From an uncultured Lentisphaerota bacterium (GTDB lineage Bacteria; Verrucomicrobiota; Kiritimatiellia; CAIQIC01): a stretch of 64,000 nt of DNA. Under the pieces are notes generated by a model. The model saw nothing but the letters and a program-made list of their open reading frames with translations, was not told where the DNA came from and searched no databases. The stretch spans positions 1 to 64,000 of the forward strand of contig CAISWQ010000038.1 in NCBI GenBank assembly GCA_903889245.1, in the 5' to 3' direction. A program made the translations under genes and the position numbers. Shown piece by piece: positions 1 through 64,000 of the stretch; within the stretch, counting starts at the first letter, position 1; each line of letters starts with the position of its first letter.

Positions 1-71
1 AGCTGCACCTCGCTGACGGACCACGGACTCGTCTCGCCAAGAATCTGCTGATAAAGGGAAGTGTCTTTCAT
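1..71 (-). CDS. ISL3-like transposase, N-terminal fragment cut by the window edge
   Basis: The minus strand from an ATG at 71 reads 23 codons to the window edge without a stop: M-K-D-T-S-L-Y-Q-Q-I-L-G, then a T-S-P-W-S-V-S-E-V-Q stretch. ISL3-family transposases typically begin with a short L-Y-x-x-I/L-L-G-L-x-x-P-W-x-V motif just like this, so I read it as the start of such a transposase. Only the first 23 residues are visible, so neither the family nor intactness can be proved. It lies about 260 nt from, and divergent to, the PQQ-like propeller gene, suggesting an IS copy or remnant at the left edge. Confidence 0.5.
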   Translation of the reverse strand, partial: MKDTSLYQQILGETSPWSVSEVQ

Positions 72-328
72 GCCTGCATCCTACCTGAATCCTCACCTTT
101 TGCTCGAAATATTCCCCTCATTAACCCAGTAGCGCCATTTTTTATCGGGAAAATGGTGGAGTGTGAAGCTTCCCGATGAGTTTGCTTATGTGTGTGGAAA
201 TCCGGGCGGCGACGTGAGTAGGACCGAGAAGGCGAGCCGGGCCAATATTGCGCAAACAGAAGGATGGACAATTTATGATAAAATGCATATGTGCCGGGTG
301 GTCGTCAGGATCGCAGTCAGGAGGCAAT

Positions 329-1615
329 ATGAATGTTAAGGCGTTGCTGGTTGTCATCCTTTTATGGGGAGCCTGTTCCAACGCAGCGGAAGATGGTTCA
401 TGGTCGCGCTTCCGCGGCCCCAACGGCAGTGGCATCGGTCAAACGAAAGGGTTGCCGCTGAAGTGGACCGATGCCGATTACAACTGGAAAATCAAGCTGC
501 CGGGCACCGGCCACTCATCGCCGGTGGTATGGGGGCAGCGTGTATTTATTACCTGCGGTCACCACAAGACGGCCCAGCGTTTGATTCTTTGTGTGGACGC
601 CCCCACCGGACGCATCCTCTGGCAGCGTGAATACAACACCCAGCTCTATACCCAGCACTCTGACAATGCCTATGCCTCGTCCACCCCGGTCGTTGATGCT
701 GAAGGTGCCATTGTGTCGTGGACCACGCCTCAGCAGGTGCTTCTTCTGGCACTGGATAATGATGGTCGGGAAGTCTGGAAACGCGAGTGGGGCCCCTTTA
801 TTGCTATCTACGGCAGCGCAGTCTCTCCGATCTTGGTCAACGACATGGTGATTCTCCATAACGACCAGGATGACCCCAAAGCCAATCCGTCCGTCTATGG
901 CAAAAACGCAACACACGAGGTTGGGAAAAGTTTTGTGATTGCCGTGGATCGCAAGACAGGCAAGACCCGCTGGCAGACGGAGCGCACCTCGGAGATGTGT
1001 ACCTACGGAACTCCCACCGTTTATCAGGGAGAAGACGGCCGCCCCCAAATCATCATGGCCACCAAAGCCCACGGGATTTATGCCCTGAATGCAGCCGATG
1101 GCAAGGTCCTCTGGGAACTCCCCGGATTGTTCAAAGGCCGTGTGATTGCCTCGCCTGTCATCAGCGAAGGGTTGATTGTGGTGAGTAGCGGCATCGCCGC
1201 ATCCGGCTGGCGGTGCGTGGTGGTGCGTCCTGGTTCGGTCGATGGCAAGACGCCACCTAAGTTGCTTCACGAATTCGCCAGACCCGTGCCCATGGTTCCC
1301 ACGCCCCTCGTCAAGGACGGTCTTGTTTTTCTATGGTGCGACATCGGCACGGCGGCTTGTTTCCGCCTGGTCAACGGGCAAATGGTGTGGCGCGAGCAGG
1401 TTGAAGGAGCCTATTACAGTTCTCCGGTCTGGTGCGAGGGGCGTCTATACTGCGCGACGCGCAGCGGCGAGATGGTGGTCATCTCCGCCTCGGAAAAATT
1501 CGAGCAATTGGCCCGCGTACCGCTGGGCGAGAGATGCTATGCCACACCAGCCATCAGCGAGGGGGTGATGTACATCCGCACAACATCTTCGCTGATGTCG
1601 TTGGGCCCCAGATAG
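329..1615 (+). CDS. Secreted PQQ-like beta-propeller protein
   Basis: A 428-residue exported protein with a signal peptide (hydrophobic A-L-L-V-V-I-L-L core, cleavage near S-N-A-A). The mature chain opens with W-S-R-F-R-G-P-N-G-S-G, typical of PVC PQQ-like propellers, followed by repeated blades such as S-S-P-V-V-W-G-Q-R-V-F and G-K-V-L-W-E-L. I chose the ATG at 329 because AGGAGG (319-324) sits 4 nt before it and it starts the signal peptide directly; upstream in-frame codons would bury it. These proteins are usually structural or scaffolding propellers, not quinoprotein dehydrogenases, and I see no obvious dehydrogenase metal or PQQ site. Monocistronic context: next gene 117 nt downstream. 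Confidence 0.8.
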   Translation: MNVKALLVVILLWGACSNAAEDGSWSRFRGPNGSGIGQTKGLPLKWTDADYNWKIKLPGTGHSSPVVWGQRVFITCGHHKTAQRLILCVDAPTGRILWQREYNTQLYTQHSDNAYASSTPVVDAEGAIVSWTTPQQVLLLALDNDGREVWKREWGPFIAIYGSAVSPILVNDMVILHNDQDDPKANPSVYGKNATHEVGKSFVIAVDRKTGKTRWQTERTSEMCTYGTPTVYQGEDGRPQIIMATKAHGIYALNAADGKVLWELPGLFKGRVIASPVISEGLIVVSSGIAASGWRCVVVRPGSVDGKTPPKLLHEFARPVPMVPTPLVKDGLVFLWCDIGTAACFRLVNGQMVWREQVEGAYYSSPVWCEGRLYCATRSGEMVVISASEKFEQLARVPLGERCYATPAISEGVMYIRTTSSLMSLGPR

Positions 1616-1732
1616 GCCCCTGACAGCGGCTGCTTTGCAGCCCGCGCAACAGCGCGAACCGCCCCAAAAGATATGAAAACAATTCTAAAAGGATGATAAG
1701 ACTTCGGGCGTCCTTTCTGGCATCCTGTGTCT

Positions 1733-3688
1733 ATGAAACGGCGGGCTTTCTTAAAGACCAGTATGTTTGGCCTGGCGGCTGCGGCCACTGTGCCGCACTT
1801 AGGCGCCGCGCCGGCAAACCCTGATGTGGAGACCGTGCCAGACACGTTGGATCTTGCTGATCGCGCACGGCTGGCCATCAGCGGCATGGGTGGCAACATT
1901 GATCCTGCGCTGATGACGATGTATGGGATGATTCATTTCTGTACGCCCCGGCCATGCCTGTCGCACTGGGGCTCGGCCGAGACCTTGTGCGACCCGAAGT
2001 TCGCGGAGTCGTTCCCGCTGATGCGCCTGATGTCGGGCAGCGATCAATATGCCGATCTGGAGCGCGCGTTTCGCACAGCCATTCTCGCCCGGGTGGATGA
2101 CGGGCTCTACTGGGACCGCGTGAATCCGCGCCGGCCGTGGCGGAATTCCTATTCGGCCTGGCTCTATGGCCAAGGTCGCGACGAGGATTTCTGCACCGTT
2201 GTCGGCACCGGACGTTTGTTGCGGGCGTTGCTGGTCTGGCGCGAGCTGGGGGACGGGGCGGATTGCGAGCGCCTGCTTAATGAACTGTGCGCCGGCCTGC
2301 GCCGGATTCTCGTGGTCAAGGGCGACTACGGCTTCTATCCCGCGAATGGCGGCTGGGGCGAAGTTGGCGCCTACCCGCGTTCTGGCTGGCTCAATACTGA
2401 TGAGGCCAAGAGCGAGACGGAAGGCGGCGAAGGGACCATTCTGGGCCTGCATGGCCACCAACTTTACGGCGCGGCGCACTGGTATGAGCAAAGCGGAAGC
2501 CCGGTGGCTTTGGACTTGGCGGCGAAGCTGGCGAACTACTGCCTGTTGCCAAAATTCTGGGGCGGCGTGGCCGATCCTCACGCTGACCGCAAAAGCTCCA
2601 AACTGCCCGGACACATTGCGAGCCGCGGGCCCGACCCGCTCTTCATGGCGGGGTCGGAACTGGGTCACTGGTATTCCCATTTTCACTGCCGCGCGGTTGG
2701 GTTGCGCGGGCTACTCGCCTACGGCCACGCCACGGCGAATGCGCGTGTGCTCGAATTCGTCCGCCGCGCCTATGAATTCACGTTGACGCAAGGCATCGCC
2801 CGCCTCGGTTGGATCAACTGCTACCCCGGCGCACCGAGTGGCTGGAGCCACGTGGAGGCGTGTGCCTTGGGAGACTTGGTGGGGCTGGCGATCCGACTGA
2901 CGGATGCCGGCCTGGGCGACTACTGGGATGATGTGGATGCGGTTGTCCGCAATCACCTGGCCGAGCAGCAAATCACGCGGACGGATGGGCTGGAGAAAGT
3001 CGTGGCGCACTATCAGAAACTACCGGATCACATCGGGAAGAAAGCGCCGGGCGAACTGTGCTTTGACCGTGTCCTTGAGCGCAGCGTAGGGACATTTTTC
3101 GCGGCGGCCCGGCCGGCCGACATCGGACAGCCGGTGATCGTCTGTCAATGTTGTACGGGCAACGCTTCGCAAGGTCTCTACTATGCGTGGGAAGGCGCCC
3201 TCCGGGAACACGGTGACCGCGCCACCCTCAATCTTTTCCTGAACCGGGCTGGGCGGCTGGTGAATGTGGATAGCTATCTTCCCTATGAGGGCAAAGTGGT
3301 CATCCGGAACAAACAAGCGCGCAGCCTGGCCGTGCGCCTGCCATCATGGGTGGACAAGCGGGAACTGGTGTTGACGCCAGTCAAACTGCCGGCCGATCCG
3401 TATTGGGCTGGTCGGTATTTGATCTTCGACGCCCTTCCGCCAAGCCTGGCGCTCACCCTGACGTTCCCCATCAGGACGCAAACGGCGACCTACACGGTTG
3501 ATGCGGGAACCCGGCAGGAACGGAAATACACATGTGAATTCCGTGGCAGTACCTGCGTGCATGTGTCGCCGCACGACGCCGCGCCAACCAGCATCCCGTT
3601 GTATCAACGCTCGCAGATGCGTGCGACCACGGCACCCTGCCGTCTGGTGCGGCGCTTCATTCCCCCGAAACTGGTGTACGGATGGTGA
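1733..3688 (+). CDS. GH127-like (DUF1680) beta-L-arabinofuranosidase-type protein, Tat signal
   Basis: A 651-residue protein beginning M-K-R-R-A-F-L-K, a twin-arginine export signal ending near A-A-P-A. The body resembles the (alpha/alpha)6-barrel DUF1680/GH127 family. The family's cysteine-glutamate zinc centre is recognisable: E-A-C near E375/C377 and a C-Q-C-C-T-G-N cluster with Cys at about 471, 473 and 474. In characterised GH127 enzymes a cysteine of such a cluster is the nucleophile. A beta-sandwich-like C-terminal part follows (L-A-V-R-L-P-S-W). A GTG two codons earlier is an alternative start, but no clear ribosome-binding site precedes either. Probable role: removing arabinofuranose or a related sugar from plant or algal glycans. 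The exact substrate is uncertain. Confidence 0.7.
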   Translation: MKRRAFLKTSMFGLAAAATVPHLGAAPANPDVETVPDTLDLADRARLAISGMGGNIDPALMTMYGMIHFCTPRPCLSHWGSAETLCDPKFAESFPLMRLMSGSDQYADLERAFRTAILARVDDGLYWDRVNPRRPWRNSYSAWLYGQGRDEDFCTVVGTGRLLRALLVWRELGDGADCERLLNELCAGLRRILVVKGDYGFYPANGGWGEVGAYPRSGWLNTDEAKSETEGGEGTILGLHGHQLYGAAHWYEQSGSPVALDLAAKLANYCLLPKFWGGVADPHADRKSSKLPGHIASRGPDPLFMAGSELGHWYSHFHCRAVGLRGLLAYGHATANARVLEFVRRAYEFTLTQGIARLGWINCYPGAPSGWSHVEACALGDLVGLAIRLTDAGLGDYWDDVDAVVRNHLAEQQITRTDGLEKVVAHYQKLPDHIGKKAPGELCFDRVLERSVGTFFAAARPADIGQPVIVCQCCTGNASQGLYYAWEGALREHGDRATLNLFLNRAGRLVNVDSYLPYEGKVVIRNKQARSLAVRLPSWVDKRELVLTPVKLPADPYWAGRYLIFDALPPSLALTLTFPIRTQTATYTVDAGTRQERKYTCEFRGSTCVHVSPHDAAPTSIPLYQRSQMRATTAPCRLVRRFIPPKLVYGW

Positions 3689-3722
3689 GGGAGAAAGTGG
3701 CTGGCTTCTGACCGCGGCCTTC

Positions 3723-3768
3723 TTCCAAGGCTTGGAAAAAAGCGCGCGGACTTTTCCAAGCCTTGGAA
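3723..3768. repeat. TTCCA-N5-TGGAA array 1 (2 copies)
   Basis: Two copies of the 15-bp dyad at 3723-3737 (TTCCAAGGCTTGGAA) and 3754-3768 (TTCCAAGCCTTGGAA), centres 31 bp apart. The array ends 19 nt before the ATG of the SGNH hydrolase gene, first gene of a three-gene unit. From the second copy through the leader into the signal-peptide codons this segment nearly duplicates the corresponding segment at array 2. A role as operator or regulatory element is inferred from position. Confidence 0.9.
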
Positions 3769-3787
3769 ACGTGCTATCTCTGCGCCC

Positions 3788-4714
3788 ATGAAAAACAAAC
3801 TTCTGCTGGCCCTGCTGGCGGGGGCGACGCTCGCGGCGGGTGCGGCGGAATCCACGCTGCGCGTGTATTACATCGGCAACAGCGTCACCGACACAATCCG
3901 CTATAAGCCGCTCGCGGAACTGGCGGCGACGCGCGGCGTGAAGCTTGAGTGGGGCCGCCACATGATTCCCGGCGCGCCGCTGGAGTGGCTGCACGGCCAC
4001 GCGGAGGAGGGCTTCCGCGAAAAGCCCTATGGCGGCTGGCGGCTGGCGCTGACGGGCTTCGCGTGGGATGCGGTTTCGTTCCAGCCGTTCGACCGCTCGT
4101 TCACGAGCACGAACAAGAACGGCGAGGCAGTCGGCGATCTCGACCTCATCACGGCGTGGGCGAAGCTCGCGGCGGAAAAAAATCCCAACGTGCGGATTCT
4201 GGTCTATGCGCGCTGGCCTCGGATGCGCAGCGGCGGTCAGCCGTTCAAGTTCAACAAGGACGCCTATGATCCCGCGAAGCCGGGCAACGGCTTCGACCTC
4301 GCGAAGCTCGATCCGTGGACACAATGCTGGGAGGCCGGCTATGACCCGGCGACCCGTAAGGGCTCGAACGAGTCGCGCGAGTATTTCGAGAAACTGCACG
4401 CGGCGGTGGTGGCGAATACCAGGTTTCTGAAGCAGCCCGCCGAACTGGTGAAGGTCGGCCACGCGCTGGCCGCGCTCGACGCCGAGATGCGCGCCGGCAA
4501 GGTTCCCGGCTACACGACCGCCTGGCAGTTCTACAAGGACGGTATCCACTTCAACGAGACCGGCAGCTATCTGGTCGGCTGTGTCTATTTCGCGCAGTTG
4601 CTCCGGCTGAATCCCACGGGGCTGCCGACCGCGCCCTATGGCAAGGTGGATGAGAAGCTCGCGCCGCTGCTGCAAAAGGTGGCGTGGGAAACCGTGCAAA
4701 AATTGACCCCATGA
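3788..4714 (+). CDS. Secreted SGNH/GDSL-type hydrolase
   Basis: A 308-residue exported protein (signal peptide M-K-N-K-L-L-L-A, cleavage near A-A-G-A-A). The mature part begins L-R-V-Y-Y-I-G-N-S-V-T-D, an SGNH block I with the nucleophile at Ser32 in G-N-S. A C-terminal D-G-I-H-F-N block supplies the Asp251/His254 pair. SGNH enzymes are usually esterases or acetylesterases that remove acyl groups from polysaccharides. It is the first gene after array 1, and its stop overlaps ATGA with an in-frame ATG of the GH26 gene, so the two are probably co-translated. There is no clear Shine-Dalgarno in its 19-nt leader. Confidence 0.75.
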   Translation: MKNKLLLALLAGATLAAGAAESTLRVYYIGNSVTDTIRYKPLAELAATRGVKLEWGRHMIPGAPLEWLHGHAEEGFREKPYGGWRLALTGFAWDAVSFQPFDRSFTSTNKNGEAVGDLDLITAWAKLAAEKNPNVRILVYARWPRMRSGGQPFKFNKDAYDPAKPGNGFDLAKLDPWTQCWEAGYDPATRKGSNESREYFEKLHAAVVANTRFLKQPAELVKVGHALAALDAEMRAGKVPGYTTAWQFYKDGIHFNETGSYLVGCVYFAQLLRLNPTGLPTAPYGKVDEKLAPLLQKVAWETVQKLTP

Positions 4715-4722
4715 GGAAGCCC

Positions 4723-6579
4723 ATGAAAAACCTGATGCGTTTGGTGATGTTGCTGGCCGGCGTTGCTGCGGCGCGCGCGGTGGAGCCGGTGGACCCGGAG
4801 CTGATCCCGGAGGCGCGCAAGGTGCTCAACTATCTGGAGTCGGTCCACGGCAAGCAGACGCTGGCGGGCAGCACCAGCGGCGTCGCGGGCTGGGTGCAGG
4901 AGACGACGGGTCGCCTGCCGGCGATGCAGGGCTTCGATCTATCCGGTTGGAATAGCCCGACGTGGGGCAAGAACTACACGCCGGTCGTCGAGAAGACCCT
5001 CGCCGAGGTGCAGGCGTGGTGGGCGCGCGGCGGCCTCGTCCAGATGCAATTCCACTGGAAGAATCCGACGCGGCCCGATGGCTCCGCGTGGGCCGGGCTG
5101 CCGCCGGGCCGCGGCACGGGGCCGGTGGATTGCGCCGCCGCGCTCAAGCCGGGCTCGCCGGTCAACCTCGCGCTGATGGCCGACCTGAAGAAAAACGCCG
5201 ACTATCTTCAGCAGCTCGCCGACGCGCGCGTACCGGTGCTGTGGCGGCCGTTCCACGAGATAGATGGCGGCTGGTTTTGGTGGACCGACAAGGAGCAACC
5301 GGAGAATACCGCCGCGCTGTGGCGGCTGATGTTCGACTACCTCGTCAAGGAGCGCAAGCTGCACAACCTGATCTGGGTCTATAGCGCGGGTGTCCACGCC
5401 GGCGGCTACAAGCAGCTTGTGAAAAAAGAAAAACGCGCGGAGACGCCCGAGGGCGAGATCGCCTTCCGCAAGCGCTCCTATCCGGGTGCGCAGTATGTGG
5501 ACATCGCGGGCATTGATATCTACCCCGGCAGCGGCTACGGCCAGCCGACCGACGATGTGTATCCCAAGGCGTTCACGATCATGCAGCAGGTTGCGCCCGG
5601 CAAGCTGCTCGCGATGTGCGAGTCCGGCGTGCCGCTCAACCCCGACTTGATGCAGAAGGACGGGCCGAAGTGGCTCTATAATCTCCAGTGGTTCGAGGGC
5701 GAGGTCGCGTGGGACCGGAAATGCTACGGGCACGACTACATCATCACCTTCGACGAACTGCCGGCGCTTTCGTCCAAGCCCGTACCGCCCTGGGCGCGGC
5801 TCGTCGCGCCCACCGATGGCGCGGCCGCCGCCGGCTCGGTGACGTTGCGCGCCGAAGCCGCCGCGCGCGAGGGCGCTATAGCCAAGGTCGAGTTCTACCG
5901 GCTCGACGCGGCCGCGTGGAAGAACTGGTTCATGGTCGGACGCGAAGAGAAGGAAGCCGCACTCAAGAACGCGCAGTTGATCAGCGCCGCGACCGCTGCG
6001 CCGTTCGTCTGCGAGTGGCAGCATCCGCCGGCCGGCCTGCACAACATCATCGCCAAGGCTACCGACGCGAAGGGTGCGACCGCGCTCTCCAACATCGCGC
6101 GCATCAGCGCCGGCGTGAAGAACCTCGCACTCGGCTGCAAGGTGACGGCCTCATCGAAACCGGAAAACGCCGCGAAGGCCGTGGATGGCGACTTGTTCAG
6201 CGCGTGGAGCGGCGAACGCGGCAACGCCAAACCCGCGGCGAAGAAAGGCGCGAAGAAACCGGCCGCCGAATCCGCCGTCAAGCCGGCAGAACAATGGCTC
6301 GCGGTGGACCTCGGCAGCGAGCAGACGCTCGGCGCGGTCAGCATCGCGTGGTGGAAGGCCTACGCCAAAAGCTATCAGGTTCAGGTCTCGACCGATGGCG
6401 CGACGTGGAAGGACGTCTATTCGACGAACAAGAAAGCCGAGTTCCTCGGCAACACCGACGTGATTCGTTTCGATCCCGTGAAAGCCCGCCACGTCCGCCT
6501 GCTCTGCACGCAGCCCGGCACCGACTGGGGCGGCTACACCGTCTACGAACTCGGCGGCTACGCCGCCCTGCCGAAATGA
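4723..6579 (+). CDS. Secreted GH26 beta-mannanase-like enzyme with F5/8C-type C-terminal domain
   Basis: A 618-residue exported enzyme. The GH26 barrel spans roughly residues 20-340: the acid/base motif R-P-F-H-E-I-D-G-G-W-F-W-W has Glu179 and the nucleophile motif C-E-S-G has Glu300, the canonical family pair. An Ig-like segment (about 350-460) and a discoidin/CBM32-like domain (about 465-615) follow. The discoidin domain is interrupted by a Lys/Ala-rich insert around residues 500-525. I chose the ATG at 4723 because AGGAAG lies 4 nt upstream and it starts the signal peptide; an ATG at 4711 overlaps the previous stop. Expected activity is endo-beta-1,4-mannan hydrolysis, though GH26 also contains lichenase and xylanase members. 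Confidence 0.82.
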   Translation: MKNLMRLVMLLAGVAAARAVEPVDPELIPEARKVLNYLESVHGKQTLAGSTSGVAGWVQETTGRLPAMQGFDLSGWNSPTWGKNYTPVVEKTLAEVQAWWARGGLVQMQFHWKNPTRPDGSAWAGLPPGRGTGPVDCAAALKPGSPVNLALMADLKKNADYLQQLADARVPVLWRPFHEIDGGWFWWTDKEQPENTAALWRLMFDYLVKERKLHNLIWVYSAGVHAGGYKQLVKKEKRAETPEGEIAFRKRSYPGAQYVDIAGIDIYPGSGYGQPTDDVYPKAFTIMQQVAPGKLLAMCESGVPLNPDLMQKDGPKWLYNLQWFEGEVAWDRKCYGHDYIITFDELPALSSKPVPPWARLVAPTDGAAAAGSVTLRAEAAAREGAIAKVEFYRLDAAAWKNWFMVGREEKEAALKNAQLISAATAAPFVCEWQHPPAGLHNIIAKATDAKGATALSNIARISAGVKNLALGCKVTASSKPENAAKAVDGDLFSAWSGERGNAKPAAKKGAKKPAAESAVKPAEQWLAVDLGSEQTLGAVSIAWWKAYAKSYQVQVSTDGATWKDVYSTNKKAEFLGNTDVIRFDPVKARHVRLLCTQPGTDWGGYTVYELGGYAALPK

Positions 6580-6618
6580 CGTGCCATGAAATTCAGAAGC
6601 TGGCCAGGATAAAAAATC

Positions 6619-8253
6619 ATGAAACCACTATTGGCCCGTCGCCACATGCTCAAGATGCTCACCACCGCCGGGCTCGGCGCGACCATTTCCAGTCACCTGT
6701 CTGCGGCAGAAGTTGGGGCCAAGGATAAGGCCGCCACGCCGCTTCCCGAGCCCAGCCCTTTCGCCAAAGGCGGCAAGAACAACTGCGTGACTGACTTCGG
6801 CGCGGTGGCCGATGGGAAAACGCTCACCACCGGGGCGCTGCAAAAGGCCATAGACGATTGCGCGGCTGCCGGTGGCGGCACGGTCACCGTCCCGCCCGGC
6901 GTCTATCTCACCCACACGATCTTTTTGAAGAGCGGCGTGCACCTCCATCTCCAAAAGAACGCCGTCATCCTGGGCGATACCAACCCCAAGGCCTTCACCG
7001 GGGCCGTCATCCATGCCGACAAGATCGAGAACGCCGCCCTCACCGGCCCTGGCGTCATCAACGGCCAGGGCTCCCCGAAATATTTCCCGCCCAAAGGGCC
7101 GCGCCATCACGACCTCCTCCTCTTCCAGTGCAAAAACATCACCGTGAGCGATGTCACCCTGCTCGACGCCCCCTCGTGGGTGTTCCGCATCCGCGAGTGC
7201 GACGGCGTGAAAGTGCGCGGCGTGAAGGTCTATTCCTACATCAACCAAAACAATGACGGCATCGATATCGACGCCAAAAACGTCACCATCTCCGACTGCA
7301 TCATCGAAAGCGAAGACGACGGGATTTGCCTGAAGAGCGACAACCCGGATTTCCTGGTCGAGAATATCACCATTACCAACTGCCTCATCGCCACCAACTG
7401 TAACGCCATCAAGTTCGGCACCTCCAGCAAAGGCGGCTTCAAGAACATCGCCATCAGCAACTGCGTCATTCACTGGCCGGCGGAGGCGGGCAAGGTCCCG
7501 CCGCGCACGTCCCTCAAAGGCTGCGAGGTGGATGCCATCGCGGAAGTGGGTCTTGCCCTGGAAGTCGTGGACGGCGGTCACATGGAACAGGTCAACGTGA
7601 GCAACCTGGCGATGACCGGCATTCAGACCCCGCTCTTCATCCGGCTCGGCAACCGCAAGGGGCCGGGCTCGTTGAAGAACGTCGTCATCAGCCACATCAC
7701 CGCCACCGACGAGACCATGTTGAGCAGCGCCATCACCGGCATCCCCGGCAGCTACGTGGAAGACGTCATTCTCAAGGACCTCGTCTTCAACTGCAAAGGC
7801 ACCGCCACCCTCACCGAGGCCGACGCCACCGTCCCCGAGAAGATCAACGCCTATCCGCAGACCAACCTCATCTTCGGCTACAGCGTGCCCGCGTTCGGCC
7901 TCTATGCCCGCCACGTGCGTGGCCTGATCGTGGAGAACTTCATCTTCCGCCTGCGCCAGCCCGACGCCCGCCCCGCCGTCGTGCTCGATGACTGCCACAA
8001 CGTTCAATTACGCAACTTCGATGCCGCCGTACCCACCCACGAGCAGGCGCTCATCCGCATCAAACAATCCAGCCAGGTCACCATCTCCGGCTATCAATCC
8101 GCCGCGAAACCCGCCGCCTTTGTACAGGTGGAAGGCGCGGCCACCCAAGGCATCAAGCTCGCCGCCAACGACCTCACCCAGATCCGCGAAGTCATCCGCA
8201 CCCGCGACGGCGGGGCCACGGGCGCCGTGAAGCTGGTCGGCAATTTCGAATGA
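6619..8253 (+). CDS. GH28-family pectin/rhamnogalacturonan hydrolase-like protein
   Basis: A 544-residue right-handed beta-helix protein with an R-R-H-M-L-K N-terminal export signal that could be Tat-type. The start of the mature domain, V-T-D-F-G-A-V-A-D-G-K, and later motifs N-N-D-G-I-D (Asp213) and E-D-D-G-I (Asp233/Asp234) match GH28 motifs I and II. Motif III, normally G-H-G, is replaced by an F-G-T-S-S-K-G-G-F stretch, a form seen in many bacterial rhamnogalacturonase-like members. Probable role: hydrolysis of polygalacturonan or rhamnogalacturonan backbones. It is the last gene of the SGNH-GH26-GH28 unit, 39 nt after GH26, and array 2 starts 21 nt after its stop. Confidence 0.8.
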   Translation: MKPLLARRHMLKMLTTAGLGATISSHLSAAEVGAKDKAATPLPEPSPFAKGGKNNCVTDFGAVADGKTLTTGALQKAIDDCAAAGGGTVTVPPGVYLTHTIFLKSGVHLHLQKNAVILGDTNPKAFTGAVIHADKIENAALTGPGVINGQGSPKYFPPKGPRHHDLLLFQCKNITVSDVTLLDAPSWVFRIRECDGVKVRGVKVYSYINQNNDGIDIDAKNVTISDCIIESEDDGICLKSDNPDFLVENITITNCLIATNCNAIKFGTSSKGGFKNIAISNCVIHWPAEAGKVPPRTSLKGCEVDAIAEVGLALEVVDGGHMEQVNVSNLAMTGIQTPLFIRLGNRKGPGSLKNVVISHITATDETMLSSAITGIPGSYVEDVILKDLVFNCKGTATLTEADATVPEKINAYPQTNLIFGYSVPAFGLYARHVRGLIVENFIFRLRQPDARPAVVLDDCHNVQLRNFDAAVPTHEQALIRIKQSSQVTISGYQSAAKPAAFVQVEGAATQGIKLAANDLTQIREVIRTRDGGATGAVKLVGNFE

Positions 8254-8273
8254 CCCTGCCGGCGTGGCTGGCT

Positions 8274-8380
8274 TTCCAAGGATTGGAAACGGAACCGCTG
8301 ATTTTTCCAAGCCTTGGACAATCTCACGGAAATTTTCCAGGCCCTGGAAAAATTCGCGCAGACTTTTCCAAGCCTTGGAA
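8274..8380. repeat. TTCCA-N5-TGGAA array 2 (4 copies)
   Basis: Copies at 8274-8288, 8305-8319 (last base pair broken), 8335-8349 (TTCCAGGCCCTGGAA) and 8366-8380; centre spacing 31, 30 and 31 bp. It ends 19 nt before the ATG of the SMP-30 gene. Spacers are A/T tracts around a CG-rich core. The last copy plus leader and signal-peptide start nearly duplicates array 1. Confidence 0.92.
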
Positions 8381-8399
8381 ACGTGCTAGGAATGCGCCC

Positions 8400-9296
8400 A
8401 TGAAAAACAAACTTCTGCTGGCGGTGATGCTGGGCGCGGCGTTCGCGGCGCGCGCGGGCGAGGATGGCGGGCTGATCGCGCCGGGTGCGCAGGTCGAGAA
8501 GCTCGCGGGCGACTGCAAGTTCACCGAGGGGCCGGCGTGCGACGCGGCGGGCAACGTGTTCTTCACCGACCAGCCGAACGACCGTATCCTGAAGTGGAGC
8601 GTGGAGGGCAAGCTGACGACGTTCCTGCAGCCGTGCGGCCGCGCGAACGGGCTGTGCTTCGACGCGCAGGGCGCGCTCTGGGCCTGCGCTGATGCGAGCA
8701 ACGAACTGTGGCGGATCACGCCGGACGGCAAGGCGGAGGTCGTCCTCAAGGAATATTGCGGCAGCCTGTTCAACGGCCCGAACGATGTCTGGGTGCGGCC
8801 GGATGGCGGGCTGTACTTCACCGACCCGTTCTACAAGCGCGACTACTGGAAGCGCGGGCCGACGGAACAAAGTTGCGAAGGCGTTTTCTATCTCGGCCCG
8901 GACCACAAGCGGCTCCAGCGCGTGGTCAACGATCTCGTGCAGCCGAACGGCATCATCGGCACGCCGGACGGCACCACGCTCTATGTGGCCGACATCCGCG
9001 CCAAAAAGACCTATGCCTTTGACATCTCGCCCGAGGGCGGGCTCTCGAAGAAGCGGCTGTTCTGCGAAATGGGTTCCGATGGCATGACGATTGACGATGA
9101 GGGCAACGTCTATCTGACCGGCAAAGGCGTGACGGTTTTCGACAAGACCGGCAAGCAGATCGGGCATATCCCGGTGCCCGAGCCGTGGACGGCGAATGTC
9201 TGCTTCGGCGGCAAGGACCGGCACACGCTGTTCATCACCGCGAGCAAGAGCCTCTATGGCGTGCGGCTGCGGACGAAGGGCGTGGGCAGTCAGTGA
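8400..9296 (+). CDS. Secreted SMP-30/gluconolactonase-family protein
   Basis: A 298-residue exported six-bladed propeller protein. After the M-K-N-K-L-L-L-A signal peptide come family signatures: F-T-E-G-P-A (metal-binding Glu), R-A-N-G-L, N-G-P-N-D-V (metal Asn) and S-D-G-M (metal/catalytic Asp). SMP-30/LRE enzymes hydrolyse sugar lactones, so it may open aldonolactones produced during glycan oxidation. The start at 8400 is where the signal peptide begins; longer in-frame readings run through array 2 and are artefactual. It is first gene after array 2 and followed 55 nt later by a sulfatase, likely co-transcribed. Confidence 0.82.
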
Positions 9297-9351
9297 GAAA
9301 ATTGTGGATTGGAGATTGCGGATTGTGGATTTGAAAACAGGAAATTGGAAA

Positions 9352-10944
9352 ATGAAATCTTCACGGCGGGATTTTTTACGGCTGGCGGGGCTCGGAGTGG
9401 CAGGGGCTGCGCTTTCTCGTTGTGCCGGGGCTGCGGACGACGCCAAACCTAACATCCTCTTCGCGCTGGCGGATGATTGGAGTTTCGGGCATGCGGGGGC
9501 CTATGGCTGCCAGTGGGTCAAGACGCCGGCGTTCGACCGCGTCGCGCGCGCCGGGCTGCTGTTCACGCGCGCCTACACGCCGGACGGCAAATGCGCGCCG
9601 TCGCGCTCGTGCATCATCACCGGCCGCAATCCGTGGCAGCTCAAGGCGGCGGCGAACCACATCCCGTTCTTCCCGCCGGAGTTCAAGTCGGTCTTCGAGG
9701 CGCTCGGCGAGCACGGCTACTTCGCGGGCATGACGCAGAAAGGGTGGGGGCCCGGCTCGGCGAAGGACGCTGCCGGCAAGCCGCGCCAGCTCACCGGTCG
9801 GCCGTTCAACAAGCGCACCGCGCCGCCGCCGACGCCGGACATCAGCAACAACGATTACGCCGCGAACTTCGCCGACTTCCTCGACGCCGCGCCCAAGGGA
9901 CAGCCGTGGTGTTTCTGGTATGGCAGTATCGAGCCGCACCGCACCTACGAGTTCGGCTCCGGCGCAGCGAAGGGCGGCAAGAAAACCTCCGACGTGTCCC
10001 GTGTGCCCGAGTGCTGGCCGGACAACGCGACCGTGCGCAACGACCTGCTCGACTACGCGTTTGAGGTCGAGCACTTCGACAGTCACCTCGGCAGAATGCT
10101 CGCGGAGTTGGAAAAGCGGGGCCTGCTGGAGAACACGCTGGTCGTCGTCTCGTCGGACAACGGCATGCCGTTCCCGCACGACAAGGGCAACGCCTACCAC
10201 GACTCCGACCATCTGCCGCTCGCGCTCATGTGGCCGCGCGGTGTCCGCGCGCCCGGCCGCGTGGTGGAGGACTACGTCTGCTTCATTGATTTCGCACCGA
10301 CGTTCGTCGGCGTCGCGGGCCTAAAGCCGGAGCAGACCGGCATGGCGGCAATCACCGGTCGTAGCCTGGCGGAATATTTTGCGAGCGACAAAGCCGGCCG
10401 TGTCGTCGCCGCGCGCGATCACGTGCTGGTCGGCCGCGAGCGCAACGATGTGGGCCGTCCGCACGATCAGGGCTATCCGGTGCGTGGCATCATCAAGGAC
10501 GACTGGCTCTATCTGCACAATTTCGAGCCCGCGCGCTGGCCCGGCGGCAACCCGGAGACCGGCTACCTCGACACCGATGGCAGCCCGACGAAGACCGAGG
10601 TGCTCCAGTCGCGACTCGTACCGGAGCGGAAGAAATACTGGGACCTGTGCTTCGGCAAGCGCCCGCAGGAAGAACTCTATGATCTCAAGCACGACCCGGA
10701 TTGCGTCCGCAACCTCGCCGGCCAGCCGGAGCACAAGGAACGGCATGCCGCGCTGAAGCAGCAGCTCTTCGACGAACTCAAGCAGCAGGAAGATCCACGC
10801 CTATCCGGCAAGGGCGACTGGTTCGACGCCCAGCCCTACGCCAACGAACGTGAGCGTGGTTTCTACGACAAGTACCTGAAAGGTGAGAAACCCCGCGCCG
10901 GTTGGGTCAATGAATCGGACGCCGAGAAAGCGCCGCTGGACTAA
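9352..10944 (+). CDS. S1-family sulfatase, Tat-type signal
   Basis: A 530-residue exported sulfatase. S-R-R-D-F-L-R-L at the N-terminus is a twin-arginine signal. The alkaline-phosphatase-like metal motif N-I-L-F-A-L-A-D-D opens the catalytic domain, and the formylglycine signature C-A-P-S-R starts at Cys81. An S-S-D-N-G metal motif follows in the middle of the chain. It would remove sulfate esters from a glycan after Cys-to-formylglycine maturation; no maturase gene is in this window. The ATG at 9352 begins the Tat signal. It is preceded by an AT-richer leader of GGATTG-like repeats and ends inside a terminator-like hairpin. Confidence 0.88.
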
Positions 10945-10961
10945 ACACCCGCATGGTGTTT
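10943..10961 (+). terminator. Terminator-like hairpin after the sulfatase gene
   Basis: AAACACC (10943-10949) and GGTGTTT (10955-10961) form a perfect 7-bp stem with a 5-nt loop, directly on the stop codon and followed by GTTACAAATT. The U-tract is short, so termination is plausible but not certain. It would end the SMP-30/sulfatase unit. Confidence 0.4.
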
Positions 10962-11125
10962 GTTACAAATTATTCTTGATCATCCACCACGACCACCGAT
11001 AATGAATTTATGCTTTTTCAAGGTCATACCGTGGTGGTGGAACGTCGCGCGGCTGACGGGTTCGCAAGCGGCCGCGGAACGGACGCGGTTGACGTTCCGC
11101 CGTGTTTCCCAGAGGGAGATTGCAC

Positions 11126-11236
11126 ATGCCTGGTACGGATGCACTCGAAGTCGTCGTACGGGAAAACTGGACAGCAGATAATGTCCTGCTACTGAAAATA
11201 AAGGCGGAAGAGGAAGCCGACCGGAACCTTTCATGA
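11126..11236 (+). CDS. Possible small ORF (36 aa), unknown
   Basis: The interval 10945-11251 has no recognisable gene. Within it, an ATG at 11126 preceded by a ribosome-binding-site-like AGGGAG (11113-11118) opens a 36-codon frame ending at 11236. Its tail, A-E-E-E-A-D-R, is also found in the next protein (A-E-E-E-A-D-R-L-R-R), so this may be a degenerate relative or partial duplication of it, or chance. No function can be suggested. The rest of the interval shows only the terminator-like hairpin at its left end. Confidence 0.3.
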   Translation: MPGTDALEVVVRENWTADNVLLLKIKAEEEADRNLS

Positions 11237-11251
11237 ATAGTGAATCCTACT

Positions 11252-11791
11252 ATGTCAGACCATACATACGTAAGCACAGATGAGAAACTGGCTGTCGCAG
11301 TTGCTCGCTTAAATCCTGGCGCGTCGCTGAGCAGGCACGACGGTAACTCTTGGATCGTGAAGTGGAAACAGCCGTTGCGATATCCACCTGGAGTTAATTT
11401 ATGTACTGAAACGAACCCTCTAATTACGGTTGCAGATAGTCGTGATCAGCCGGCGACCGATATTCTTCACTTGCGAGAGCGATTGGATGGTCTGACCAAA
11501 GAACGCGATGAATATTGCAGGAGCAATGATGCGCTGAAAGCAGAAACATCAAGCTTGTCCGGTCAATTGCGCCATTTGAAGAGGCGAATAATTGAAATAG
11601 AAACGGAGTTGGATCAATATAAACACTCAAAAGAGTTTGTCGCTTATTATGAGCGAATTGTGGCAGAGAAAAGGGCTGAAGAAGAGGCGGACAGATTGCG
11701 ACGATGTCGCGAGATAGAGAACCAAACCCAGAGGGAGGAAGAGCATCCAAATATTGTGAAAGACAATTGGGATCCTCAAGCTATTAAATGA
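11252..11791 (+). CDS. Hypothetical coiled-coil protein
   Basis: A 179-residue protein without signal peptide or membrane segment. Residues about 70-165 are rich in Glu, Lys, Arg and Leu with heptad-like spacing (L-R-E-R-L-D-G-L-T-K-E-R, then L-K-R-R-I-I-E-I-E-T-E-L), indicating a long coiled coil. I chose the ATG at 11252; a GTG at 11240 is also in frame. Base composition is visibly less GC-rich than in the flanking glycan genes, and together with the Sel1 protein it forms a small foreign-looking island. I do not recognise the family. It converges on the Sel1 gene. Confidence 0.55.
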   Translation: MSDHTYVSTDEKLAVAVARLNPGASLSRHDGNSWIVKWKQPLRYPPGVNLCTETNPLITVADSRDQPATDILHLRERLDGLTKERDEYCRSNDALKAETSSLSGQLRHLKRRIIEIETELDQYKHSKEFVAYYERIVAEKRAEEEADRLRRCREIENQTQREEEHPNIVKDNWDPQAIK

Positions 11792-11861
11792 AAATCCTCA
11801 CGGCGCATTGATACATGAGTCGATCCTCTCTATATGCTTACGCTTGCTTTTCCTCTCTCCC

Positions 11862-11942
11862 TTCCAAGATTTTGATGTGCTGAACAAGCGCCAGACCAAG
11901 TGCGATGCCTATAACCCCATCCGGGGCCTGACCATTGGCTAA
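11862..11942 (+). pseudogene. Possible remnant of a phage portal-like gene (very tentative)
   Basis: An in-frame stretch with no nearby start codon reads V-L-N-K-R-Q-T-K, then a Y-N-P-I-R-G-L-T-I segment and ends at TAA (11940-11942). The Y-N-P-x-R-G-L-T pattern reminds me of the N-terminal part of Mu gp29-like (DUF935) portal proteins, but this is memory of a short motif only. If correct it is a truncated prophage fragment beside the island. It could equally be chance reading in the convergent gap between the coiled-coil and Sel1 genes. Confidence 0.15.
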
Positions 11943-13180
11943 TTGGGGGTGCTGGATGGTTCTCTTTCGAATTGCCATGTTTTTACCTGAGCTTCCGCTT
12001 CGGATATTTGTTCAGAAGTCATTTCCTCGGCCATTTTCGCGCGTATGCCTCCGGCCCGCTCATCCCCCGAGGTCTCGGCTAGAAACAGCCATTTATATGC
12101 CGCAACGAAATCTTCGATCACTCCCTCGCCCTTGTAATAGCAGTTGCCAAGGTCATACTGTGCGCGGGCGTCGCCCTGCTCGGCAGCTTTGCGGAACCAC
12201 AGAACGGCTTCTGTCTTGTCTGCAATCACTCCTGCGCCAAGAGAATAGATACTACCGAGGAACCGCTGTGCATCGACGTGGCCTTGCTCCGCAGCTTTGC
12301 GATACCACTTGGCAGCCTCAGCATTGTCTTTAATCACCCCGACGCCCGTGAAATAATAACTTCCAAGAAACCACTGCGCTTCGGCGTGGCCTTGCTCCGC
12401 TGCCTTGCGGTACCACTGGGCCGATTCCGCTTTATCGCTCGCCACCCCTTCGCCCTTGTAATAGATCCATCCTAGCTTGTATTGCGCCGCAGCATCGCCC
12501 TGTTCAGCGGCTTTGCGAAACCACTTGGCGGCCTCAACTTTGTCTTGAAGAACTCCATCGCCCTGGGAATAACTGACGCCTAAATTAAATTGCGCTTCGG
12601 GGTGGCCCTGTTCTGCGGCTTTACGAGCCCACCTGATAGCTTCCGCCTTGTCAATGATTACACCAGTGCCGTCGTAATAACATTGGGCAAGTTGGAATTG
12701 TGCTTCAATATGGCCCTGTTCTGCGGCGCGGCGGAACCATTGGGCGGCTTCCGCTTTGTCTGCAACCACGCCTTCACCCACTTTGTAGCAAAGACCAAGA
12801 GTGCACTGTATTTCTGCATCGCCCTGTTCAGCGATTTTGCGATACCACTTTATGGCTTCTGTCGTGTCGGCGACCACTCCTTCGCCGTTGAAATACTGCC
12901 TACCCAGAAAATACTGCGCAGCAGTGTGTCCTTGCTCGGCAGCTTTGCGGAACCACTTGGCGGCTTCCGGCTTGTCTTCAGCGACTCCTTCGCCATTGTA
13001 ATAGTAACTGCCAAGAAAAAACTGTGCCTCCGCATGGCCTTGCTCTGCGGCTTTACGGAACCACTTGGCTGACTCTGCCTGGTCAGCAGTCATACCGATT
13101 CCCTTGCCGTAGCACACGCCAAGTGAGAATTGCGCCTCAACTTGACCCTGCTCGGCTACTTTGATCTTTTCAATCAACAT
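11939..13180 (-). CDS. Sel1-repeat (SLR) protein
   Basis: A 413-residue protein made almost entirely of tandem 36-residue Sel1-like repeats. Ten units begin with A-E-Q-G and carry A-Q-x-x-L-G and A-x-K-W-F/Y-R-K-A positions. A degenerate C-terminal cap follows (A-Y-K-W-L-F-L-A, then E-Q-I-S-E-A-E-A-Q). It has no signal peptide, so it is probably cytoplasmic. Sel1 repeats form alpha-solenoids for protein-protein contacts; no specific partner can be named. At DNA level the repeats appear as a 108-bp period. An inverted repeat abuts its start codon. Codon usage is less GC-rich than neighbouring glycan genes. Confidence 0.85.
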   Translation of the reverse strand: MLIEKIKVAEQGQVEAQFSLGVCYGKGIGMTADQAESAKWFRKAAEQGHAEAQFFLGSYYYNGEGVAEDKPEAAKWFRKAAEQGHTAAQYFLGRQYFNGEGVVADTTEAIKWYRKIAEQGDAEIQCTLGLCYKVGEGVVADKAEAAQWFRRAAEQGHIEAQFQLAQCYYDGTGVIIDKAEAIRWARKAAEQGHPEAQFNLGVSYSQGDGVLQDKVEAAKWFRKAAEQGDAAAQYKLGWIYYKGEGVASDKAESAQWYRKAAEQGHAEAQWFLGSYYFTGVGVIKDNAEAAKWYRKAAEQGHVDAQRFLGSIYSLGAGVIADKTEAVLWFRKAAEQGDARAQYDLGNCYYKGEGVIEDFVAAYKWLFLAETSGDERAGGIRAKMAEEMTSEQISEAEAQVKTWQFEREPSSTPN

Positions 13181-13200
13181 GGGAATCCCGAGTCATTCCC
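13181..13200 (-). promoter_or_regulatory. Inverted repeat abutting the Sel1 gene start
   Basis: GGGAAT (13181-13186) and ATTCCC (13195-13200) flank an 8-nt loop immediately upstream of the Sel1 start codon at 13180. In the mRNA this would fold over the ribosome-binding region. Alternatively it is a DNA operator half-site pair. The stem is short, so this may be fortuitous. The remaining 13201-13450 holds no gene I can support. Confidence 0.3.
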
Positions 13201-13450
13201 TCGCAAGGGGCCGACTTTATTTAACTGTTGGAGCATCATGCTCCCGCCGCAGTCCAAAGACTCTCGGAAATCATGAACGCATTCTCGTCATTGACGGCAG
13301 AAGATCAAGCGCCGATTCCGTGTTTGTCCGCCTGTATCCCTTCATTCTGTTCCACCTTGCTATCCTGCACTCCCTGCCAAAGAATTGACATGCTGGCTAT
13401 CCTGCCGACTTTAAATGGGTGACGGGATGCGGACCTCCCAGTTAGTCGGA

Positions 13451-14725
13451 TCATTTCACCAGCCTCGGCTCGGCCCAGATGGCATAGTTGGCTTTCGGAT
13501 CGCCGCCCTTGGCGGTGGCGACGAGCTGGAGGTTGGTCACGCCGGTGAGGTCGCAGTCGAAGCGGTGCGCAGGCTGGTCGCCGGTGAGCGCGACGCTCGC
13601 GAGCTTCTTCTCGTTGCCGAAGACCGTGAACTCCACGCCGCCCTTCGCGCCCAGCTCGGGATGCAACCCTGCCAGCACGGTGAATTGGCGATAGACGCCC
13701 GCGGGTACGAGGTAGGTCAGCGAGCTGCGTGTGCCGGTCCCGACGCCGTTGGCGAATTCCTTGATCGCCACGCCGCCGTTTTCCTCGACGCGCAACTTGA
13801 TCGGCGCCGCGTTACTGCCGCCCTCCAGCACGCCGCCCATGTGCGCGTGGCCCCAGTAGGGTTTGCTGAAAAAAGTCTGCTGCGCGAAGAACAGATTGGT
13901 CGCCTCCAGCGGCCAGCACTGCGCGAGGTCCACGGAGTTGAACTGCGCCACCGCGCCGGCGTCGGGCTGGCGCGTGCCGAGGCAGAGCAGCGTGTGGAGC
14001 GCATCGGCGACGACCGTGGCACCCTTGGTGGCGGCCTTGAGCTGCGCAGCGGTGACGGCGTTGCTGTCGCCGGCATAGAGTGCCTGGATGATCGGGATGG
14101 TCTGGGCGCGGGCGAGGATCGTCGCCGAGTTCAGCCGGTGGAGCAGGTTGAAGGCGGCCTCGTCCACGGTGGCGCCGAGCAGCATCGGCTTGAAGCCGCC
14201 GATGGTGACCTCAAACTTCCCGGCCTCGACCGGACTGTGCAGGAGTTTGTTCTGCATCGCATCCGGCGGCGGAAGAAATTGCTGGAACAACGTGAACATG
14301 TTGTCGCCGGGCACGACGTGCGCGGGGCAGCTCCAGTCCTCGAGCGCGTGCGCGACCGTGCCTGCGTAGCGCGCAGCGTCGCCCACGTTGCCCGCCTGCA
14401 AGGCGGCGACGGCCTTGCCCATGAAAAATCGCAGCACCTCATAATTCTCCGGTTGCTGCGCGGGCAGGTGCAGGCCGACGAGATAGGTGACGCCCGGCCG
14501 GCTATCCATCATCGCGTACTTCGCGACATCCTTGCCCTCATAGACCCGGTCGGGAATCAGGCAGTGCTGCGTGCCGAGCGGACCGAGCTCTGCGCCGAGC
14601 TGTGCGCGTTCGGCGTCGGTGAGCGCCGCGAGCGCGGCCTGCGTGATCGCCTTATGCGGCTCGCCCCACGCGCCCGCCAGCAGTGGCGTGCAGCAGGTCA
14701 AAATGACTGCAACAAAACGTTTCAT
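13451..14725 (-). CDS. Secreted zinc-dependent PLC/nuclease-fold protein with NPCBM-like domain
   Basis: A 424-residue exported protein. After signal cleavage the mature N-terminus is A-W-G-E-P-H-K, the Trp-first arrangement of the bacterial zinc-dependent phospholipase C / S1-P1 nuclease fold. The motif H-A-L-E-D-W-S-C-P-A-H supplies further metal-type His/Asp residues. The C-terminal ~130 residues (S-S-L-T-Y-L-V-P-A-G-V-Y, V-E-F-T-V-F-G, L-V-A-T-A-K-G-G) look like an NPCBM sugar-binding domain, suggesting the enzyme is anchored to glycan. The ATG at 14725 has GAGG a few nt upstream, whereas the GTG at 14731 lies within that site. The substrate (phospholipid, nucleic acid or other phosphoester) is unknown. 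Confidence 0.6.
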   Translation of the reverse strand: MKRFVAVILTCCTPLLAGAWGEPHKAITQAALAALTDAERAQLGAELGPLGTQHCLIPDRVYEGKDVAKYAMMDSRPGVTYLVGLHLPAQQPENYEVLRFFMGKAVAALQAGNVGDAARYAGTVAHALEDWSCPAHVVPGDNMFTLFQQFLPPPDAMQNKLLHSPVEAGKFEVTIGGFKPMLLGATVDEAAFNLLHRLNSATILARAQTIPIIQALYAGDSNAVTAAQLKAATKGATVVADALHTLLCLGTRQPDAGAVAQFNSVDLAQCWPLEATNLFFAQQTFFSKPYWGHAHMGGVLEGGSNAAPIKLRVEENGGVAIKEFANGVGTGTRSSLTYLVPAGVYRQFTVLAGLHPELGAKGGVEFTVFGNEKKLASVALTGDQPAHRFDCDLTGVTNLQLVATAKGGDPKANYAIWAEPRLVK

Positions 14726-14742
14726 ATTCACCTCATTCTCCG

Positions 14743-14834
14743 CCGCGTGAGGTCACGCGGCCTACAACTTCCGATCTGTAGGCCCGGCGACCTCACCGGG
14801 CGCATGGTGCGCCGGGTCGGAGACCCGGCCTACA
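14743..14834. repeat. Composite palindromic (REP-like) intergenic element
   Basis: A chain of inverted repeats fills the gap: CCGCGTGA/TCACGCGG (14743-14760, 2-nt loop), CCTACA/TGTAGG (14761-14782), CCCGG/CCGGG (14783-14800), CGCA/TGCG (14802-14811) and CCGGGTC/GACCCGG (14812-14828). The last unit reads like the 'gtaggccgggtc...gacccggc' palindromes scattered between genes in related GC-rich genomes. It lies between the agarase-like stop and the PLC-like start on the minus strand and may be a REP-type mobile repeat or mRNA-stabilising structure. Confidence 0.65.
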
Positions 14835-14843
14835 CTTTCAAAA

Positions 14844-16931
14844 TTATTTCTGGTTGCGGGCATCGAAAAACTCGATCAGCGGATAGGCCTCGCGGTTAAT
14901 GGCGCGGGCGCGCTGGAGCAGCGGCTGATAGGCTTGGCCGTCAAAATCGAACATGCCCTTGTTTGCGCCGCCGGCGGCGTCGAGCGCCTTGGACTCCTGC
15001 GGGTCGTCGCGATACTTGAACCAGTGGAAGCCGACGACGTTCTTCGTTTCGAACGCGGCGAGCGCGAAATGCTGGTAGTAGCGCGCGCGGTCCTCCTGCG
15101 TGTGGACGAGCCAGCCGGCGCCGTGCGTGTTGGCGAGGCCGGGCGCGTCCTCCGCCTTGGCGTACCACTCGGTGAAGATGACCGGCCGGTCCGCCCACGC
15201 AGCCCACTGCGCGAGCTGCTGCGCGTCGGCGCCCCAGTAGTGATAGTAATTCACCGACACCACGTCGTGATAGGGCGCGAGCATCTTCCAGAAGAAGGGG
15301 TTGTCGAACTGGCCCTGATGGTAGTTGATGCGCGAGCCCAGATAGAGGTGGTGCGCGTCGTACTTGCGGATGGTCCGCGACACGATGCGGTAGTAGCGCT
15401 CGAACGCGAAGGCGATGAACTCATAGCGGTCGCGCTGCGTGATTTCCTGCGAGGCCCGGCCCTGCCGCCGGGCGGCCAGCCAGGCGGCCGCGGCGTCGTG
15501 GCCGGGCTTGAACTTGGGGTTGGCGGCGTCGAGCGCGAGGTGGCGGTCGAGCAGGTCCACGGGGCATTGCAGCTCGTTGTCAGTCATGATGCCGAGCAGC
15601 AGCGGATCGTTCGCGGTATCGGCGAGGTCGCGGCCAAAGCGGTCGCAGAACGCCTCGAAGTCGGGATGGAACACCGGCATGCACTTGTTGAAGAAGCCCA
15701 GCGTGCCCGAGGCCGGCTCCGTCACGCCCAGCTCCTTGGCGAAGGTGAACATGAAGTTCTTCCGCAGCACCCAGACGAGCGGGTTGGCCACCTTGTTCAG
15801 GCGCGGCGAGTGCCCGTTGCCGAGTCCATTGAACCCTGCCTCGCGCAACTGGCCGGTCACCGTCTCCGCCCACTTCTCGCCGGAGCCGAAAAGTTTTTCC
15901 ACCTTGGGCGGCTCCTGCACCGTATTCATGCCGATGTTGAAATAGCGATGTCCGTCCGGATCGATCAGCCACGAGCGATCGCCGATCTTCTGTATGCGGA
16001 AGACGCCAGTCGCCTGCTCCGCCGGCGCGCCGAGCCAGCCGCCGTAGCGGTCGCGCTTCACGCTCTCGGCGCGCGGCGTGTAGCCGGCGAGCTGTTCCAG
16101 CAGGCGCGTCGGGTTTTTCCGCCACGGCGAGGAATCGTTCGGGCTGGAATTATGCGTCTCGACGATCACCGTGCCATCGTTGAATTTCTTCTGCGCCGGC
16201 GCGGCGAGGTCATAACCGGCGGAAGTCTGCGCGAAGAGCGCGCCGATTTCCTCCGGCGTCAGGCAGCGTGAGTAGAGCCGCAGCTCGCCGACGCGGCCAT
16301 GGAGCGCGGGCTTCAGATGGCCGAGCCCCTTGCCGATGATCAGCGGCTGGCCGTTGTTCACGATGGTGCCCGCGTGCGGCCGCTCGCTGTCGAGCTTGCC
16401 ATTGACGTAGAGCCGGACATTCGCGCCATCGAAGGAGGCCGCGAGCCACGTCCACGTTTTCAGCGGCAGCTCGCCACTGCTCTCGACCAGCAGCTTGCTG
16501 ACGTTGCGCGAGCCCCACAGGCCGAAGATCGCGTGGCGGCCGGAGATGTACATGCCGAACATCGGCGTGGTCCAGCCCATGTTCGTGTGCGGGATACCGA
16601 AGAGCACCGTGTTGTTGCGCAGCACGTCGGCGCGGACCCAGATGGCGGCGGTCAGCGCGTTCGAGAAACCCGCGCCCGCCTTGGGCGGAAGCACAACGTG
16701 GCCGCCGAGTCCATCGAACGCCAGCGACGTGGTCGCGCGCTCGGCGCACAGCCTGCCCTCCACGATGACGCCATCGTTGTGCGCGGGCGACTGGTCGCGG
16801 ACGACCTTGCCATCGCACCCGGCGAAGCTCCACAGCCCCGCCAGCCCGCGCTCACCCGGCGCCGCCAGCGCGACGCGACCGACCAGCAATCCACCCAACA
16901 ACAGCCGCCCAACCATGTGCGAGATGTTCAT
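14844..16931 (-). CDS. Secreted LamG-domain / agarase-like glycoside hydrolase
   Basis: A 695-residue exported protein. Residues about 30-225 form a LamG/concanavalin-type domain (G-L-W-S-F-A-G-C, A-L-H-G-R-V-G-E-L-R-L-Y-S-R-C-L-T-P-E-E). Residues about 270-690 form a TIM barrel of clan GH-A type: S-W-L-I-D-P-D-G-H-R-Y-F-N-I-G-M-N is characteristic of agarase-like (GH50/GH86-related) enzymes. T-D-N-E-L gives a candidate acid/base Glu453, and I-F-T-E-W-Y-A a candidate nucleophile Glu588. GGAAGG precedes the chosen ATG at 16931; longer readings enter palindromic repeats. Likely an exo- or endo-acting hydrolase on galactan-like glycans, exact specificity unknown. Confidence 0.7.
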   Translation of the reverse strand: MNISHMVGRLLLGGLLVGRVALAAPGERGLAGLWSFAGCDGKVVRDQSPAHNDGVIVEGRLCAERATTSLAFDGLGGHVVLPPKAGAGFSNALTAAIWVRADVLRNNTVLFGIPHTNMGWTTPMFGMYISGRHAIFGLWGSRNVSKLLVESSGELPLKTWTWLAASFDGANVRLYVNGKLDSERPHAGTIVNNGQPLIIGKGLGHLKPALHGRVGELRLYSRCLTPEEIGALFAQTSAGYDLAAPAQKKFNDGTVIVETHNSSPNDSSPWRKNPTRLLEQLAGYTPRAESVKRDRYGGWLGAPAEQATGVFRIQKIGDRSWLIDPDGHRYFNIGMNTVQEPPKVEKLFGSGEKWAETVTGQLREAGFNGLGNGHSPRLNKVANPLVWVLRKNFMFTFAKELGVTEPASGTLGFFNKCMPVFHPDFEAFCDRFGRDLADTANDPLLLGIMTDNELQCPVDLLDRHLALDAANPKFKPGHDAAAAWLAARRQGRASQEITQRDRYEFIAFAFERYYRIVSRTIRKYDAHHLYLGSRINYHQGQFDNPFFWKMLAPYHDVVSVNYYHYWGADAQQLAQWAAWADRPVIFTEWYAKAEDAPGLANTHGAGWLVHTQEDRARYYQHFALAAFETKNVVGFHWFKYRDDPQESKALDAAGGANKGMFDFDGQAYQPLLQRARAINREAYPLIEFFDARNQK

Positions 16932-17011
16932 GCCTGCCTTCCGCATTTTCGTGTGCGCGGTTATAGGCCGGGCCGCCCCGTCGCCGCAAGCGGATTGAAG
17001 CTGTCCCCGTA

Positions 17012-17122
17012 GCCGCACGCGTCTAAGTGCGGCGCGCTGGATACACGCCCAACAGCGGCTCGCGGGTACGCTCGCCCTCCCGCCGGATTGCTTTTCATGG
17101 AGGCGAGCGTCCTCGCGAGCCG
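17012..17122. repeat. Two palindromic intergenic elements upstream of the agarase-like gene
   Basis: The first is GCCGCAC (17012-17018) paired with GTGCGGC (17027-17033). The second is a long imperfect hairpin: left arm 17056-17080 (CGGCTCGCG... CTCGCCCTCC) against right arm 17099-17122 (GGAGGCGAGCG... CGCGAGCCG), with a 17-nt loop-like centre. They sit between array 3 and the gene it would otherwise adjoin, so insertion of these elements may explain why array 3 is about 200 nt from a start codon. Confidence 0.7.
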
Positions 17123-17128
17123 ACACCT

Positions 17129-17238
17129 ATCCTGGGATTGGAAAACGGAATGGCTGGTTTTTCCAGGGATTGGAAGATTTCGCGCCCAACTTTTCCAGGG
17201 CTTGGAAAATTCCGACGCGGTTTTTCCAAGCCTTGGAA
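17129..17238. repeat. TTCCA-N5-TGGAA array 3 (4 copies)
   Basis: Copies at 17129-17143 (left half degenerate), 17161-17175, 17193-17207 and 17224-17238; centre spacing 32, 32 and 31 bp. The array begins 3 nt past the stop codon of the aldolase gene (minus) and is 197 nt upstream of the agarase-like start, with palindromic elements between. It is the only array of nine not close to a start codon. Confidence 0.9.
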
Positions 17239-17241
17239 ACG

Positions 17242-18060
17242 TCAGCGCAGGTGGAACTGGCGCGCGGCCCTGGCGGGGGCGAGGCCGTCGTTGATGACGG
17301 CGTTCAGCGCCTCAATCAACCGCGCGGGATGGCGCGACATGAAGATGTTCCGCCCAAAGATGATGCCGCGCGCGCCGGACTGGATCGAGGCGTGGGCCTT
17401 TTCCAGCACGGCGAGGTCGGTGTTGAGCTTGTCGGCGCCGATGGTGAAGACCGGCACCGGGGTATTCGCGATGACCTCGTGGAAGCGCGGGCCGGTGTAG
17501 AAGGTCTTGATCAGGTCGGCGCCCAGCTCGGCCATGATGCGGGAGATGCGCTTGACCTTGTCGTGGACCTGGTCGGGCGTCTTCTCGGCGTGCTCGACGA
17601 CATAGCATTCGCCGATCAGCGGCAGGCCGAGGCGCTCCTTCTGGCGGACGGCCTCGGCGAAGAGCGCGACGTTCTGCGTCTCGCGCTGGCGATCGTTGTC
17701 CTCCTCGAGGAAGAGCGAGCAGATGACCGCGCCGGCGCCGGCGCGCGCGGCCTCCTCGACGGTGTTGATGAGCGCGGTGAAGCCCTCGCGATAGGCGAGC
17801 GGATAATAGAACGACGCCGACCAGTTGAGGCGCACGACGGGCACAGGCGCAGCCGGGCCGGTGAAGCGCTGCCAGTTCCGCTCGAGCATGACACGCGGCA
17901 GGAGCATCGCATCCACAGTGGCGCAGTTGGCCAGCGCCTTGTCCACCCGTTCGAGGCCGGCCTGCACGCCGTATTCCACCACGTGGTCCACGGCGGAGAT
18001 GACGAGATTCTTTTTGCCGCGGAACAACCGGTCCAGCCGCAGTTGAAGGCCTGTGTTCAT
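17242..18060 (-). CDS. Class I aldolase (DeoC/LacD/DhnA-type)
   Basis: A 272-residue cytoplasmic TIM-barrel protein. A-D-L-I-K-T-F-Y-T-G places the Schiff-base lysine at Lys185, and G-I-I-F-G-R-N-I-F is the phosphate-binding loop of DhnA/FbaB-type class I aldolases. It lacks a signal peptide and closes the eight-gene operon, with ATGA overlap to the mannitol-1-phosphate-dehydrogenase-like gene and AAAGGAG before the ATG. In an isomerase-kinase-aldolase scheme it would cleave a ketose phosphate into dihydroxyacetone phosphate plus an aldehyde; the specific ketose is not determinable. Confidence 0.8.
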   Translation of the reverse strand: MNTGLQLRLDRLFRGKKNLVISAVDHVVEYGVQAGLERVDKALANCATVDAMLLPRVMLERNWQRFTGPAAPVPVVRLNWSASFYYPLAYREGFTALINTVEEAARAGAGAVICSLFLEEDNDRQRETQNVALFAEAVRQKERLGLPLIGECYVVEHAEKTPDQVHDKVKRISRIMAELGADLIKTFYTGPRFHEVIANTPVPVFTIGADKLNTDLAVLEKAHASIQSGARGIIFGRNIFMSRHPARLIEALNAVINDGLAPARAARQFHLR

Positions 18061-19292
18061 GCTGACTCCTTTGCCGCCAGGGCGGCCAGTGTTTCGCGCC
18101 GGAGACTTCCGCCCCGGCGCAGTTCCTCCTGTATCCGGAGGTAGCGGCGCGCCACTTCGCCCAGCAGCGCACCGCTCAAGCCGGAGACTTCCTGCAAAAA
18201 CTTTTCGGGTCCGCCCGCGGCCTGCTGCACCACGGCGGCGTCCGGCGCGAACGGCCGGCCCGCCTCGTCGGGCGGCAGGAAGAACAGGCCGGCGGCGAGC
18301 GTGGTGGCGAGCCAGCCGTGCGGCAGGTCCGCCGCGGCGCACGCGCGCAGCGCGCCGGCGACGCGGTCCTCGGCGGAGAGTTTGCGGCCGAGGTCGCGGC
18401 CGACGCGATGGAGCGTATCGCCCAGGCTGCGGTTGCCGAAGCGCTGCAGCAGGTCCTCGATGTGGGCGGCCAGCGCGGCGGCGGTGAAGTCGCGCGGATA
18501 GGTGCGCAGCAGCCAGACGGCGGCCTCTTCCATCGCGCGGTGCGTCCACGAGCGAAGCTCCACGTCCTCGACGGCCTCGTAGGTGAAAACTTTTTGCGGC
18601 GCGACGAGGAAGGCGAAGTAGCCCAACGTCGCGTGGCCGAGGTTGTGGATGAAGGCTTTCCGGTCCACGTAGGCCTTCATATTGTCCTGCGGCGAGAGGC
18701 CGGGGACCGGCGGCACGCCGCCGAGCAGCGCGCGGCGGTCGAGAATGAGCGTGTTATAGGCTTCGGCATAGACGGTCAGCGGGTCGCGGCTGCGCTGCGC
18801 CTCGGGGATCAGCGGCACCATCTTGCCGATGCTGGTCTCCGCGAGGCCCACGTAAGTTTCCAGCGGGAAGCCAGCGGGCAGCAGCGGGCGCAGGCCGTCG
18901 CGCACAAGGTGCGCGGCGTCGCGGAGATTTTCGCACAGGATGAAATCCAGCGGCCCGCCGCCGCGGGCGTGGCGCGCCGCGAGGGCCTGCGCGAGCACGG
19001 GGAAGAGCTTGGGCAGCGCCTGCGGGCCGACGGCGGTGCCGCAGATATCGGCGTCAGCGAGCTCACGGCACACGGCGTCGGCCTCGAGCACGCTGATCGC
19101 GCGGACATTTTTGACGGCGATGTCGAAGTTCGTCCGGTCGCGGATGGCGACCGTGTAACCGCGGCGCGCGTTTAGCGCGGCGATCAGGCGCGCATCCACG
19201 TCGGCGAAGACGACCTCGTAGCCGGCTGCGGAAAAAAGCTGACCGATGAAGGACCGTCCGATATTCCCCGCGCCGAATTGCAGCAGTTTCAT
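18057..19292 (-). CDS. Mannitol-1-phosphate 5-dehydrogenase-like oxidoreductase
   Basis: A 411-residue polyol dehydrogenase of the long-chain mannitol dehydrogenase family. N-terminal G-A-G-N-I-G-R-S-F-I-G is the NAD-binding loop of MtlD-type enzymes, and D-R-K-A-F-I-H-N-L-G-H carries the catalytic Lys212, Asn217 and His220 (K-x4-N-x2-H). Length is near the family norm. It would interconvert a sugar or ketose phosphate and a polyol phosphate. It overlaps ATGA on both sides (Gfo/Idh upstream, aldolase downstream), so it is tightly coupled in the operon. Substrate may differ from mannitol-1-phosphate given the other genes. Confidence 0.78.
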   Translation of the reverse strand: MKLLQFGAGNIGRSFIGQLFSAAGYEVVFADVDARLIAALNARRGYTVAIRDRTNFDIAVKNVRAISVLEADAVCRELADADICGTAVGPQALPKLFPVLAQALAARHARGGGPLDFILCENLRDAAHLVRDGLRPLLPAGFPLETYVGLAETSIGKMVPLIPEAQRSRDPLTVYAEAYNTLILDRRALLGGVPPVPGLSPQDNMKAYVDRKAFIHNLGHATLGYFAFLVAPQKVFTYEAVEDVELRSWTHRAMEEAAVWLLRTYPRDFTAAALAAHIEDLLQRFGNRSLGDTLHRVGRDLGRKLSAEDRVAGALRACAAADLPHGWLATTLAAGLFFLPPDEAGRPFAPDAAVVQQAAGGPEKFLQEVSGLSGALLGEVARRYLRIQEELRRGGSLRRETLAALAAKESA

Positions 19293-20437
19293 GGCACCTC
19301 CACGCTCCGGCGGGTTTCGTGCGAGGCGAGCGCGGCCGTGAGCAGCGCGTGGCTCAACGCGGTTTCTGCGGGCGTCACATTACCAAAGGGGTGTTGCGAG
19401 CCGCCGTCGGCGAACTCCTCGCAGAAGGCGCCGATCATCTGCTGGAAGGCGTCGGAGAAGCCGAACTCGAAGATGCCGCCGGTGATCGAGGGCAGGAACG
19501 ATTGCGAGCCGGTCTCGACGCGGGTCCAGCCCTGCTCTGGGCCCGCGCCCTCGAGCAGGTACAGCGCCTTGGCGTCGGCGGTGGAAAATTTCGCGGAGCC
19601 CGCGGTGCCATAGACCTCGAGATACCACGTGTTCGTCGCGCCCGGCGCCATGCGTCGCGTCTCGAAGTGCAACGAGAATGGCGCGCCTGTCCGGGGATCG
19701 AGCGCCTGGCAGAGCAGCAGCGCGTTGTCCCATGTATCGCAGGGCACGCTGCCGCCCTTGCCATCGGGCCGGCGCTCGACCAGCTTCTGCAGGTCGGCGT
19801 AGACGGAGCGCGGCTGCCAGCCCAGCCGGAAGGGCACGTGCTGCGTGTGCAGGCCGAGGTCGCCCATGCAGCCGTACGCGCCGTTGAGCGCGGCGATGCG
19901 CTTCCAGTTGATCGGCTTCTGCGGGTCCATGTCGCTGCTGTGGTGGAAGCCGCTGCGCACCTCGATCAGGCGGCCGTAGCGGCCGGCGCGCAGCCACTCG
20001 ACCAGGCGCTTGCACGCGGGGAAGTAGGGGAACTCGGAGCTACAGCGGACGACCAGCTCCGGGTGCGCGCGCACCGCGTCGAGGATCGCCGCGTTGGCGG
20101 GCTGATCCATCCCGAAGGGCTTCTCGCCCAGCAGATGTTTGCCGGCGTCGAGGATCGCGGTGTAGAGCTCGGCGTGCAGGTTGTGCGGGACGGCGCAATA
20201 GACCGCGTCCACGTCCGGCGCGGCGAGCAGCGCGCGATAGTCGGTGGTCGCGAGCGCGAGGCCGGGCACGTGCTCCTTGAACCAGTCGAGCGCCGCGGGC
20301 TGCGTATCGCAGACGGCGGCGAGCTCCGGCTGCGGCGCGGCGGTCTTCAGGTGGCACCAGCGCGCGACCGCGCTCGCGAACTCGCGGCCCATCAGCCCGA
20401 GGCCGATGATGCCGAACCGGATTTTCTTTCTGCTCAT
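19289..20437 (-). CDS. Gfo/Idh/MocA-family oxidoreductase
   Basis: A 382-residue protein: N-terminal Rossmann G-I-I-G-L-G-L-M-G-R, then the family's G-E-K-P-F-G motif containing the catalytic Lys, and a C-terminal alpha/beta dimerisation domain. No signal peptide, so cytoplasmic, unlike the many Tat-exported Gfo/Idh proteins of PVC bacteria. It would oxidise a sugar, inositol or amino sugar hydroxyl with NAD(P). It sits between the class III aminotransferase and the polyol dehydrogenase in the operon. An oxidoreductase next to a PLP aminotransferase is the classical way to make or remove an amino sugar or cyclitol amine, but that is inference. Confidence 0.85.
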   Translation of the reverse strand: MSRKKIRFGIIGLGLMGREFASAVARWCHLKTAAPQPELAAVCDTQPAALDWFKEHVPGLALATTDYRALLAAPDVDAVYCAVPHNLHAELYTAILDAGKHLLGEKPFGMDQPANAAILDAVRAHPELVVRCSSEFPYFPACKRLVEWLRAGRYGRLIEVRSGFHHSSDMDPQKPINWKRIAALNGAYGCMGDLGLHTQHVPFRLGWQPRSVYADLQKLVERRPDGKGGSVPCDTWDNALLLCQALDPRTGAPFSLHFETRRMAPGATNTWYLEVYGTAGSAKFSTADAKALYLLEGAGPEQGWTRVETGSQSFLPSITGGIFEFGFSDAFQQMIGAFCEEFADGGSQHPFGNVTPAETALSHALLTAALASHETRRSVEVP

Positions 20438-20440
20438 GCG

Positions 20441-21835
20441 TCACTCTTCCTGGCCGGCGGAGACTGTAGCATAGCCGAACTCGCGCTCGACCTCGGCGAT
20501 GGCTTCCTCGATCAGGTCCATGCCTTTCATTGCATGCTCCTCATCCATGATCAGCGGTGGCGACATGCGCAGGATGTGGCCGGCCGGAATCCACGCGAGG
20601 CCCTTGCGGAACGCCTTCTGATAAACCAGCCTGCCCGCCTCGTTGAACGGTTCCTTGGTGCGCTTGTCCTTGACCAGCTCGATGCCGAGCAGGAAGCCCT
20701 TGCCGCGCACGTCGCCGATGATCGGGTGCGCCGTCTTCATCTGCTCCATGCGCCGCAGGAATACGGCGCCGACCGCGCGGACGTTCTGCAGAATCTCCTC
20801 CTCCTCGATCACCTCGATGCTGGCGAGCGCGGCGGCGCAGGCCATCGGGTTGCCGCCGTAGCTGCTGGAGGCGGAAATCTTGTTCAGGCTGTCGGCGTAT
20901 TCCTCCTTCACGATCATCGCGGTGACGGGGAAGCCGTTGCCGAACGATTTGCCGAACGTGATGATGTCCGGCACGGTGTCCCAGTGCGAGAGCGTCACCC
21001 ACTCGCCGGTGCGGCCCATGCCGGCGAGGACCTCGTCGGAGAACAGCAGGATTTTCTTCCGGTCGCAGAACGCGCGGAGCTTCGGGAAGAAATCGTCGGG
21101 CGGAAAGACGGAGCCGCCCCAGCCCTGCACGGGTTCGAGCACGAACGCGGCGACGTTGCCGACCGTGGACTCGCGGATGAATTCCTCGTAGAAGGCGATA
21201 TGGCGGTCGGTATCAATCGTGCCATCGGGCTTGGCGAAGGCCGGGCGGTAGGGGTTGGGGCGCGGCACCATGTAGAAGCCCGGCGCGCGCGTCGCGCCGT
21301 AGGAGAACACGTCGCCGCGGATCATCTGCGCGCACGAAACCGCCGCCATGCTCTTGCCGTGGAAATCGCGGAAGCAGGAGAGGAACTCCTGCTTGTTGGT
21401 GATGGCGCGCGCGGCGCGGATGCCGGCCTCGACCGCGGACGTGCCGTCGCTATAGAGCTGCATGCCGGTGAGCCTGCCCGGCAGGATGGCCGCGAGTTTT
21501 TCAAGGAGCTGCTCCTTCACCGGCGTGGTGAAGTCGTGGCAGTTCATCAGTTTTTTGGCCCAGTGCGCAATGGCCTCGGAGACCTTCGGGTGGCAGTGGC
21601 CGAGCGAGGTGACGTAGATGCCCGATGAGAAGTCGAGGTAGCGGTTGCCATCCACGTCTTTGAGCATGATGCCGTGGCCTTCCGAAAAGCAGACCGGGAA
21701 AAGTGTCACCTGCTCGCTCAAGCCTTTCATGTAGCGCGCGGTGTTCGCGTGCATCTTTTTGGAGACCGGGCCCGGCGTCTCCGTGACCAGGTGCGGCAGG
21801 CCCCGGGCGCTTTCCTTCCACCAGTTTTTGCTCAT
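20441..21835 (-). CDS. Class III PLP-dependent aminotransferase
   Basis: A 464-residue fold-type I aminotransferase. Y-S-D-G-T-S-A-V-E binds the PLP phosphate region, L-F-S-D-E-V-L-A-G-M-G-R-T-G is the class III core motif (Asp to the PLP nitrogen), and I-T-F-G-K-S-F-G-N-G contains the internal aldimine Lys296. Class III members use omega-amino acids, diamines, taurine or amino sugars. It begins with ATGA overlap to the amidohydrolase and is 3 nt from the Gfo/Idh start. Its presence in a sugar operon is unusual and suggests a nitrogenous sugar or amine by-product. Confidence 0.85.
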   Translation of the reverse strand: MSKNWWKESARGLPHLVTETPGPVSKKMHANTARYMKGLSEQVTLFPVCFSEGHGIMLKDVDGNRYLDFSSGIYVTSLGHCHPKVSEAIAHWAKKLMNCHDFTTPVKEQLLEKLAAILPGRLTGMQLYSDGTSAVEAGIRAARAITNKQEFLSCFRDFHGKSMAAVSCAQMIRGDVFSYGATRAPGFYMVPRPNPYRPAFAKPDGTIDTDRHIAFYEEFIRESTVGNVAAFVLEPVQGWGGSVFPPDDFFPKLRAFCDRKKILLFSDEVLAGMGRTGEWVTLSHWDTVPDIITFGKSFGNGFPVTAMIVKEEYADSLNKISASSSYGGNPMACAAALASIEVIEEEEILQNVRAVGAVFLRRMEQMKTAHPIIGDVRGKGFLLGIELVKDKRTKEPFNEAGRLVYQKAFRKGLAWIPAGHILRMSPPLIMDEEHAMKGMDLIEEAIAEVEREFGYATVSAGQEE

Positions 21836-22917
21836 GACGTTTTCTCCTTGGCATGGGGTTGTGTCTGCGCGAGGGCGATCAGCCGCTCGGCGTTGCGTGC
21901 GAAGATGCGCTCGACGCCCTCGCGGCCGACGCCGGTTTCGCGGCAGGCGTCTTTGAGGGCCTTGAGCGCTTCATACATGTAGAGCGTGTAGGTCGCCTCG
22001 ATGGCGGGCGGCTCGCGCTGCGTATTGAAATGGAACGGATGGCTCGTGTGCTGGATATAGCGGCGGCCGGCCCACGTCTGCCGCCCGCGCATCAGCAGGA
22101 TCGGGTTATCGGTGCCGAACAGGATGCGCTCCGGCCCGAGATGCCGCAGCGCAAGCGCGTACACCTCCGGGTTGAGCACCGCCGAGCAGTCGAAGAACAG
22201 CCCCGGGTCGTCGGCCAGCGGCAGCAGCCCTTCCTCGGCGTGCGGCCGGGTGTAGCAGCGCCCGAGGTGCGCGAGCACGAGCTGGATGTGCGGATAGCGC
22301 CGCCGGATTTCGCGCACCTCGCGCTGGTTCACCGGGTCGCCGAGGCGGCCGGCGCGCGGAACGTGCAGTGTCACCCAGGCCCGCCGCGCGTCGAGCACCT
22401 CCAGGTGCTGGTGCGGCAGGAAGTCGAAGATCGAGGCCTCGAGATATTTGTCGCGCGACTGCGCGTCGTAGCCGATGAGCGAGTAGTAGGGCTTCACGCC
22501 GATGATGCCGGGCTGGTCGAGCGCCTGCGCGAGCTGCGCCGGCTTCCACGAGGGGCGCAGCAGCGCCAGCGCGTGCCAGCCGCGCCGCGCGAACTCGGTC
22601 GCGACGTAGCGGTTGGCGCCCTCGAGGTCCCAGCCGAGCGAGGGGTAGCCGAAGCCGACGCACGAAAATTTCCGGCCGGGGAAGACCGTGCGGAAGCAGC
22701 GCTCGGCCGTCGCCGCATCCATCATCTCGTCCACTTCCATGACCCAGTAGGAGCGCCGCAGCTCCTCGGTCACGACCTCGGTGCGGAACTGCGGGTCCAC
22801 GATGTGGACGTGCGCATCCACGAGCTGCGCCGGCACCCAGTCCTCGAGGTGCTCCGCCCAGAAGGCGCGATCCATGTCGCGGTAGGTGAACACATGATGG
22901 AGCTTGATCTCGTCCAT
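21832..22917 (-). CDS. Amidohydrolase-2-family metal-dependent hydrolase
   Basis: A 361-residue cytoplasmic TIM-barrel protein. L-V-D-A-H-V-H-I-V-D is the H-x-H metal motif, L-V-L-A-H-L-G-R the next His strand, and I-L-F-G-T-D-N-P the catalytic Asp. This amidohydrolase_2 group includes lactonases, decarboxylases and L-fuconolactonase-like enzymes. In this operon a lactonase or C-N/C-C hydrolase step is plausible, but no residue fixes the substrate. It follows the isomerase-like gene by 8 nt and overlaps the aminotransferase start. Confidence 0.75.
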   Translation of the reverse strand: MDEIKLHHVFTYRDMDRAFWAEHLEDWVPAQLVDAHVHIVDPQFRTEVVTEELRRSYWVMEVDEMMDAATAERCFRTVFPGRKFSCVGFGYPSLGWDLEGANRYVATEFARRGWHALALLRPSWKPAQLAQALDQPGIIGVKPYYSLIGYDAQSRDKYLEASIFDFLPHQHLEVLDARRAWVTLHVPRAGRLGDPVNQREVREIRRRYPHIQLVLAHLGRCYTRPHAEEGLLPLADDPGLFFDCSAVLNPEVYALALRHLGPERILFGTDNPILLMRGRQTWAGRRYIQHTSHPFHFNTQREPPAIEATYTLYMYEALKALKDACRETGVGREGVERIFARNAERLIALAQTQPHAKEKTS

Positions 22918-22925
22918 GCGCGTTC

Positions 22926-24314
22926 CTACATCCGGCAGCCCTCCGCGCCGATCAGGCGGGCGAACTGCAGCAGGCTCTCCGCGTGCTCGCCGAGGACGAG
23001 CGCGCTGTGGTGCGTCCCGCCGAGTTGCGAGAAGCGTTCGAGGAACGGGCCGAGCGGCAGGCGCGGCCGGAACCAGCCGCGCACCCACTTCTGGAATTCC
23101 GGGTGTGTCGCATCCTCCAGCACATCCACCGGTGCGACGATCAGCCGGAACGTGTCGTCGGGGCCCGGCGCGAGATTGACCAGCGTCGCCGGCCCGGGCC
23201 GCGGCGCGAGGCCGAGCGCCGCGGGATTCCGCGCGGGCGAGAGGCCGTACTCCTTTTCGTAGAGCAGCGGCTGCGCGGCGGCGAGTTCCGGGTTGAACTC
23301 GCCCATGTGCGAGATGAAGACCGAGCCGCCCGCCCAGTCCGGGCAGAACATCTCCGCGAACGAGGTCAGGCCGTAGCCCGCCGCGAGCGCCGCCACCAGC
23401 GCCGCGGTGAGCACATCGCCCTCGCCGGCGAAACCGGTGCCGCGCGCCATCGCCTTGCAGCATTCGAGGAAGGGCACGGTGTTGACCGGCCCCTCGCTCT
23501 CGCGGAACGCGTCGAAGTTCAGGCTGAACGCGTTGTAGTTGTGCTGCGCGAGGTAGTGCCGCAGGCCGAGCCCCAACCGCAGCGAGCGGCGATGAACCTC
23601 GGCGCTGATCTCCGCGCGATAGCGCTGCAGATCGAGCTGGCGCTCGGCCTCGATCTCCGCCTCGGAAACTTTCTCGGCACTGGGACCGAGCGCGGCGGGC
23701 GCGATGGTCTCGGCCGTGATGCCGAGCGTGCGGCGCAGCACGGCGGCCTCGATGCGGAAATCGCCCATGCCCTCGAACGCGCCACCGATGCACAGCGCGC
23801 GCGTCTGCTTCAGCCTCCGCGCGGCGCACGCGGCGCGGGCCAGCGCCACGGCGCGCTCCATGATGGCCGCATCGGAGAGATGGCCGGCGATCACGTCATA
23901 ACTTTTTCCGCGCCGCCGCAACATCGTCGCCAGATCCTGCACGCCGTGGATGCCGTGGTTATAGAGCAGCAGCTCCGGCGCGGCGTCGCGCGGGAAGGCG
24001 GCGGCGGGTGTGATGTCCAGCAGCAGCAGCGGCAGCGCGGAGGCGGCCAGCAGGTCGGCGGATTCGAGCGAGGGCGAGTAGGCCAGATGCACCGTCACCA
24101 CGAGGTCCACGTTTTCCTTGTCAAACTGCGCCAGCGCGGCGGCGATCTCGGCGTGTACGCAGCAGACCGGGCTCGCGGTGACCGCGACGCCGCGCGCCTG
24201 GAACTGCTCCTGCACCTGCGCGACGAGCGGCACGACCTTCTCGCGGAGGCCGGGCAGCACGCGGTCATAGAGCGCAACGTAGAGCGGCAGCAGACCGATC
24301 CGGGGCTGGTTCAT
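22926..24314 (-). CDS. L-arabinose/L-fucose isomerase-superfamily protein
   Basis: A 462-residue protein with the three-domain AraA/FucI-like layout: an N-terminal substrate-binding Rossmann-like part (I-G-L-L-P-L-Y-V-A-L), a middle part with G-E-G-D-V-L-T-A, and a C-terminal M-G-E-F-N-P segment resembling the metal-ligand Glu region. It would isomerise an aldose to a ketose. The family contains many uncharacterised members, so the sugar cannot be named. It is co-translated after the FGGY kinase (ATGA overlap). A longer in-frame reading to 25040 lies inside the kinase gene and is spurious. Confidence 0.72.
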   Translation of the reverse strand: MNQPRIGLLPLYVALYDRVLPGLREKVVPLVAQVQEQFQARGVAVTASPVCCVHAEIAAALAQFDKENVDLVVTVHLAYSPSLESADLLAASALPLLLLDITPAAAFPRDAAPELLLYNHGIHGVQDLATMLRRRGKSYDVIAGHLSDAAIMERAVALARAACAARRLKQTRALCIGGAFEGMGDFRIEAAVLRRTLGITAETIAPAALGPSAEKVSEAEIEAERQLDLQRYRAEISAEVHRRSLRLGLGLRHYLAQHNYNAFSLNFDAFRESEGPVNTVPFLECCKAMARGTGFAGEGDVLTAALVAALAAGYGLTSFAEMFCPDWAGGSVFISHMGEFNPELAAAQPLLYEKEYGLSPARNPAALGLAPRPGPATLVNLAPGPDDTFRLIVAPVDVLEDATHPEFQKWVRGWFRPRLPLGPFLERFSQLGGTHHSALVLGEHAESLLQFARLIGAEGCRM

Positions 24315-25807
24315 GGGGCCTTTCCTCCGGCGCCGGCGGGGATGAACGCGCTGTCCAGCGCATCGCCGGCGTAGAGCCGCCGGAAAAGTTCCGCGTAGAG
24401 CCGGCGCAGGCCGTCGAGCTGCGCGCGGTCCGGCCCGGCGTCGGCGTGCAATGGTTCCATCGGCATGCGGCAGGCTGCCGGGCTGAAGGGGTAAAGACAG
24501 CCGCGCGTGCCCATGCCATCGGCTTCCGTGATCAGGTGGAGCGGCAGCGGAGCGAACAGCACGGCGAGCAGTTGCTGGAACGCGCGGCCGCGGCTCGCGC
24601 CGCCGCACAGCACGAGGCTGTCGAGCGCGCCCGCCGCCCGCAGCGGCGCGAACATCCGGTCGAACTCCAGGCACATGCCCGCGGCCACGGCGCGCAGCAT
24701 GTCCGCCGGCACCGTCGCGGGGCTGACGCCATAGAGCACGCCCGAGCCCGCGCCGCCGCCGAGCTGGCTCGGCCGGTTGACCCACGGCAAAAACATCAGG
24801 CCTGCCGGCGGCAGCAGCCGCTCCTTGAAAAGGTCCGCCTGCCGCCGCAGCGCCTCGCGCAAATCCGCGTGGACGAACTGCGCCAGCGCCCAGTCCCACG
24901 TGACGTTGCCGGTCAGCAGCGGCTGGATGAGCAGGCGCCCCGTGCCCACCGGCGCCGGGATGGGCAGTTGATAGCCCGAGCCGCGCCCGAAGTCGCCGGC
25001 CAGTACGAAGTTCCCGACCCACGCCGTGCCGAGCGAGCACTCGAGCGGCCGCTGCGACACGTGCGCCACCGAGAGATAGCCCGCCTCGTGATCGTTGTAG
25101 GGGCCGGCGACCGGCAGCCCCGCCGGCAGGCCCAGCCGCGCCGCGGCCGCCGCCGTCAGCGGCGCGGTGGCGTGTCCGCGCCGCAGCGGCGCGAAGAAAT
25201 CCACCGGCAGCCCCACCAGTTCCAGCGGCGTCGCCGTCAATTGATCGGCGCGCGCGTCATAGCAGCCGCTCTGCAGCGCGTGACACGCCTCCTGCCGCCA
25301 TGCGCCGGTCAGTTGATGGAACACATATTCGCCGACACCGACGTAGAGGTTCTGCGCGCCGAACAAATCCGGCTGACGCTCGCGCAGCCACAGCACGCGG
25401 CCGAGCCCCACGCCGGGATCGTCGCGCAGCGAGAACGCGGACCAGAACGCGGCGGGTTGCTGCCCGCGGACGCGCAGGTAGTGCGCGAAGCAGCGGTAGT
25501 CGTTCCAGAGATAGATCGGCGTCAGCGGCCGGCCATCGCCGCGCTGGACGATCAGCGTGCTGCCGCCCTGCGCGGCCAGGCCGAGGCCGGCGACCCGCGC
25601 CCAGCGCGCGCCGGTCTTCTGGCGCAGCTCGGCGCAGACCGCGGCCAGCGCGCCCAGCAGCATGTCCGGGTTCTGCTCGCGCGTGCCCTCCTCGCCCTCG
25701 GTCTGGATCGGCAGGCGGCACGCGGCCTCGGCGAGGCAGCGCCCCGAGTCCGGCTCATAGGCCGCCGCCTTGAGCCCGGTCGTTCCCAAATCCAACCCGA
25801 TCAACAT
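24311..25807 (-). CDS. FGGY-family carbohydrate kinase
   Basis: A 498-residue kinase: N-terminal D-L-G-T-T-G-L-K phosphate-1 loop, L-A-A-Q-G-G, the catalytic region G-P-Y-N-D-H-E-A with Asp239 as likely base, and L-C-G-G-A-S-R-G adenosine loop. It would phosphorylate the ketose made by the adjacent isomerase. The N-D-H-E-A catalytic segment differs from the H-D-x-x-S-A or G-D-Q-x-A forms of rhamnulo- and xylulokinases, supporting an unusual substrate. Located between DeoR (16 nt upstream) and the isomerase-like gene (overlap). Confidence 0.85.
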   Translation of the reverse strand: MLIGLDLGTTGLKAAAYEPDSGRCLAEAACRLPIQTEGEEGTREQNPDMLLGALAAVCAELRQKTGARWARVAGLGLAAQGGSTLIVQRGDGRPLTPIYLWNDYRCFAHYLRVRGQQPAAFWSAFSLRDDPGVGLGRVLWLRERQPDLFGAQNLYVGVGEYVFHQLTGAWRQEACHALQSGCYDARADQLTATPLELVGLPVDFFAPLRRGHATAPLTAAAAARLGLPAGLPVAGPYNDHEAGYLSVAHVSQRPLECSLGTAWVGNFVLAGDFGRGSGYQLPIPAPVGTGRLLIQPLLTGNVTWDWALAQFVHADLREALRRQADLFKERLLPPAGLMFLPWVNRPSQLGGGAGSGVLYGVSPATVPADMLRAVAAGMCLEFDRMFAPLRAAGALDSLVLCGGASRGRAFQQLLAVLFAPLPLHLITEADGMGTRGCLYPFSPAACRMPMEPLHADAGPDRAQLDGLRRLYAELFRRLYAGDALDSAFIPAGAGGKAP

Positions 25808-25823
25808 ACGCTGTTTCCTTTCT

Positions 25824-26603
25824 TTACGCTTTCACCACGGTGAGCTGCGGCCCGGCCCGGCGCAACCATCGCAGCTCCCGCGGCGCGATCCCGGCATCCA
25901 GCACCACGCGATCGAGCGCGTCCCACCCGGCGAACCGGGCGAACGACGTGCGCCCGAACTTGCTGCTATCGGCTACCAGCACGGCGCGCTGCGCGCTCTG
26001 GATCATCGCGCGTGAGACCTGCGCGATCGCGAGGCTGCTCGTGTAGAGGCCGCGCGCGTCGGCGGCGTCGGCGCCGAGGAACGCAAGGTCCGCCCGGAAC
26101 GCGCGCAGGTTATCCACCGTTAGCGGGCCGGAGAGGTCCGGGCTGCCGCGATTCACCTGCCCGCCGAGCAGCACCAGTTCGAGTCCCTCGCGCGCGTGGA
26201 GCGCGGACGCGATCGCCAGCGACGTGGTCAGCACCTTCAGCTTGCGGATGCCCGCCAGCGCGCGCGCGACCGCGAGCGTCGTCGTGCCCGTATCCAGCAT
26301 CACGGTCATGCCGGGCGCGACCAGCGCGACGGCGGCGCGGGCGAGCGCCTCCTTCTCCGCCAGCCGCGTCTGGCGGCGCGCGTCGAACTCGAAGGCGACG
26401 ACCGCCGGCGCGGCCAGCAGCGCGCCACCGTGCGTCCGGGTGACCTTGCCCGCCTGCGCGAGCGCGTCGAGGTCACGCCGGATGGTCATCGGCGTCACGC
26501 GGAAGCGCCGCGTCAGCTCGGCCACGGCCACCTCGCGCTGCGCGGCGAGCAGATGCAGGATGTCCTGTAGCCGCGTCGTCGAACCGGTCTTCTTTTCCGT
26601 CAT
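25824..26603 (-). CDS. DeoR-family transcriptional regulator
   Basis: A 259-residue regulator. An N-terminal winged helix-turn-helix (V-A-E-L-T-R-R-F-R-V-T-P-M-T-I-R-R-D-L) of DeoR type is followed by the sugar-phosphate sensor domain (M-L-D-T-G-T-T-T-L, G-G-Q-V-N, D-S-S-K-F-G-R). DeoR proteins usually repress a sugar operon until a phosphorylated intermediate accumulates; here it is the first gene of the operon it probably controls. Array 4 lies 25 nt upstream of the ATG at 26603. In-frame extensions upstream read through the array and are not coding. Confidence 0.9.
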   Translation of the reverse strand: MTEKKTGSTTRLQDILHLLAAQREVAVAELTRRFRVTPMTIRRDLDALAQAGKVTRTHGGALLAAPAVVAFEFDARRQTRLAEKEALARAAVALVAPGMTVMLDTGTTTLAVARALAGIRKLKVLTTSLAIASALHAREGLELVLLGGQVNRGSPDLSGPLTVDNLRAFRADLAFLGADAADARGLYTSSLAIAQVSRAMIQSAQRAVLVADSSKFGRTSFARFAGWDALDRVVLDAGIAPRELRWLRRAGPQLTVVKA

Positions 26604-26628
26604 GCTGGCCTCAAAGGTGTGTATCTGT

Positions 26629-26738
26629 TTCCAAGCCTTGGAAAAACTCCGGCGGGACGTTCCAAGCCCTGGAACTTTCCGGCCTTGCGTCTTCCAATCC
26701 CTGGAAAAAACGGGGTCATGGTTTTCCAATCCCTGGAA
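26629..26738. repeat. TTCCA-N5-TGGAA array 4 (4 copies)
   Basis: Copies at 26629-26643, 26660-26674 (TTCCAAGCCCTGGAA), 26692-26706 and 26724-26738 (both TTCCAATCCCTGGAA); centre spacing 31, 32 and 32 bp. The array starts 1 nt beyond the stop codon of the MFS gene and ends 25 nt before the DeoR start, occupying nearly the whole intergenic gap in front of the sugar operon. Confidence 0.93.
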
Positions 26739-26739
26739 A

Positions 26740-28101
26740 TCACTGCCGCCAATGCGCCTCAATTTCCTCCAGCGTCTTGCCCTTGGTTTCCGGCGTCAGC
26801 CGCGCGAGCACCAGCATCAGCGCGAGCGTGATGCCGGCGAAGACGAGGAACGTGCCGACCTGCGACCACTCCTGCAGCTTCGGGAAGATCAGCAGGATCA
26901 CGAAATCGGTGACCCAGTTGGAGAAGGTGCAGATCGAGGTGGCGCGGCCGCGGACGCGCGTCGGGAAGATTTCGGAGATGATCAGCCACGAGCAGGGGCC
27001 GATGCCGATCGCGTAGGCGACCACCGAGAACAGCACGATCAGCAGGACCAGGGTGTTGGAGAAGACGTGGAACTGGAACTCGACGGCGAACAGCAGCAGC
27101 GCGAGGATGACACCAGCCGAGGAGGCGAGCAGCAGGACGCGGCGGCCAAGTTTGTCTATGACGAACATCGTCGCGATGGTCGAGCCGAACAGCACGACGC
27201 CGACCAGGACCATGCCGAGCATCGCGCTGGACTCGCTCTGGAAGCCGAGGTCGAGCAGGAGCTTCGGGCAATATTGCGTGACCGCCTGCAGGCCGCACGC
27301 CTGCGAGAAGACCTGGACAAGGATGCCGATGATCATCGGCATGACGAAGGGCTGGCGAAACAACTGGCCGAGCGAGGCTTCCTCGTGACTGATCGCGTCC
27401 TGGATCTCGCGCATCTCGCGCTGGGCGTGTTCCGCGCCATCCACGCTGGCGAGGATCGCGCGCGCCTTGTCGAACTGGCCGCGCTTGGCCAGCCAGCGCG
27501 GGCTTTCCGGCACGAAGAACAGGGCGACGAGGAACAGCGACGAGGGCAGCACGCCGGAGGCGAACATCCAGCGCCACGCATAGTCATCGCGCCACGCGGG
27601 CGAGCCGCAGCTCGCGAGGCCCCAGCCGATGGCGTAGGCCACCAACATGCCGAAGGTGATCGCGAGCTGGTTGAGCGTCACCAGCCGGCCGCGGATGCGC
27701 GCGGGCGCGACCTCGGCGATATAGACCGGCGAGACCGGGCTGGCGAAGCCGATGGCGATGCCGCTGATGAAGCGCGCGAGCGTGAAGGCCCACACCGCGC
27801 CGGGCAGCGCCGTGCCGAGCGAGGAGAGCACGAACAGCACCGCCGCCATGATCAACACCTTCTTGCGGCCGATACGGTCGCTGATGAAGCCGGCGACGCT
27901 CGCGCCCAGCATGCAGCCGCAGGCGACGGCGCTGACCGCCACGCCGAGCTCGCCGGCGGTCAGCGCAAAGTGGCGGTTGAGAAACGGGATCGCGCCGGCG
28001 ATGACGGCGATGTCGAAGCCGAACAGCAGGCCGCCGACGGCGGCGACGGTGGAGATGAGGTACACATACCCCGCGCTTCCTTTGGCCTGCTGGCTTGGCA
28101 T
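26740..28101 (-). CDS. MFS sugar porter (XylE/AraE/galactose-permease type)
   Basis: A 453-residue protein with about 12 hydrophobic helices. Sugar porter signatures are present: D-R-I-G-R-K-K after TM2, R-F-I-S-G-I-A-I-G, P-E-S-P-R-W-L after TM6, D-K-L-G-R-R in the second half and P-E-T-K-G at the C-terminus. It would import a monosaccharide by proton symport across the inner membrane. It lies upstream of the sugar operon on the same strand, separated from it only by array 4, so it probably supplies the substrate of that operon. Confidence 0.9.
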   Translation of the reverse strand: MPSQQAKGSAGYVYLISTVAAVGGLLFGFDIAVIAGAIPFLNRHFALTAGELGVAVSAVACGCMLGASVAGFISDRIGRKKVLIMAAVLFVLSSLGTALPGAVWAFTLARFISGIAIGFASPVSPVYIAEVAPARIRGRLVTLNQLAITFGMLVAYAIGWGLASCGSPAWRDDYAWRWMFASGVLPSSLFLVALFFVPESPRWLAKRGQFDKARAILASVDGAEHAQREMREIQDAISHEEASLGQLFRQPFVMPMIIGILVQVFSQACGLQAVTQYCPKLLLDLGFQSESSAMLGMVLVGVVLFGSTIATMFVIDKLGRRVLLLASSAGVILALLLFAVEFQFHVFSNTLVLLIVLFSVVAYAIGIGPCSWLIISEIFPTRVRGRATSICTFSNWVTDFVILLIFPKLQEWSQVGTFLVFAGITLALMLVLARLTPETKGKTLEEIEAHWRQ

Positions 28102-28125
28102 AAGTGTCTTTCCGGCCGGCGCGCC

Positions 28126-29139
28126 TCACAGCAGATGTTTGCTGTCGAAGATGAGCACCGACCTGTCGGCATTCAACGATCCGTGCGCGTAGGCGGGGAT
28201 ACCCGGCAACTCGATCCGCTCGACCTGCCGGCTGGCCAGTTCCAGCAACCACAGCGCATACGTTTTGTCCCCCGCGGCGTGTCCGTGAATCAGGATGGTC
28301 CGGCCGTCGGCGCACCAGAACGGGCCGTGAATCCAGCGGAAGGAACCCTGCCGCACCGGGAAACTGGTCGCGCCGCCGGGCCACTGCATCAGGCACAGGT
28401 CGTGGAGACCCCGTGGCGTGTTGGAGGTGAAGAACGCGAGTTGGCGGCCATCGGGCGAGAAGACCGGCCGGTAGTCGAGGCCCGCGTGCTTCGTCACCTG
28501 CTTGAGCTCCCCGGTCGCGGTGTTGACCTGCCACAGATTCTGATGGCCGGAGCGGTCGGAGACGAAGACCACCGTGCGGCCGTCCGGCGTGATGCACGGG
28601 CGCTCGTCCACGTGCGGCCCCGTGGTCAGCCGGCGCCGGTGGCCGCCGTCGCGGTCCATGATCCAGAGGTTGCGCGGCGACCGGCCGGCGTCGAACTGGT
28701 GGTCCATGTTCCAGTCGGTGTCGGTCGCGACGCCCGCGTTGGAGAAGTACACGAGCTGCCGGCCGTCCGCCGTCCAGAACGGATGTCCGGCGAGCGCCCG
28801 GTCGTCGGTCAGCTTGCTGGACCGCCGCGGTTCGAGGTCGTAGCGCCAGAGGTTGAAGCCCGTCTCGCCCTCCTGCCGGCCCCAGAACAGCACGCTCTCG
28901 CCGCGCGCGTCGAGCATCGGCTGGATGAAGTAGCCGTCCGGGCTCAACCGCCGTACGGTGCCCGGCACGCCGGACCGGCCCTGCATCCGGATCAGGTAGA
29001 TCGCGTTGGACCGTTGCCGCGCGGGTGCGCGCTCCGGCGTCGCGGCGTGGCCGCCGAGCGCCAGCGCGCCGCCCGCGCCGCCGAGGCGCCGCAGGAACTC
29101 GCGCCGCCCATAACGTCCCATCTGTTCAGCCAGGTGCAT
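28126..29139 (-). CDS. Tat-exported TolB/PD40-type beta-propeller protein
   Basis: A 337-residue protein with a twin-arginine signal (G-R-R-E-F-L-R-R-L) and repeated propeller blades: S-P-D-G, T-A-D-G-R-Q-L-V-Y-F-S, T-P-D-G-R-T-V-V-F-V-S, S-P-D-G-R-Q-L-A-F-F. This PD40/TolB-like fold is shared with oligogalacturonate lyase-type propellers. No lyase residues can be assigned. The first ATG (29139) is used here; a later ATG at 29121 also precedes the Tat motif. It is first gene after a canonical-looking minus-strand promoter and 24 nt before the sugar porter gene. Confidence 0.72.
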   Translation of the reverse strand: MHLAEQMGRYGRREFLRRLGGAGGALALGGHAATPERAPARQRSNAIYLIRMQGRSGVPGTVRRLSPDGYFIQPMLDARGESVLFWGRQEGETGFNLWRYDLEPRRSSKLTDDRALAGHPFWTADGRQLVYFSNAGVATDTDWNMDHQFDAGRSPRNLWIMDRDGGHRRRLTTGPHVDERPCITPDGRTVVFVSDRSGHQNLWQVNTATGELKQVTKHAGLDYRPVFSPDGRQLAFFTSNTPRGLHDLCLMQWPGGATSFPVRQGSFRWIHGPFWCADGRTILIHGHAAGDKTYALWLLELASRQVERIELPGIPAYAHGSLNADRSVLIFDSKHLL

Positions 29140-29206
29140 CGCCGCCGCTCCGTCACCCGCCGGCCGGCGTTGCGCCGCGCCATGTGCGGATGTGTTGCTA
29201 TGTGTT

Positions 29207-29220
29207 CGTTTAGATAAACG
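29207..29220. promoter_or_regulatory. Palindromic operator candidate at the divergent promoter
   Basis: CGTTTA-GA-TAAACG is a perfect 6-bp inverted repeat in an otherwise very GC-rich gap. It overlaps the proposed -10 element of the minus-strand promoter, which is the classic position for a repressor site. Which protein would bind it is unknown. Confidence 0.45.
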
Positions 29221-29239
29221 CCGGCCCCGCCGGTGTCAA
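29211..29239 (-). promoter_or_regulatory. Sigma70-like promoter for the propeller/sugar-porter unit
   Basis: On the minus strand an exact TTGACA (29239-29234) is followed by a 17-bp spacer and TATCTA (29216-29211). The -10 match is partial, but the -35 and spacing are ideal. Expected transcription start is about 65 nt upstream of the propeller start codon at 29139. Confidence 0.5.
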
Positions 29240-29271
29240 GCGCCATTTGCGCGGCCGGGCGGCGCGTGTGA

Positions 29272-29300
29272 TTGGCAACGCGGCCCGCTTCGTCTAGGAT
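29272..29300 (+). promoter_or_regulatory. Sigma70-like promoter for the sulfatase gene
   Basis: TTGGCA (29272-29277), a 17-bp spacer and TAGGAT (29295-29300) give a good sigma70-type match on the plus strand. It lies 27 nt before the sulfatase ATG, with GGAG (29318-29321) as ribosome-binding site. It diverges from the minus promoter within the same 188-bp gap. Confidence 0.5.
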
Positions 29301-29327
29301 GCCGCCCGGTCGAACCCGGAGCGAACC

Positions 29328-30836
29328 ATGAAAACACGCCGCCCGTTTCTGCTGGCCGCCGCGCTCGGCGCGCTCGCGCTGCCCCTGCTGGGCCGGGCCG
29401 CCACCACCCCGGCGGCCCAACCGAACATCGTCATCATCTTTACCGATGACCAGGGCTGGGCGGACGTCGGCTGCTTCGGGGCCAAGGGGTTCACGACGCC
29501 GAACCTCGACGGGCTCGCGCGCGAGGGCTGCCGCTTCACCAACTTCCACGTGGCGCAGGCGGTCTGCTCGGCGTCGCGCGCGGGGCTGCTGACCGGCTGC
29601 TACCCGAACCGCATCGGCATCCACGGCGCGCTCGGGCCCAACGCGCGCCACGGGATCGGCCCCGGCGAGATGACGCTCGCCGAGCTGGTCAAGCAGCGCG
29701 GCTACGCGACGGGCGCGGCGGGCAAGTGGCACCTCGGCCATCTGCCGCCCTACCTGCCGACGCGCCACGGCTTCGACGAGTGGCTCGGCCTCCCGTATTC
29801 CAACGACATGTGGCCGCTGCATCCCGAGGCGAAGCCCGGCACCTATCCGCCGCTGCCGCTCTACGAGAACGAGAGCATCAAGATCCGAGAGGTGGGCCAC
29901 GCCGAGCAGAGCCAGCTCACCACGTGGTACACGGAGCGCGCGGTGCAGTTCATCGAAAAGAATAAGGACCGCCCGTTCTTCTTCTACCTCGCGCACAACA
30001 TGCCGCACGTCCCGCTGCACGTCAGCGACAAGTTCAAGGGCAAGTCGGCGCGCGGCCTCTATGGCGACGTGATCGAGGAGATTGACTGGTCGGTCGGCGA
30101 GGTCGTGAAGGCGCTGGAGCGCTGCGGTGTGGCGCAGAATACGTGGATCATTTTCACCAGCGACAACGGCCCGTGGCTTTCCTACGGCGACCACGCGGGC
30201 TCGGTCGGCCCGCTGCGCGAGGGCAAGGGCACCGCGTGGGACGGCGGCACGCGCACGCCGTGCATCATGCGCTGGCCTGGCAAAATCCCTGCCGGTACCG
30301 AGAGCAAGGCGCCGCTGATGACGATTGACCTGCTCCCGACCATCGCCGGGCGCATCGGCGCGCAGCCGCCCGCGCACACCATTGACGGGCTCGACTGCTG
30401 GCCGCTGATCGCCGGCGTGCCGGGCGCGAAGAATCCGCACGAGGCCTACTACTGCTACTATGAAAACAACCAGTTGCAGGCCGTCTGGGACGGCCGCTGG
30501 AAACTGCAACTGCCGCACACCTACCGCACGCTTGGCGGCCGCCCCGGCGGACAGGGCGGCCTCCCCGTGAAGTACGAGCAGCGCAAGCTGGAGGTCGCGG
30601 AACTTTATGACCTCGACGCCGACATCGGCGAGACGCAGAACGTCGCCGCCGCGCATCCCGACGTGGTCGCGCGGCTCGAGGCGCTCGCGGAGAAAGGCCG
30701 CGTCGAATTGGGCGACTCGCTGACCAAGCGCGAAGGCCGCGGCGTCCGCCCCGCGCCGACCGTGCCGGGCGAGAATCCCAAGCCGAAGGCCAAGCGCGTC
30801 GTCCGCGCCGGCATCAACGTGATCTACGCCGACTGA
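29328..30836 (+). CDS. Secreted S1-family sulfatase (C-S-A-S-R type)
   Basis: A 502-residue exported sulfatase. N-I-V-I-I-F-T-D-D-Q-G-W is the N-terminal metal motif; the formylglycine signature is C-S-A-S-R starting at Cys80, with Ala instead of the usual Pro; K-W-H-L-G and T-S-D-N-G-P supply further active-site residues. This arylsulfatase-like architecture is typical of glycan sulfatases. It has its own sigma70-like promoter and a GGAG Shine-Dalgarno 6 nt before the ATG. Downstream lies array 5 and the LacI gene. Confidence 0.9.
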   Translation: MKTRRPFLLAAALGALALPLLGRAATTPAAQPNIVIIFTDDQGWADVGCFGAKGFTTPNLDGLAREGCRFTNFHVAQAVCSASRAGLLTGCYPNRIGIHGALGPNARHGIGPGEMTLAELVKQRGYATGAAGKWHLGHLPPYLPTRHGFDEWLGLPYSNDMWPLHPEAKPGTYPPLPLYENESIKIREVGHAEQSQLTTWYTERAVQFIEKNKDRPFFFYLAHNMPHVPLHVSDKFKGKSARGLYGDVIEEIDWSVGEVVKALERCGVAQNTWIIFTSDNGPWLSYGDHAGSVGPLREGKGTAWDGGTRTPCIMRWPGKIPAGTESKAPLMTIDLLPTIAGRIGAQPPAHTIDGLDCWPLIAGVPGAKNPHEAYYCYYENNQLQAVWDGRWKLQLPHTYRTLGGRPGGQGGLPVKYEQRKLEVAELYDLDADIGETQNVAAAHPDVVARLEALAEKGRVELGDSLTKREGRGVRPAPTVPGENPKPKAKRVVRAGINVIYAD

Positions 30837-30902
30837 AGATGAACAGCGAAGGCGGGAAGACGCGAAGGAATCGCGTGTGGTCGGCGGTCTGCGGTGTCGC
30901 TT

Positions 30903-30979
30903 TTCCAAGCCTTGGAAAAATCCCGAGATAATTTTCCAAACCTTGGAAAACCGGGCTTGCGCTTTTCCAAGGCTTGGAA
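30903..30979. repeat. TTCCA-N5-TGGAA array 5 (3 copies)
   Basis: Copies at 30903-30917, 30934-30948 (TTCCAAACCTTGGAA) and 30965-30979 (TTCCAAGGCTTGGAA); spacing 31 and 31 bp. The last copy ends only 11 nt before the LacI-family ATG, so bound protein would directly block expression. This makes the LacI protein an obvious candidate ligand, untested. Confidence 0.93.
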
Positions 30980-30990
30980 AAAATACGCGC

Positions 30991-32022
30991 ATGAACGTGC
31001 GCCCTTCCATCCGCGACGTCGCCCGGCAGGCGGGCGTCTCGCATACGGCCGCCTCGCTCGCGCTGCGGCGCGACCCGCGCATCCCGGCCGCAACGCGGCA
31101 GCGCGTCGAGCAGGCCGCCGCCCGGCTCGGCTACCGCCGCCACGCGGTGCTCGCCAGCCTGATGGCGCAACTGCGCACGCTCAAGGTGCAGCCGGAGACC
31201 GCGACGCTGGGCTTCGTCACCTCGTGGCCGACGCGCGAGGGCTGGCGTAGTTCTCCAAATCACCGCCGCTTCTTCGCCGGCGCGGAGCGGCGCGCACACG
31301 AGCTGGGCTACCGCCTCGATCTCTTCTGGCTGCGCGCGCCGGGCATGACCGCGCGGCGCATGAGCGCCATCCTGCGCTCGCGCGGCATCGAGGGGCTGCT
31401 GCTCCAGTCGCTGCCGCAGGCCGGCGGTGAGCTCGCGCTGGACTGGCGGCACTTCGCCGCGGTCGCCAAGGGCCTGACGATTGCGCGGCCGCGGCTGCAC
31501 CGCGTGGTCTCGTCGCACTTCGAGGACATGCGGCTGGTGATGGCGCAACTCCGGCGGCTTGGCTACCGCCGGCCCGGCCTTGTCCTCGACGAGGAGCACG
31601 ACGCGCGCGTGGACCACGCGTGGCTGGCCGCCTACCTCCTCCAGCAGCAGGAGCTGCCGGGGCGCGACCGCGTACCCGCGCTGATCCTGCGGGCGGGGCA
31701 GGGGGCACGGCAGTTCGCCGCTTGGCGGGGACAACATCAGCCGGAGGTGGTGCTCTTCACCGATCTGCCGGTGCCGGCGTGGCTCGCGGAGCAGAAGGTG
31801 CGGGTGCCGCGCGAACTCGGCCTCGTGCATCTGGACTGGTCGCCGGAGGTCGCGCCGCTCGCGGGCGTGGACCTCGACGTGGAGGCGCTCGGCGCGGCGG
31901 CGGTGGATCTGCTGGTCGGCCAGTTGCACGCGCACGAGCGCGGCGTGCCGCGGCGCGAGAAGATCGTCGCCGTCAGCGGCCGCTGGGTGCCGGGCACCTC
32001 GCTGCGACGGCAGGCAAAGTAG
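30991..32022 (+). CDS. LacI-family transcriptional regulator
   Basis: A 343-residue regulator. The N-terminal helix-turn-helix reads S-I-R-D-V-A-R-Q-A-G-V-S-H-T-A-A-S-L-A-L, followed by a hinge helix region (A-A-A-R-L-G-Y-R) and a periplasmic-binding-protein-like sensor (residues about 65-340). LacI proteins bind palindromic operators and release on sugar binding. The ATG at 30991 is 11 nt from array 5, consistent with autoregulation. It is followed by an MFS hexuronate-type transporter gene. Its helix-turn-helix could recognise the array dyads, which recur in front of eight other units in this window. Confidence 0.9.
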   Translation: MNVRPSIRDVARQAGVSHTAASLALRRDPRIPAATRQRVEQAAARLGYRRHAVLASLMAQLRTLKVQPETATLGFVTSWPTREGWRSSPNHRRFFAGAERRAHELGYRLDLFWLRAPGMTARRMSAILRSRGIEGLLLQSLPQAGGELALDWRHFAAVAKGLTIARPRLHRVVSSHFEDMRLVMAQLRRLGYRRPGLVLDEEHDARVDHAWLAAYLLQQQELPGRDRVPALILRAGQGARQFAAWRGQHQPEVVLFTDLPVPAWLAEQKVRVPRELGLVHLDWSPEVAPLAGVDLDVEALGAAAVDLLVGQLHAHERGVPRREKIVAVSGRWVPGTSLRRQAK

Positions 32023-32128
32023 TCGCCACGCTCCGCGTGATTTTACTGGAAACCGATTTCGGCGTTGTGGCGCCGGCGGGGCTGGGGTTTAATGCGCGCC
32101 ACTGTTCGGTGACCGTGGGAGACAAGGC

Positions 32129-33418
32129 ATGAACATGATGGATCAGGCCGGGTCGGTGGTCGCGACGCGCATCCGTTATGGCGTGGTGGCGCTGGCGGTG
32201 TTGCTGGCGATGGTGACCTACCTCGACCGCGCCTGCATCGCCACGCTCGCGCCGGGCATTCAGGCCGACTTGGGCTTGAGCAAGGACCAGATGAGCGTGG
32301 TCTATAGCGCGTTCGCGCTGGCCTACGCGCTCTTCGAAATCCCGACCGCGTGGTGGGCCGACCGGCGCGGCACGCGCCACGTGCTGACGCGGATCGTGCT
32401 GTGGTGGTCGGCCTTCACGGTGCTCACCGCCGCCGCCTGGAACTACGCCGTGCTGGTGGTCACGCGCTTCCTGTTTGGCGCGGGCGAGGCCGGCGCGTGG
32501 CCGAGCGTGGCGCGGACGTTCTCGCGCTGGGTGCCGCGGTCGGAGCGCGGCACCATCCAGGGCATCTTCTTCAGCGGCGCGCACCTCGCGGGCGGCCTGA
32601 CGCCGATGCTGGTGGTCTGGCTGACGCAGTCGTTGGGCCTGCACTGGCGGCTGGTGTTCGTGATGTTCGGCCTGGTCGGCGTGGTGTGGGCGGTGGCGTG
32701 GTATCGCTGGTTCCGCAACGATCCCGCGGAGCACAGCCGGGTGAATGCCGCGGAACTGGCGCGGATCACCGCCGACCGCGCGCCGGCGGGCGCGCACCAC
32801 GAGGGCTGGGCCTACTGGAAACAGCTTTTCGGCCATCCCAATACCCTGCCGCTCCTGCTGATGTATTTCCCCAACAGCTACGCCTTCTATTTCTGCATCA
32901 CCTGGCTGCCAACCTACCTCAAGGAGAAGCACGGGCTGGATGCCATGCAGCTTGGCCTCTTCGCGGGCCTGCCGCTGATCTTGAGCGTGGCGGGCGACCT
33001 GTTCGGCGGCGTCACGACCGATGTGGTCACGCGGCGCTTCGGGCTGCGGCTCGGCCGGTGCGGCGTGGGCGCGGTCGCCTATGTGCTGGCGGGCGCCTCG
33101 ATGATCCTCGCGACGGTGGCGCCGCAGCCGCTGCTGGCCGCGACGCTGATCGCCGTGGCCGTGGCGGCGAGCATGTTCACGCTCGGCTCGTCGTGGAGCC
33201 TGTGCCTCGACATCGGCGGCAACCACGCGGGCGTGGTCAGCGCGGCGATGAACACCTCGGGCGCGTTGAGCTCGGTGATCAGCCCGCTGATGGTGACGTG
33301 GCTGCTGAAGCATTTTGAAAACAACTGGAACCTGCCGCTGCTGGTGATGGGCGGGCTCTTCCTCATGGGCGCCGTCTGCTGGGGTCTCATCAATCCACAC
33401 AAGCGCATCTTCGAGTGA
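32129..33418 (+). CDS. MFS transporter, ACS (hexuronate/aldonate-type) family
   Basis: A 429-residue protein with about 12 transmembrane helices. The N-terminal T-Y-L-D-R-A and the motif W-W-A-D-R-R-G-T-R after TM2, plus G-A-G-E-A-G-A-W-P-S in TM4, are typical of the anion:cation symporter family (ExuT, GudP, DgoT). Hexuronates, galactonate or glucarate are likely substrates. It lies 106 nt after the LacI regulator and could be regulated by it. A weak hairpin (CACGC/GCGTG, 32027-32039) lies between them. Confidence 0.85.
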   Translation: MNMMDQAGSVVATRIRYGVVALAVLLAMVTYLDRACIATLAPGIQADLGLSKDQMSVVYSAFALAYALFEIPTAWWADRRGTRHVLTRIVLWWSAFTVLTAAAWNYAVLVVTRFLFGAGEAGAWPSVARTFSRWVPRSERGTIQGIFFSGAHLAGGLTPMLVVWLTQSLGLHWRLVFVMFGLVGVVWAVAWYRWFRNDPAEHSRVNAAELARITADRAPAGAHHEGWAYWKQLFGHPNTLPLLLMYFPNSYAFYFCITWLPTYLKEKHGLDAMQLGLFAGLPLILSVAGDLFGGVTTDVVTRRFGLRLGRCGVGAVAYVLAGASMILATVAPQPLLAATLIAVAVAASMFTLGSSWSLCLDIGGNHAGVVSAAMNTSGALSSVISPLMVTWLLKHFENNWNLPLLVMGGLFLMGAVCWGLINPHKRIFE

Positions 33419-33489
33419 AATTTATTTTCCAGATTGCGAATGGTTCTGGATGGGGAAGCCCACAACAGCGGCAGCGGCCCGATCGCAAC

Positions 33490-33590
33490 CCGTCTCTGTG
33501 GGCGGGGTTTCCAACCCCGCGAACCGCCACCGCCACGGCAGCCACAACGAGCAAAGCAGGCGGGCTACTTTTAACGGCGGCGAGCCGCCG
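33490..33590. repeat. Palindromic intergenic element
   Basis: The 215-nt gap between the MFS and lipoprotein genes contains GCGGGGTT/AACCCCGC (33502-33520, 3-nt loop) and CGGCGG/CCGCCG (33575-33590). The first resembles the 'gggcggggtttccaaccccgc' palindromes that recur between genes in related bacteria. No gene or clear promoter is seen in the gap. Confidence 0.55.
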
Positions 33591-33633
33591 CCGCTCCCAG
33601 TTAGCCGGAGCACGCTGGTTGACTTACCTCCGC

Positions 33634-35184
33634 ATGAACAAAACAACCACAGCCGGAGTGCTTATTGGTGCTTTCAGTTGCTTGCTCGTCGCCGGCTGCG
33701 CCACCGGCGGCGGCCAACCGCCGCCGCCGGCGAAGTATCGCTGCCTCTTCAACCACGAGCTGCTGATCGTCTGCGGCAACAAGACGAACAGCCCGGCCTA
33801 TATGGCCTCGTTCATCGACAAGCTCAAGGACACCGACGTGGACGCGGTGCTGTGCTGCCCGACGGCGTGGCGCGCGAACCTGTTTCCCTCGGAGGTGGAC
33901 CCGCAGTGGAAGAAATACACGCCCGCCCAGAAATCGCCCAAGTTCCCGTCGTTCGACTACATCATGAAGTACATCCACGGCGGCGGCGACCCGGTGAAGG
34001 AGACGCTGGAGGCCTGCCGCCGCAACGGGAAGGCGTTCTTCATATCCTACCGGATGAACGACCACCATTACGTGGCCGACAAGACCTGGCCGACGCACAA
34101 CGCGTTCTGGCGCGAGCATCCGCAGTACTGGCTGGGCGATACCGAGGACTCGCCCTATACGTTTAGCGACCACTGCCGGCTGCTGAACTACCTCATCCCC
34201 GAGGTGCGCGAGTACTACTTCGCGATCATTCAGGAGCTGTGCACACGCTACGACGTGGATGGGCTCGAGCTGGACTTCCAGCGGTTCCCGAAATTTTTCC
34301 ACAAGGCCAAGACCGAGGAAGGCCGGCGCGTGATGACCGGGTTCGTCGCGCGTATCCGCGCACTGGCCGACAAGGTCGGACGCGAGCGCGGCAAGTTCCT
34401 GCCGCTCTGCGTGCGCGTGCCCGAGACGCCCGCCCTGTGCGAGGCGGCCGGGCTCGATGTGCTGGACTGGGACGCGCGCGGGCTGGTGCAGATGATCAAC
34501 ATCTCGTCCTCCTACATCCACACAATGAACTTGGACATCGAGGGCTTCAAGGCGCGCCGGACGCAGGCACGGCTCTATGGCGAGATGAACTACGTGACCT
34601 ACCAGGCGCCGAAGACGGCGAAGGGTTTCGGGCGGCGTTACACCACGTTCGAGGTCTATCGCGCGACGGCGCTCAACTTCCTCACGCGCGGCGCCGATGG
34701 CTTGAGCCTCTTCAACTACGACTATGTTCCCGCCAAACTGCGCCCGGCCATGGCGCCGGGGCTCAAGGGCATCACCGACGTGGAGTTTCTGCGCACGACG
34801 GCGAAGGACTACACCATTTATCCGCGCTCCGGTCTGCTCCCGGCGACGAACAAGGCAACGCTCCAGGTCATCATCCCCGACGACACGCGCCAGGTGCCGT
34901 TCAGCCGCGCCGCGCTGCGCATCGAGACACGGCGCGACAGCACAAAGGTCAAATTCGGCGTGCGCCTGAACGGGAAGGAACTGGCGCCGTGCGACTGGCC
35001 GGACACCGAGCTCTTTCCGCCGGTCGACCGCAACGAGGGCTATGCGACGCGCGACTGCGTGAAGTTCTTCGCGGTCCCGTTGGAGGCGCTCGTGGTGGGC
35101 GCCAACACCATCGAGATCGCGCGGCAGGACGGCGGCAAGTCGGCGTGCTCGCTGTTCTCGATGGAACTGGCTTTGATCAAATGA
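33634..35184 (+). CDS. Lipoprotein, TIM-barrel glycosidase-like protein
   Basis: A 516-residue protein with a lipoprotein signal (S-C-L-L-V-A-G-C-A-T) and a Pro-rich linker. The core resembles uncharacterised glycoside-hydrolase-like TIM barrels: Y-D-V-D-G-L-E-L-D-F-Q-R-F on a central strand has the acidic cluster expected of catalytic residues, preceded by I-S-Y-R-M-N-D-H-H. The C-terminal ~110 residues look like a small beta-sandwich. Family and substrate are not recognisable with certainty. Its stop overlaps ATGA with the following BNR protein, so they probably act on the same glycan. ATG 33634 starts the lipoprotein signal. Confidence 0.6.
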   Translation: MNKTTTAGVLIGAFSCLLVAGCATGGGQPPPPAKYRCLFNHELLIVCGNKTNSPAYMASFIDKLKDTDVDAVLCCPTAWRANLFPSEVDPQWKKYTPAQKSPKFPSFDYIMKYIHGGGDPVKETLEACRRNGKAFFISYRMNDHHYVADKTWPTHNAFWREHPQYWLGDTEDSPYTFSDHCRLLNYLIPEVREYYFAIIQELCTRYDVDGLELDFQRFPKFFHKAKTEEGRRVMTGFVARIRALADKVGRERGKFLPLCVRVPETPALCEAAGLDVLDWDARGLVQMINISSSYIHTMNLDIEGFKARRTQARLYGEMNYVTYQAPKTAKGFGRRYTTFEVYRATALNFLTRGADGLSLFNYDYVPAKLRPAMAPGLKGITDVEFLRTTAKDYTIYPRSGLLPATNKATLQVIIPDDTRQVPFSRAALRIETRRDSTKVKFGVRLNGKELAPCDWPDTELFPPVDRNEGYATRDCVKFFAVPLEALVVGANTIEIARQDGGKSACSLFSMELALIK

Positions 35185-36899
35185 GGCTGCTGCTGAATCA
35201 ACGAAGCTTGCTGGCCGCGGCACTGCTCGGCGCGGGTGCCGCCGCAGCCGCGCTGCCGGTCTATCAACCGAAGATCCAGCTCAACGACATCTACTTCCTG
35301 CATCCCGGCGCGCAGCCGGAGCTGCGCTATAACCACGATGTGGACATCGTGAAGTTCAAGGGCCGTTTCTTCGCGGCGTGGAACGCCAACGAGAACCGCG
35401 GCGAGGACAAGCCGGGGCAATACAACTATGTGAGCGTGAGCGATGACTTCGCGCACTGGTCGAATCCCGTGCGGATGTTCACTGCCGCGGCGGGCGCGGC
35501 CAACCCGGTCGAGAGCGACAACCAGTGGCAGCCGAACTTCATCAACTGGCAGGACCGGGCGCTGTTCTGTGCGTGGTGTGATTTCGTCGCGCGCCGCGTG
35601 TTCGTGGCGACCTCGGCCGATGGCCTCCACTGGAACAACGTCGAGGTGGCGAATGCGCCCGAGGCGCTCAAGGGCAAGGCCAGCGGGTTCCCGACCAATC
35701 ACGGCCTGCTGACGCGGCAGGGCGTCATGCTGTTCCCGTGCAGCATCCCGTTCACCGATACGCCGCGCGCACTCGTCGGCAAGACGCGCTACGCCGGCGT
35801 GCTGCGCAGCGAGGATGGCGGGAAAACCTGGGCGTGGAGCGAGCCGATCGAGGCGATCTCATGGAAGCAGGCCGGCGAGAATCCGGCGGAGTTCGGCGGC
35901 GACGTGATCACGCTCTGGGAGCCGATGCTGTTCGAGCAGGCCGATGGGAAGCTCGGGCTGCTCATCCGCAACTCCACCGCGCAGGAAAATCCCGAGCGCG
36001 CCGAGAAGCCGCACCGCATGCTGCTCTACTGCACCAGCAGCGACGCGGGGAAGACGTGGACCAAGGCGCGGCCGGTCGAGGTGGACACCATCTGCTCGCG
36101 CAACTTCGCCATCTCCGGCGTCGGCGCGCCCGACAGCCTGTTGATGGTGCTCAACGATAACAATGTCCGCGTGCCCGAACGCATCAGCCACGACCGCTAT
36201 TTCCTCGCGCTCTACTGCGCGCCGGTCTGCGAGCCCGACCTGCTGCTGCCCGGCCCGGTGATCCAGCCGCAGGGCGGGACGGCGTTTTATCCGAACGGCT
36301 TCGTGGATGGTGGCAAGCTCTACGTCGCCTACACCTATCCCGGCGGCATCCACAGCAGCGTGATCGCGCCGCTGCCGGATTTCTCGCGGCCGTTCCTGCT
36401 GCCGCGCGAGGGGCGTGCCGGCCTGCGGCTCGTAGATGGCGTCGCGCATTTCGGCCTGCGCCAGACGAGCCTCGGGCTGGTGCTGACGGAGAAGCTGACC
36501 CGCCAGCCGAAGCTGCGCCTCGCGTTCGACGTGAACGTGAACCGGTACAACGGCGGCGACTGGCCCGTGCTGACGCTTGGCGGCAAGACGCGCAATGGCA
36601 CGACGCTGCGGGCGATTTATAGCGAGCAGGCGAAAGCCGATGTTTTTCAGGTGGCGATCGGCGGCGGCAAGTGGGCCGACCTCGCGCCGTTCAAGTTGAA
36701 GGCGTGGAACCACGTCGAGGTCGAGCTGACCGCCGACGGTTTCTCCGTGGCGCTCAACGGCGCGCCGGCGCAGTCGTTCAAGAAACCGCTACTGCGGAAG
36801 ATCTGCTTCGGTGGCCTCTACGTGGCCCCGCCGTGGCCGATGGGCATGCAGGGCAGCAGCGATGTGCAGGTGAAACTCGATTCGATCAACGTGGAGTGA
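35181..36899 (+). CDS. Secreted BNR-propeller (sialidase-like) protein
   Basis: A 572-residue exported protein with sialidase-type Asp-boxes (T-S-A-D-G-L-H-W, S-E-D-G-G-K-T-W, S-S-D-A-G-K-T-W) in a six-bladed propeller. A C-terminal concanavalin/LamG-like region of about 120 residues follows (K-A-W-N-H-V-E-V-E-L). True exo-sialidases need an Arg triad and a Tyr/Glu pair that I cannot assign here, so it is safer to call it BNR/sialidase-like. It is translationally coupled to the upstream lipoprotein and 2 nt from the next BNR gene. Confidence 0.75.
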   Translation: MRLLLNQRSLLAAALLGAGAAAAALPVYQPKIQLNDIYFLHPGAQPELRYNHDVDIVKFKGRFFAAWNANENRGEDKPGQYNYVSVSDDFAHWSNPVRMFTAAAGAANPVESDNQWQPNFINWQDRALFCAWCDFVARRVFVATSADGLHWNNVEVANAPEALKGKASGFPTNHGLLTRQGVMLFPCSIPFTDTPRALVGKTRYAGVLRSEDGGKTWAWSEPIEAISWKQAGENPAEFGGDVITLWEPMLFEQADGKLGLLIRNSTAQENPERAEKPHRMLLYCTSSDAGKTWTKARPVEVDTICSRNFAISGVGAPDSLLMVLNDNNVRVPERISHDRYFLALYCAPVCEPDLLLPGPVIQPQGGTAFYPNGFVDGGKLYVAYTYPGGIHSSVIAPLPDFSRPFLLPREGRAGLRLVDGVAHFGLRQTSLGLVLTEKLTRQPKLRLAFDVNVNRYNGGDWPVLTLGGKTRNGTTLRAIYSEQAKADVFQVAIGGGKWADLAPFKLKAWNHVEVELTADGFSVALNGAPAQSFKKPLLRKICFGGLYVAPPWPMGMQGSSDVQVKLDSINVE

Positions 36900-36901
36900 A
36901 C

Positions 36902-37969
36902 ATGAAGATTGAAGTCATTCTTGCCGTCGCGCTGCTGCCGCTGGCCGCGCTGAACGCCGCGGAAAAGCCGGCGACTCTCACCGAACCGCGCGTTGTGCAG
37001 GAGGCGCAGGGCTACAATTCGTGGCCGATGATCCAGGCCCTCGGCGGGAAGCTGGTCTGCGTGTATAGCCGCGGCTCGGGGCACACGATCGGCGAGGACG
37101 CGCGTGCCGTCTATGCGCGCACCTCGGCCGACGGCGGCAAAACATGGACGGCGGAAACGGTGGTCGCCAATACGCCGGGCTACGGCGAGGTCGAGGTCGG
37201 CAAGGGCCTCGATGCCAACGGCGCAATGCTGCTCTGGGTGCGGCGCATAGGGAAGGATTCGAAGCATGACCTCTATCGCACCACGGATGGCGTGATGTTC
37301 ACGCTCGTCGCAACGCCGAAGCTTGCCGTGACGCCGATCCAGATCACCGATGTCTTTGCCGTCCCCACGGTCGGGCTCATGGCGCTGTGGTTCGCGGGGA
37401 ACTACGGCGATAACGGTCCCTGCCACTCGTGGGGCAAGCTGACCAGCAGCGACAACGGCGCGACGTGGACGCAGACGCCTATCGAGTCCGGGCTGACCAA
37501 GGCGCAGTGGCCGACCGAGCCCGCCGCGGTTTATCTCGGCGAGGGCCGGCTGCTCGCGATCGGACGGACCGAGACCGGCGCCGCTCAATTCCAAATGGTC
37601 TCGACCGACTACGGCAAGACGTGGACCCGCAAGCCCACCAACATCGCCGATGTCCACGCCTCCACGCCAAGCCTGATCCTCGACGCCGCAACCGGCCTGG
37701 TGAGCAACTACTACTATCAGCGCGGCAAGGCCGGGCTCCTCCGGCGGCGCGTCGTCGCGCCGGACCGCGTATTCAACCAGCCGCTCGACTGGCCCGCGTC
37801 CGAGCCCGTCGCCGCTGGCAGCCAGATCACGTTCGATGCCGGCAACGCGAACGCCACCGCGCTCAAGGGCACGCATTACATCGCCTTCTATTCCGGCAAA
37901 GCGCCCGACACGGCGGTCCTGGTCGCCGCGCTCCCGGCGCCGAAACCGCCGCACTCCGGCGGCCACTGA
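36902..37969 (+). CDS. Secreted BNR-propeller (sialidase-like) protein
   Basis: A 355-residue exported protein with Asp-boxes T-S-A-D-G-G-K-T-W, S-S-D-N-G-A-T-W and S-T-D-Y-G-K-T-W, i.e. a single propeller without accessory domain. Signal peptide A-V-A-L-L-P-L-A-A-L-N-A. It is the third gene of the lipoprotein-BNR-BNR unit; array 6 follows 43 nt after its stop. The specific bond cleaved is unknown. Confidence 0.75.
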   Translation: MKIEVILAVALLPLAALNAAEKPATLTEPRVVQEAQGYNSWPMIQALGGKLVCVYSRGSGHTIGEDARAVYARTSADGGKTWTAETVVANTPGYGEVEVGKGLDANGAMLLWVRRIGKDSKHDLYRTTDGVMFTLVATPKLAVTPIQITDVFAVPTVGLMALWFAGNYGDNGPCHSWGKLTSSDNGATWTQTPIESGLTKAQWPTEPAAVYLGEGRLLAIGRTETGAAQFQMVSTDYGKTWTRKPTNIADVHASTPSLILDAATGLVSNYYYQRGKAGLLRRRVVAPDRVFNQPLDWPASEPVAAGSQITFDAGNANATALKGTHYIAFYSGKAPDTAVLVAALPAPKPPHSGGH

Positions 37970-38012
37970 CATGACTCGCTCCTCACAACACCGCCGTTTG
38001 TGGTGGATGGTT

Positions 38013-38090
38013 TTCCAAGCCTTGGAAACCGAACATGGTGTTTTTTCCAAGGCTTGGAAAATCTCGCGGAAAATTTTCCAAGCCTTGGAA
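38013..38090. repeat. TTCCA-N5-TGGAA array 6 (3 copies)
   Basis: Copies at 38013-38027, 38045-38059 (TTCCAAGGCTTGGAA) and 38076-38090; spacing 32 and 31 bp. The last copy ends 26 nt before the ATG at 38117, just upstream of its AAAGGA ribosome-binding site, showing that the array and the Shine-Dalgarno are separate elements. Confidence 0.93.
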
Positions 38091-38116
38091 CCGATAGGAA
38101 AATGAAAGGAACAAAC

Positions 38117-39988
38117 ATGAAGCCCACACTCCTCGCCGTGCTGCTGCTCGCGTTGCCGGCGGCGTTCGCCGCCGAGAAAAAAGTCGCCGAGCCCGCGCCC
38201 GATCTGCGCAACATCGTCACCGGCCGAGTCATTCCCAGCGAGGGCTATGCCGACCAGCCGTACATCGTGAAGACCGATGACGGCGCGTGGCTGTGCGTGA
38301 TGACCACCGGCGCCGGCAAGGAAGGTCAAGGTGGCCAGCACGTGGTCTCGATGCGCAGCACGAACCAGGGCCGCACGTGGGAGAAGCAGGTGGATATCGA
38401 GCCTGCCGACGGCCCCGAGGCGAGCTACGCCGTGCTGCTCAAGGTGCCGGGCGGCCGCGTCTATGCCTTCTATAATCACAACACCGACCGCGTGCCCGAG
38501 GTGAAGACAGAAAATGGGAAGACCATGAAGCGCGTTGATTCGCTCGGGCACTACGTCTTCAAGTTCAGCGACGACCACGGCAGGAGCTGGTCGCCGCAGC
38601 GCTACGAGGTGACGCTACGGGAGTTCGCGTGCGACCGCGCCAACGTCTACGGCGGCAAGCTGCGCTTCTTCTGGAACGTCGGCCGGCCGCTGATTTTGGG
38701 CGACGCCGCGATCATGGTGATGCACAAGGTCGGCGCGATGGGCGATGGTTTCTTCGCGCAGTCGGAGGGCGCGTTCTTCAGCAGCAAGAACATCCTAACC
38801 GAGCGCGACCCGGCGAAGATCACGTTCGAGACGCTGCCCGATGGCGAGGTGGGTTTGCGCACGCCGGTCGGCGGCGGCCGCGTTGCCGAGGAACAGAGCA
38901 TCGTGAAGTTGAGCGACGGCTCGCTCTACTGTGTCTACCGCACGATTGATGGCTGGCCGACCTGCGCCTACAGCCGCGACGGCGGCCACACGTGGAGCAC
39001 GCCCGCCTACAAGACCTACACGCCCGGCGGGCAGCGCGTGAAGCATCCGCGCGCGGCGAACTTCGCGTGGAATTGCTCCAACGGGAAATTCCTCTACTGG
39101 TTCCACAACCACGGCGGCAAATTCGTCGGCGAACTCGGCGCGGCGGGCAAGGGCGGGCGCAGCCCCTACGACGACCGCAACCCCGCGTGGCTGATGGCCG
39201 GCCAGGAGATCGACACGCCACAGGGGAAGATGATCGAGTGGTCGCAGCCGGAGATCCTGCTCTACGACGACGATCCCTACATCCGCATGAGCTACCCGGA
39301 CCTCGTCGAGGATGGCGGCAAGTTCTTCATCACCGAGACGCAGAAGACCATCGGGCACCTGCACGAGATTTCCCCGGCGCTGGTCAACGGCCTGTTCAAC
39401 CAGTTCACCAGCCGCAAGGCGGCGACCAACAGCCTCGCGCTCAAGGCAACCGCCGCGCAACTCGTGGCGCACGCCGTGCCGATGCCCAAACTGCCGGAAC
39501 TTAACAAGCGCAATAACAAGGCGGAGACGATGAACGGCTTGGACCTGCACGCCGGCTTCAGCGTGGACCTGTGGTTGCAGCTCGACTCGCTCGCCGCCGG
39601 GCAGGTCATCCTCGATAGCCGCGATGCGGCGGGGCAGGGCGTGCTCGTGACGACGACCGACGCCGGTACGCTCAAGCTCGCGCTCAACGACGGGCGGCAG
39701 GAGGTCGCGTGGACCAGCGACCGCGGCGCGCTGGCGGCCGGCAAGTTGCAGCATGTCGTGATGACCGTGGATGGCGGGCCGAAGATCATCACCTTTGTCG
39801 TCAATGGTGTGTTGTGCGATGGCGGCGACGAGCGGCAGTTCGGCTGGGGCCGCTACAGCCCGACGCTGCGCACGCCCAACGGCGCGGCGACCGCGCAACT
39901 CGCACCCGCCGTCCGCGGGCTGCGCGTCTACACGCGCGCGCTCCGCACCAGCGAGGTCGTCGGCAACTTCCGCGCCGGCTGTCTGTGA
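38117..39988 (+). CDS. Secreted BNR-propeller protein with C-terminal LamG domain
   Basis: A 623-residue exported protein. Asp-boxes S-T-N-Q-G-R-T-W, S-D-D-H-G-R-S-W and S-R-D-G-G-H-T-W mark a sialidase-type propeller (about residues 30-430). A LamG-like domain (about 470-620: L-H-A-G-F-S-V-D-L-W-L-Q-L, R-G-L-R-V-Y-T-R-A-L) may bind glycan. I use the ATG at 38117 because AAAGGA lies 6 nt upstream and the signal peptide starts there; 38102 is an alternative. It opens the unit after array 6, with GH20 next. Confidence 0.75.
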   Translation: MKPTLLAVLLLALPAAFAAEKKVAEPAPDLRNIVTGRVIPSEGYADQPYIVKTDDGAWLCVMTTGAGKEGQGGQHVVSMRSTNQGRTWEKQVDIEPADGPEASYAVLLKVPGGRVYAFYNHNTDRVPEVKTENGKTMKRVDSLGHYVFKFSDDHGRSWSPQRYEVTLREFACDRANVYGGKLRFFWNVGRPLILGDAAIMVMHKVGAMGDGFFAQSEGAFFSSKNILTERDPAKITFETLPDGEVGLRTPVGGGRVAEEQSIVKLSDGSLYCVYRTIDGWPTCAYSRDGGHTWSTPAYKTYTPGGQRVKHPRAANFAWNCSNGKFLYWFHNHGGKFVGELGAAGKGGRSPYDDRNPAWLMAGQEIDTPQGKMIEWSQPEILLYDDDPYIRMSYPDLVEDGGKFFITETQKTIGHLHEISPALVNGLFNQFTSRKAATNSLALKATAAQLVAHAVPMPKLPELNKRNNKAETMNGLDLHAGFSVDLWLQLDSLAAGQVILDSRDAAGQGVLVTTTDAGTLKLALNDGRQEVAWTSDRGALAAGKLQHVVMTVDGGPKIITFVVNGVLCDGGDERQFGWGRYSPTLRTPNGAATAQLAPAVRGLRVYTRALRTSEVVGNFRAGCL

Positions 39989-40050
39989 AAGGTCGTTAAA
40001 TGCTAGAGTTCCCCAAAATTGGCACGCCATTCTGGCTCTGATGGAGTGAA

Positions 40051-41754
40051 ATGATGATCAACATGCTTGCGCTGCTTGCGGCCACCGCGCTGATCCCCCA
40101 GCCACAGAAGGTGGAAAATTTAGAGGGCGAATACCGGTTCGCCGGGCAACCCACCGTGCGCGTCGAAGCCGCCGCCAGCCTTGGCGATGAGGGCTATGAA
40201 CTGGTCGTGACGGGCACGGGCGTCACGATCCGCGCCACAAAACCGGCTGGCGAATTCTACGCACGGCAGACGCTTGACCAATTGCGTGATGGCGCGCGGT
40301 TGCCCTGTGTGCGCATCACCGATGCGCCGGCATCCAAGTGGCGCGGGTTCATGCACGATGTGGGCCGGAATCCGCAGGATGTGGCGTTGTTGAAGCGGTT
40401 CCTCGACGTGATGGCGCGCTACAAGATGAACGTGTTCCACTGGCATCTGACCGACAATCCCGGTTATCGCATCGAGTGCCGGGTGCATCGCGAACTGAAT
40501 GATCCAAAGTTCATGACCCCGACGCGGCGTCCCGGTTTTTTCTACACCTATGCCCAGATCAACGACGTGATCGAGTATGCGCGCCAGCGCCACATCATGG
40601 TCGTCCCGGAGATCGATATGCCGGGGCACAGCGCGTATTTCAAACGTGCCTTCGGCGTCGAGATGCAGAGCGAGCAAGGCACGAAGATTCTCAAGGAAGC
40701 GGTCGGTGAGTTTCTCGACAACGTCAAAACCGAATACGTTCACATGGGTTCGGACGAAGTGAGCCTCAAGAACGCGAAGTTCATGGACGAGATGGCCGAT
40801 TTCATTCGCCAGCGCGGTCGCAAGCTGCTGGTCTGGCGGCCCGGTCACCTACCGAAAGGCGAGGTCATCACGCAACTTTGGGCCGGTGGCGGCAAGAACA
40901 GCTTGCCACTCGCCGGCATCCCGGCGGTGGACTCGCGGAACGATTACATCAACCACCTCGATCCCTTTGACGGCCCGGTGGGTATCATGAACCTCGGCAA
41001 CCCAGAGACCTTGGGCGGCATTCTCTGTCACTGGCCCGACAACAACGCCGGCGACCAGATGAACATCTACCGGCAAAGCCCGGTCTTCCCGGCGTTGCTC
41101 GCGGCGGCGGAGCGTTACTGGACCGGCCAGACGAAACGGCGGCCGGAATTTTGGGGCAAGCTGGCGCCGGATTTCGCGGAGTTCGAGGCGCGGATGCTGG
41201 CGCATCGCGACCGCTATTTCCGCGACTGGCCGTTCCCCTATGTGAAGCAAACCGACCTCGTCTGGACGCTGAACGGCACCGTCGAGGCCCGCGGCGCAAC
41301 GATTCATCTCAACCATTTCTGGTACGACGGCTGGCTGCCGAAGGCGAAGACGGGAACGGCCACGGCGCGCACGTTCGTCTGGTCGCCGCAGGCGCAGACG
41401 GTCGGCTTCTGGATCAATTTCAACGGTCCCTCCCGCTCCGGCCGCGACAGCCGGAATCCCGACAAGGGCGAGTGGAGCAATACCGGTTCGCAAGTGTGGG
41501 TGAACGACCAACCCCTGCCGCCACCCGACTGGAAGCAGCCCGGCAAGCAGTCGGCTGAGGTGCCGTTCGTGGATGAAGATTATTTCTACCGGCCGCCCAC
41601 ACCGGTGGCCTTGAAACAGGGCTGGAACAAAATTGACATCAAGGCCATCCGCACGGCCGGCATCCGCAAGTGGATGTTCACGTGCGTCCCGGTGCGGGCG
41701 ACCGGCGATCAGGTGCGCGAGGTGGAAGGACTGAAATTCTCAACGCATCCATGA
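40051..41754 (+). CDS. GH20 beta-N-acetylhexosaminidase-like enzyme
   Basis: A 567-residue protein with the GH20 layout: an N-terminal beta-alpha domain (P-Q-P-Q-K-V-E), then the barrel starting G-F-M-H-D-V-G-R and V-F-H-W-H-L-T-D-N. The catalytic pair is in H-M-G-S-D-E-V-S (Asp235/Glu236). It would release terminal beta-GlcNAc or GalNAc by substrate-assisted catalysis. The C-terminal region after about residue 400 is beta-rich and not recognised. The signal peptide is short (A-L-L-A-A-T-A). GGAG precedes the ATG. Confidence 0.85.
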   Translation: MMINMLALLAATALIPQPQKVENLEGEYRFAGQPTVRVEAAASLGDEGYELVVTGTGVTIRATKPAGEFYARQTLDQLRDGARLPCVRITDAPASKWRGFMHDVGRNPQDVALLKRFLDVMARYKMNVFHWHLTDNPGYRIECRVHRELNDPKFMTPTRRPGFFYTYAQINDVIEYARQRHIMVVPEIDMPGHSAYFKRAFGVEMQSEQGTKILKEAVGEFLDNVKTEYVHMGSDEVSLKNAKFMDEMADFIRQRGRKLLVWRPGHLPKGEVITQLWAGGGKNSLPLAGIPAVDSRNDYINHLDPFDGPVGIMNLGNPETLGGILCHWPDNNAGDQMNIYRQSPVFPALLAAAERYWTGQTKRRPEFWGKLAPDFAEFEARMLAHRDRYFRDWPFPYVKQTDLVWTLNGTVEARGATIHLNHFWYDGWLPKAKTGTATARTFVWSPQAQTVGFWINFNGPSRSGRDSRNPDKGEWSNTGSQVWVNDQPLPPPDWKQPGKQSAEVPFVDEDYFYRPPTPVALKQGWNKIDIKAIRTAGIRKWMFTCVPVRATGDQVREVEGLKFSTHP

Positions 41755-41791
41755 GGCACAACGAAACGCTGGCAGGAGATCGTGATCGGAT

Positions 41792-41901
41792 TTCCCAAGC
41801 CTTGGGAAAAGTTCCGGAAATTTTTCCAGGGTTTGGAAGTATTTTGGCGAAATTTTCCAGGGCTTGGAAAAAGCCGGTGTTTGTGTTTCCAATCCTTGGA
41901 A
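41792..41901. repeat. TTCCA-N5-TGGAA array 7 (4 copies)
   Basis: Copies at 41792-41808 (17-bp variant TTCCCAAGCCTTGGGAA), 41824-41838 (TTCCAGGGTTTGGAA), 41855-41869 and 41887-41901 (TTCCAATCCTTGGAA); spacing 31, 31 and 32 bp. It ends 16 nt before the ATG at 41918. The first copy keeps its symmetry through a compensated extra C/G pair, which suggests selection for the dyad. Confidence 0.93.
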
Positions 41902-41917
41902 CCGAGCCGGGGATGAA

Positions 41918-42601
41918 ATGAAAACCATCGGAAAAATCCTCGCCGCCCTGCTGCTCGCGCCGCTGGCGGCGCTGGCCGCCGAACCCGCGGCGGCCATCCA
42001 CGAGACGTTCGACGCCAAGTTCGATGCCTCGCGCTTCCTCACGCCCCTTCCAAACAAAAATACCGAGGTGCGCGATGGCGTGCTGTGGACACGTGGCTCC
42101 AGCGGCGGCAAGTATCCGCCCATGGTCTATTTGCCGGTGCGGGGGCAGGACCTCGCCATCTCCTTCCGCTACCGTCATCGCGGGGCCGGCGGCTGGTTGT
42201 GGTTTTTTGTGGATGGCGATGACGGCCACGGCAGCACCGACCACATGCTGCGTGTGAAGCTCCTGCGCGCAGGCGTCCAACTCGAAGTGGACGGCCACAC
42301 GCTCGACCCCAAGCATCCGCAACTGCAAACCAATCGCCCACCCGACCCGGTCAGCCACACCTACCGGTTGAACGAGTTCCTGCCGCTGCGTAAACTCGAC
42401 CTTGCCGCCAACGACTGGCACACGGTCAAACTCGTCTTCACCGGCGAAAACGTCTGCATCACCCTCGACGACACACGCTGGACCACGAAGCTCCAACGCG
42501 CCGGCTTCAACGCGGCGAAGCGCAAGCTGCTCTGGATGCAGAATGGCGGCGCAGAAGGCATCGAACTGGACGATATCCATGTGACACCCGTTTCCAAGTA
42601 A
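41918..42601 (+). CDS. Secreted DUF1080-like (concanavalin-fold) protein
   Basis: A 227-residue exported protein. Signal peptide I-L-A-A-L-L-L-A-P-L-A-A-L-A-A is of the recurrent L-L-L-A-P-L type. The mature part (I-S-F-R-Y-R-H-R-G-A-G-G-W-L-W-F-F, L-A-A-N-D-W-H-T-V-K-L-V-F, C-I-T-L-D-D-T-R) resembles the beta-sandwich of DUF1080/3-keto-disaccharide-hydrolase-like proteins. No catalytic residues can be assigned, so binding or hydrolysis are both possible. First gene after array 7; the GH106 gene follows 11 nt later. Confidence 0.6.
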   Translation: MKTIGKILAALLLAPLAALAAEPAAAIHETFDAKFDASRFLTPLPNKNTEVRDGVLWTRGSSGGKYPPMVYLPVRGQDLAISFRYRHRGAGGWLWFFVDGDDGHGSTDHMLRVKLLRAGVQLEVDGHTLDPKHPQLQTNRPPDPVSHTYRLNEFLPLRKLDLAANDWHTVKLVFTGENVCITLDDTRWTTKLQRAGFNAAKRKLLWMQNGGAEGIELDDIHVTPVSK

Positions 42602-42612
42602 CCGAAGCCACC

Positions 42613-45600
42613 ATGAAGACCAACCTCACGCTCCTCATCGCACTGCTGCTCGCGCTACCCTCCGCGGAGGCAACATCGCTTGAGGCGGATTTCCGCAACC
42701 CGCCCGCGGCGACCAGGCCGTTTGTCTATTGGTATTGGATCAACAACAACGTGTCCAAGGAAGGGCTCAAGAAGGATCTTCAGGCCATGGCGCAAATCGG
42801 CGTCGGCGGCGTGAGCATTGCGCACATCGAGTACAAAAATACCGCGTACGGCAACGCGCCCATTTTCAGTGATGTGTGGTGGGATGGCATGACGGTGGCG
42901 ATGGAAGAGGCGGCGCGCTTGGGGATCGAGGTGAACCTGTTCAATTCGCCGGGCTGGAGCGGGGTGGGCGGTGCCTGGGTGCAGCCGGAACAGGCCATGC
43001 GCTATCTGGACGTGCATGAATATCGTGTGACCGGTCCGAAGAAACTGGTCTTGCCGTTGCCCAGTTACGAATCCAGCGAACGATTGTCCCAGACTTCGCT
43101 GTCGTTCCAGTACGAAATTGACAAGTCGAAATTCAAGTTTCAGCCGGTGGCCGTGCAGGCGTTTCCCGCCCCGAAAGGCAGTCGTGATTTGATTTCGGCA
43201 AAACAGCCGCTCGTCACCACGAAGCCAGAAATCAAAGGCGTCGAGGCGCTGTTCGATGGCCATGAGGCAACACACGTGTCATTTTTTGATTTTCCGGTCA
43301 CCATCGAGTTGACCGTAAAAGAACCCTTCACGGTCCGCTCTTTGGAGGTGGTGCCCGCCAACGCGCCCTCGGCCGCTTGGTGTAGGCTGGAGTATCTCAA
43401 TGAAAGCGGCGTCTGGGTCCATGTGGTATCCCGGCGCATCGCGCGGAGCGAAAACCGGATCATCGCCAGTGGGTGGTGGCCTTTCGCGCCGGTGTCGGCG
43501 TCCTTCCCGGTCATCAGCGCCAGAAAATTCAGGCTGACGCTAAGCGACAGCGAAGGCGGAACTGTCCGCCGTCCAACTAAAGTCGCCGTTCCGCAAAAGG
43601 AAAAGGCCTGTCTGGCGGAAATCAAACTCTGGGGCGCGGCCCGGGTGGATAGTTATGCCGAGAAACAAATGGGGAACAAAGCCGCGTATGAGAAAAACAA
43701 CGCCGCCGGCATTCCGGCTGGCGAAACCGGATACGCTGTCAAGAAAGACGAGGTCCGCAACCTTGCCGCCCATATGGATGCTAAAGGGGTGCTGACTTGG
43801 GACGTGCCCAAGGGCGACTGGATCATTCAGCACTCGGGCCTGCACCAGACCGGCGTCCCCACGCATCCAGTACCCGTTGGTCCGACCCGCGGATTCGCCG
43901 CCGATATCCTGAGCCGGGCGGCCAACCAAGCCAGCTTCGATGCTTATATCGGTCAGATCTTGCAGCGTATCCCGCCCGCAAAGCGAACAACCCTGACCCG
44001 CGTTGTGCTCGACAGCTACGAACAAGGTTCCGCTGATTGGACCGATGGATTGGCCGGAAAATTCCAGGCCGCCTATGGATATGACCCGCTGCCGTGGACG
44101 CCCGTGCTGAAGGGGCACGTCGTCGAAAGCGCCGAACAATCGGACCGGTTCTTATGGGACTTGCGTCGGCTGGTGGCCGACTTGATGCCGGAGAATTTCT
44201 CCGGCGCCATCCGGGAAAAGGCGCGGCAAAATGGTCTGACGCTGTGGCATGAGCCGTATGCAGGTCATGGTTTCCCCGGGGAATGCCTGCTGCTTGGCAA
44301 ATATACCGACATGCCCGCCGGCGAGTTCTGGCTCAAAAAGCCCCCGGGCGCCAATTTCCCCGAATGCCGGGCGGGCTCGTCCGTGGCCCATGCTTACGGC
44401 CGGCCTATCGTCTCGGTCGAGGCGTTCACGGCTGCCGGAGCCCTCTATCAGGCGGCACCGCGCGATTTCAAAATCCACGGGGATTGGGCGCTGGCGCAGG
44501 GGTTGAACCACTTCACTTTTCACGTGTCCGTCCACCAGCCGGACGAGCACCCGCCCGGCATCAACACCTGGTACGGTACCGAGTTCAATCGCCACAACAC
44601 CTGGTTTCCGGAAGCCAAAGCCTATGTCGATTATGTACGGCGCTCCTGCGCGTTGCTCCAGCGTGGCCAGCGGCAGACCGACATGGCCTTCTACATTGGC
44701 GACGAGGTGCCTTGTGACCACCCGAGCCTGTCTTACGCGGTGCCCCGGGGAGTCGATCTGGATTTTTTGAATTACGATGTGTTGATCAATCGCGCGACCG
44801 TATCCCAAGGCAGGCTGGTGCTGCCCTCGGGGGCCTCGTACCGGCTGCTGGTGTTGCCCAAAAGCACCACCATGCGCCCCGAACTGCTGCAGAAACTGGA
44901 AACGTTTGTGAATGCGGGCCTGATCGTCTATGGCACCCGGCCCCTGAAGTCGCCCAGCTTGAAGGCCTTTCCTGAATGCGACGCCCAGGTCCGGGACATC
45001 GCCGGTCGCCTTTGGGGAAACATCGAGGGGAAACATGTGGTTTCGAACCGTTGCGGGAGCGGCATGGTGTTCTGCGGTCCCGACTTGGCCGCTGTGATGT
45101 CCCAGATTGATTTGACTCCGGATGTCGGCATGCCGGACGGTTTCGTTTTCACGCACCGCCAAGAGGCCGGCGCGGAGATCTACTGGCTTGCGAACCAGAA
45201 AGACGAGCCGCGAACCGCCGCGATCTCGTTCCGGGTGGCGGGCAAACAGCCCGAACTCTGGGATGCGTTGACGGGAGAAATTCGCCCGCTGCACCAGTAT
45301 GTGGCCGAAAACGGAAGGACCATCATCCCGCTGCAATTCCCCCCGGCTGGTTCCTGGTTCATTGTGTTTCGGGAACAAGTTCAGCCGCCAGCGGCCAACG
45401 GGAAAAACTTCCCGGCCTTCAAACCCGGGCAAACCATTTCCGGCACATGGGCTGTCACCTTTGCCAGCCGTGTCCATCCGCCTTTCCAGCGCACGTTTGA
45501 CCGTCTGGTTGACTGGACATCTTCCGGTGATAAAGCGATCAAGTATTTCTCCGGCAAAGCCACCTATGCCATCCAGTTTAACTTCGACGGGTCACGGCCC

Positions 45601-45903
45601 GGCCCTTGGTTCCTCAACCTTGGCAAGGTGGAATCGCTGGCCAATATCCGCCTCAACGGCAAAGCGGTGGCCACCCTGTGGTGCTATCCCTACCGGGCCA
45701 ATGTGTCGGACTGCTTGGTGAAAGGCATAAATAACCTGGAGATCGAAATAGTGAATCCGTGGTGGAACCAGTTGATCGGCGATGAACAACCCGGCGCCAC
45801 CCGCAACACCACGGTTTCGGCGCGCCTCTTTTGGAAAGCCGGCGATCCACTCGTGCCGTCCGGCCTCATCGGTCCGGTGGTTCTGGAGGCCACGGAGAAA
45901 TAA
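42613..45903 (+). CDS. GH106 alpha-L-rhamnosidase-like enzyme
   Basis: A 1096-residue exported enzyme. The mature start F-R-N-P-P-A-A-T-R-P-F-V-Y-W-Y-W-I-N-N-N and then G-V-G-G-V-S-I-A are typical of GH106, a large TIM-barrel family with inserted beta-domains. C-terminal beta-sandwich motifs (G-P-W-F-L-N-L-G-K-V, I-R-L-N-G-K, N-L-E-I-E-I-V-N) match the galactose-binding-like end domain of this family. Length is normal for GH106. Expected role: release of alpha-L-rhamnose from rhamnogalacturonan- or ulvan-like glycans. Confidence 0.85.
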   Translation: MKTNLTLLIALLLALPSAEATSLEADFRNPPAATRPFVYWYWINNNVSKEGLKKDLQAMAQIGVGGVSIAHIEYKNTAYGNAPIFSDVWWDGMTVAMEEAARLGIEVNLFNSPGWSGVGGAWVQPEQAMRYLDVHEYRVTGPKKLVLPLPSYESSERLSQTSLSFQYEIDKSKFKFQPVAVQAFPAPKGSRDLISAKQPLVTTKPEIKGVEALFDGHEATHVSFFDFPVTIELTVKEPFTVRSLEVVPANAPSAAWCRLEYLNESGVWVHVVSRRIARSENRIIASGWWPFAPVSASFPVISARKFRLTLSDSEGGTVRRPTKVAVPQKEKACLAEIKLWGAARVDSYAEKQMGNKAAYEKNNAAGIPAGETGYAVKKDEVRNLAAHMDAKGVLTWDVPKGDWIIQHSGLHQTGVPTHPVPVGPTRGFAADILSRAANQASFDAYIGQILQRIPPAKRTTLTRVVLDSYEQGSADWTDGLAGKFQAAYGYDPLPWTPVLKGHVVESAEQSDRFLWDLRRLVADLMPENFSGAIREKARQNGLTLWHEPYAGHGFPGECLLLGKYTDMPAGEFWLKKPPGANFPECRAGSSVAHAYGRPIVSVEAFTAAGALYQAAPRDFKIHGDWALAQGLNHFTFHVSVHQPDEHPPGINTWYGTEFNRHNTWFPEAKAYVDYVRRSCALLQRGQRQTDMAFYIGDEVPCDHPSLSYAVPRGVDLDFLNYDVLINRATVSQGRLVLPSGASYRLLVLPKSTTMRPELLQKLETFVNAGLIVYGTRPLKSPSLKAFPECDAQVRDIAGRLWGNIEGKHVVSNRCGSGMVFCGPDLAAVMSQIDLTPDVGMPDGFVFTHRQEAGAEIYWLANQKDEPRTAAISFRVAGKQPELWDALTGEIRPLHQYVAENGRTIIPLQFPPAGSWFIVFREQVQPPAANGKNFPAFKPGQTISGTWAVTFASRVHPPFQRTFDRLVDWTSSGDKAIKYFSGKATYAIQFNFDGSRPGPWFLNLGKVESLANIRLNGKAVATLWCYPYRANVSDCLVKGINNLEIEIVNPWWNQLIGDEQPGATRNTTVSARLFWKAGDPLVPSGLIGPVVLEATEK

Positions 45904-45905
45904 CC

Positions 45906-47387
45906 ATGCGACCCAATCTCCCCCTCTTCTCTGCCCTGCTGCTCGCGCCGCTGGTGGCGCCGGCCGAACCGGCGCCGGATCCGCAGCGGGGGCTCTACGC
46001 CATCTGGGCGCAGGATACGCAGGCGGCCGGGCTGCCCTTCCTCAAGGGCGGTCAGGTTCACGTGCAGTGGGCCGAGGTCGAGCCGGTCGAGGGGCGCTAT
46101 GATTTTTCCAGCCTGGATGAGCAGCTCGCGGCCGTGCGCAAGCGCGGCTGGGCCGCCACGGTCCAGCTCAACGGCAACCGGCATCCGGCGTTCCTCTTCC
46201 AGAAGGTGCCCCACACGCCGCAGAAACTTTCGAAGCAGGTCGGCGACGCCGCGGGCACCCTGGCCTACTGGCATCCGACCTACATCCAGGCTTATACGAA
46301 ACTGATCGCGGCCTACGCGCAGCACCTCAAGCAGTCGCCGCAGCGCGCCGCCATCCTCGGCGTGCGCATGAACTTCAACGCGCTCGGCACGGAGCACCTG
46401 GAGGTACCGCAGGCGGACCGTGACCCGGCGCGCTGGGTCGTGCCGGCGGGCGTGGCGGCGGGGCCGGTCTGGACGCGCGCCAGCGCCCGGGACTATCAAC
46501 AGCGGATCGTCAACGAATTCATCCGCCAGTTCACGCCGGAGATCCGCGTGTTCGCGCGCAACAACGTCTTCGGCCGCGAGGAAGCCGACCCGGCGTGGTC
46601 GCGGTTGCTGGAGACGGGTCGCCTCGCGCTGTTCCATACCTCGAGCGAGATGGAGCCCCGCCCGCACGGTGGCGGGCAGTATCAGACGTTCATCCGCTAC
46701 TGCCGCAGCGGCCAGACGACCGCCTACGCGGAGTCGTGGGCGGACGCCTGGGGGCGGCACGGCGGGATGACGGACCCGCGCTGGTGCGGCCCCGAGCAGT
46801 GGAACTACTGGCGGTTGCTCTTGGACCTGCACTGCGGCGTGTCGGTCATCGCCATCTACGGCGCCGATCTCGCCCACGCCGCGCATCCGGAGTTCCGCGC
46901 CGCGTTCGATTTTGCCGCGCTCTACGCCGGCTATCACGCCAGCCCGGGCGTCGCGCCCGGCGCGTGGGTCGCGCTGCGCGAGGGCCACACGCTTCCGGGC
47001 GACTACTCCTTCCTCATGCGGCGGCTGCCGGGCGACGAGCTGCCGCCGCTGGAAAAGGTCGGGCCGGGCGAACAACGCTTCGGGGCCTGGGCGCGCCATT
47101 TGCGTAAGGGCGGCCACGCCGGTTTCGCGCTCGACGAAAGTTTTGCCTGCAGCCTCGCCGGGCGGGCGGCCACGGTCCAGGTGGTCTATCTCGACAAGGG
47201 CGCGGGCCAGTTCACGACCCGTTGCGACGGCCGCGAGTTCAGCGCCGCGCTCAAGGACAGCGGTCGCTGGCAGACGGCCCGGTTCACGCTTGATAAGGCC
47301 ACGCTGCAGCCGGATGCCAGCGGCGCGCACATCACGCTCACGGCCGATACGGATATAGCCCTGCACATGATCGAGGTCCGCAGATAA
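45906..47387 (+). CDS. Secreted TIM-barrel glycosidase-like protein (GH42/GH5-like)
   Basis: A 493-residue exported protein with the S-A-L-L-L-A-P-L signal-peptide type. The barrel shows H-V-Q-W-A-E-V-E-P-V-E-G-R-Y-D-F, a typical first-strand motif of clan GH-A enzymes. F-N-A-L-G-T-E-H and Y-A-E-S-W-A-D contain the Glu residues that could be acid/base and nucleophile. The C-terminal ~130 residues form a beta-domain. The exact GH family is uncertain. It starts 2 nt after the GH106 stop, so likely co-transcribed. Confidence 0.6.
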   Translation: MRPNLPLFSALLLAPLVAPAEPAPDPQRGLYAIWAQDTQAAGLPFLKGGQVHVQWAEVEPVEGRYDFSSLDEQLAAVRKRGWAATVQLNGNRHPAFLFQKVPHTPQKLSKQVGDAAGTLAYWHPTYIQAYTKLIAAYAQHLKQSPQRAAILGVRMNFNALGTEHLEVPQADRDPARWVVPAGVAAGPVWTRASARDYQQRIVNEFIRQFTPEIRVFARNNVFGREEADPAWSRLLETGRLALFHTSSEMEPRPHGGGQYQTFIRYCRSGQTTAYAESWADAWGRHGGMTDPRWCGPEQWNYWRLLLDLHCGVSVIAIYGADLAHAAHPEFRAAFDFAALYAGYHASPGVAPGAWVALREGHTLPGDYSFLMRRLPGDELPPLEKVGPGEQRFGAWARHLRKGGHAGFALDESFACSLAGRAATVQVVYLDKGAGQFTTRCDGREFSAALKDSGRWQTARFTLDKATLQPDASGAHITLTADTDIALHMIEVRR

Positions 47388-47400
47388 AGGGAGCATCACG

Positions 47401-48183
47401 ATGAAACAAATCTCCACGGTTCTGCTCGCGCTCTGGTTTGCATCGCTGCTGGCGACGGCCGCCGAGACGAAGCCGGCTCCTTCGTCGCGCGATGACGCCG
47501 CGTGGCTGCGCGAGAAGGGCACGCTGATTTTCCACGACGCTTTCGAGCGCGCGGTGACGAACAACGGGCTGAAGGGCATCGGCAACGGGTGGGAGAGCGC
47601 CACGGCCGACCGCGTACCGAAGATCAGGCAGGCCGACATCGAGGGCGGCATCCTCAAGATCGCCAGCGCGACGAAGGAGGCTGGCCACGCCGCGCACATC
47701 CATCACGACGCCGGCTTCGCCGATGGTGGCGTGCTTGTGCGCTTCAAGTTTCCCGGTCTGAACAAGGACGAGTCGCTCCAGTTGGGCTTTGTGGACCGCG
47801 AGCTCAAGGGCGTCCACGCCGGCCATCTTTGTTACGGCATCCTCTCGCGCAGCAGCATCACGCTGATCGACCACAAGACCGGCGTGATGAACCTGGACAT
47901 CCGCAAGCGCCGGCAGGAGTACGCGGAGCGCAAAGAAAAAGTGCCCGCCGAGTTGGACGCGCTGCTCAAGACCAAGCAGGCCGTCGTGCCATGGAAGGCG
48001 GACACGGAATGGCATGACCTCGTGCTCGTCACGGAAGGCGACGAGATGCGCTTGGGCATTGACGGCAAGCTTGTCGCCCGTCATCGTTCCGCGGGCTTCG
48101 CGCATCCAATGAAGCGCTGGTTCAGCTTCCTCGTGCCCAGCACCGTGTGGATTGACGACGTGAAAATATGGAGAGTGAAATGA
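47401..48183 (+). CDS. Secreted DUF1080-like (concanavalin-fold) protein
   Basis: A 260-residue exported protein. G-T-L-I-F-H-D-A-F-E-R and W-H-D-L-V-L-V-T-E-G-D-E, then W-I-D-D-V-K-I-W match the beta-sandwich of DUF1080-like proteins. It is not a close duplicate of the protein at 41918, being longer and with a charged K-R-R-Q-E-Y-A-E-R-K insert. GGGAG lies upstream of the ATG. Its stop overlaps ATGA with the next BNR gene. Confidence 0.6.
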   Translation: MKQISTVLLALWFASLLATAAETKPAPSSRDDAAWLREKGTLIFHDAFERAVTNNGLKGIGNGWESATADRVPKIRQADIEGGILKIASATKEAGHAAHIHHDAGFADGGVLVRFKFPGLNKDESLQLGFVDRELKGVHAGHLCYGILSRSSITLIDHKTGVMNLDIRKRRQEYAERKEKVPAELDALLKTKQAVVPWKADTEWHDLVLVTEGDEMRLGIDGKLVARHRSAGFAHPMKRWFSFLVPSTVWIDDVKIWRVK

Positions 48184-49775
48184 AAACGAAAACAATGCTC
48201 GCGCTGCTCACCGTCCTGTTGTTCGCGCCACTGGGTTCGCTGTGCGCGGCCGCGGAGTCGCCCGTGCTGCAGCCGCCGCAGTATGTCGGCGCGCCCAAGG
48301 CCGAGCAGTCGGTCACCAACCGCGCGTTCACCGGCATCCCGAGCATGGCCGTCGCGCCCAAGGGCCGGCTGTGGGCCACGTGGTACGCGGGCGTGACACC
48401 GGGCGAGGATCACAACAACTACGTCGTCTTGAGCACCAGCGGCGATGGCGGCGCGACGTGGCAGGAGGTGCTCGTCGTGGACCCCGACGCGGGCGGGCCG
48501 CTGCGCACCTTCGATCCGGAGTTGTGGCTGACGCCGGATGGCCGGCTGATGCTCATGTGGGCGCAGCGTAATTGCCTCGACCGCGAGTTTGGTCCGCTCG
48601 GCGTCTGGTTCATCGAGACCAGCGAACCGGACGCGGCGCAGCCGAAGTGGTCAGCGCCGCGCCGCATCGGCGATGGCGTGATGATGTGCAAGCCGCTGGT
48701 GCTGACCTCCGGCGAGTGGGTGTTCCCGCTCTCGCTCTGGCGGGAGCGCGACCATAGCGCGGAGCTCGTCACCTCCACCGACGCGTGCAAAACGTTCACT
48801 GTACGCGGCGGCTGCAACGTGCCCGTGGCCGACCGGCAGTTCGATGAGCACATGTTCATCGAGCGCAAGGATGGCTCGCTGTGGCTGCTCGTGCGCACGA
48901 AATATGGCATCGGCGAAAGCGTCAGCGCCGACCGTGGGAAGACGTGGCCGGAGCTGAAGCCCTCCAGCATCCTGCATACGCCGTCGCGCTTCTTCATCAC
49001 GCGGCTGGCGTCGGGCAATTTGCTGCTGATCAAGCACGGCCCGCTGGAGACGCGCACCGGCCGCTCGCAACTGACGGCCTACATTTCCAAGGACGACGGC
49101 CGCACGTGGGGCGGCGGCCTGCTGCTCGATGAGCGCAACGGCGTCTCCTATCCCGACGGCCAGCAGACACCCGGTGGGCTCATCCGCATCATCTACGACT
49201 ATAACCGCACTACCGACCGCAACATCCTGATGGCGACCTTCCGCGAGGAGGATGCCGCCGCCGGCAAGGACGTCAGCGGCGCGGTGAAGCTGCGCCAGCT
49301 CGTGAGCAAGGGGAGCGGCGGGAAGGAGAAGGCGGTGACGCCGAAGCAGCCGGTGAACGCCAACGCGAACGGCGAGCCGCTGCGCGTGCAGAAGCCCGGC
49401 ACGCTCGCGTGCGAAGGCGTCCAGCCGAAGCTCTTCGAGCCGGGCGCCAAAATGTTTAGTGATCGCGACTACATTGTTGCCGAAGTGCCCGATGCGCTGA
49501 AGGCCGCGCACTTCCTGCCGGTGACGTTGGACGGAAAGAAGACGCTCGCCTGCCAGCGCGCCGGCACCGTGTTCTTCCTCACGCCGCAGCCGGATCGGAA
49601 TCGGGACACGCAGTCGCAGGCGTTGATGGATCAGGGCTTCGAGAAAGTCGCATTGCCCGAGGTGCGCCTCTTCGGCGGCGGCCCGAACAACTCCTGCACG
49701 CTCTACCAGAAGGACTGCGCGGCCGGTGAGGTCATCAATCTTGGCAAATGGGCCGTGCCGTTGTTCATCCCGTGA
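48180..49775 (+). CDS. Secreted BNR-propeller protein with unusual C-terminal extension
   Basis: A 531-residue exported protein. Residues about 30-385 form a sialidase-like propeller (S-G-D-G-G-A-T-W, S-A-D-R-G-K-T-W, S-K-D-D-G-R-T-W). It is clearly paralogous to the protein at 54851, sharing L-Q-P-P-Q-x-V-G-A and R-A-F-T-G-I-P-S. Beyond the end of that paralog it carries about 150 additional residues (G-T-L-A-C-E-G-V-Q-P-K, L-F-G-G-G-P-N-N-S-C) that I do not recognise. It ends the unit that starts after array 7. Coupled by ATGA to the upstream gene. Confidence 0.72.
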   Translation: MKTKTMLALLTVLLFAPLGSLCAAAESPVLQPPQYVGAPKAEQSVTNRAFTGIPSMAVAPKGRLWATWYAGVTPGEDHNNYVVLSTSGDGGATWQEVLVVDPDAGGPLRTFDPELWLTPDGRLMLMWAQRNCLDREFGPLGVWFIETSEPDAAQPKWSAPRRIGDGVMMCKPLVLTSGEWVFPLSLWRERDHSAELVTSTDACKTFTVRGGCNVPVADRQFDEHMFIERKDGSLWLLVRTKYGIGESVSADRGKTWPELKPSSILHTPSRFFITRLASGNLLLIKHGPLETRTGRSQLTAYISKDDGRTWGGGLLLDERNGVSYPDGQQTPGGLIRIIYDYNRTTDRNILMATFREEDAAAGKDVSGAVKLRQLVSKGSGGKEKAVTPKQPVNANANGEPLRVQKPGTLACEGVQPKLFEPGAKMFSDRDYIVAEVPDALKAAHFLPVTLDGKKTLACQRAGTVFFLTPQPDRNRDTQSQALMDQGFEKVALPEVRLFGGGPNNSCTLYQKDCAAGEVINLGKWAVPLFIP

Positions 49776-49885
49776 ACTGCGGCGGTTTACTGTCAAACAA
49801 AATGCCCCTTTTGCGGGGCGTGGCCCGCTGCTATCGTGCCGCCATGCATCGAACGCATCCGCGATGGCCGGTGGCCTGCGCCGTT

Positions 49886-49993
49886 TTCCAGGGCTTGGAA
49901 AAGTTCCGCCCGGAATTTCCAGGGCTTGGAAAATTTTCCGCGAGATTTTCCAAGCCCTGGAAAAACGCCGGTTTCTTTTTCCAACCCTTGGAA
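49886..49993. repeat. TTCCA-N5-TGGAA array 8 (4 copies)
   Basis: Copies at 49886-49900 and 49917-49931 (both TTCCAGGGCTTGGAA), 49948-49962 and 49979-49993 (TTCCAACCCTTGGAA); spacing exactly 31, 31 and 31 bp. It ends 26 nt before the sulfatase ATG at 50020. Its last copy and flanks (GCCGG... TTGGAACC... GCCGGGAT) closely match those of array 7. Confidence 0.95.
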
Positions 49994-50019
49994 CCAGCCG
50001 GGATCTGCGAGGAACAACC

Positions 50020-51519
50020 ATGAAATACACCTACGCTCTCCTCACCGCCCTGCTGCTCGCGCCGCTTGATGCGCTCCACGCCGCCGCCCGGCCGAACATC
50101 GTCATCATCCTCGCCGATGACCTGAGCTATGTTGACGTCGGCTACACCGGACAGAAGATGTTCGCCACACCACACATTGACCGGCTGGCGGCCAACGGGA
50201 TGCGGTTCACCCAAGCCTACTCTGGGGCGCCTGAATGCGCACCGTCGCGCGCAAGTCTGATGACCGGCAAACACATGGGCCATTGTCGCATTCGCTCGAA
50301 CGCCACGAAAAACGGACGCGGCTATCTGCAAGCGGAGGACGTTACGCTGGCCAAGACCCTCAAGGCGGCCGGATACGCCACCGGTTTTGTCGGCAAGTGG
50401 GGCATGGGATTGATGGACGACGACGGCGCGCCGTTCCGGCAGGGCTTCGATTACTCGTTTGGTTTCTACAACCAAGGCCACGCGCATTCATATTACCCAA
50501 ACTACTTGGAAGAAAATTGCCGCCAGGTGCAGATTCCAGAGAACCAAGGTTTCGACATGGCCGCGCTCTACGCTCACAGCTCCAAGGACCGGAACCGTTA
50601 TGATGCACAGGGGAACTTCCTTGCGCCGGGCGTTGCCGATCCGGTGAAGGCAAAGAACTCCCAGGCGCTCATCCACGCGGCGGGCCTCGATTTCATCCGA
50701 CGCAACAAGAGCCAGCCGTTCTTCCTGTATTACGCCACGCAGCTTCCGCACGGGCCGGTGGTGATTCCGAATCTCGGCGACTACAAGGACAAGGATTGGC
50801 CGCTGAAGAACAAGGAATGGGCCGCGATGGTGGCGTGGCTGGACCGGTGCGTCGGCGAGATTGTCGCGCTGTTGCGCGAACTGAAATTGGAGGAGAACAC
50901 CCTGATTCTCTTCGCCAGCGACAATGGCTACAGCCAGTGGGGCTACTTCGCCCGCGGCAAGTGGAACGACGATCCGCTGTTCAAGAACAAAGGCCCGTGG
51001 CCCGGCGGCAAGTTCGCGCTCTATGAAGGCGGCTGCCGCGTGCCGTTCTTTGTTTCATGGCCGGGGCGGATCAAAGCCGGCGAAAGCCGCCATGTGCTGG
51101 CCTTCTATGATGTCATGCCGACGCTGGCCGGGTTGGTGGGGATAGCGCCGCCCCCAACAGACGGGATCAGCTTTCTGCCGGAGCTTCTTGGCGAAACGGG
51201 GCAGCAGAAACAGCACGACTACCTCTACTGGGAGAATGGCACGCAGCTGCCGCACGGCCAAGCGGTGCGTTTCGGCCCGTGGTATGCGATGCGCGAACAC
51301 CCCTCCAAACCGGTGCGTGTCTTCGACGTGGAACAAGATGCCGCCTGCACCCACGACTTGGCGGATGAACGCACGGACCTTGTCAGTCGCGCCAAAGCTA
51401 TGTTTGCCGAGGCGCACATTGACAGCGACACCTATACCAATCCAGGAGAGTCCACTAAACTTGAACGGCCAAAACCCAAGGCGAAGAAACGACCGGTCAA
51501 TCAAGGGGCGCTGGAATGA
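50020..51519 (+). CDS. Secreted S1-family sulfatase
   Basis: A 499-residue exported sulfatase with signal peptide L-L-T-A-L-L-L-A-P-L-D-A-L-H-A. N-I-V-I-I-L-A-D-D is the metal motif; C-A-P-S-R begins at Cys73 as formylglycine site; V-G-K-W-G-M-G and A-S-D-N-G-Y follow. It opens the unit after array 8 with GAGGA as Shine-Dalgarno. The next gene overlaps by ATGA. The C-terminus is Lys/Pro-rich. Confidence 0.9.
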   Translation: MKYTYALLTALLLAPLDALHAAARPNIVIILADDLSYVDVGYTGQKMFATPHIDRLAANGMRFTQAYSGAPECAPSRASLMTGKHMGHCRIRSNATKNGRGYLQAEDVTLAKTLKAAGYATGFVGKWGMGLMDDDGAPFRQGFDYSFGFYNQGHAHSYYPNYLEENCRQVQIPENQGFDMAALYAHSSKDRNRYDAQGNFLAPGVADPVKAKNSQALIHAAGLDFIRRNKSQPFFLYYATQLPHGPVVIPNLGDYKDKDWPLKNKEWAAMVAWLDRCVGEIVALLRELKLEENTLILFASDNGYSQWGYFARGKWNDDPLFKNKGPWPGGKFALYEGGCRVPFFVSWPGRIKAGESRHVLAFYDVMPTLAGLVGIAPPPTDGISFLPELLGETGQQKQHDYLYWENGTQLPHGQAVRFGPWYAMREHPSKPVRVFDVEQDAACTHDLADERTDLVSRAKAMFAEAHIDSDTYTNPGESTKLERPKPKAKKRPVNQGALE

Positions 51520-52088
51520 GGCTCGTCCTTCTCAGTTTCACCGCCCTTCTGCTCGCATCACTAGTCGGCGCGCGAGCAGCCGAGGCGCAGGTCGCGGGCA
51601 CGCCAGAGGTGTGGATCATGCCGCCGCCGTGGCCCGGCAATGGCGAGCCACTGCGCCAAATGCTGCGGACGCCGGAGGAGTGGACACGAACTCGCCGCTC
51701 GATCCGCGGCATCGGTTACTGGCCTTGGTTATTGAACCAGCATTTCCACAACGACGACATCCGCGCCTTGTTCGCCGGAGTGGAAGCCTGGAACTTGAAG
51801 CTTGGCTTTGAGGTGAAACGCATCGAAGATCGCTGCCGCAGCCACGGCATCGCCTTCAGCCTGATCTACTGGTCGGCCGACGAACCACGCCTCGCCCGGG
51901 CCGGACAGAGCAGCCCGCGCACCTGGCGAACGGGAATCCTGAAACAGAAAACGGCTTATGCTCAGGCCGGAGGCGCGCCCGACCAGATCGTGATCGAAAG
52001 CTGGCTGCACGTTCCCGCCAGCGCCCTTCCCGAAAGCGATCCCGATACCTTCACCGGGTCTGTCTTGGAGTTCCTCAAGAAACCATGA
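51516..52088 (+). CDS. Secreted protein, apparently an internally shortened TIM-barrel protein
   Basis: A 190-residue exported protein (signal F-T-A-L-L-L-A-S-L). The N-terminal half ends in V-E-A-W-N-L-K-L-G-F-E-V, a barrel beta-strand, and is joined directly to R-I-E-D-R-C-R-S-H-G-I-A-F-S-L-I-Y-W, which looks like a much later strand of the same fold. I recall longer relatives with about 100 or more residues between these segments. The frame is intact, so an in-frame deletion is likely and catalytic function doubtful. Overlaps ATGA on both sides. Confidence 0.5.
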   Translation: MRLVLLSFTALLLASLVGARAAEAQVAGTPEVWIMPPPWPGNGEPLRQMLRTPEEWTRTRRSIRGIGYWPWLLNQHFHNDDIRALFAGVEAWNLKLGFEVKRIEDRCRSHGIAFSLIYWSADEPRLARAGQSSPRTWRTGILKQKTAYAQAGGAPDQIVIESWLHVPASALPESDPDTFTGSVLEFLKKP

Positions 52089-54658
52089 AGCCAACTGTGA
52101 CACTCTTCACCGCGTTGCTGCTCGCACCGCTGGGGGCGCTGCACGCGGCCGAAATGCCGAAGCCCGCCGCTGCGATTTCGGTCGTCGAAGTCAAGGACCC
52201 GTCGGCCCTGACGTCTTTGGTCCGGTTCCAGCCCTATCGGCACGTCATCCCAGACCGGAGAGACCCCAAGACCGGAAATTCCGTCCGGCAGGTGAGCTTC
52301 CTGCCGGGCTACAACCGGGCGCAGTATTACCATTTCGAAGCCAGCAGCCCTGCCGGACGAAGCCTCGTCTACTCCCACCTGGGCAGCAGCAACCTGGCTT
52401 CAACCCTCACCTACCTCCGCTACGACCTCGACACAAGAGTCACCGTTCCCCTGACCACGACCGGCTATGCCAACAGTGGAATCGTCGCCGGGAACTACCT
52501 TTACTACGTCGAGCGCAAACAGATCGGCGGTCCCTATACGCTCCTGAACCGGGTGCATCTCGCCGACTGTGGCGTCGAACAACTCTACGACTCGGGCACC
52601 CAATGCCTGAACCTCCATGCCGTGAGCAAGGGCGGGACCTACCTCATCCTATCCCAGGTCAAGCAGAACGGCCCGCCGCCCGTGAAAGACATCTTCTTCT
52701 ACATTCCGAGCACGAAGACGCAGCTCACCCTCTTCACCGATGTGGTCGAGGACGTCAACCACGACATCCAGCACTTCTTCTTCTCTCCAACCGGCGAAAA
52801 CGTCTTCACCTATTATGATCGGAACAAGGGGATCAACTTCGGCGAACAAGTGGGCCTCAAAGAATTCCACCCCGCGACCAGGACTTTCAGGACCTGGACC
52901 ACGGAGAGGGTCGCAGGCATGTTCGGCTACATCCACCCGTTCTTCCTCGCCGACGGCTCGCTGGCCGCCGACGCCATCGTCGCGAACCAGGCCGCCGTGA
53001 CCGTCTTCAATCCCGGCACCGGCAGCGCGCTCAAGGCCGTTAGGACGATTCGACTGGCGCGGGACCAATGGCAGGTCCACTTCAACACCGGCGCGTCCGC
53101 GAGTGAAGTCGTGGGCGACGGCTACCTTGGCGACCCGAACAGCCCCCGCGAGAACAGCGAGTCCTTCGGCAGCCCCTTCGTCCAGTTGCTGACTCTGTCG
53201 GAAACATCAGCGACCGCTCGCAAGCTCGCCGGAGTCTACGGGCTCTATCGTGCGCAGGGAGCGCTCCTCTTCGAGCCTCAGGCGAGGCTCCTTGCGGACA
53301 AGAAGACCGTGAGCTGGCAAGACGGGACCGATTTCGAGTCCAACTCGAGCCGGATTCTCAACGTCTTCGTGCTCCACGCGAACTCCGAGAGTCTTACCGC
53401 CGCGGCACAGCAGGAAGGCACCTTGGATGCCGGAGTCGCAAGCGTGGACATCACGCCCACCGGGCCGGTGGTGTTGGCGGGCTCGCCGTATTTCCCGAAG
53501 TCGGCGTCGGTGAGCACTCGCTTGTATGTAAAGGCCTTGGTTCTCGCATCGGGACCGCAGCGGGTGGCGATTGTCGCCCTGGACACGTTGAAATACCCCG
53601 TGGAATGCGTGGTGCCGGCGCGGCGGCAGGTCGAGAAGATCACCGGCATCCCGGCAAGCAACGTCATCATCTGCTCGTCGCACACGCACAGCGGCCCGCT
53701 GTGGAGCTACTACCCGGACCAACTGGTCACGCCCATAGCCGAGGCCGTGGCGATGGCGGCGCGCGACCTCACGCCGTGCAGGCTCGGAACCGCCAGGGGC
53801 AAGGCCGAGGGCTTGGGGGAGTGCCGCAGGGTGATCAAAGACGGTCAAGCCTGGAACCGATGGCCGCTGCCTCCCTCCGAAAGAGACAAATATCCGGCGG
53901 AAGGCCCGGCCGATCCCGAGTTCGACGTATTGGCGGTGACGGGCAAAGACGGAAGATACAAGGCGATCGTGTATAACTTCGCCTGTCACGCCGCCAACAA
54001 CTGCGAGAAGAGCATTTCCGCGGATTATCCCGGCGATGTCCAAGAGCATGTGCAAAGGCGATTGGGCTATGCGGTGCCCGCGCTGTATCTCACGGGCGCG
54101 TGCGGCGACGTGAATCCCATCTACAGCGTGAGCAAGGAAGACTTCGGCGAGAGGCTCAGTGGGGAGATCATTCGATGCCTTGGACAACTCGAATTCATCG
54201 TCAAACCGTTTCTTGCCGTTGAAAGTCGGGAAATGCAAATGCCTGGACGAGAGAACCCGCAGCTAAGGGAGGCGGACATCGCGCTCAAGTGGCCTCAACG
54301 GGCTGAGGTATACAAGGAAGTGTTCCACCAAATGAAGGAGATCGAAAAGCCGAGTTATCCGTTCTTCTTCACCGGCATTCGCATTGGCGATGATTTCGCG
54401 ATCGCGACCAATCCCGTCGAACTGTTCTGCGAGATCGGGTTGAGCATCAAGAACCAATCGCCCTTCAGGCACACGATGGTCGCCGAGCAAACCAACGGCG
54501 CCCACGGTTACGTGCCCACGGCCAAAGCCTTCGCCGGTGGCAGCTATGAAACCTGGTTCGGAGAGCACTCCTATCTCACCACGCGAGCCGGTGAGATCAT
54601 CGAGAAGGAAACGCTCGACATCCTGAATTCTTTGAAACGCGCAAAACCCACGCCATGA
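52085..54658 (+). CDS. Fusion: N-terminal beta-propeller plus neutral-ceramidase-like domain
   Basis: An 857-residue exported protein. Residues about 30-430 resemble oligogalacturonate-lyase-type propellers (L-P-G-Y-N-R-A-Q-Y-Y-H-F, N-H-D-I-Q-H-F-F-F-S-P-T-G). From about residue 447 (L-D-A-G-V-A-S-V-D-I-T-P-T-G) the chain matches the start of neutral/alkaline ceramidase-like proteins, with S-S-H-T-H-S-G-P, F-A-C-H-A-A-N-N and G-A-C-G-D-V-N-P metal or nucleophile motifs. Such ceramidase-like proteins normally carry their own signal peptide, so this seems a gene fusion. In PVC bacteria these domains often have unknown substrates rather than ceramide. Confidence 0.7.
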   Translation: MKPTVTLFTALLLAPLGALHAAEMPKPAAAISVVEVKDPSALTSLVRFQPYRHVIPDRRDPKTGNSVRQVSFLPGYNRAQYYHFEASSPAGRSLVYSHLGSSNLASTLTYLRYDLDTRVTVPLTTTGYANSGIVAGNYLYYVERKQIGGPYTLLNRVHLADCGVEQLYDSGTQCLNLHAVSKGGTYLILSQVKQNGPPPVKDIFFYIPSTKTQLTLFTDVVEDVNHDIQHFFFSPTGENVFTYYDRNKGINFGEQVGLKEFHPATRTFRTWTTERVAGMFGYIHPFFLADGSLAADAIVANQAAVTVFNPGTGSALKAVRTIRLARDQWQVHFNTGASASEVVGDGYLGDPNSPRENSESFGSPFVQLLTLSETSATARKLAGVYGLYRAQGALLFEPQARLLADKKTVSWQDGTDFESNSSRILNVFVLHANSESLTAAAQQEGTLDAGVASVDITPTGPVVLAGSPYFPKSASVSTRLYVKALVLASGPQRVAIVALDTLKYPVECVVPARRQVEKITGIPASNVIICSSHTHSGPLWSYYPDQLVTPIAEAVAMAARDLTPCRLGTARGKAEGLGECRRVIKDGQAWNRWPLPPSERDKYPAEGPADPEFDVLAVTGKDGRYKAIVYNFACHAANNCEKSISADYPGDVQEHVQRRLGYAVPALYLTGACGDVNPIYSVSKEDFGERLSGEIIRCLGQLEFIVKPFLAVESREMQMPGRENPQLREADIALKWPQRAEVYKEVFHQMKEIEKPSYPFFFTGIRIGDDFAIATNPVELFCEIGLSIKNQSPFRHTMVAEQTNGAHGYVPTAKAFAGGSYETWFGEHSYLTTRAGEIIEKETLDILNSLKRAKPTP

Positions 54659-54819
54659 AACTCACCCTCACAGCACTCACCGCCCTGCTGCTGCCGCCGC
54701 TGGCCGCGCTGCACGCGGGAGGCGGCTTGCCGGGAGTTCCAATGTTTGGGAAACTCCGCGCCGGCTTGTTCCAGTCGATGGAAACCTGCGGTGCGTTGGC
54801 TTCCAATGAATGGAAGTGA
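54655..54819 (+). pseudogene. Orphan signal-peptide ORF (54 codons) running into repeat array 9
   Basis: An ATG overlapping the previous stop (ATGA at 54655) opens M-K-L-T-L-T-A-L-T-A-L-L-L, then P-P-L-A-A-L-H-A-G, a complete signal peptide nearly identical in DNA to those of neighbouring secreted enzymes. The frame then runs without a recognisable mature domain straight through array 9 to a stop at 54817. This looks like the 5' remnant of a gene whose body has been lost. A 30-residue secreted peptide cannot be excluded. Confidence 0.6.
54737..54815. repeat. TTCCA-N5-TGGAA array 9 (3 divergent copies)
   Basis: Copies at 54737-54752 (TTCCAATGTTTGGGAA, one extra G), 54769-54783 (TTCCAGTCGATGGAA) and 54801-54815 (TTCCAATGAATGGAA); spacing about 31-32 bp. 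The central five bases differ from all other arrays while the TTCCA and TGGAA halves and the period persist, revealing what is conserved. It ends 35 nt before the next start codon. Confidence 0.85.
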
Positions 54820-54850
54820 CGAATCAAATGAAACTGAAAGAACCAAACCG

Positions 54851-55993
54851 ATGAAGCCCACCCTCACACTCCTTGCCGCCCTGCTGCTTGCGCCGTTGGC
54901 CCCTCTCCACGCGGAAACGAATTCCTCACTCCAGCCGCCTCAGCACGTCGGCGCGCTAAAAGCCGAACACGCGCTGCCCCTTCGTGCCTTTACTGGCATC
55001 CCGAGTCTGACGGTCACTGCACGGGGGCGTCTGTGGGCCGTGTGGTACGCGGGGATCACGCCTGCGGAGGACATGAACAACTACGTGGTGGTGGCAACCA
55101 GCGCTGACCGCGGAAGCACGTGGAAGGAAGTGCTGGTGATTGACCCGGACGGCCGGGGACCTTTGAAGGCCTTTGATCCTCAAGCCTGGCTGGATCCGGC
55201 CGGCGTGCTCTGGATATTCTGGTCTCAACGGTCCATCCACGAGGAAAGCTGTGGGCTGTGGTGCGTCACCATCCCGGACGCTGACTCCGATCGTCCAGTC
55301 AGATCCGGGCCGCGCCGGCTCACCGATGGAATCATGATGAACGAGCCCGTTATTCTCGCCAGCGGCGAATGGGTCATGACTGTCTCGACCCACGGGACGG
55401 GAAACAGCGTCAAGAGCGTCGTGTCATCCGACCAAGGGCGGACGTGGAGCATTCGTGGAAGCGTGAACGTGCCGAAAGAAGTCCGGGTACCGGACGAACC
55501 GATGATGGTGGAGCGCAAAGACGGCTCTCTCTGGATGCTGGTACGCACCCGTTACGGCATCGGGCAGACGTTTTCCAAGGACCGGGCACAAACCTGGACT
55601 GCCCTCGTTCCTTCGGAGATCAGGCATCCCGCATCGCGATTCCACATCCGCAGACTGGCCTCCGGGAACCTCCTGCTGGTGAAGCACGGTCCCATCGCGG
55701 TGCGGACGGGGCGTTCCCAACTCATGGCGTTCGTATCCACGGACGACGGCTTCAACTGGTCGACCGGGCTGCTGCTCGATGAACGCGACGGCGTTTCCTA
55801 TCCCGACGGTGCGCAGGACAAGGACGGTCTGATCTGGATGGTCTACGACCACGACCGCAAAGGCGCCGGCGAAATCCTCCTGGCGAAGTTTCGGGAGGAA
55901 GACGTGGCTGCCGGCAAGGACGTGTCCGGTACGGTGAGCCTGAAGCAGGTCATCAGCAGGCTCAACAAATCCACCCGACCCGTCCAGCCCTGA
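54851..55993 (+). CDS. Secreted BNR-propeller (sialidase-like) protein
   Basis: A 380-residue exported protein, signal L-A-A-L-L-L-A-P-L-A-P-L-H-A. Asp-boxes S-A-D-R-G-S-T-W, S-S-D-Q-G-R-T-W and S-T-D-D-G-F-N-W. It is a paralog of the propeller at 48180 but lacks that protein's C-terminal extension. It is the first gene after array 9. The ATG at 54851 starts the signal peptide; longer in-frame readings come from the array. Confidence 0.75.
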   Translation: MKPTLTLLAALLLAPLAPLHAETNSSLQPPQHVGALKAEHALPLRAFTGIPSLTVTARGRLWAVWYAGITPAEDMNNYVVVATSADRGSTWKEVLVIDPDGRGPLKAFDPQAWLDPAGVLWIFWSQRSIHEESCGLWCVTIPDADSDRPVRSGPRRLTDGIMMNEPVILASGEWVMTVSTHGTGNSVKSVVSSDQGRTWSIRGSVNVPKEVRVPDEPMMVERKDGSLWMLVRTRYGIGQTFSKDRAQTWTALVPSEIRHPASRFHIRRLASGNLLLVKHGPIAVRTGRSQLMAFVSTDDGFNWSTGLLLDERDGVSYPDGAQDKDGLIWMVYDHDRKGAGEILLAKFREEDVAAGKDVSGTVSLKQVISRLNKSTRPVQP

Positions 55994-56024
55994 CGCGAAG
56001 GATTCTTGCCGCAAAGCATTCACT

Positions 56025-57077
56025 ATGAAATACGCCTTCACACTCCTCACCGTCTGCTTGTTGGCGCCGCTGTCAGGTGCCGAAGAAAAGTCCGCGGTCG
56101 CGCCGGCCAGCGACCAACGGCAGATCGAACGGATCGAGGCGGCGACGACGAAGCTCTCCCTCCGTGCGGCTCCCTCTACTCTGAAAATCACTCGGCTCCT
56201 CCATCGCGTGCCAGCCGAGCAACTGGCATGTGGACGTCGGATTCACGTGGAAGGCGAATCAATGCCCAAAGAGTATCAGGCCGAGAATTCATGGCTCATA
56301 CTGAGGGACCCAGACATTGGCGATACAGCGCCCCTGTATCGGTGTGACATCAATTCCGGCAAGGGATCGGCGATTTCGCGCCGAACTTCGCACCCTGACA
56401 TGACCTCGCACAAGATGATCGGGCACATCTATACCAAGCCGGGTCCCGGGCGCGTCGAGTTGCGTTTGGTGGTCCCCAAGGGCGCGCCACGAGAAGGATA
56501 CTTCGTAACCGACTTTACGAACTGTGAAGGCGACGCCTATCGCGAGGAAGAATTTCTCGGCTATGCCTATCGAACGATTCCCTACGACGTTGTGGCTTCC
56601 GTGACCCCTGCGACGATTGTGCCGGGCGGCACGGTGAAGATCTCGTGGACCACCAGGCATGTGCCCGAAGGCCAAAAGGGGCGAGTGAACAGATTTCCAG
56701 ATCGCATCCTCGGCATGGCTCTCAGCCCGGCGGCCATTTCTGGAGCCTTCATTGACGAAGAGGGCAAGATAACCGGCGAGCCGAAATCCGATCCCTTCGC
56801 CAAGCATGTGCCGCTGACCGGTTCGATCGGCTGGAAAAGCACGCACACACTGACGGGATATCACACCCAGCACCTTCCGCCCGGCAAGTATCAAATCCAG
56901 TTTGCCCTGTTCCCCGAGTGCTTCTACAGCCGCTCGAACCCCTGCGACTGGCAGTTGGATGACATCCTGTTCACTGCCAGCAATGTGTTTACCGTTGCGG
57001 ATCCGAGTCCTTCTTCCCCCTGCCAGCCAGATGCCAGTGTTGCACCGATTACTAACGGGCGGACGCAAGAACCATGA
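56025..57077 (+). CDS. Secreted protein of unknown function
   Basis: A 350-residue exported protein, signal L-L-T-V-C-L-L-A-P-L. No family recognised. Visible features: a segment around residues 35-160 with several Cys (A-C-G-R-R-I, Y-R-C-D-I-N, T-N-C-E-G-D) and a likely beta-sandwich of about 100 residues (V-P-G-G-T-V-K-I-S-W-T-T-R, L-P-P-G-K-Y-Q-I-Q-F-A-L-F) resembling an Ig-like or fibronectin-like domain. The C-terminal 25 residues are Ser/Pro-rich. Overlaps ATGA with the next gene. Confidence 0.5.
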   Translation: MKYAFTLLTVCLLAPLSGAEEKSAVAPASDQRQIERIEAATTKLSLRAAPSTLKITRLLHRVPAEQLACGRRIHVEGESMPKEYQAENSWLILRDPDIGDTAPLYRCDINSGKGSAISRRTSHPDMTSHKMIGHIYTKPGPGRVELRLVVPKGAPREGYFVTDFTNCEGDAYREEEFLGYAYRTIPYDVVASVTPATIVPGGTVKISWTTRHVPEGQKGRVNRFPDRILGMALSPAAISGAFIDEEGKITGEPKSDPFAKHVPLTGSIGWKSTHTLTGYHTQHLPPGKYQIQFALFPECFYSRSNPCDWQLDDILFTASNVFTVADPSPSSPCQPDASVAPITNGRTQEP

Positions 57078-59062
57078 AACACATCCTCCCCCTCTTCACC
57101 GCCCTGCTGCTCGTGCCGTTGGCTGCACTGACCGCCGCTGATCTGCCGCAGTTTACCGTGCCCGGCCATGAGGCGGATATAAAGACGCTGAACGAATTTC
57201 ACGCCTTGCATCACGACCGCGCTTTCACGCCTTGCCCGTTGTGGGATGGCTGGCTGCCGATGGCGACGCTTTGGGCTTCGGAGAAGAAGCGCGGACAGTA
57301 TCGCGCGGCGTTCTTAGACCGGCGGATCGACGCGGAGGGCTACGTTTCCATGCAACAGCACCGGGGCATGGCCCACAGTGAAGGATGGCCCTTTCCGGCG
57401 TGGCAGCAGAGCACGGGCGCGGGGTTTCATTTCTCGACCGGTGGCGAAGCATGGGCGATTCAGAACTTCGCACTCAAGCCGCTGGCGAACACGGACGGCT
57501 GGGAGATCCGTGGGGCGGAGGTGACGGGGATTGATCCAGTGGCGGGCCTTAAACTGAGGGCCACAGGGGATGTGGTCAGCCTGACCACGCCCGCCTTTCG
57601 TTGCGGCACGGTCGTCGCGCCCTTTGCCAGGCTGGAATGGGCGGCCCGCGGCTTACCGGCGGAATCGACACCGAAGCTCCTCTGGCTGCTCGAAGGCGAA
57701 GCCGAATGGAAATTCGAACGCCACGCCGGTTTCCCCCCGCTGCGCGATGCCGATGGCATGCGTTACGCCAATGTGCCGCTCTACCGGCAACCGGGCTACG
57801 CGGGCATGCTCCGGCGCTATCGCATCATTTTCGATCATGCGACCGGTGCGTCGATTGACTTGAAGTCCATCATCACCGCCATCGACACGAGGCATCCGAT
57901 CACCAACCCGCTCTTCGTGCGCGGCAGTACGGAATACTTCACCTGGACGCGCGACCTGGACTTCCTGCGGCGAAACATCGCCCGCATGAGAACGGCCTTG
58001 CGATTCGCCCTGGACGAGTTCTCCGTACGGGAACAGAAGCATGTGCGCGTGCCGTGGGTCGGCCACGATGGTCGCAGTGGCCTCGTCAGCGGTCTGGATG
58101 GCAAGAATACCCAACGTTTCGGCCATGGCGTGGGGAACAATTACTGGGATCTATTGCCGTTCGGCGCTCATGATGCCATCGCCACGATGTATCTCTTCGA
58201 TGCGTTGCAGCACTTTGCCCAACTGGAACGCGATATAGCGCGACACCCTGACTGGAACATCCCGGGCGACGGTCAGCGGTTCGACGCCGATGACCTTGCG
58301 CGACTCGCCACCGAGATGCGTGCCGACTTTCAAAGACGCTTTTGGAACACGGGCACCGGCCGTTTCGTTGGCTGGGTAGACATCGAAGGCTGCGCTTATG
58401 ATTACGGGTTCACCTTCGTGAATCTGGAAGCCGTCCATTACGGCCTCGCCTCGCCCGAACAAGCTCACAGTATCCTCGCTTGGCTCGACGGCACTCGCGC
58501 GGTTGCAGCCGACACCTCGCGTGGTGTGGACATCTACCGTTGGCGCTTTGCGCCGCGCGCCACTACCCGCCGCAACATCGAGACCTACGTCTGGCCGTGG
58601 TTCAAGCCCGAAAATATTGCGTGGGGCGATCAAGTGCAGGATGGCGGTGCCGTGCTCGGCTTCAGTTTCCATGACCTCATGGCCCGGCTGAAAACCAACG
58701 GGCCCGATGACGCTTGGAAGCGTCTGCGCGAAATCCTCGCGTGGTTTCGCGAGGTGCAAAGCGAGGGCGGCTACCGGGCGTACTACGCCAAGCCCGGTCG
58801 CGGCATTCTCCAAGGCGGCGGCCCGCCCGGCGGTCTCGGCATGGACCAGGAGTTTCTCGAAAGTGTCCTCGTGCCCCAAGTCATGCTCTGCGGTTTCCTT
58901 GGGTTCACCCCGGCAGCCGATGGTTTCACCACGCATCCACGGTTGCCGAAAAACTGGCCTGCACTGACGATCACTGGCATTTGTTTTCAAAATCAGGTCA
59001 TGGATATCACCGCGTATCCGGATGGACGCACAGAGGTAATCAGACAAAACGGAAAACCATGA
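57074..59062 (+). CDS. Secreted (alpha/alpha)6-barrel glycosidase-like protein
   Basis: A 662-residue exported protein, signal F-T-A-L-L-L-V-P-L-A-A-L-T-A. An N-terminal beta-sandwich (to about residue 280) precedes an (alpha/alpha)6 six-hairpin barrel: F-V-R-G-S-T-E-Y-F-T-W-T-R-D, N-N-Y-W-D-L-L-P-F-G and G-M-D-Q-E-F-L-E-S-V-L-V-P. A C-terminal beta segment ends V-M-D-I-T-A-Y-P-D-G-R. This layout occurs in GH78-, GH63- and GH65-like groups, but I cannot place it in one. Coupled by ATGA on both sides. Confidence 0.65.
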   Translation: MKHILPLFTALLLVPLAALTAADLPQFTVPGHEADIKTLNEFHALHHDRAFTPCPLWDGWLPMATLWASEKKRGQYRAAFLDRRIDAEGYVSMQQHRGMAHSEGWPFPAWQQSTGAGFHFSTGGEAWAIQNFALKPLANTDGWEIRGAEVTGIDPVAGLKLRATGDVVSLTTPAFRCGTVVAPFARLEWAARGLPAESTPKLLWLLEGEAEWKFERHAGFPPLRDADGMRYANVPLYRQPGYAGMLRRYRIIFDHATGASIDLKSIITAIDTRHPITNPLFVRGSTEYFTWTRDLDFLRRNIARMRTALRFALDEFSVREQKHVRVPWVGHDGRSGLVSGLDGKNTQRFGHGVGNNYWDLLPFGAHDAIATMYLFDALQHFAQLERDIARHPDWNIPGDGQRFDADDLARLATEMRADFQRRFWNTGTGRFVGWVDIEGCAYDYGFTFVNLEAVHYGLASPEQAHSILAWLDGTRAVAADTSRGVDIYRWRFAPRATTRRNIETYVWPWFKPENIAWGDQVQDGGAVLGFSFHDLMARLKTNGPDDAWKRLREILAWFREVQSEGGYRAYYAKPGRGILQGGGPPGGLGMDQEFLESVLVPQVMLCGFLGFTPAADGFTTHPRLPKNWPALTITGICFQNQVMDITAYPDGRTEVIRQNGKP

Positions 59063-60027
59063 GATTTGCCTCCACACTCCTCACCGCCCTGCTGCTGACG
59101 CCGTTGGCGGGATTGGTGGATTCGGGAACTCCTGAAACTACGGCTGAAACGTGGACGGTTTCGAACACGGTGATGCGGGTCACCGTATCGGCCCGCGATG
59201 CCGGGGCGGTGTGCAGTCTGGTGTATGACGGGCTGGAGTTCGTCAACGATCACGATCACGGACGACAATTGCAGGTGGCGTGGATCAACAACGATCTGGA
59301 CGAAGCCTATAACCCGACGGAAGCAGGCGCGGACAGCGATGGTGGGGGCCCGCGATCGAGTAGTCAGTTGCTGTCCGTCAACGTCGAAGGTGCCACGTTG
59401 CAGACGCAATGCCATCCGGCGTATTGGAGGAATCTTTCCGTGCCGGAGAGGCACCGCAAGAACACGGCCTTGGTCACGAAGGATCTGCTCACGAAAAGGC
59501 TGACGCTCGGCCATCGCGGCGATCCACACGTGCTGGTCTTTGACACCACGGTGGCTATCAGCAGCGACTTCACCGGGCCGCCGATCAGTTCAGTGCGCAT
59601 CGAGTCTCCTACGCTCTATTCAAATCCGAAACTCGCCTGGCATTGCCTGTTCGACCCGACGAGCGGGGAATTGAAGGACGTGTCGTCGCACGCCACGATG
59701 AAAAATCAGATGAACGAGGTTATCCGGCGGGTCACGCGCCATGACCTGATCCCGGTTCTCAGCACGCACGATCAACGCCAGGCGGTCGCTTTCTTCACGC
59801 CGCAGCGCGAGAATTTCTGGGCCTACTACACCCATGACGTGCCGAGTGATGATCCGACCAACGCATGCGGCAAGATCACCGCCTTCTTCAAACACCCCGT
59901 CGCCACCGGACAATCCTATTCGTATCGGACGTTCATCATCGTTGGCGACCTTGCCACCGTCAAAGCCAGCGCCCGACGACTACTCAACCGGCAAAGCGAG
60001 ACTCCAGCACCACATAGCAAACCATGA
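59059..60027 (+). CDS. Secreted protein of unknown function, probable beta-sandwich
   Basis: A 322-residue exported protein, signal L-L-T-A-L-L-L-T-P-L-A-G-L. The mature start V-S-N-T-V-M-R-V-T-V-S-A-R-D-A-G-A, then L-V-Y-D-G-L-E-F-V-N-D-H-D-H-G and A-Y-N-P-T-E-A-G look like a galactose-mutarotase-like or lyase-type beta-sandwich surface, but no family is certain. Coupled by ATGA to both neighbours. Confidence 0.5.
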   Translation: MRFASTLLTALLLTPLAGLVDSGTPETTAETWTVSNTVMRVTVSARDAGAVCSLVYDGLEFVNDHDHGRQLQVAWINNDLDEAYNPTEAGADSDGGGPRSSSQLLSVNVEGATLQTQCHPAYWRNLSVPERHRKNTALVTKDLLTKRLTLGHRGDPHVLVFDTTVAISSDFTGPPISSVRIESPTLYSNPKLAWHCLFDPTSGELKDVSSHATMKNQMNEVIRRVTRHDLIPVLSTHDQRQAVAFFTPQRENFWAYYTHDVPSDDPTNACGKITAFFKHPVATGQSYSYRTFIIVGDLATVKASARRLLNRQSETPAPHSKP

Positions 60028-60852
60028 AACACACTCTCGCATTCATCCTCACCGCCCTGCTGCTCGTTGGCGTTGGCAGCGCTGCGGAGATCGCCATCCG
60101 CACCGGAGCCACCCCAAGCGCCATGGAGACCCTCGCCGCCCGGGAATTGCGGCGGTACCTTTACCTGACCTCGGGGACCCTGCCGGTCCTGGAGAGTTCG
60201 GAGCGGGATCGGCTGACCATCCGCCTGGAGCTCGGCGCGGACCTCGGTCCCGAGGCCTTCACCCTCAGCGCCAGCCCGGATGGCGGGACGCAGCGCATCG
60301 TCGGCGGCGGCCCGCTCGGCCTGCTCTACGGCACCTACCGCTTCATCGAGCACCAGGGCGTGCGTTTCCTGCTGCACACCGACGTGATCCCCGACCAGCG
60401 CCACGCCGTCACCACCGTGAATGACCGCGGTGCCCCGCTGTTCGCCGTGCGCGGCGTTCTGCCCTTCCACGATTTCTCCTCGGGACCGGACTGGTGGACC
60501 CGGAACGATTACCTCACCATCGTCTCCCAATTGCCCAAGCTGGGGATGAACTTCATCGGCTTCCATGGCTACCCCAGCGAGCCGCTGGTCTGGATCGGAC
60601 TGCCGGGGGAAGCGACCGCCCAGGGACGGGTCACGGAGGCGAACGATACCGGCGGGCAGAATACCGCGCGCCACGCTGGCCGCCGGCGAAAAGAAGCCCG
60701 TGACGGTGAAAATTCCCGCCGAGGAACTCTCGCTGTGGAACCGCGAGATGAAAAAAGTGATCGAACCGGGCTGGTTCACCGTGATGATCGGTCGCAATGC
60801 CGAAGACATTGTTCTCAACGGACGCTTTGAGTTGAAAGAAAACCTCCCGTGA
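60024..60852 (+). pseudogene. Chimeric remnant: GH67N-like N-terminus joined out of frame to a GH3 C-terminus
   Basis: From the ATG at 60024, about 208 residues (signal L-T-A-L-L-L-V, A-R-E-L-R-R-Y-L-Y-L-T-S-G, L-L-Y-G-T-Y-R-F-I-E, L-G-M-N-F-I-G-F-H-G-Y-P) match the N-terminal alpha-glucuronidase-type (GH67N-like) region. Around 60648-60660 sense in this frame is lost. In the +1 frame, from about 60657 to the stop at 60852, T-L-A-A-G-E-K-K-P-V-T-V-K-I and V-I-E-P-G-W-F-T-V-M-I-G match the fibronectin-like C-terminal domain of GH3 beta-glycosidases. The original frame ends at 60830. Two genes appear to have been fused by a deletion, leaving neither functional. Confidence 0.65.
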
Positions 60853-62360
60853 AATTCCGCAACCATCTCTCGAAACTCCAGACCAGCCTGAATGTGCCGG
60901 CAGCGGCACGGGCCATCAGCAGGAAGATTCTCGCACTCACCGCCCTGCTGCTCGCACCGCCGGCCGCGCTGCACGCCGCCGGGGAGCCGAAGCAGAAGCC
61001 CAATATCATCATCATCCTCGCCGACGACCTCGGCTTCGGCGATGTCAGCTGCTACGGGGCGAAAAAAATCAAGACGCCGCATATCGATCAGCTGGCCCGC
61101 GAGGGACTGCGGTTCACGGATGCGCACACGGCGGCCTCGCTTTGTTCCCCGTCGCGCTACGGCCTGATGACCGGGTGCTACCCATGGCGGCTGCACCGCA
61201 AGGGCAACGACTACAAACTCGAAGCCGGACGCCTGACGCTGGCCGCGCTGCTCAAGGCCCAGGGCTACCGTTCCGCCGCGATCGGCAAGTGGCACCTCGG
61301 CTACAGCAAGGATTGGAATCAGCCGCCGATCACCGGGCCACTGGAGGCGGGGTTTGATTATCACTTCGGCGTACCGCAAAACCATAACGATGCGTACCGC
61401 GCCTTCATCGAGAACCACGATTTGGTGGGCCGCAAGCCGGGCGAGGCTTTCCAGCCTTCGCGAGAAGGCCGCCTGCCGCAGGGTATCGCCCAGCCGCGCG
61501 TCGAGGATCAGGTGGACACCACGCTCACCGCCAAGGCGATCCATTTCATCCGGGAAAACGCCGGCCGCCCCTTCTTCCTCTATTTCACGCCCTGTGCACC
61601 GCACACCCATATCACGCCGGCCGCCGCCTATCGCGGCACCAGCCAGTGCGGCTTGTTCGGCGACCATATCCAGGAACTCGATGCCCACGTCGGCGAGATC
61701 CTCGCCACGCTGGACGAGCTGAAGCTCCGCGACAACGCGTTGGTCATCTTCGCCAGCGATAACGGAGGCGCGCCGGCGGACTTCAAAGGGAGCCAGCACG
61801 CAGAGCTGAATCTGGCCAGCGAAGCCGGGGACGTGCGGGCGAAGGCCAGGTCTGCCAGGGTCGATGCCCGGGCCGCGGGGCACATGGTCAACGGTCTGTG
61901 GCACGACGGCAAAGGCTCGCCCTACGAGGGCGGACATCGCGTTCCGTTCATCGTCCGCTGGCCCGGGAGGATCGCGCCCGGGGCAACCTCCGCACAGTTG
62001 CTCTGCTTCACCGACCTGCTCGCCACGGCGGCCGACATCGTGGACGCCAAGCTTCCCGACGGCGCGGGCGAGGACTCCTTCAGCTTCCTGCCCATCCTCC
62101 TCGGTCAGCCGGCCACCGCAGCGCAACGCCAGCTCGCGTTCATCCAAGGCGATCAAAACGACAACGCCATCGCCGTCCGCGCGAACCAGTGGAAACTCAT
62201 CGAGACGCGGAACAGCAAGCAACAGAAAATGCACCAGCTTTATGATTTATCCGCCGACCCGGGCGAAACCAACGACCTCGCCAAGACCAAGCCGGAGGTC
62301 GTGCAGGAACTCGCCGCCGCACTCGAGAAGGCCCGCGCTGACGGCCGCACGAGGAAATAG
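60849..62360 (+). CDS. Secreted S1-family sulfatase
   Basis: A 503-residue sulfatase starting with GTG that overlaps the stop of the GH3 remnant (GTGA). The N-terminus is extended before the usual A-L-T-A-L-L-L-A-P-P-A-A-L-H-A signal core, so the real start may be a later GTG. N-I-I-I-I-L-A-D-D-L-G-F-G is the metal motif; C-S-P-S-R begins at Cys99; K-W-H-L-G and A-S-D-N-G-G follow. No ATG start is available, which is unusual in this cluster and may result from the deletion upstream. Confidence 0.85.
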   Translation: MKFRNHLSKLQTSLNVPAAARAISRKILALTALLLAPPAALHAAGEPKQKPNIIIILADDLGFGDVSCYGAKKIKTPHIDQLAREGLRFTDAHTAASLCSPSRYGLMTGCYPWRLHRKGNDYKLEAGRLTLAALLKAQGYRSAAIGKWHLGYSKDWNQPPITGPLEAGFDYHFGVPQNHNDAYRAFIENHDLVGRKPGEAFQPSREGRLPQGIAQPRVEDQVDTTLTAKAIHFIRENAGRPFFLYFTPCAPHTHITPAAAYRGTSQCGLFGDHIQELDAHVGEILATLDELKLRDNALVIFASDNGGAPADFKGSQHAELNLASEAGDVRAKARSARVDARAAGHMVNGLWHDGKGSPYEGGHRVPFIVRWPGRIAPGATSAQLLCFTDLLATAADIVDAKLPDGAGEDSFSFLPILLGQPATAAQRQLAFIQGDQNDNAIAVRANQWKLIETRNSKQQKMHQLYDLSADPGETNDLAKTKPEVVQELAAALEKARADGRTRK

Positions 62361-62363
62361 ACC

Positions 62364-63386
62364 ATGAACTCCGTTGAACGTGTCCATACTGCATTGAAGC
62401 TCGGCCAGCCGGACCGCGTGCCGGTGCTGGAATTTGTCGTGGATGAAAAAGTCGCCCGCGCCGCCGTGCCGGGATGCCGCGACGTGGCCGATTGCATGGA
62501 CCGCCTCGACATGGACGGCGTCGGGTGCGGCGCGTATTTCGCGAAGGTGCGCGACAACGCGGACGGTTCCTACACCGATGAGTGGGGCGTGAGCTATCTG
62601 CCCGGCCCGGAGGCGGTGGCGCAGCCGTTGCGCGGGCCGATCGAGACGCTGGAGGACGCGCGCGCCTACACGCCGCCCGATCCCGACGCGCCGCACCGAC
62701 TCGGCAAGCTGCCCGACCTCGTCGCGCGCTACAAAGGCAAACGCGCCATCTGCTTCCATCATCGCGCCGCGTTCATGTGGTCGGCGTATCTGATGGGGCT
62801 CGACAATATGCTGATGAACCTGCTCGCCGAGCCGGAACTGGTCACCGTGACGATGGAGAAGGTGCTGCACTGCAATATGCGCATCGTTCAGCGCGCAATC
62901 CGCGCCGGCGCGGAGGTGATCATCCTCGGCGATGACTACGCGGGCAACAGCGGCCCGATGATGAGCCCGGCCCTGTTCCGCGAGTTCATCCTGCCGCCGC
63001 TGAAGCAGATGATCGCATTGATCCACGCCGAGGGCGCGCTTTGCATCAAGCATTCCGATGGCGATCTCTATCCGCTGCTCGACATGATCGTCGCCGCCGG
63101 GCCCGACGGCATCAATCCCATCGAGCCGGTCGCGGGAATGGAACTGAAGAAGGTGAAGCAACTCTATGGTGACAAGGTCTGCCTGACCGGCAACATTGAT
63201 TGCGCGCACCTGCTGCCGCACGGCACGCCGGAGCAGGTGCGCGCAGCCGTGCGCCAGGCGATTGCCGACGCCGCGCCCGGCGGCGGTTACATCCTGACCT
63301 CGTCGAACAGCATCCACTCCTCGTGCAACCCGCAAAACTTCGTTGCGATGGTGCGCGCGTGCCATGAATTCGGGAGCTATAGGTGA
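62364..63386 (+). CDS. Uroporphyrinogen decarboxylase-family (MtaA/UroD-like) protein
   Basis: A 340-residue cytoplasmic TIM-barrel protein without signal peptide. N-terminal E-R-V-H-T-A-L-K-L-G-Q-P-D-R-V-P is the typical start of UroD-superfamily proteins; later I-I-L-G-D-D-Y-A-G, C-I-K-H-S-D-G-D and L-T-G-N-I-D follow the MtaA/methyltransferase-like branch rather than haem UroD. PVC genomes carry many such paralogs next to glycan genes, function mostly unknown; corrinoid methyl transfer or demethylation of methylated sugars is possible. It starts 3 nt after the sulfatase stop. Confidence 0.75.
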   Translation: MNSVERVHTALKLGQPDRVPVLEFVVDEKVARAAVPGCRDVADCMDRLDMDGVGCGAYFAKVRDNADGSYTDEWGVSYLPGPEAVAQPLRGPIETLEDARAYTPPDPDAPHRLGKLPDLVARYKGKRAICFHHRAAFMWSAYLMGLDNMLMNLLAEPELVTVTMEKVLHCNMRIVQRAIRAGAEVIILGDDYAGNSGPMMSPALFREFILPPLKQMIALIHAEGALCIKHSDGDLYPLLDMIVAAGPDGINPIEPVAGMELKKVKQLYGDKVCLTGNIDCAHLLPHGTPEQVRAAVRQAIADAAPGGGYILTSSNSIHSSCNPQNFVAMVRACHEFGSYR

Positions 63387-63390
63387 AACC

Positions 63391-64000
63391 ATGAAAAACA
63401 CCCTCCTGACACTGCTCCTTTCCTGGTGTGCTCATGCTGCCGAGCCCTGGCCCGACCCGGTGGCCAACGATGTCCTGCCCTATGAGACCGCCGGCCTCAC
63501 GCACGGGCCGATGTTGGGGCGGCCTGCGGCGAACTCGATGCGGGTTTGGGTGCGGACGGCGAAGCCGGTGAAGTTCGAGGTGGTCTGCGACACACGGCTG
63601 CCGCTCAACGCGAAGTCACCCGTGGTCGCCGGCGAGACGACGGCTGCGCGGGACAACACGGGCGTTGTGGACCTCACGGGCCTCGCGCCGGACACGCGCT
63701 ATTTCTACGGCGTGCGCATCGAGGGGCGGCTTGCCGACACGCGGCCGGAGTTCCATGACCCGTGGCCATCGTTCCGGACACTGCCGGACGCGCAGACCTG
63801 CGCGGACGCGCTGCACAATCCCCGCGGGCTGTTCAACGTCGTGTTCGCCATCGGCCACTGCGCGTCGCAGGATCCCGCCGCGACCGGCGGGGGCCATTAC
63901 GCCAGCCCGCCGGCGTTCGACACGCTGCGGCGGCTGCACGGCGACGAGGCGCAGTTCGCCATCGTCAACGGCGACATCATCTATGAGGAGTTGCGCGACG
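63391..64000 (+). CDS. PhoD-like phosphatase, 3'-truncated by the window end
   Basis: The first 203 residues of an exported protein (signal L-L-T-L-L-L-S-W-C-A-H-A). Y-E-T-A-G-L-T-H-G-P-M and M-R-V-W-V-R-T are followed by a fibronectin-like domain (L-T-G-L-A-P-D-T-R-Y-F-Y-G-V) and then F-A-I-G-H-C-A-S-Q and V-N-G-D-I-I-Y-E-E, the start of the PhoD-like metallophosphatase domain. PhoD proteins are secreted phosphodiesterases/phosphatases. The reading frame remains open at 64000. Confidence 0.75.
   Translation, partial: MKNTLLTLLLSWCAHAAEPWPDPVANDVLPYETAGLTHGPMLGRPAANSMRVWVRTAKPVKFEVVCDTRLPLNAKSPVVAGETTAARDNTGVVDLTGLAPDTRYFYGVRIEGRLADTRPEFHDPWPSFRTLPDAQTCADALHNPRGLFNVVFAIGHCASQDPAATGGGHYASPPAFDTLRRLHGDEAQFAIVNGDIIYEELRD

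Follow-up and report, generated by a model that had tools for sequence, protein, structure and literature searches.

Signal-Peptide DNA Copies in the Window

The window, that is, the whole stretch of 64,000 nucleotides that was analyzed, carries a 20-nt core sequence (CTCACCGCCCTGCTGCTCGC, ≤3 mismatches) at 14 sites, all on the + strand and located between 38132 and 60936. The number expected by chance is 0.04, and none of 100 shuffles reached the observed one. The whole genome of the window (5.26 Mb, 125 contigs) has 58 core matches including these 14, and a second cluster of four matches is found in contig C56. The initial annotation had placed the core in ten genes, all of which are among the 14 sites. 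The additional sites belong to the genes at 38117, 42613, 48168, and 51516. The core begins exactly 21 nt past an ATG at 10 of the 14 sites. The respective offset is 24 nt at 60024 and 15 nt at 38117, and it is ambiguous at both 48168 and 60849.

The ORF starts show a positive n-region, a Leu/Ala-rich core, and an A-x-A-like end, as is typical of Sec signal peptides, and their peptide pattern, MK..TLLTALLLAPLAALHA-A, is a predicted export tag. According to the Pfam scan, the bodies behind the tag are sulfatases, GH106, GH42-like proteins, BNR propellers, and proteins without Pfam match. NCBIfam contained no family for the tag and none for the Pfam-less bodies.

In detail, the first copy (38117–38182, MKPTLLAVLLLALPAAFA) precedes a BNR/LamG protein. 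The body of this protein is 85–87% identical to its orthologues in the genomes G002 and G003 of the same genus, whose signal peptides are unrelated. The following copies are located at 41918–41983 (body without Pfam match), 42613–42678 (a weaker copy, in front of a GH106 rhamnosidase), 45906–45971 (GH42-like protein), and 48186–48251, where the family start lies near 48186 within a BNR_2 propeller gene (48168–49775). Further copies precede a 190-aa protein of no known family (51516–51581), an 857-aa protein (52085–52150), a BNR_2 propeller (54851–54916), and three bodies without Pfam match, of 662 aa (57074–57139), 322 aa (59059–59124), and 268 aa (60024–60089), the last with its copy one codon out of the usual place. 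The 857-aa protein had been read as a ceramidase fusion, a reading that does not hold, as its weak Ceramidase_alk match falls under the cut-off of Pfam. The exact 20-nt core is found in the copies at 50020–50085 and 60915–60980, both belonging to sulfatases. In the second sulfatase, which starts with a GTG at 60849 or 60894, the core was rightly reported and lies at 60936, but the position of the family ATG (60915) reads ATC.

The bodies had been described as non-homologous. This is true for most of them, with the exception of the sulfatases at 50020 and 60849, which are homologous, and of the propeller at 54851, which is 55% identical to the one at 48168.

The Orphan Copy and the Palindromic Element

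The copy at 54655–54720 (+ strand) is an orphan. It had been listed as an ordinary protein gene, yet no body follows its signal peptide, and the ORF enters palindromic intergenic DNA and stops after 54 codons. The palindrome-bearing element (54718–54850, + strand) fills the space up to the next signal peptide, which begins 196 nt downstream of the orphan, at 54851. This doublet of signal peptide, element, and signal peptide is a dispersed repeat in G002 and G003, and it also occurs at a spacing of 187–193 nt in genomes from Lake Tanganyika (L116, L122, and L124) that belong to the PVC group (Planctomycetes-Verrucomicrobia-Lentisphaerae). In three genomes, 16 out of 224 copies have an absent or short in-frame body, and a few have no start codon. 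Orphan copies of this kind are what exchange at the signal peptide would be expected to leave behind, and selection on a protein would not.

Two other readings of this region were rejected. The orphan at 54655 could be a leader peptide (i.e., a secretion monitor composed of a signal peptide and a conserved tail), but this fails as a general reading, since related orphans have frame-shifted tails or no start. The palindrome array could be the mobile unit itself, but palindromes occur much more widely than the signal peptide (of the 328 palindrome matches, 190 are located in G000 and have no signal peptide near them), and they are therefore treated as a separate feature. A few orphans retain an ORF of 46–54 codons.

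Conservation of the Signal-Peptide DNA

The conserved block extends from the ATG to about codon 23, where it stops, and its consensus is ATGAAACCCACCCTCACnCTCCTCACCGCCCTGCTGCTsGCGCCGCTGGCCGCGCTGCACGCnGC. In the alignment of 54 members from three genomes of the same genus, the wobble positions are conserved from the ATG to about +60/+66, and this conservation is gone by about +75. Upstream, through the ribosome-binding region, the information content of the 54 members equals the background, and it jumps at the ATG.

The claim that synonymous sites are conserved beyond codon bias was confirmed by the shuffling check which the initial annotation had proposed. The window set has a synonymous-codon identity of 0.625, compared with 0.436 (sd 0.023) for synonymous shuffles within each gene and 0.321 under genome codon usage. 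Across the different sets, members have values of 0.59–0.68 (0.41–0.46 when shuffled, 0.32 under genome codon usage), and signal peptides of the same genomes which are not members remain at or near the shuffled level. As the regions of G002 and G003 had been chosen by the core, the test was rerun on members picked by protein similarity only, with the core at least four mismatches away. These core-independent members gave 0.544 versus 0.410 (z about 24), and other signal peptides 0.324 versus 0.322.

The 199 tagged genes with a body in the three same-genus genomes form 80 unrelated body clusters, including 37 singletons, and 78 Pfam families were identified among 69 body representatives. The signal-peptide DNA is one dispersed family with shared DNA ancestry, showing the wobble identity across non-homologous genes by which a dispersed DNA repeat family is recognized.

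Distribution of the Family

All genomes compared are unfinished metagenome assemblies. The genome of the window contains 38 copies, whereas G002 and G003 contain at least 124 and at least 144, respectively. The small same-genus genome G001 has 2 copies, and another genus of the family has 9–12. Neighboring copies share the strand in 145/145 and 109/109 cases, in comparison with 77% for adjacent genes in general.

At the level of the phylum, 7 of the 289 genomes drawn have a 32-nt core match, and several such matches exist only in G000 (6), G003 (43), and G240 (29), the last from another family. Among 116 genomes of the class, five have at least 12 copies and most have none. The exact 29-nt pattern gave approximately 91 matches in 80 stretches of about 85,000 species genomes. 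Nearly all of them belong to assemblies of Verrucomicrobia, Opitutae, Lentisphaerae, and Planctomycetota, many from lakes, with the caveat that the taxon label of a single contig may be wrong through mis-binning. Equal similarity in unrelated genomes would have spoken against a shared origin, and only 2 of the 91 exact matches lie outside PVC; these are from Fulvimonas and one proteobacterial bin, both in an unrelated CdsA-like membrane protein. Within PVC, the presence of the 29-nt pattern is patchy, with dozens of copies in some genomes and none in most, and the genomes reached through it contain up to 79, 56, 50, and 46 copies. As a DNA tag, the 29-nt pattern could be used to trace the exchange network of lake bacteria.

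Phages and viral contigs gave no match, and the plasmids gave one partial match (a Kitasatospora plasmid), with no real copies in these collections. The family does not behave as a phage- or plasmid-borne element.

Junctions between Related Genomes

Homologous bodies of G002 and G003 were compared outward. Conservation of the 140 nt upstream goes along with conservation of the signal peptide (N-half 0.81–0.85). The upstream DNA is unrelated in 62% of the member pairs versus 37–38% of other genes, and in these cases the N-half of the signal peptide drops to about 0.6, whereas the body stays near 90%.

The sharpest case is a cassette shared by G003 (C127:5994) and G002 (C165), with bodies 99.8% identical and unrelated upstream DNA. 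The left break is placed in its own signal peptide, at or before +41, with no differences thereafter. On the right side, identity spans the stop codon, an 11-nt spacer that is identical, and 35 nt of the next signal peptide (with two differences), and is then lost, so that the right break falls between about +11 and +35 of the signal peptide of the next gene. Both ends of the moved unit are thus located in signal-peptide DNA.

An empty site was also found. In G002 (C72), genes A and B are separated by one signal peptide, whereas in G003 (C182) the same genes are separated by two signal peptides enclosing 6.95 kb with several genes. Allowing for normal divergence, the G002 signal peptide is a hybrid, matching in its 5′ part the G003 copy that follows A and in its 3′ part the copy that precedes B. 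Either one lineage gained the segment or the other lost it; in both cases, the crossover took place between two signal-peptide copies.

In-register crossovers at both ends and a hybrid repeat at an empty site are the marks of recombination between repeats, here seen at base level in few events: one near-identical two-sided junction and one clear empty site are resolved to a few bases, and the crossover position is blurred in older pairs. The resolved intervals of these few events differ, that is, about +33 to +41, +11 to +35, and roughly +26 to +60. Short-read assembly artefacts are unlikely at the joints, given that the stretches shared exactly there are no longer than about 12–25 nt. In distant PVC genomes, blocks with both ends at copies are shared, for example, by L143 and L168 (92%), L104 and L108 (91%), and L108 and L149 (89%), some of these ends being favored by the resemblance that all copies have to one another. 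In L111, one cassette is tandemly duplicated.

In accordance with the initial annotation, the 5′ ends were copied or recombined, as indicated by the junctions inside the signal-peptide DNA that flank the transferred cassette and by the occupied and empty sites of G003 and G002. The proposed shuffling of bodies behind a common tag was also borne out, except that the exchanged unit is more than a body: it starts with the 3′ half of a signal peptide, continues through body and spacer, and ends with the 5′ half of the signal peptide that belongs to the next gene. The interpretation given there is supported overall. No two-sided junction was found at the ten window genes from which it was drawn, where relatives with matching context are wanting.

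The best case within the window is the stretch 36908–38166 (+ strand): its two flanking genes lie next to each other, with the stretch missing, in contig C156 of G003 and contig C47 of G002. These extra 1.26 kb contain the propeller gene at 36902, palindromic intergenic DNA, and the 5′ portion of the signal peptide at 38117; the left end is at an ATG and the right end within that signal peptide. Since the signal peptide of the relatives at this position is not a family member, the event is not a clean crossover between repeats.

Statistics of the Junctions

The half-by-half comparison of signal peptides was designed around the bias of alignment extension and rests on few pairs. When the next bodies are unrelated, the N-half of the next gene’s signal peptide has an identity of 0.738 versus 0.673 for the background of unrelated members (P = 0.0065), and the C-half is at background. 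For bodies at least 85% identical, the N-half value is 0.867 (P < 0.001, four pairs). Spacers in the sharpest pairs have identities of 1.00, 0.81, and 0.67 versus 0.28 for random spacers. In the signal peptide of the moved gene itself, when the upstream DNA differs, the C-half is the most raised (0.807 vs. 0.707).

The 198 ends of synteny blocks between G002 and G003 fall in member signal peptides in 18–20% of the cases versus 1.0% of random positions (about 20×). The respective values are 13–14% versus 2.4% (about 5.6×) for other signal-peptide starts, 8% versus 2% for other gene starts, and 41% versus 5% for gene ends. Counts of upstream sides ending in a signal peptide are inflated, because alignments run freely through any two member signal peptides. 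Untagged gene starts are also enriched at block ends (about 4–6×), and signal peptides outside the family change together with the upstream DNA as well, which indicates that part of the turnover of 5′ ends is not specific to the family.

Probable Mechanism of Exchange and Alternative Explanations

The copies share a common ancestry, junctions are in register at both ends, the same site is occupied in one genome and empty in another, and the family has spread horizontally among distant PVC genomes. It is likely that the cassettes were moved by recombination between copies of the signal-peptide DNA, with crossovers in the core inserting, deleting, or exchanging units. The copies lie as same-strand direct repeats, one at each gene start, in operon-like arrays of putatively secreted hydrolases, and at about 60 nt, well alike and in the same orientation, they are natural substrates of recombination. 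A crossover within the shared core could then insert, delete, or exchange a cassette that would run from the 3′ half of one signal peptide through the body and a short spacer into the 5′ half of the signal peptide downstream. In-register crossing over preserves the reading frame and a working (predicted) tag in the moved gene as well as in its new neighbor.

The agent is probably general homologous recombination of the RecA type, acting on imperfect homology; no recombinase was found among the Pfam-scanned genes of the window. Under vertical inheritance, the signal peptides change somewhat faster than the bodies, and descent alone would therefore let the family drift apart. For this reason, it is the exchange itself that presumably keeps the copies alike.

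A different explanation, to which we give a small chance, is that illegitimate recombination joins DNA anywhere and selection preserves only in-frame secreted products. The concerted change of non-family signal peptides with their upstream DNA would fit, and so would the 36908–38166 case, in which the resident side has no family homology. On the contrary, the right breaks are in register in the next signal peptide and the spacer is kept, neither of which is needed by selection on the moved gene. The excess of block ends at family members over that at other signal peptides also speaks against it.

There is little chance that a site-specific recombinase acts at a fixed core site in a true cassette system, comparable to the Xer-type enzymes of mycoplasma surface lipoprotein genes. 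Junctions in the core, same-strand repeat arrays, doublets, and orphan copies would be expected from such an enzyme, but the few resolved crossovers lie at differing positions, no recombinase was found among the Pfam-scanned window genes, and the family is absent from the collections of phages, plasmids, and viral contigs.

Selection on the DNA or RNA, in which the first 66 nt would serve as a site for a small RNA or a protein, or as a translation or mRNA-targeting signal that co-regulates hydrolases, is very unlikely. The conservation does begin exactly at the ATG and includes the wobble positions. In orthologues with a kept upstream context, however, the signal peptide (about 0.81–0.88) is less conserved than the body (about 0.92), which argues against a base-by-base constraint. 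Moreover, junctions occur within the block, bodiless copies persist even without an ATG in some cases, and the presence of the family is patchy.

Codon usage combined with a narrow choice of amino acids (Leu/Ala-rich peptides in the favored codons of a 64% G+C genome, where CTG/CTC and GCC/GCG predominate) has a negligible probability, as it is refuted by shuffles that keep the codons of each gene, by the lack of position-specific codons in other signal peptides of the same genomes, by the clustering of the core matches in the window, and by the absence of the core from most genomes of the phylum. Codon usage and constraint at the RNA level are both disfavored.

Comparison with Known Systems

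In integrons, interchangeable units of one gene each are arrayed in a single orientation with a recurring recombination sequence between them, and the arrays described here resemble them in all three respects. In contrast to integrons, the recurring sequence is translated as part of each protein and has no recognizable attC-like site. With regard to the integrase, attI, and attC of an integron, no integrase was found among the Pfam-scanned cluster genes and the recurring sequence is coding. We tentatively suggest, at somewhat less than even confidence, a dual-use sequence that is both a secretion tag and the joint of an integron-like system of translated cassettes, through which lake PVC bacteria may build up arrays of secreted enzymes that degrade polysaccharides and exchange them between families, perhaps even phyla, the exchange keeping the joint alike. 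An export tag doubling as the joint for the insertion, deletion, and trade of genes would explain concretely, at the level of bases, how some PVC bacteria acquire large repertoires of secreted sulfatases and glycoside hydrolases whose composition keeps changing.

In polymorphic toxin systems (Rhs, contact-dependent inhibition), the N-terminal part is constant and C-terminal cassettes are exchanged by recombination (PMC3482391). Similarly, a constant 5′ coding segment is combined here with unrelated 3′ bodies swapped by recombination. The differences are that the constant part is just a 22-residue signal peptide, that the bodies are whole secreted enzymes (80 clusters), and that the genes form same-strand arrays in which the right-hand joint is the signal peptide of the next gene. 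Instead of C-terminal toxin domains accompanied by immunity genes, the bodies are sulfatases, glycoside hydrolases, propellers, and esterases, and neither immunity genes nor a delivery domain were found.

In the vsa and Vpma systems of Mycoplasma, site-specific inversion places silent lipoprotein genes behind the promoter and the N-terminus-encoding DNA of an expression site (PMC4534519, PMC2268961). What they share with the present case is that recombination takes place close to the DNA encoding the N-terminus of a secreted or surface protein. The inversions of vsa/Vpma are reversible and restricted to one locus and one protein family, whereas here direct repeats, insertion or deletion, and transfer between genomes are involved, and no fixed site was seen in the few events.

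No precedent for gene exchange mediated by signal peptides was found in the open-access literature, an absence which is weak evidence. Within the same superphylum, Kamneva et al. 2015 (PMC4452313) clustered the signal-peptide profiles of PVC bacteria, with 92 gene families, and a likeness of signal peptides between different families is common to both works; the available part of that paper concerns the level of protein profiles and reports neither DNA identity nor recombination. Similarity of the signal peptides among such proteins is uninformative on the homology of the proteins themselves.

Signal-Peptide Copies and Their Variants

A doublet, in which one signal peptide is followed by a palindromic element and then by a second signal peptide, forms a dispersed repeat. 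This arrangement is found at 54655–54916 of the window and in genomes of Planctomycetes-Verrucomicrobia-Lentisphaerae (PVC) bacteria from Lake Tanganyika (loci L116, 3050–3305; L122, 1835–2086; and L124, 7420–7671). Some copies of the doublet have a tail (e.g., GRNLPGVPxFGxLRAGSFQALE) with an open frame, and others have a frame-shifted one; a leader peptide may be encoded by some copies.

In the same-genus genome G003 (contig C182, minus strand, block coordinates 10289–11596), an orphan signal peptide, that is, a copy without a body, and the palindromic element lie immediately 5′ of a gene whose product has a twin-arginine-like N-terminus. Therefore, the element is not restricted to Sec genes.

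A longer variant of the signal peptide carries 36–51 additional nt ahead of the conserved core (TTGAAATCAGCTTGGCAGGCTGTCTTCCTTCGGTCG, or CGCTTTCGGCGGGCCGTCTCGCTGCG) and is common at the DNA level to several different PVC genomes. Its representatives are located in L136 (7595–7719), L159 (184–308), L132 (3339–3463), L174 (minus orientation, 2362–2486), and contig C182 of G003 (minus strand).

In the sulfatase gene at 60849–60960 of the window, ATC occupies the position (60915) where the family start codon is expected. The alternative starts are GTG at 60849 or 60894, with which the n-region would be longer.

At 2.5 Mb, the same-genus genome G001 does not reach half the length of the other genomes in the genus, and it is almost devoid of signal-peptide copies, with only 2. 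Thus, the signal-peptide arrays accompany large genomes.

Palindrome Arrays

Imperfect palindromes TTCCAR-N2-5-YTGGAA form arrays with a steady pitch of 31–32 bp (about three helical turns), apparently within the intergenic gaps of the window (3723–3772, 8274–8385, 17161–17243, 26629–26743, 30903–30984, 38013–38095, 41824–41906, and 49886–49998). The window contains 25 such sites versus 0.1 in shuffles. Their density is ∼340 per Mb in the 464 kb sampled from the window's genome and is lower in the same-genus genomes G002 (198) and G003 (85). The arrays resemble phased operators or, alternatively, a REP-like repeat.
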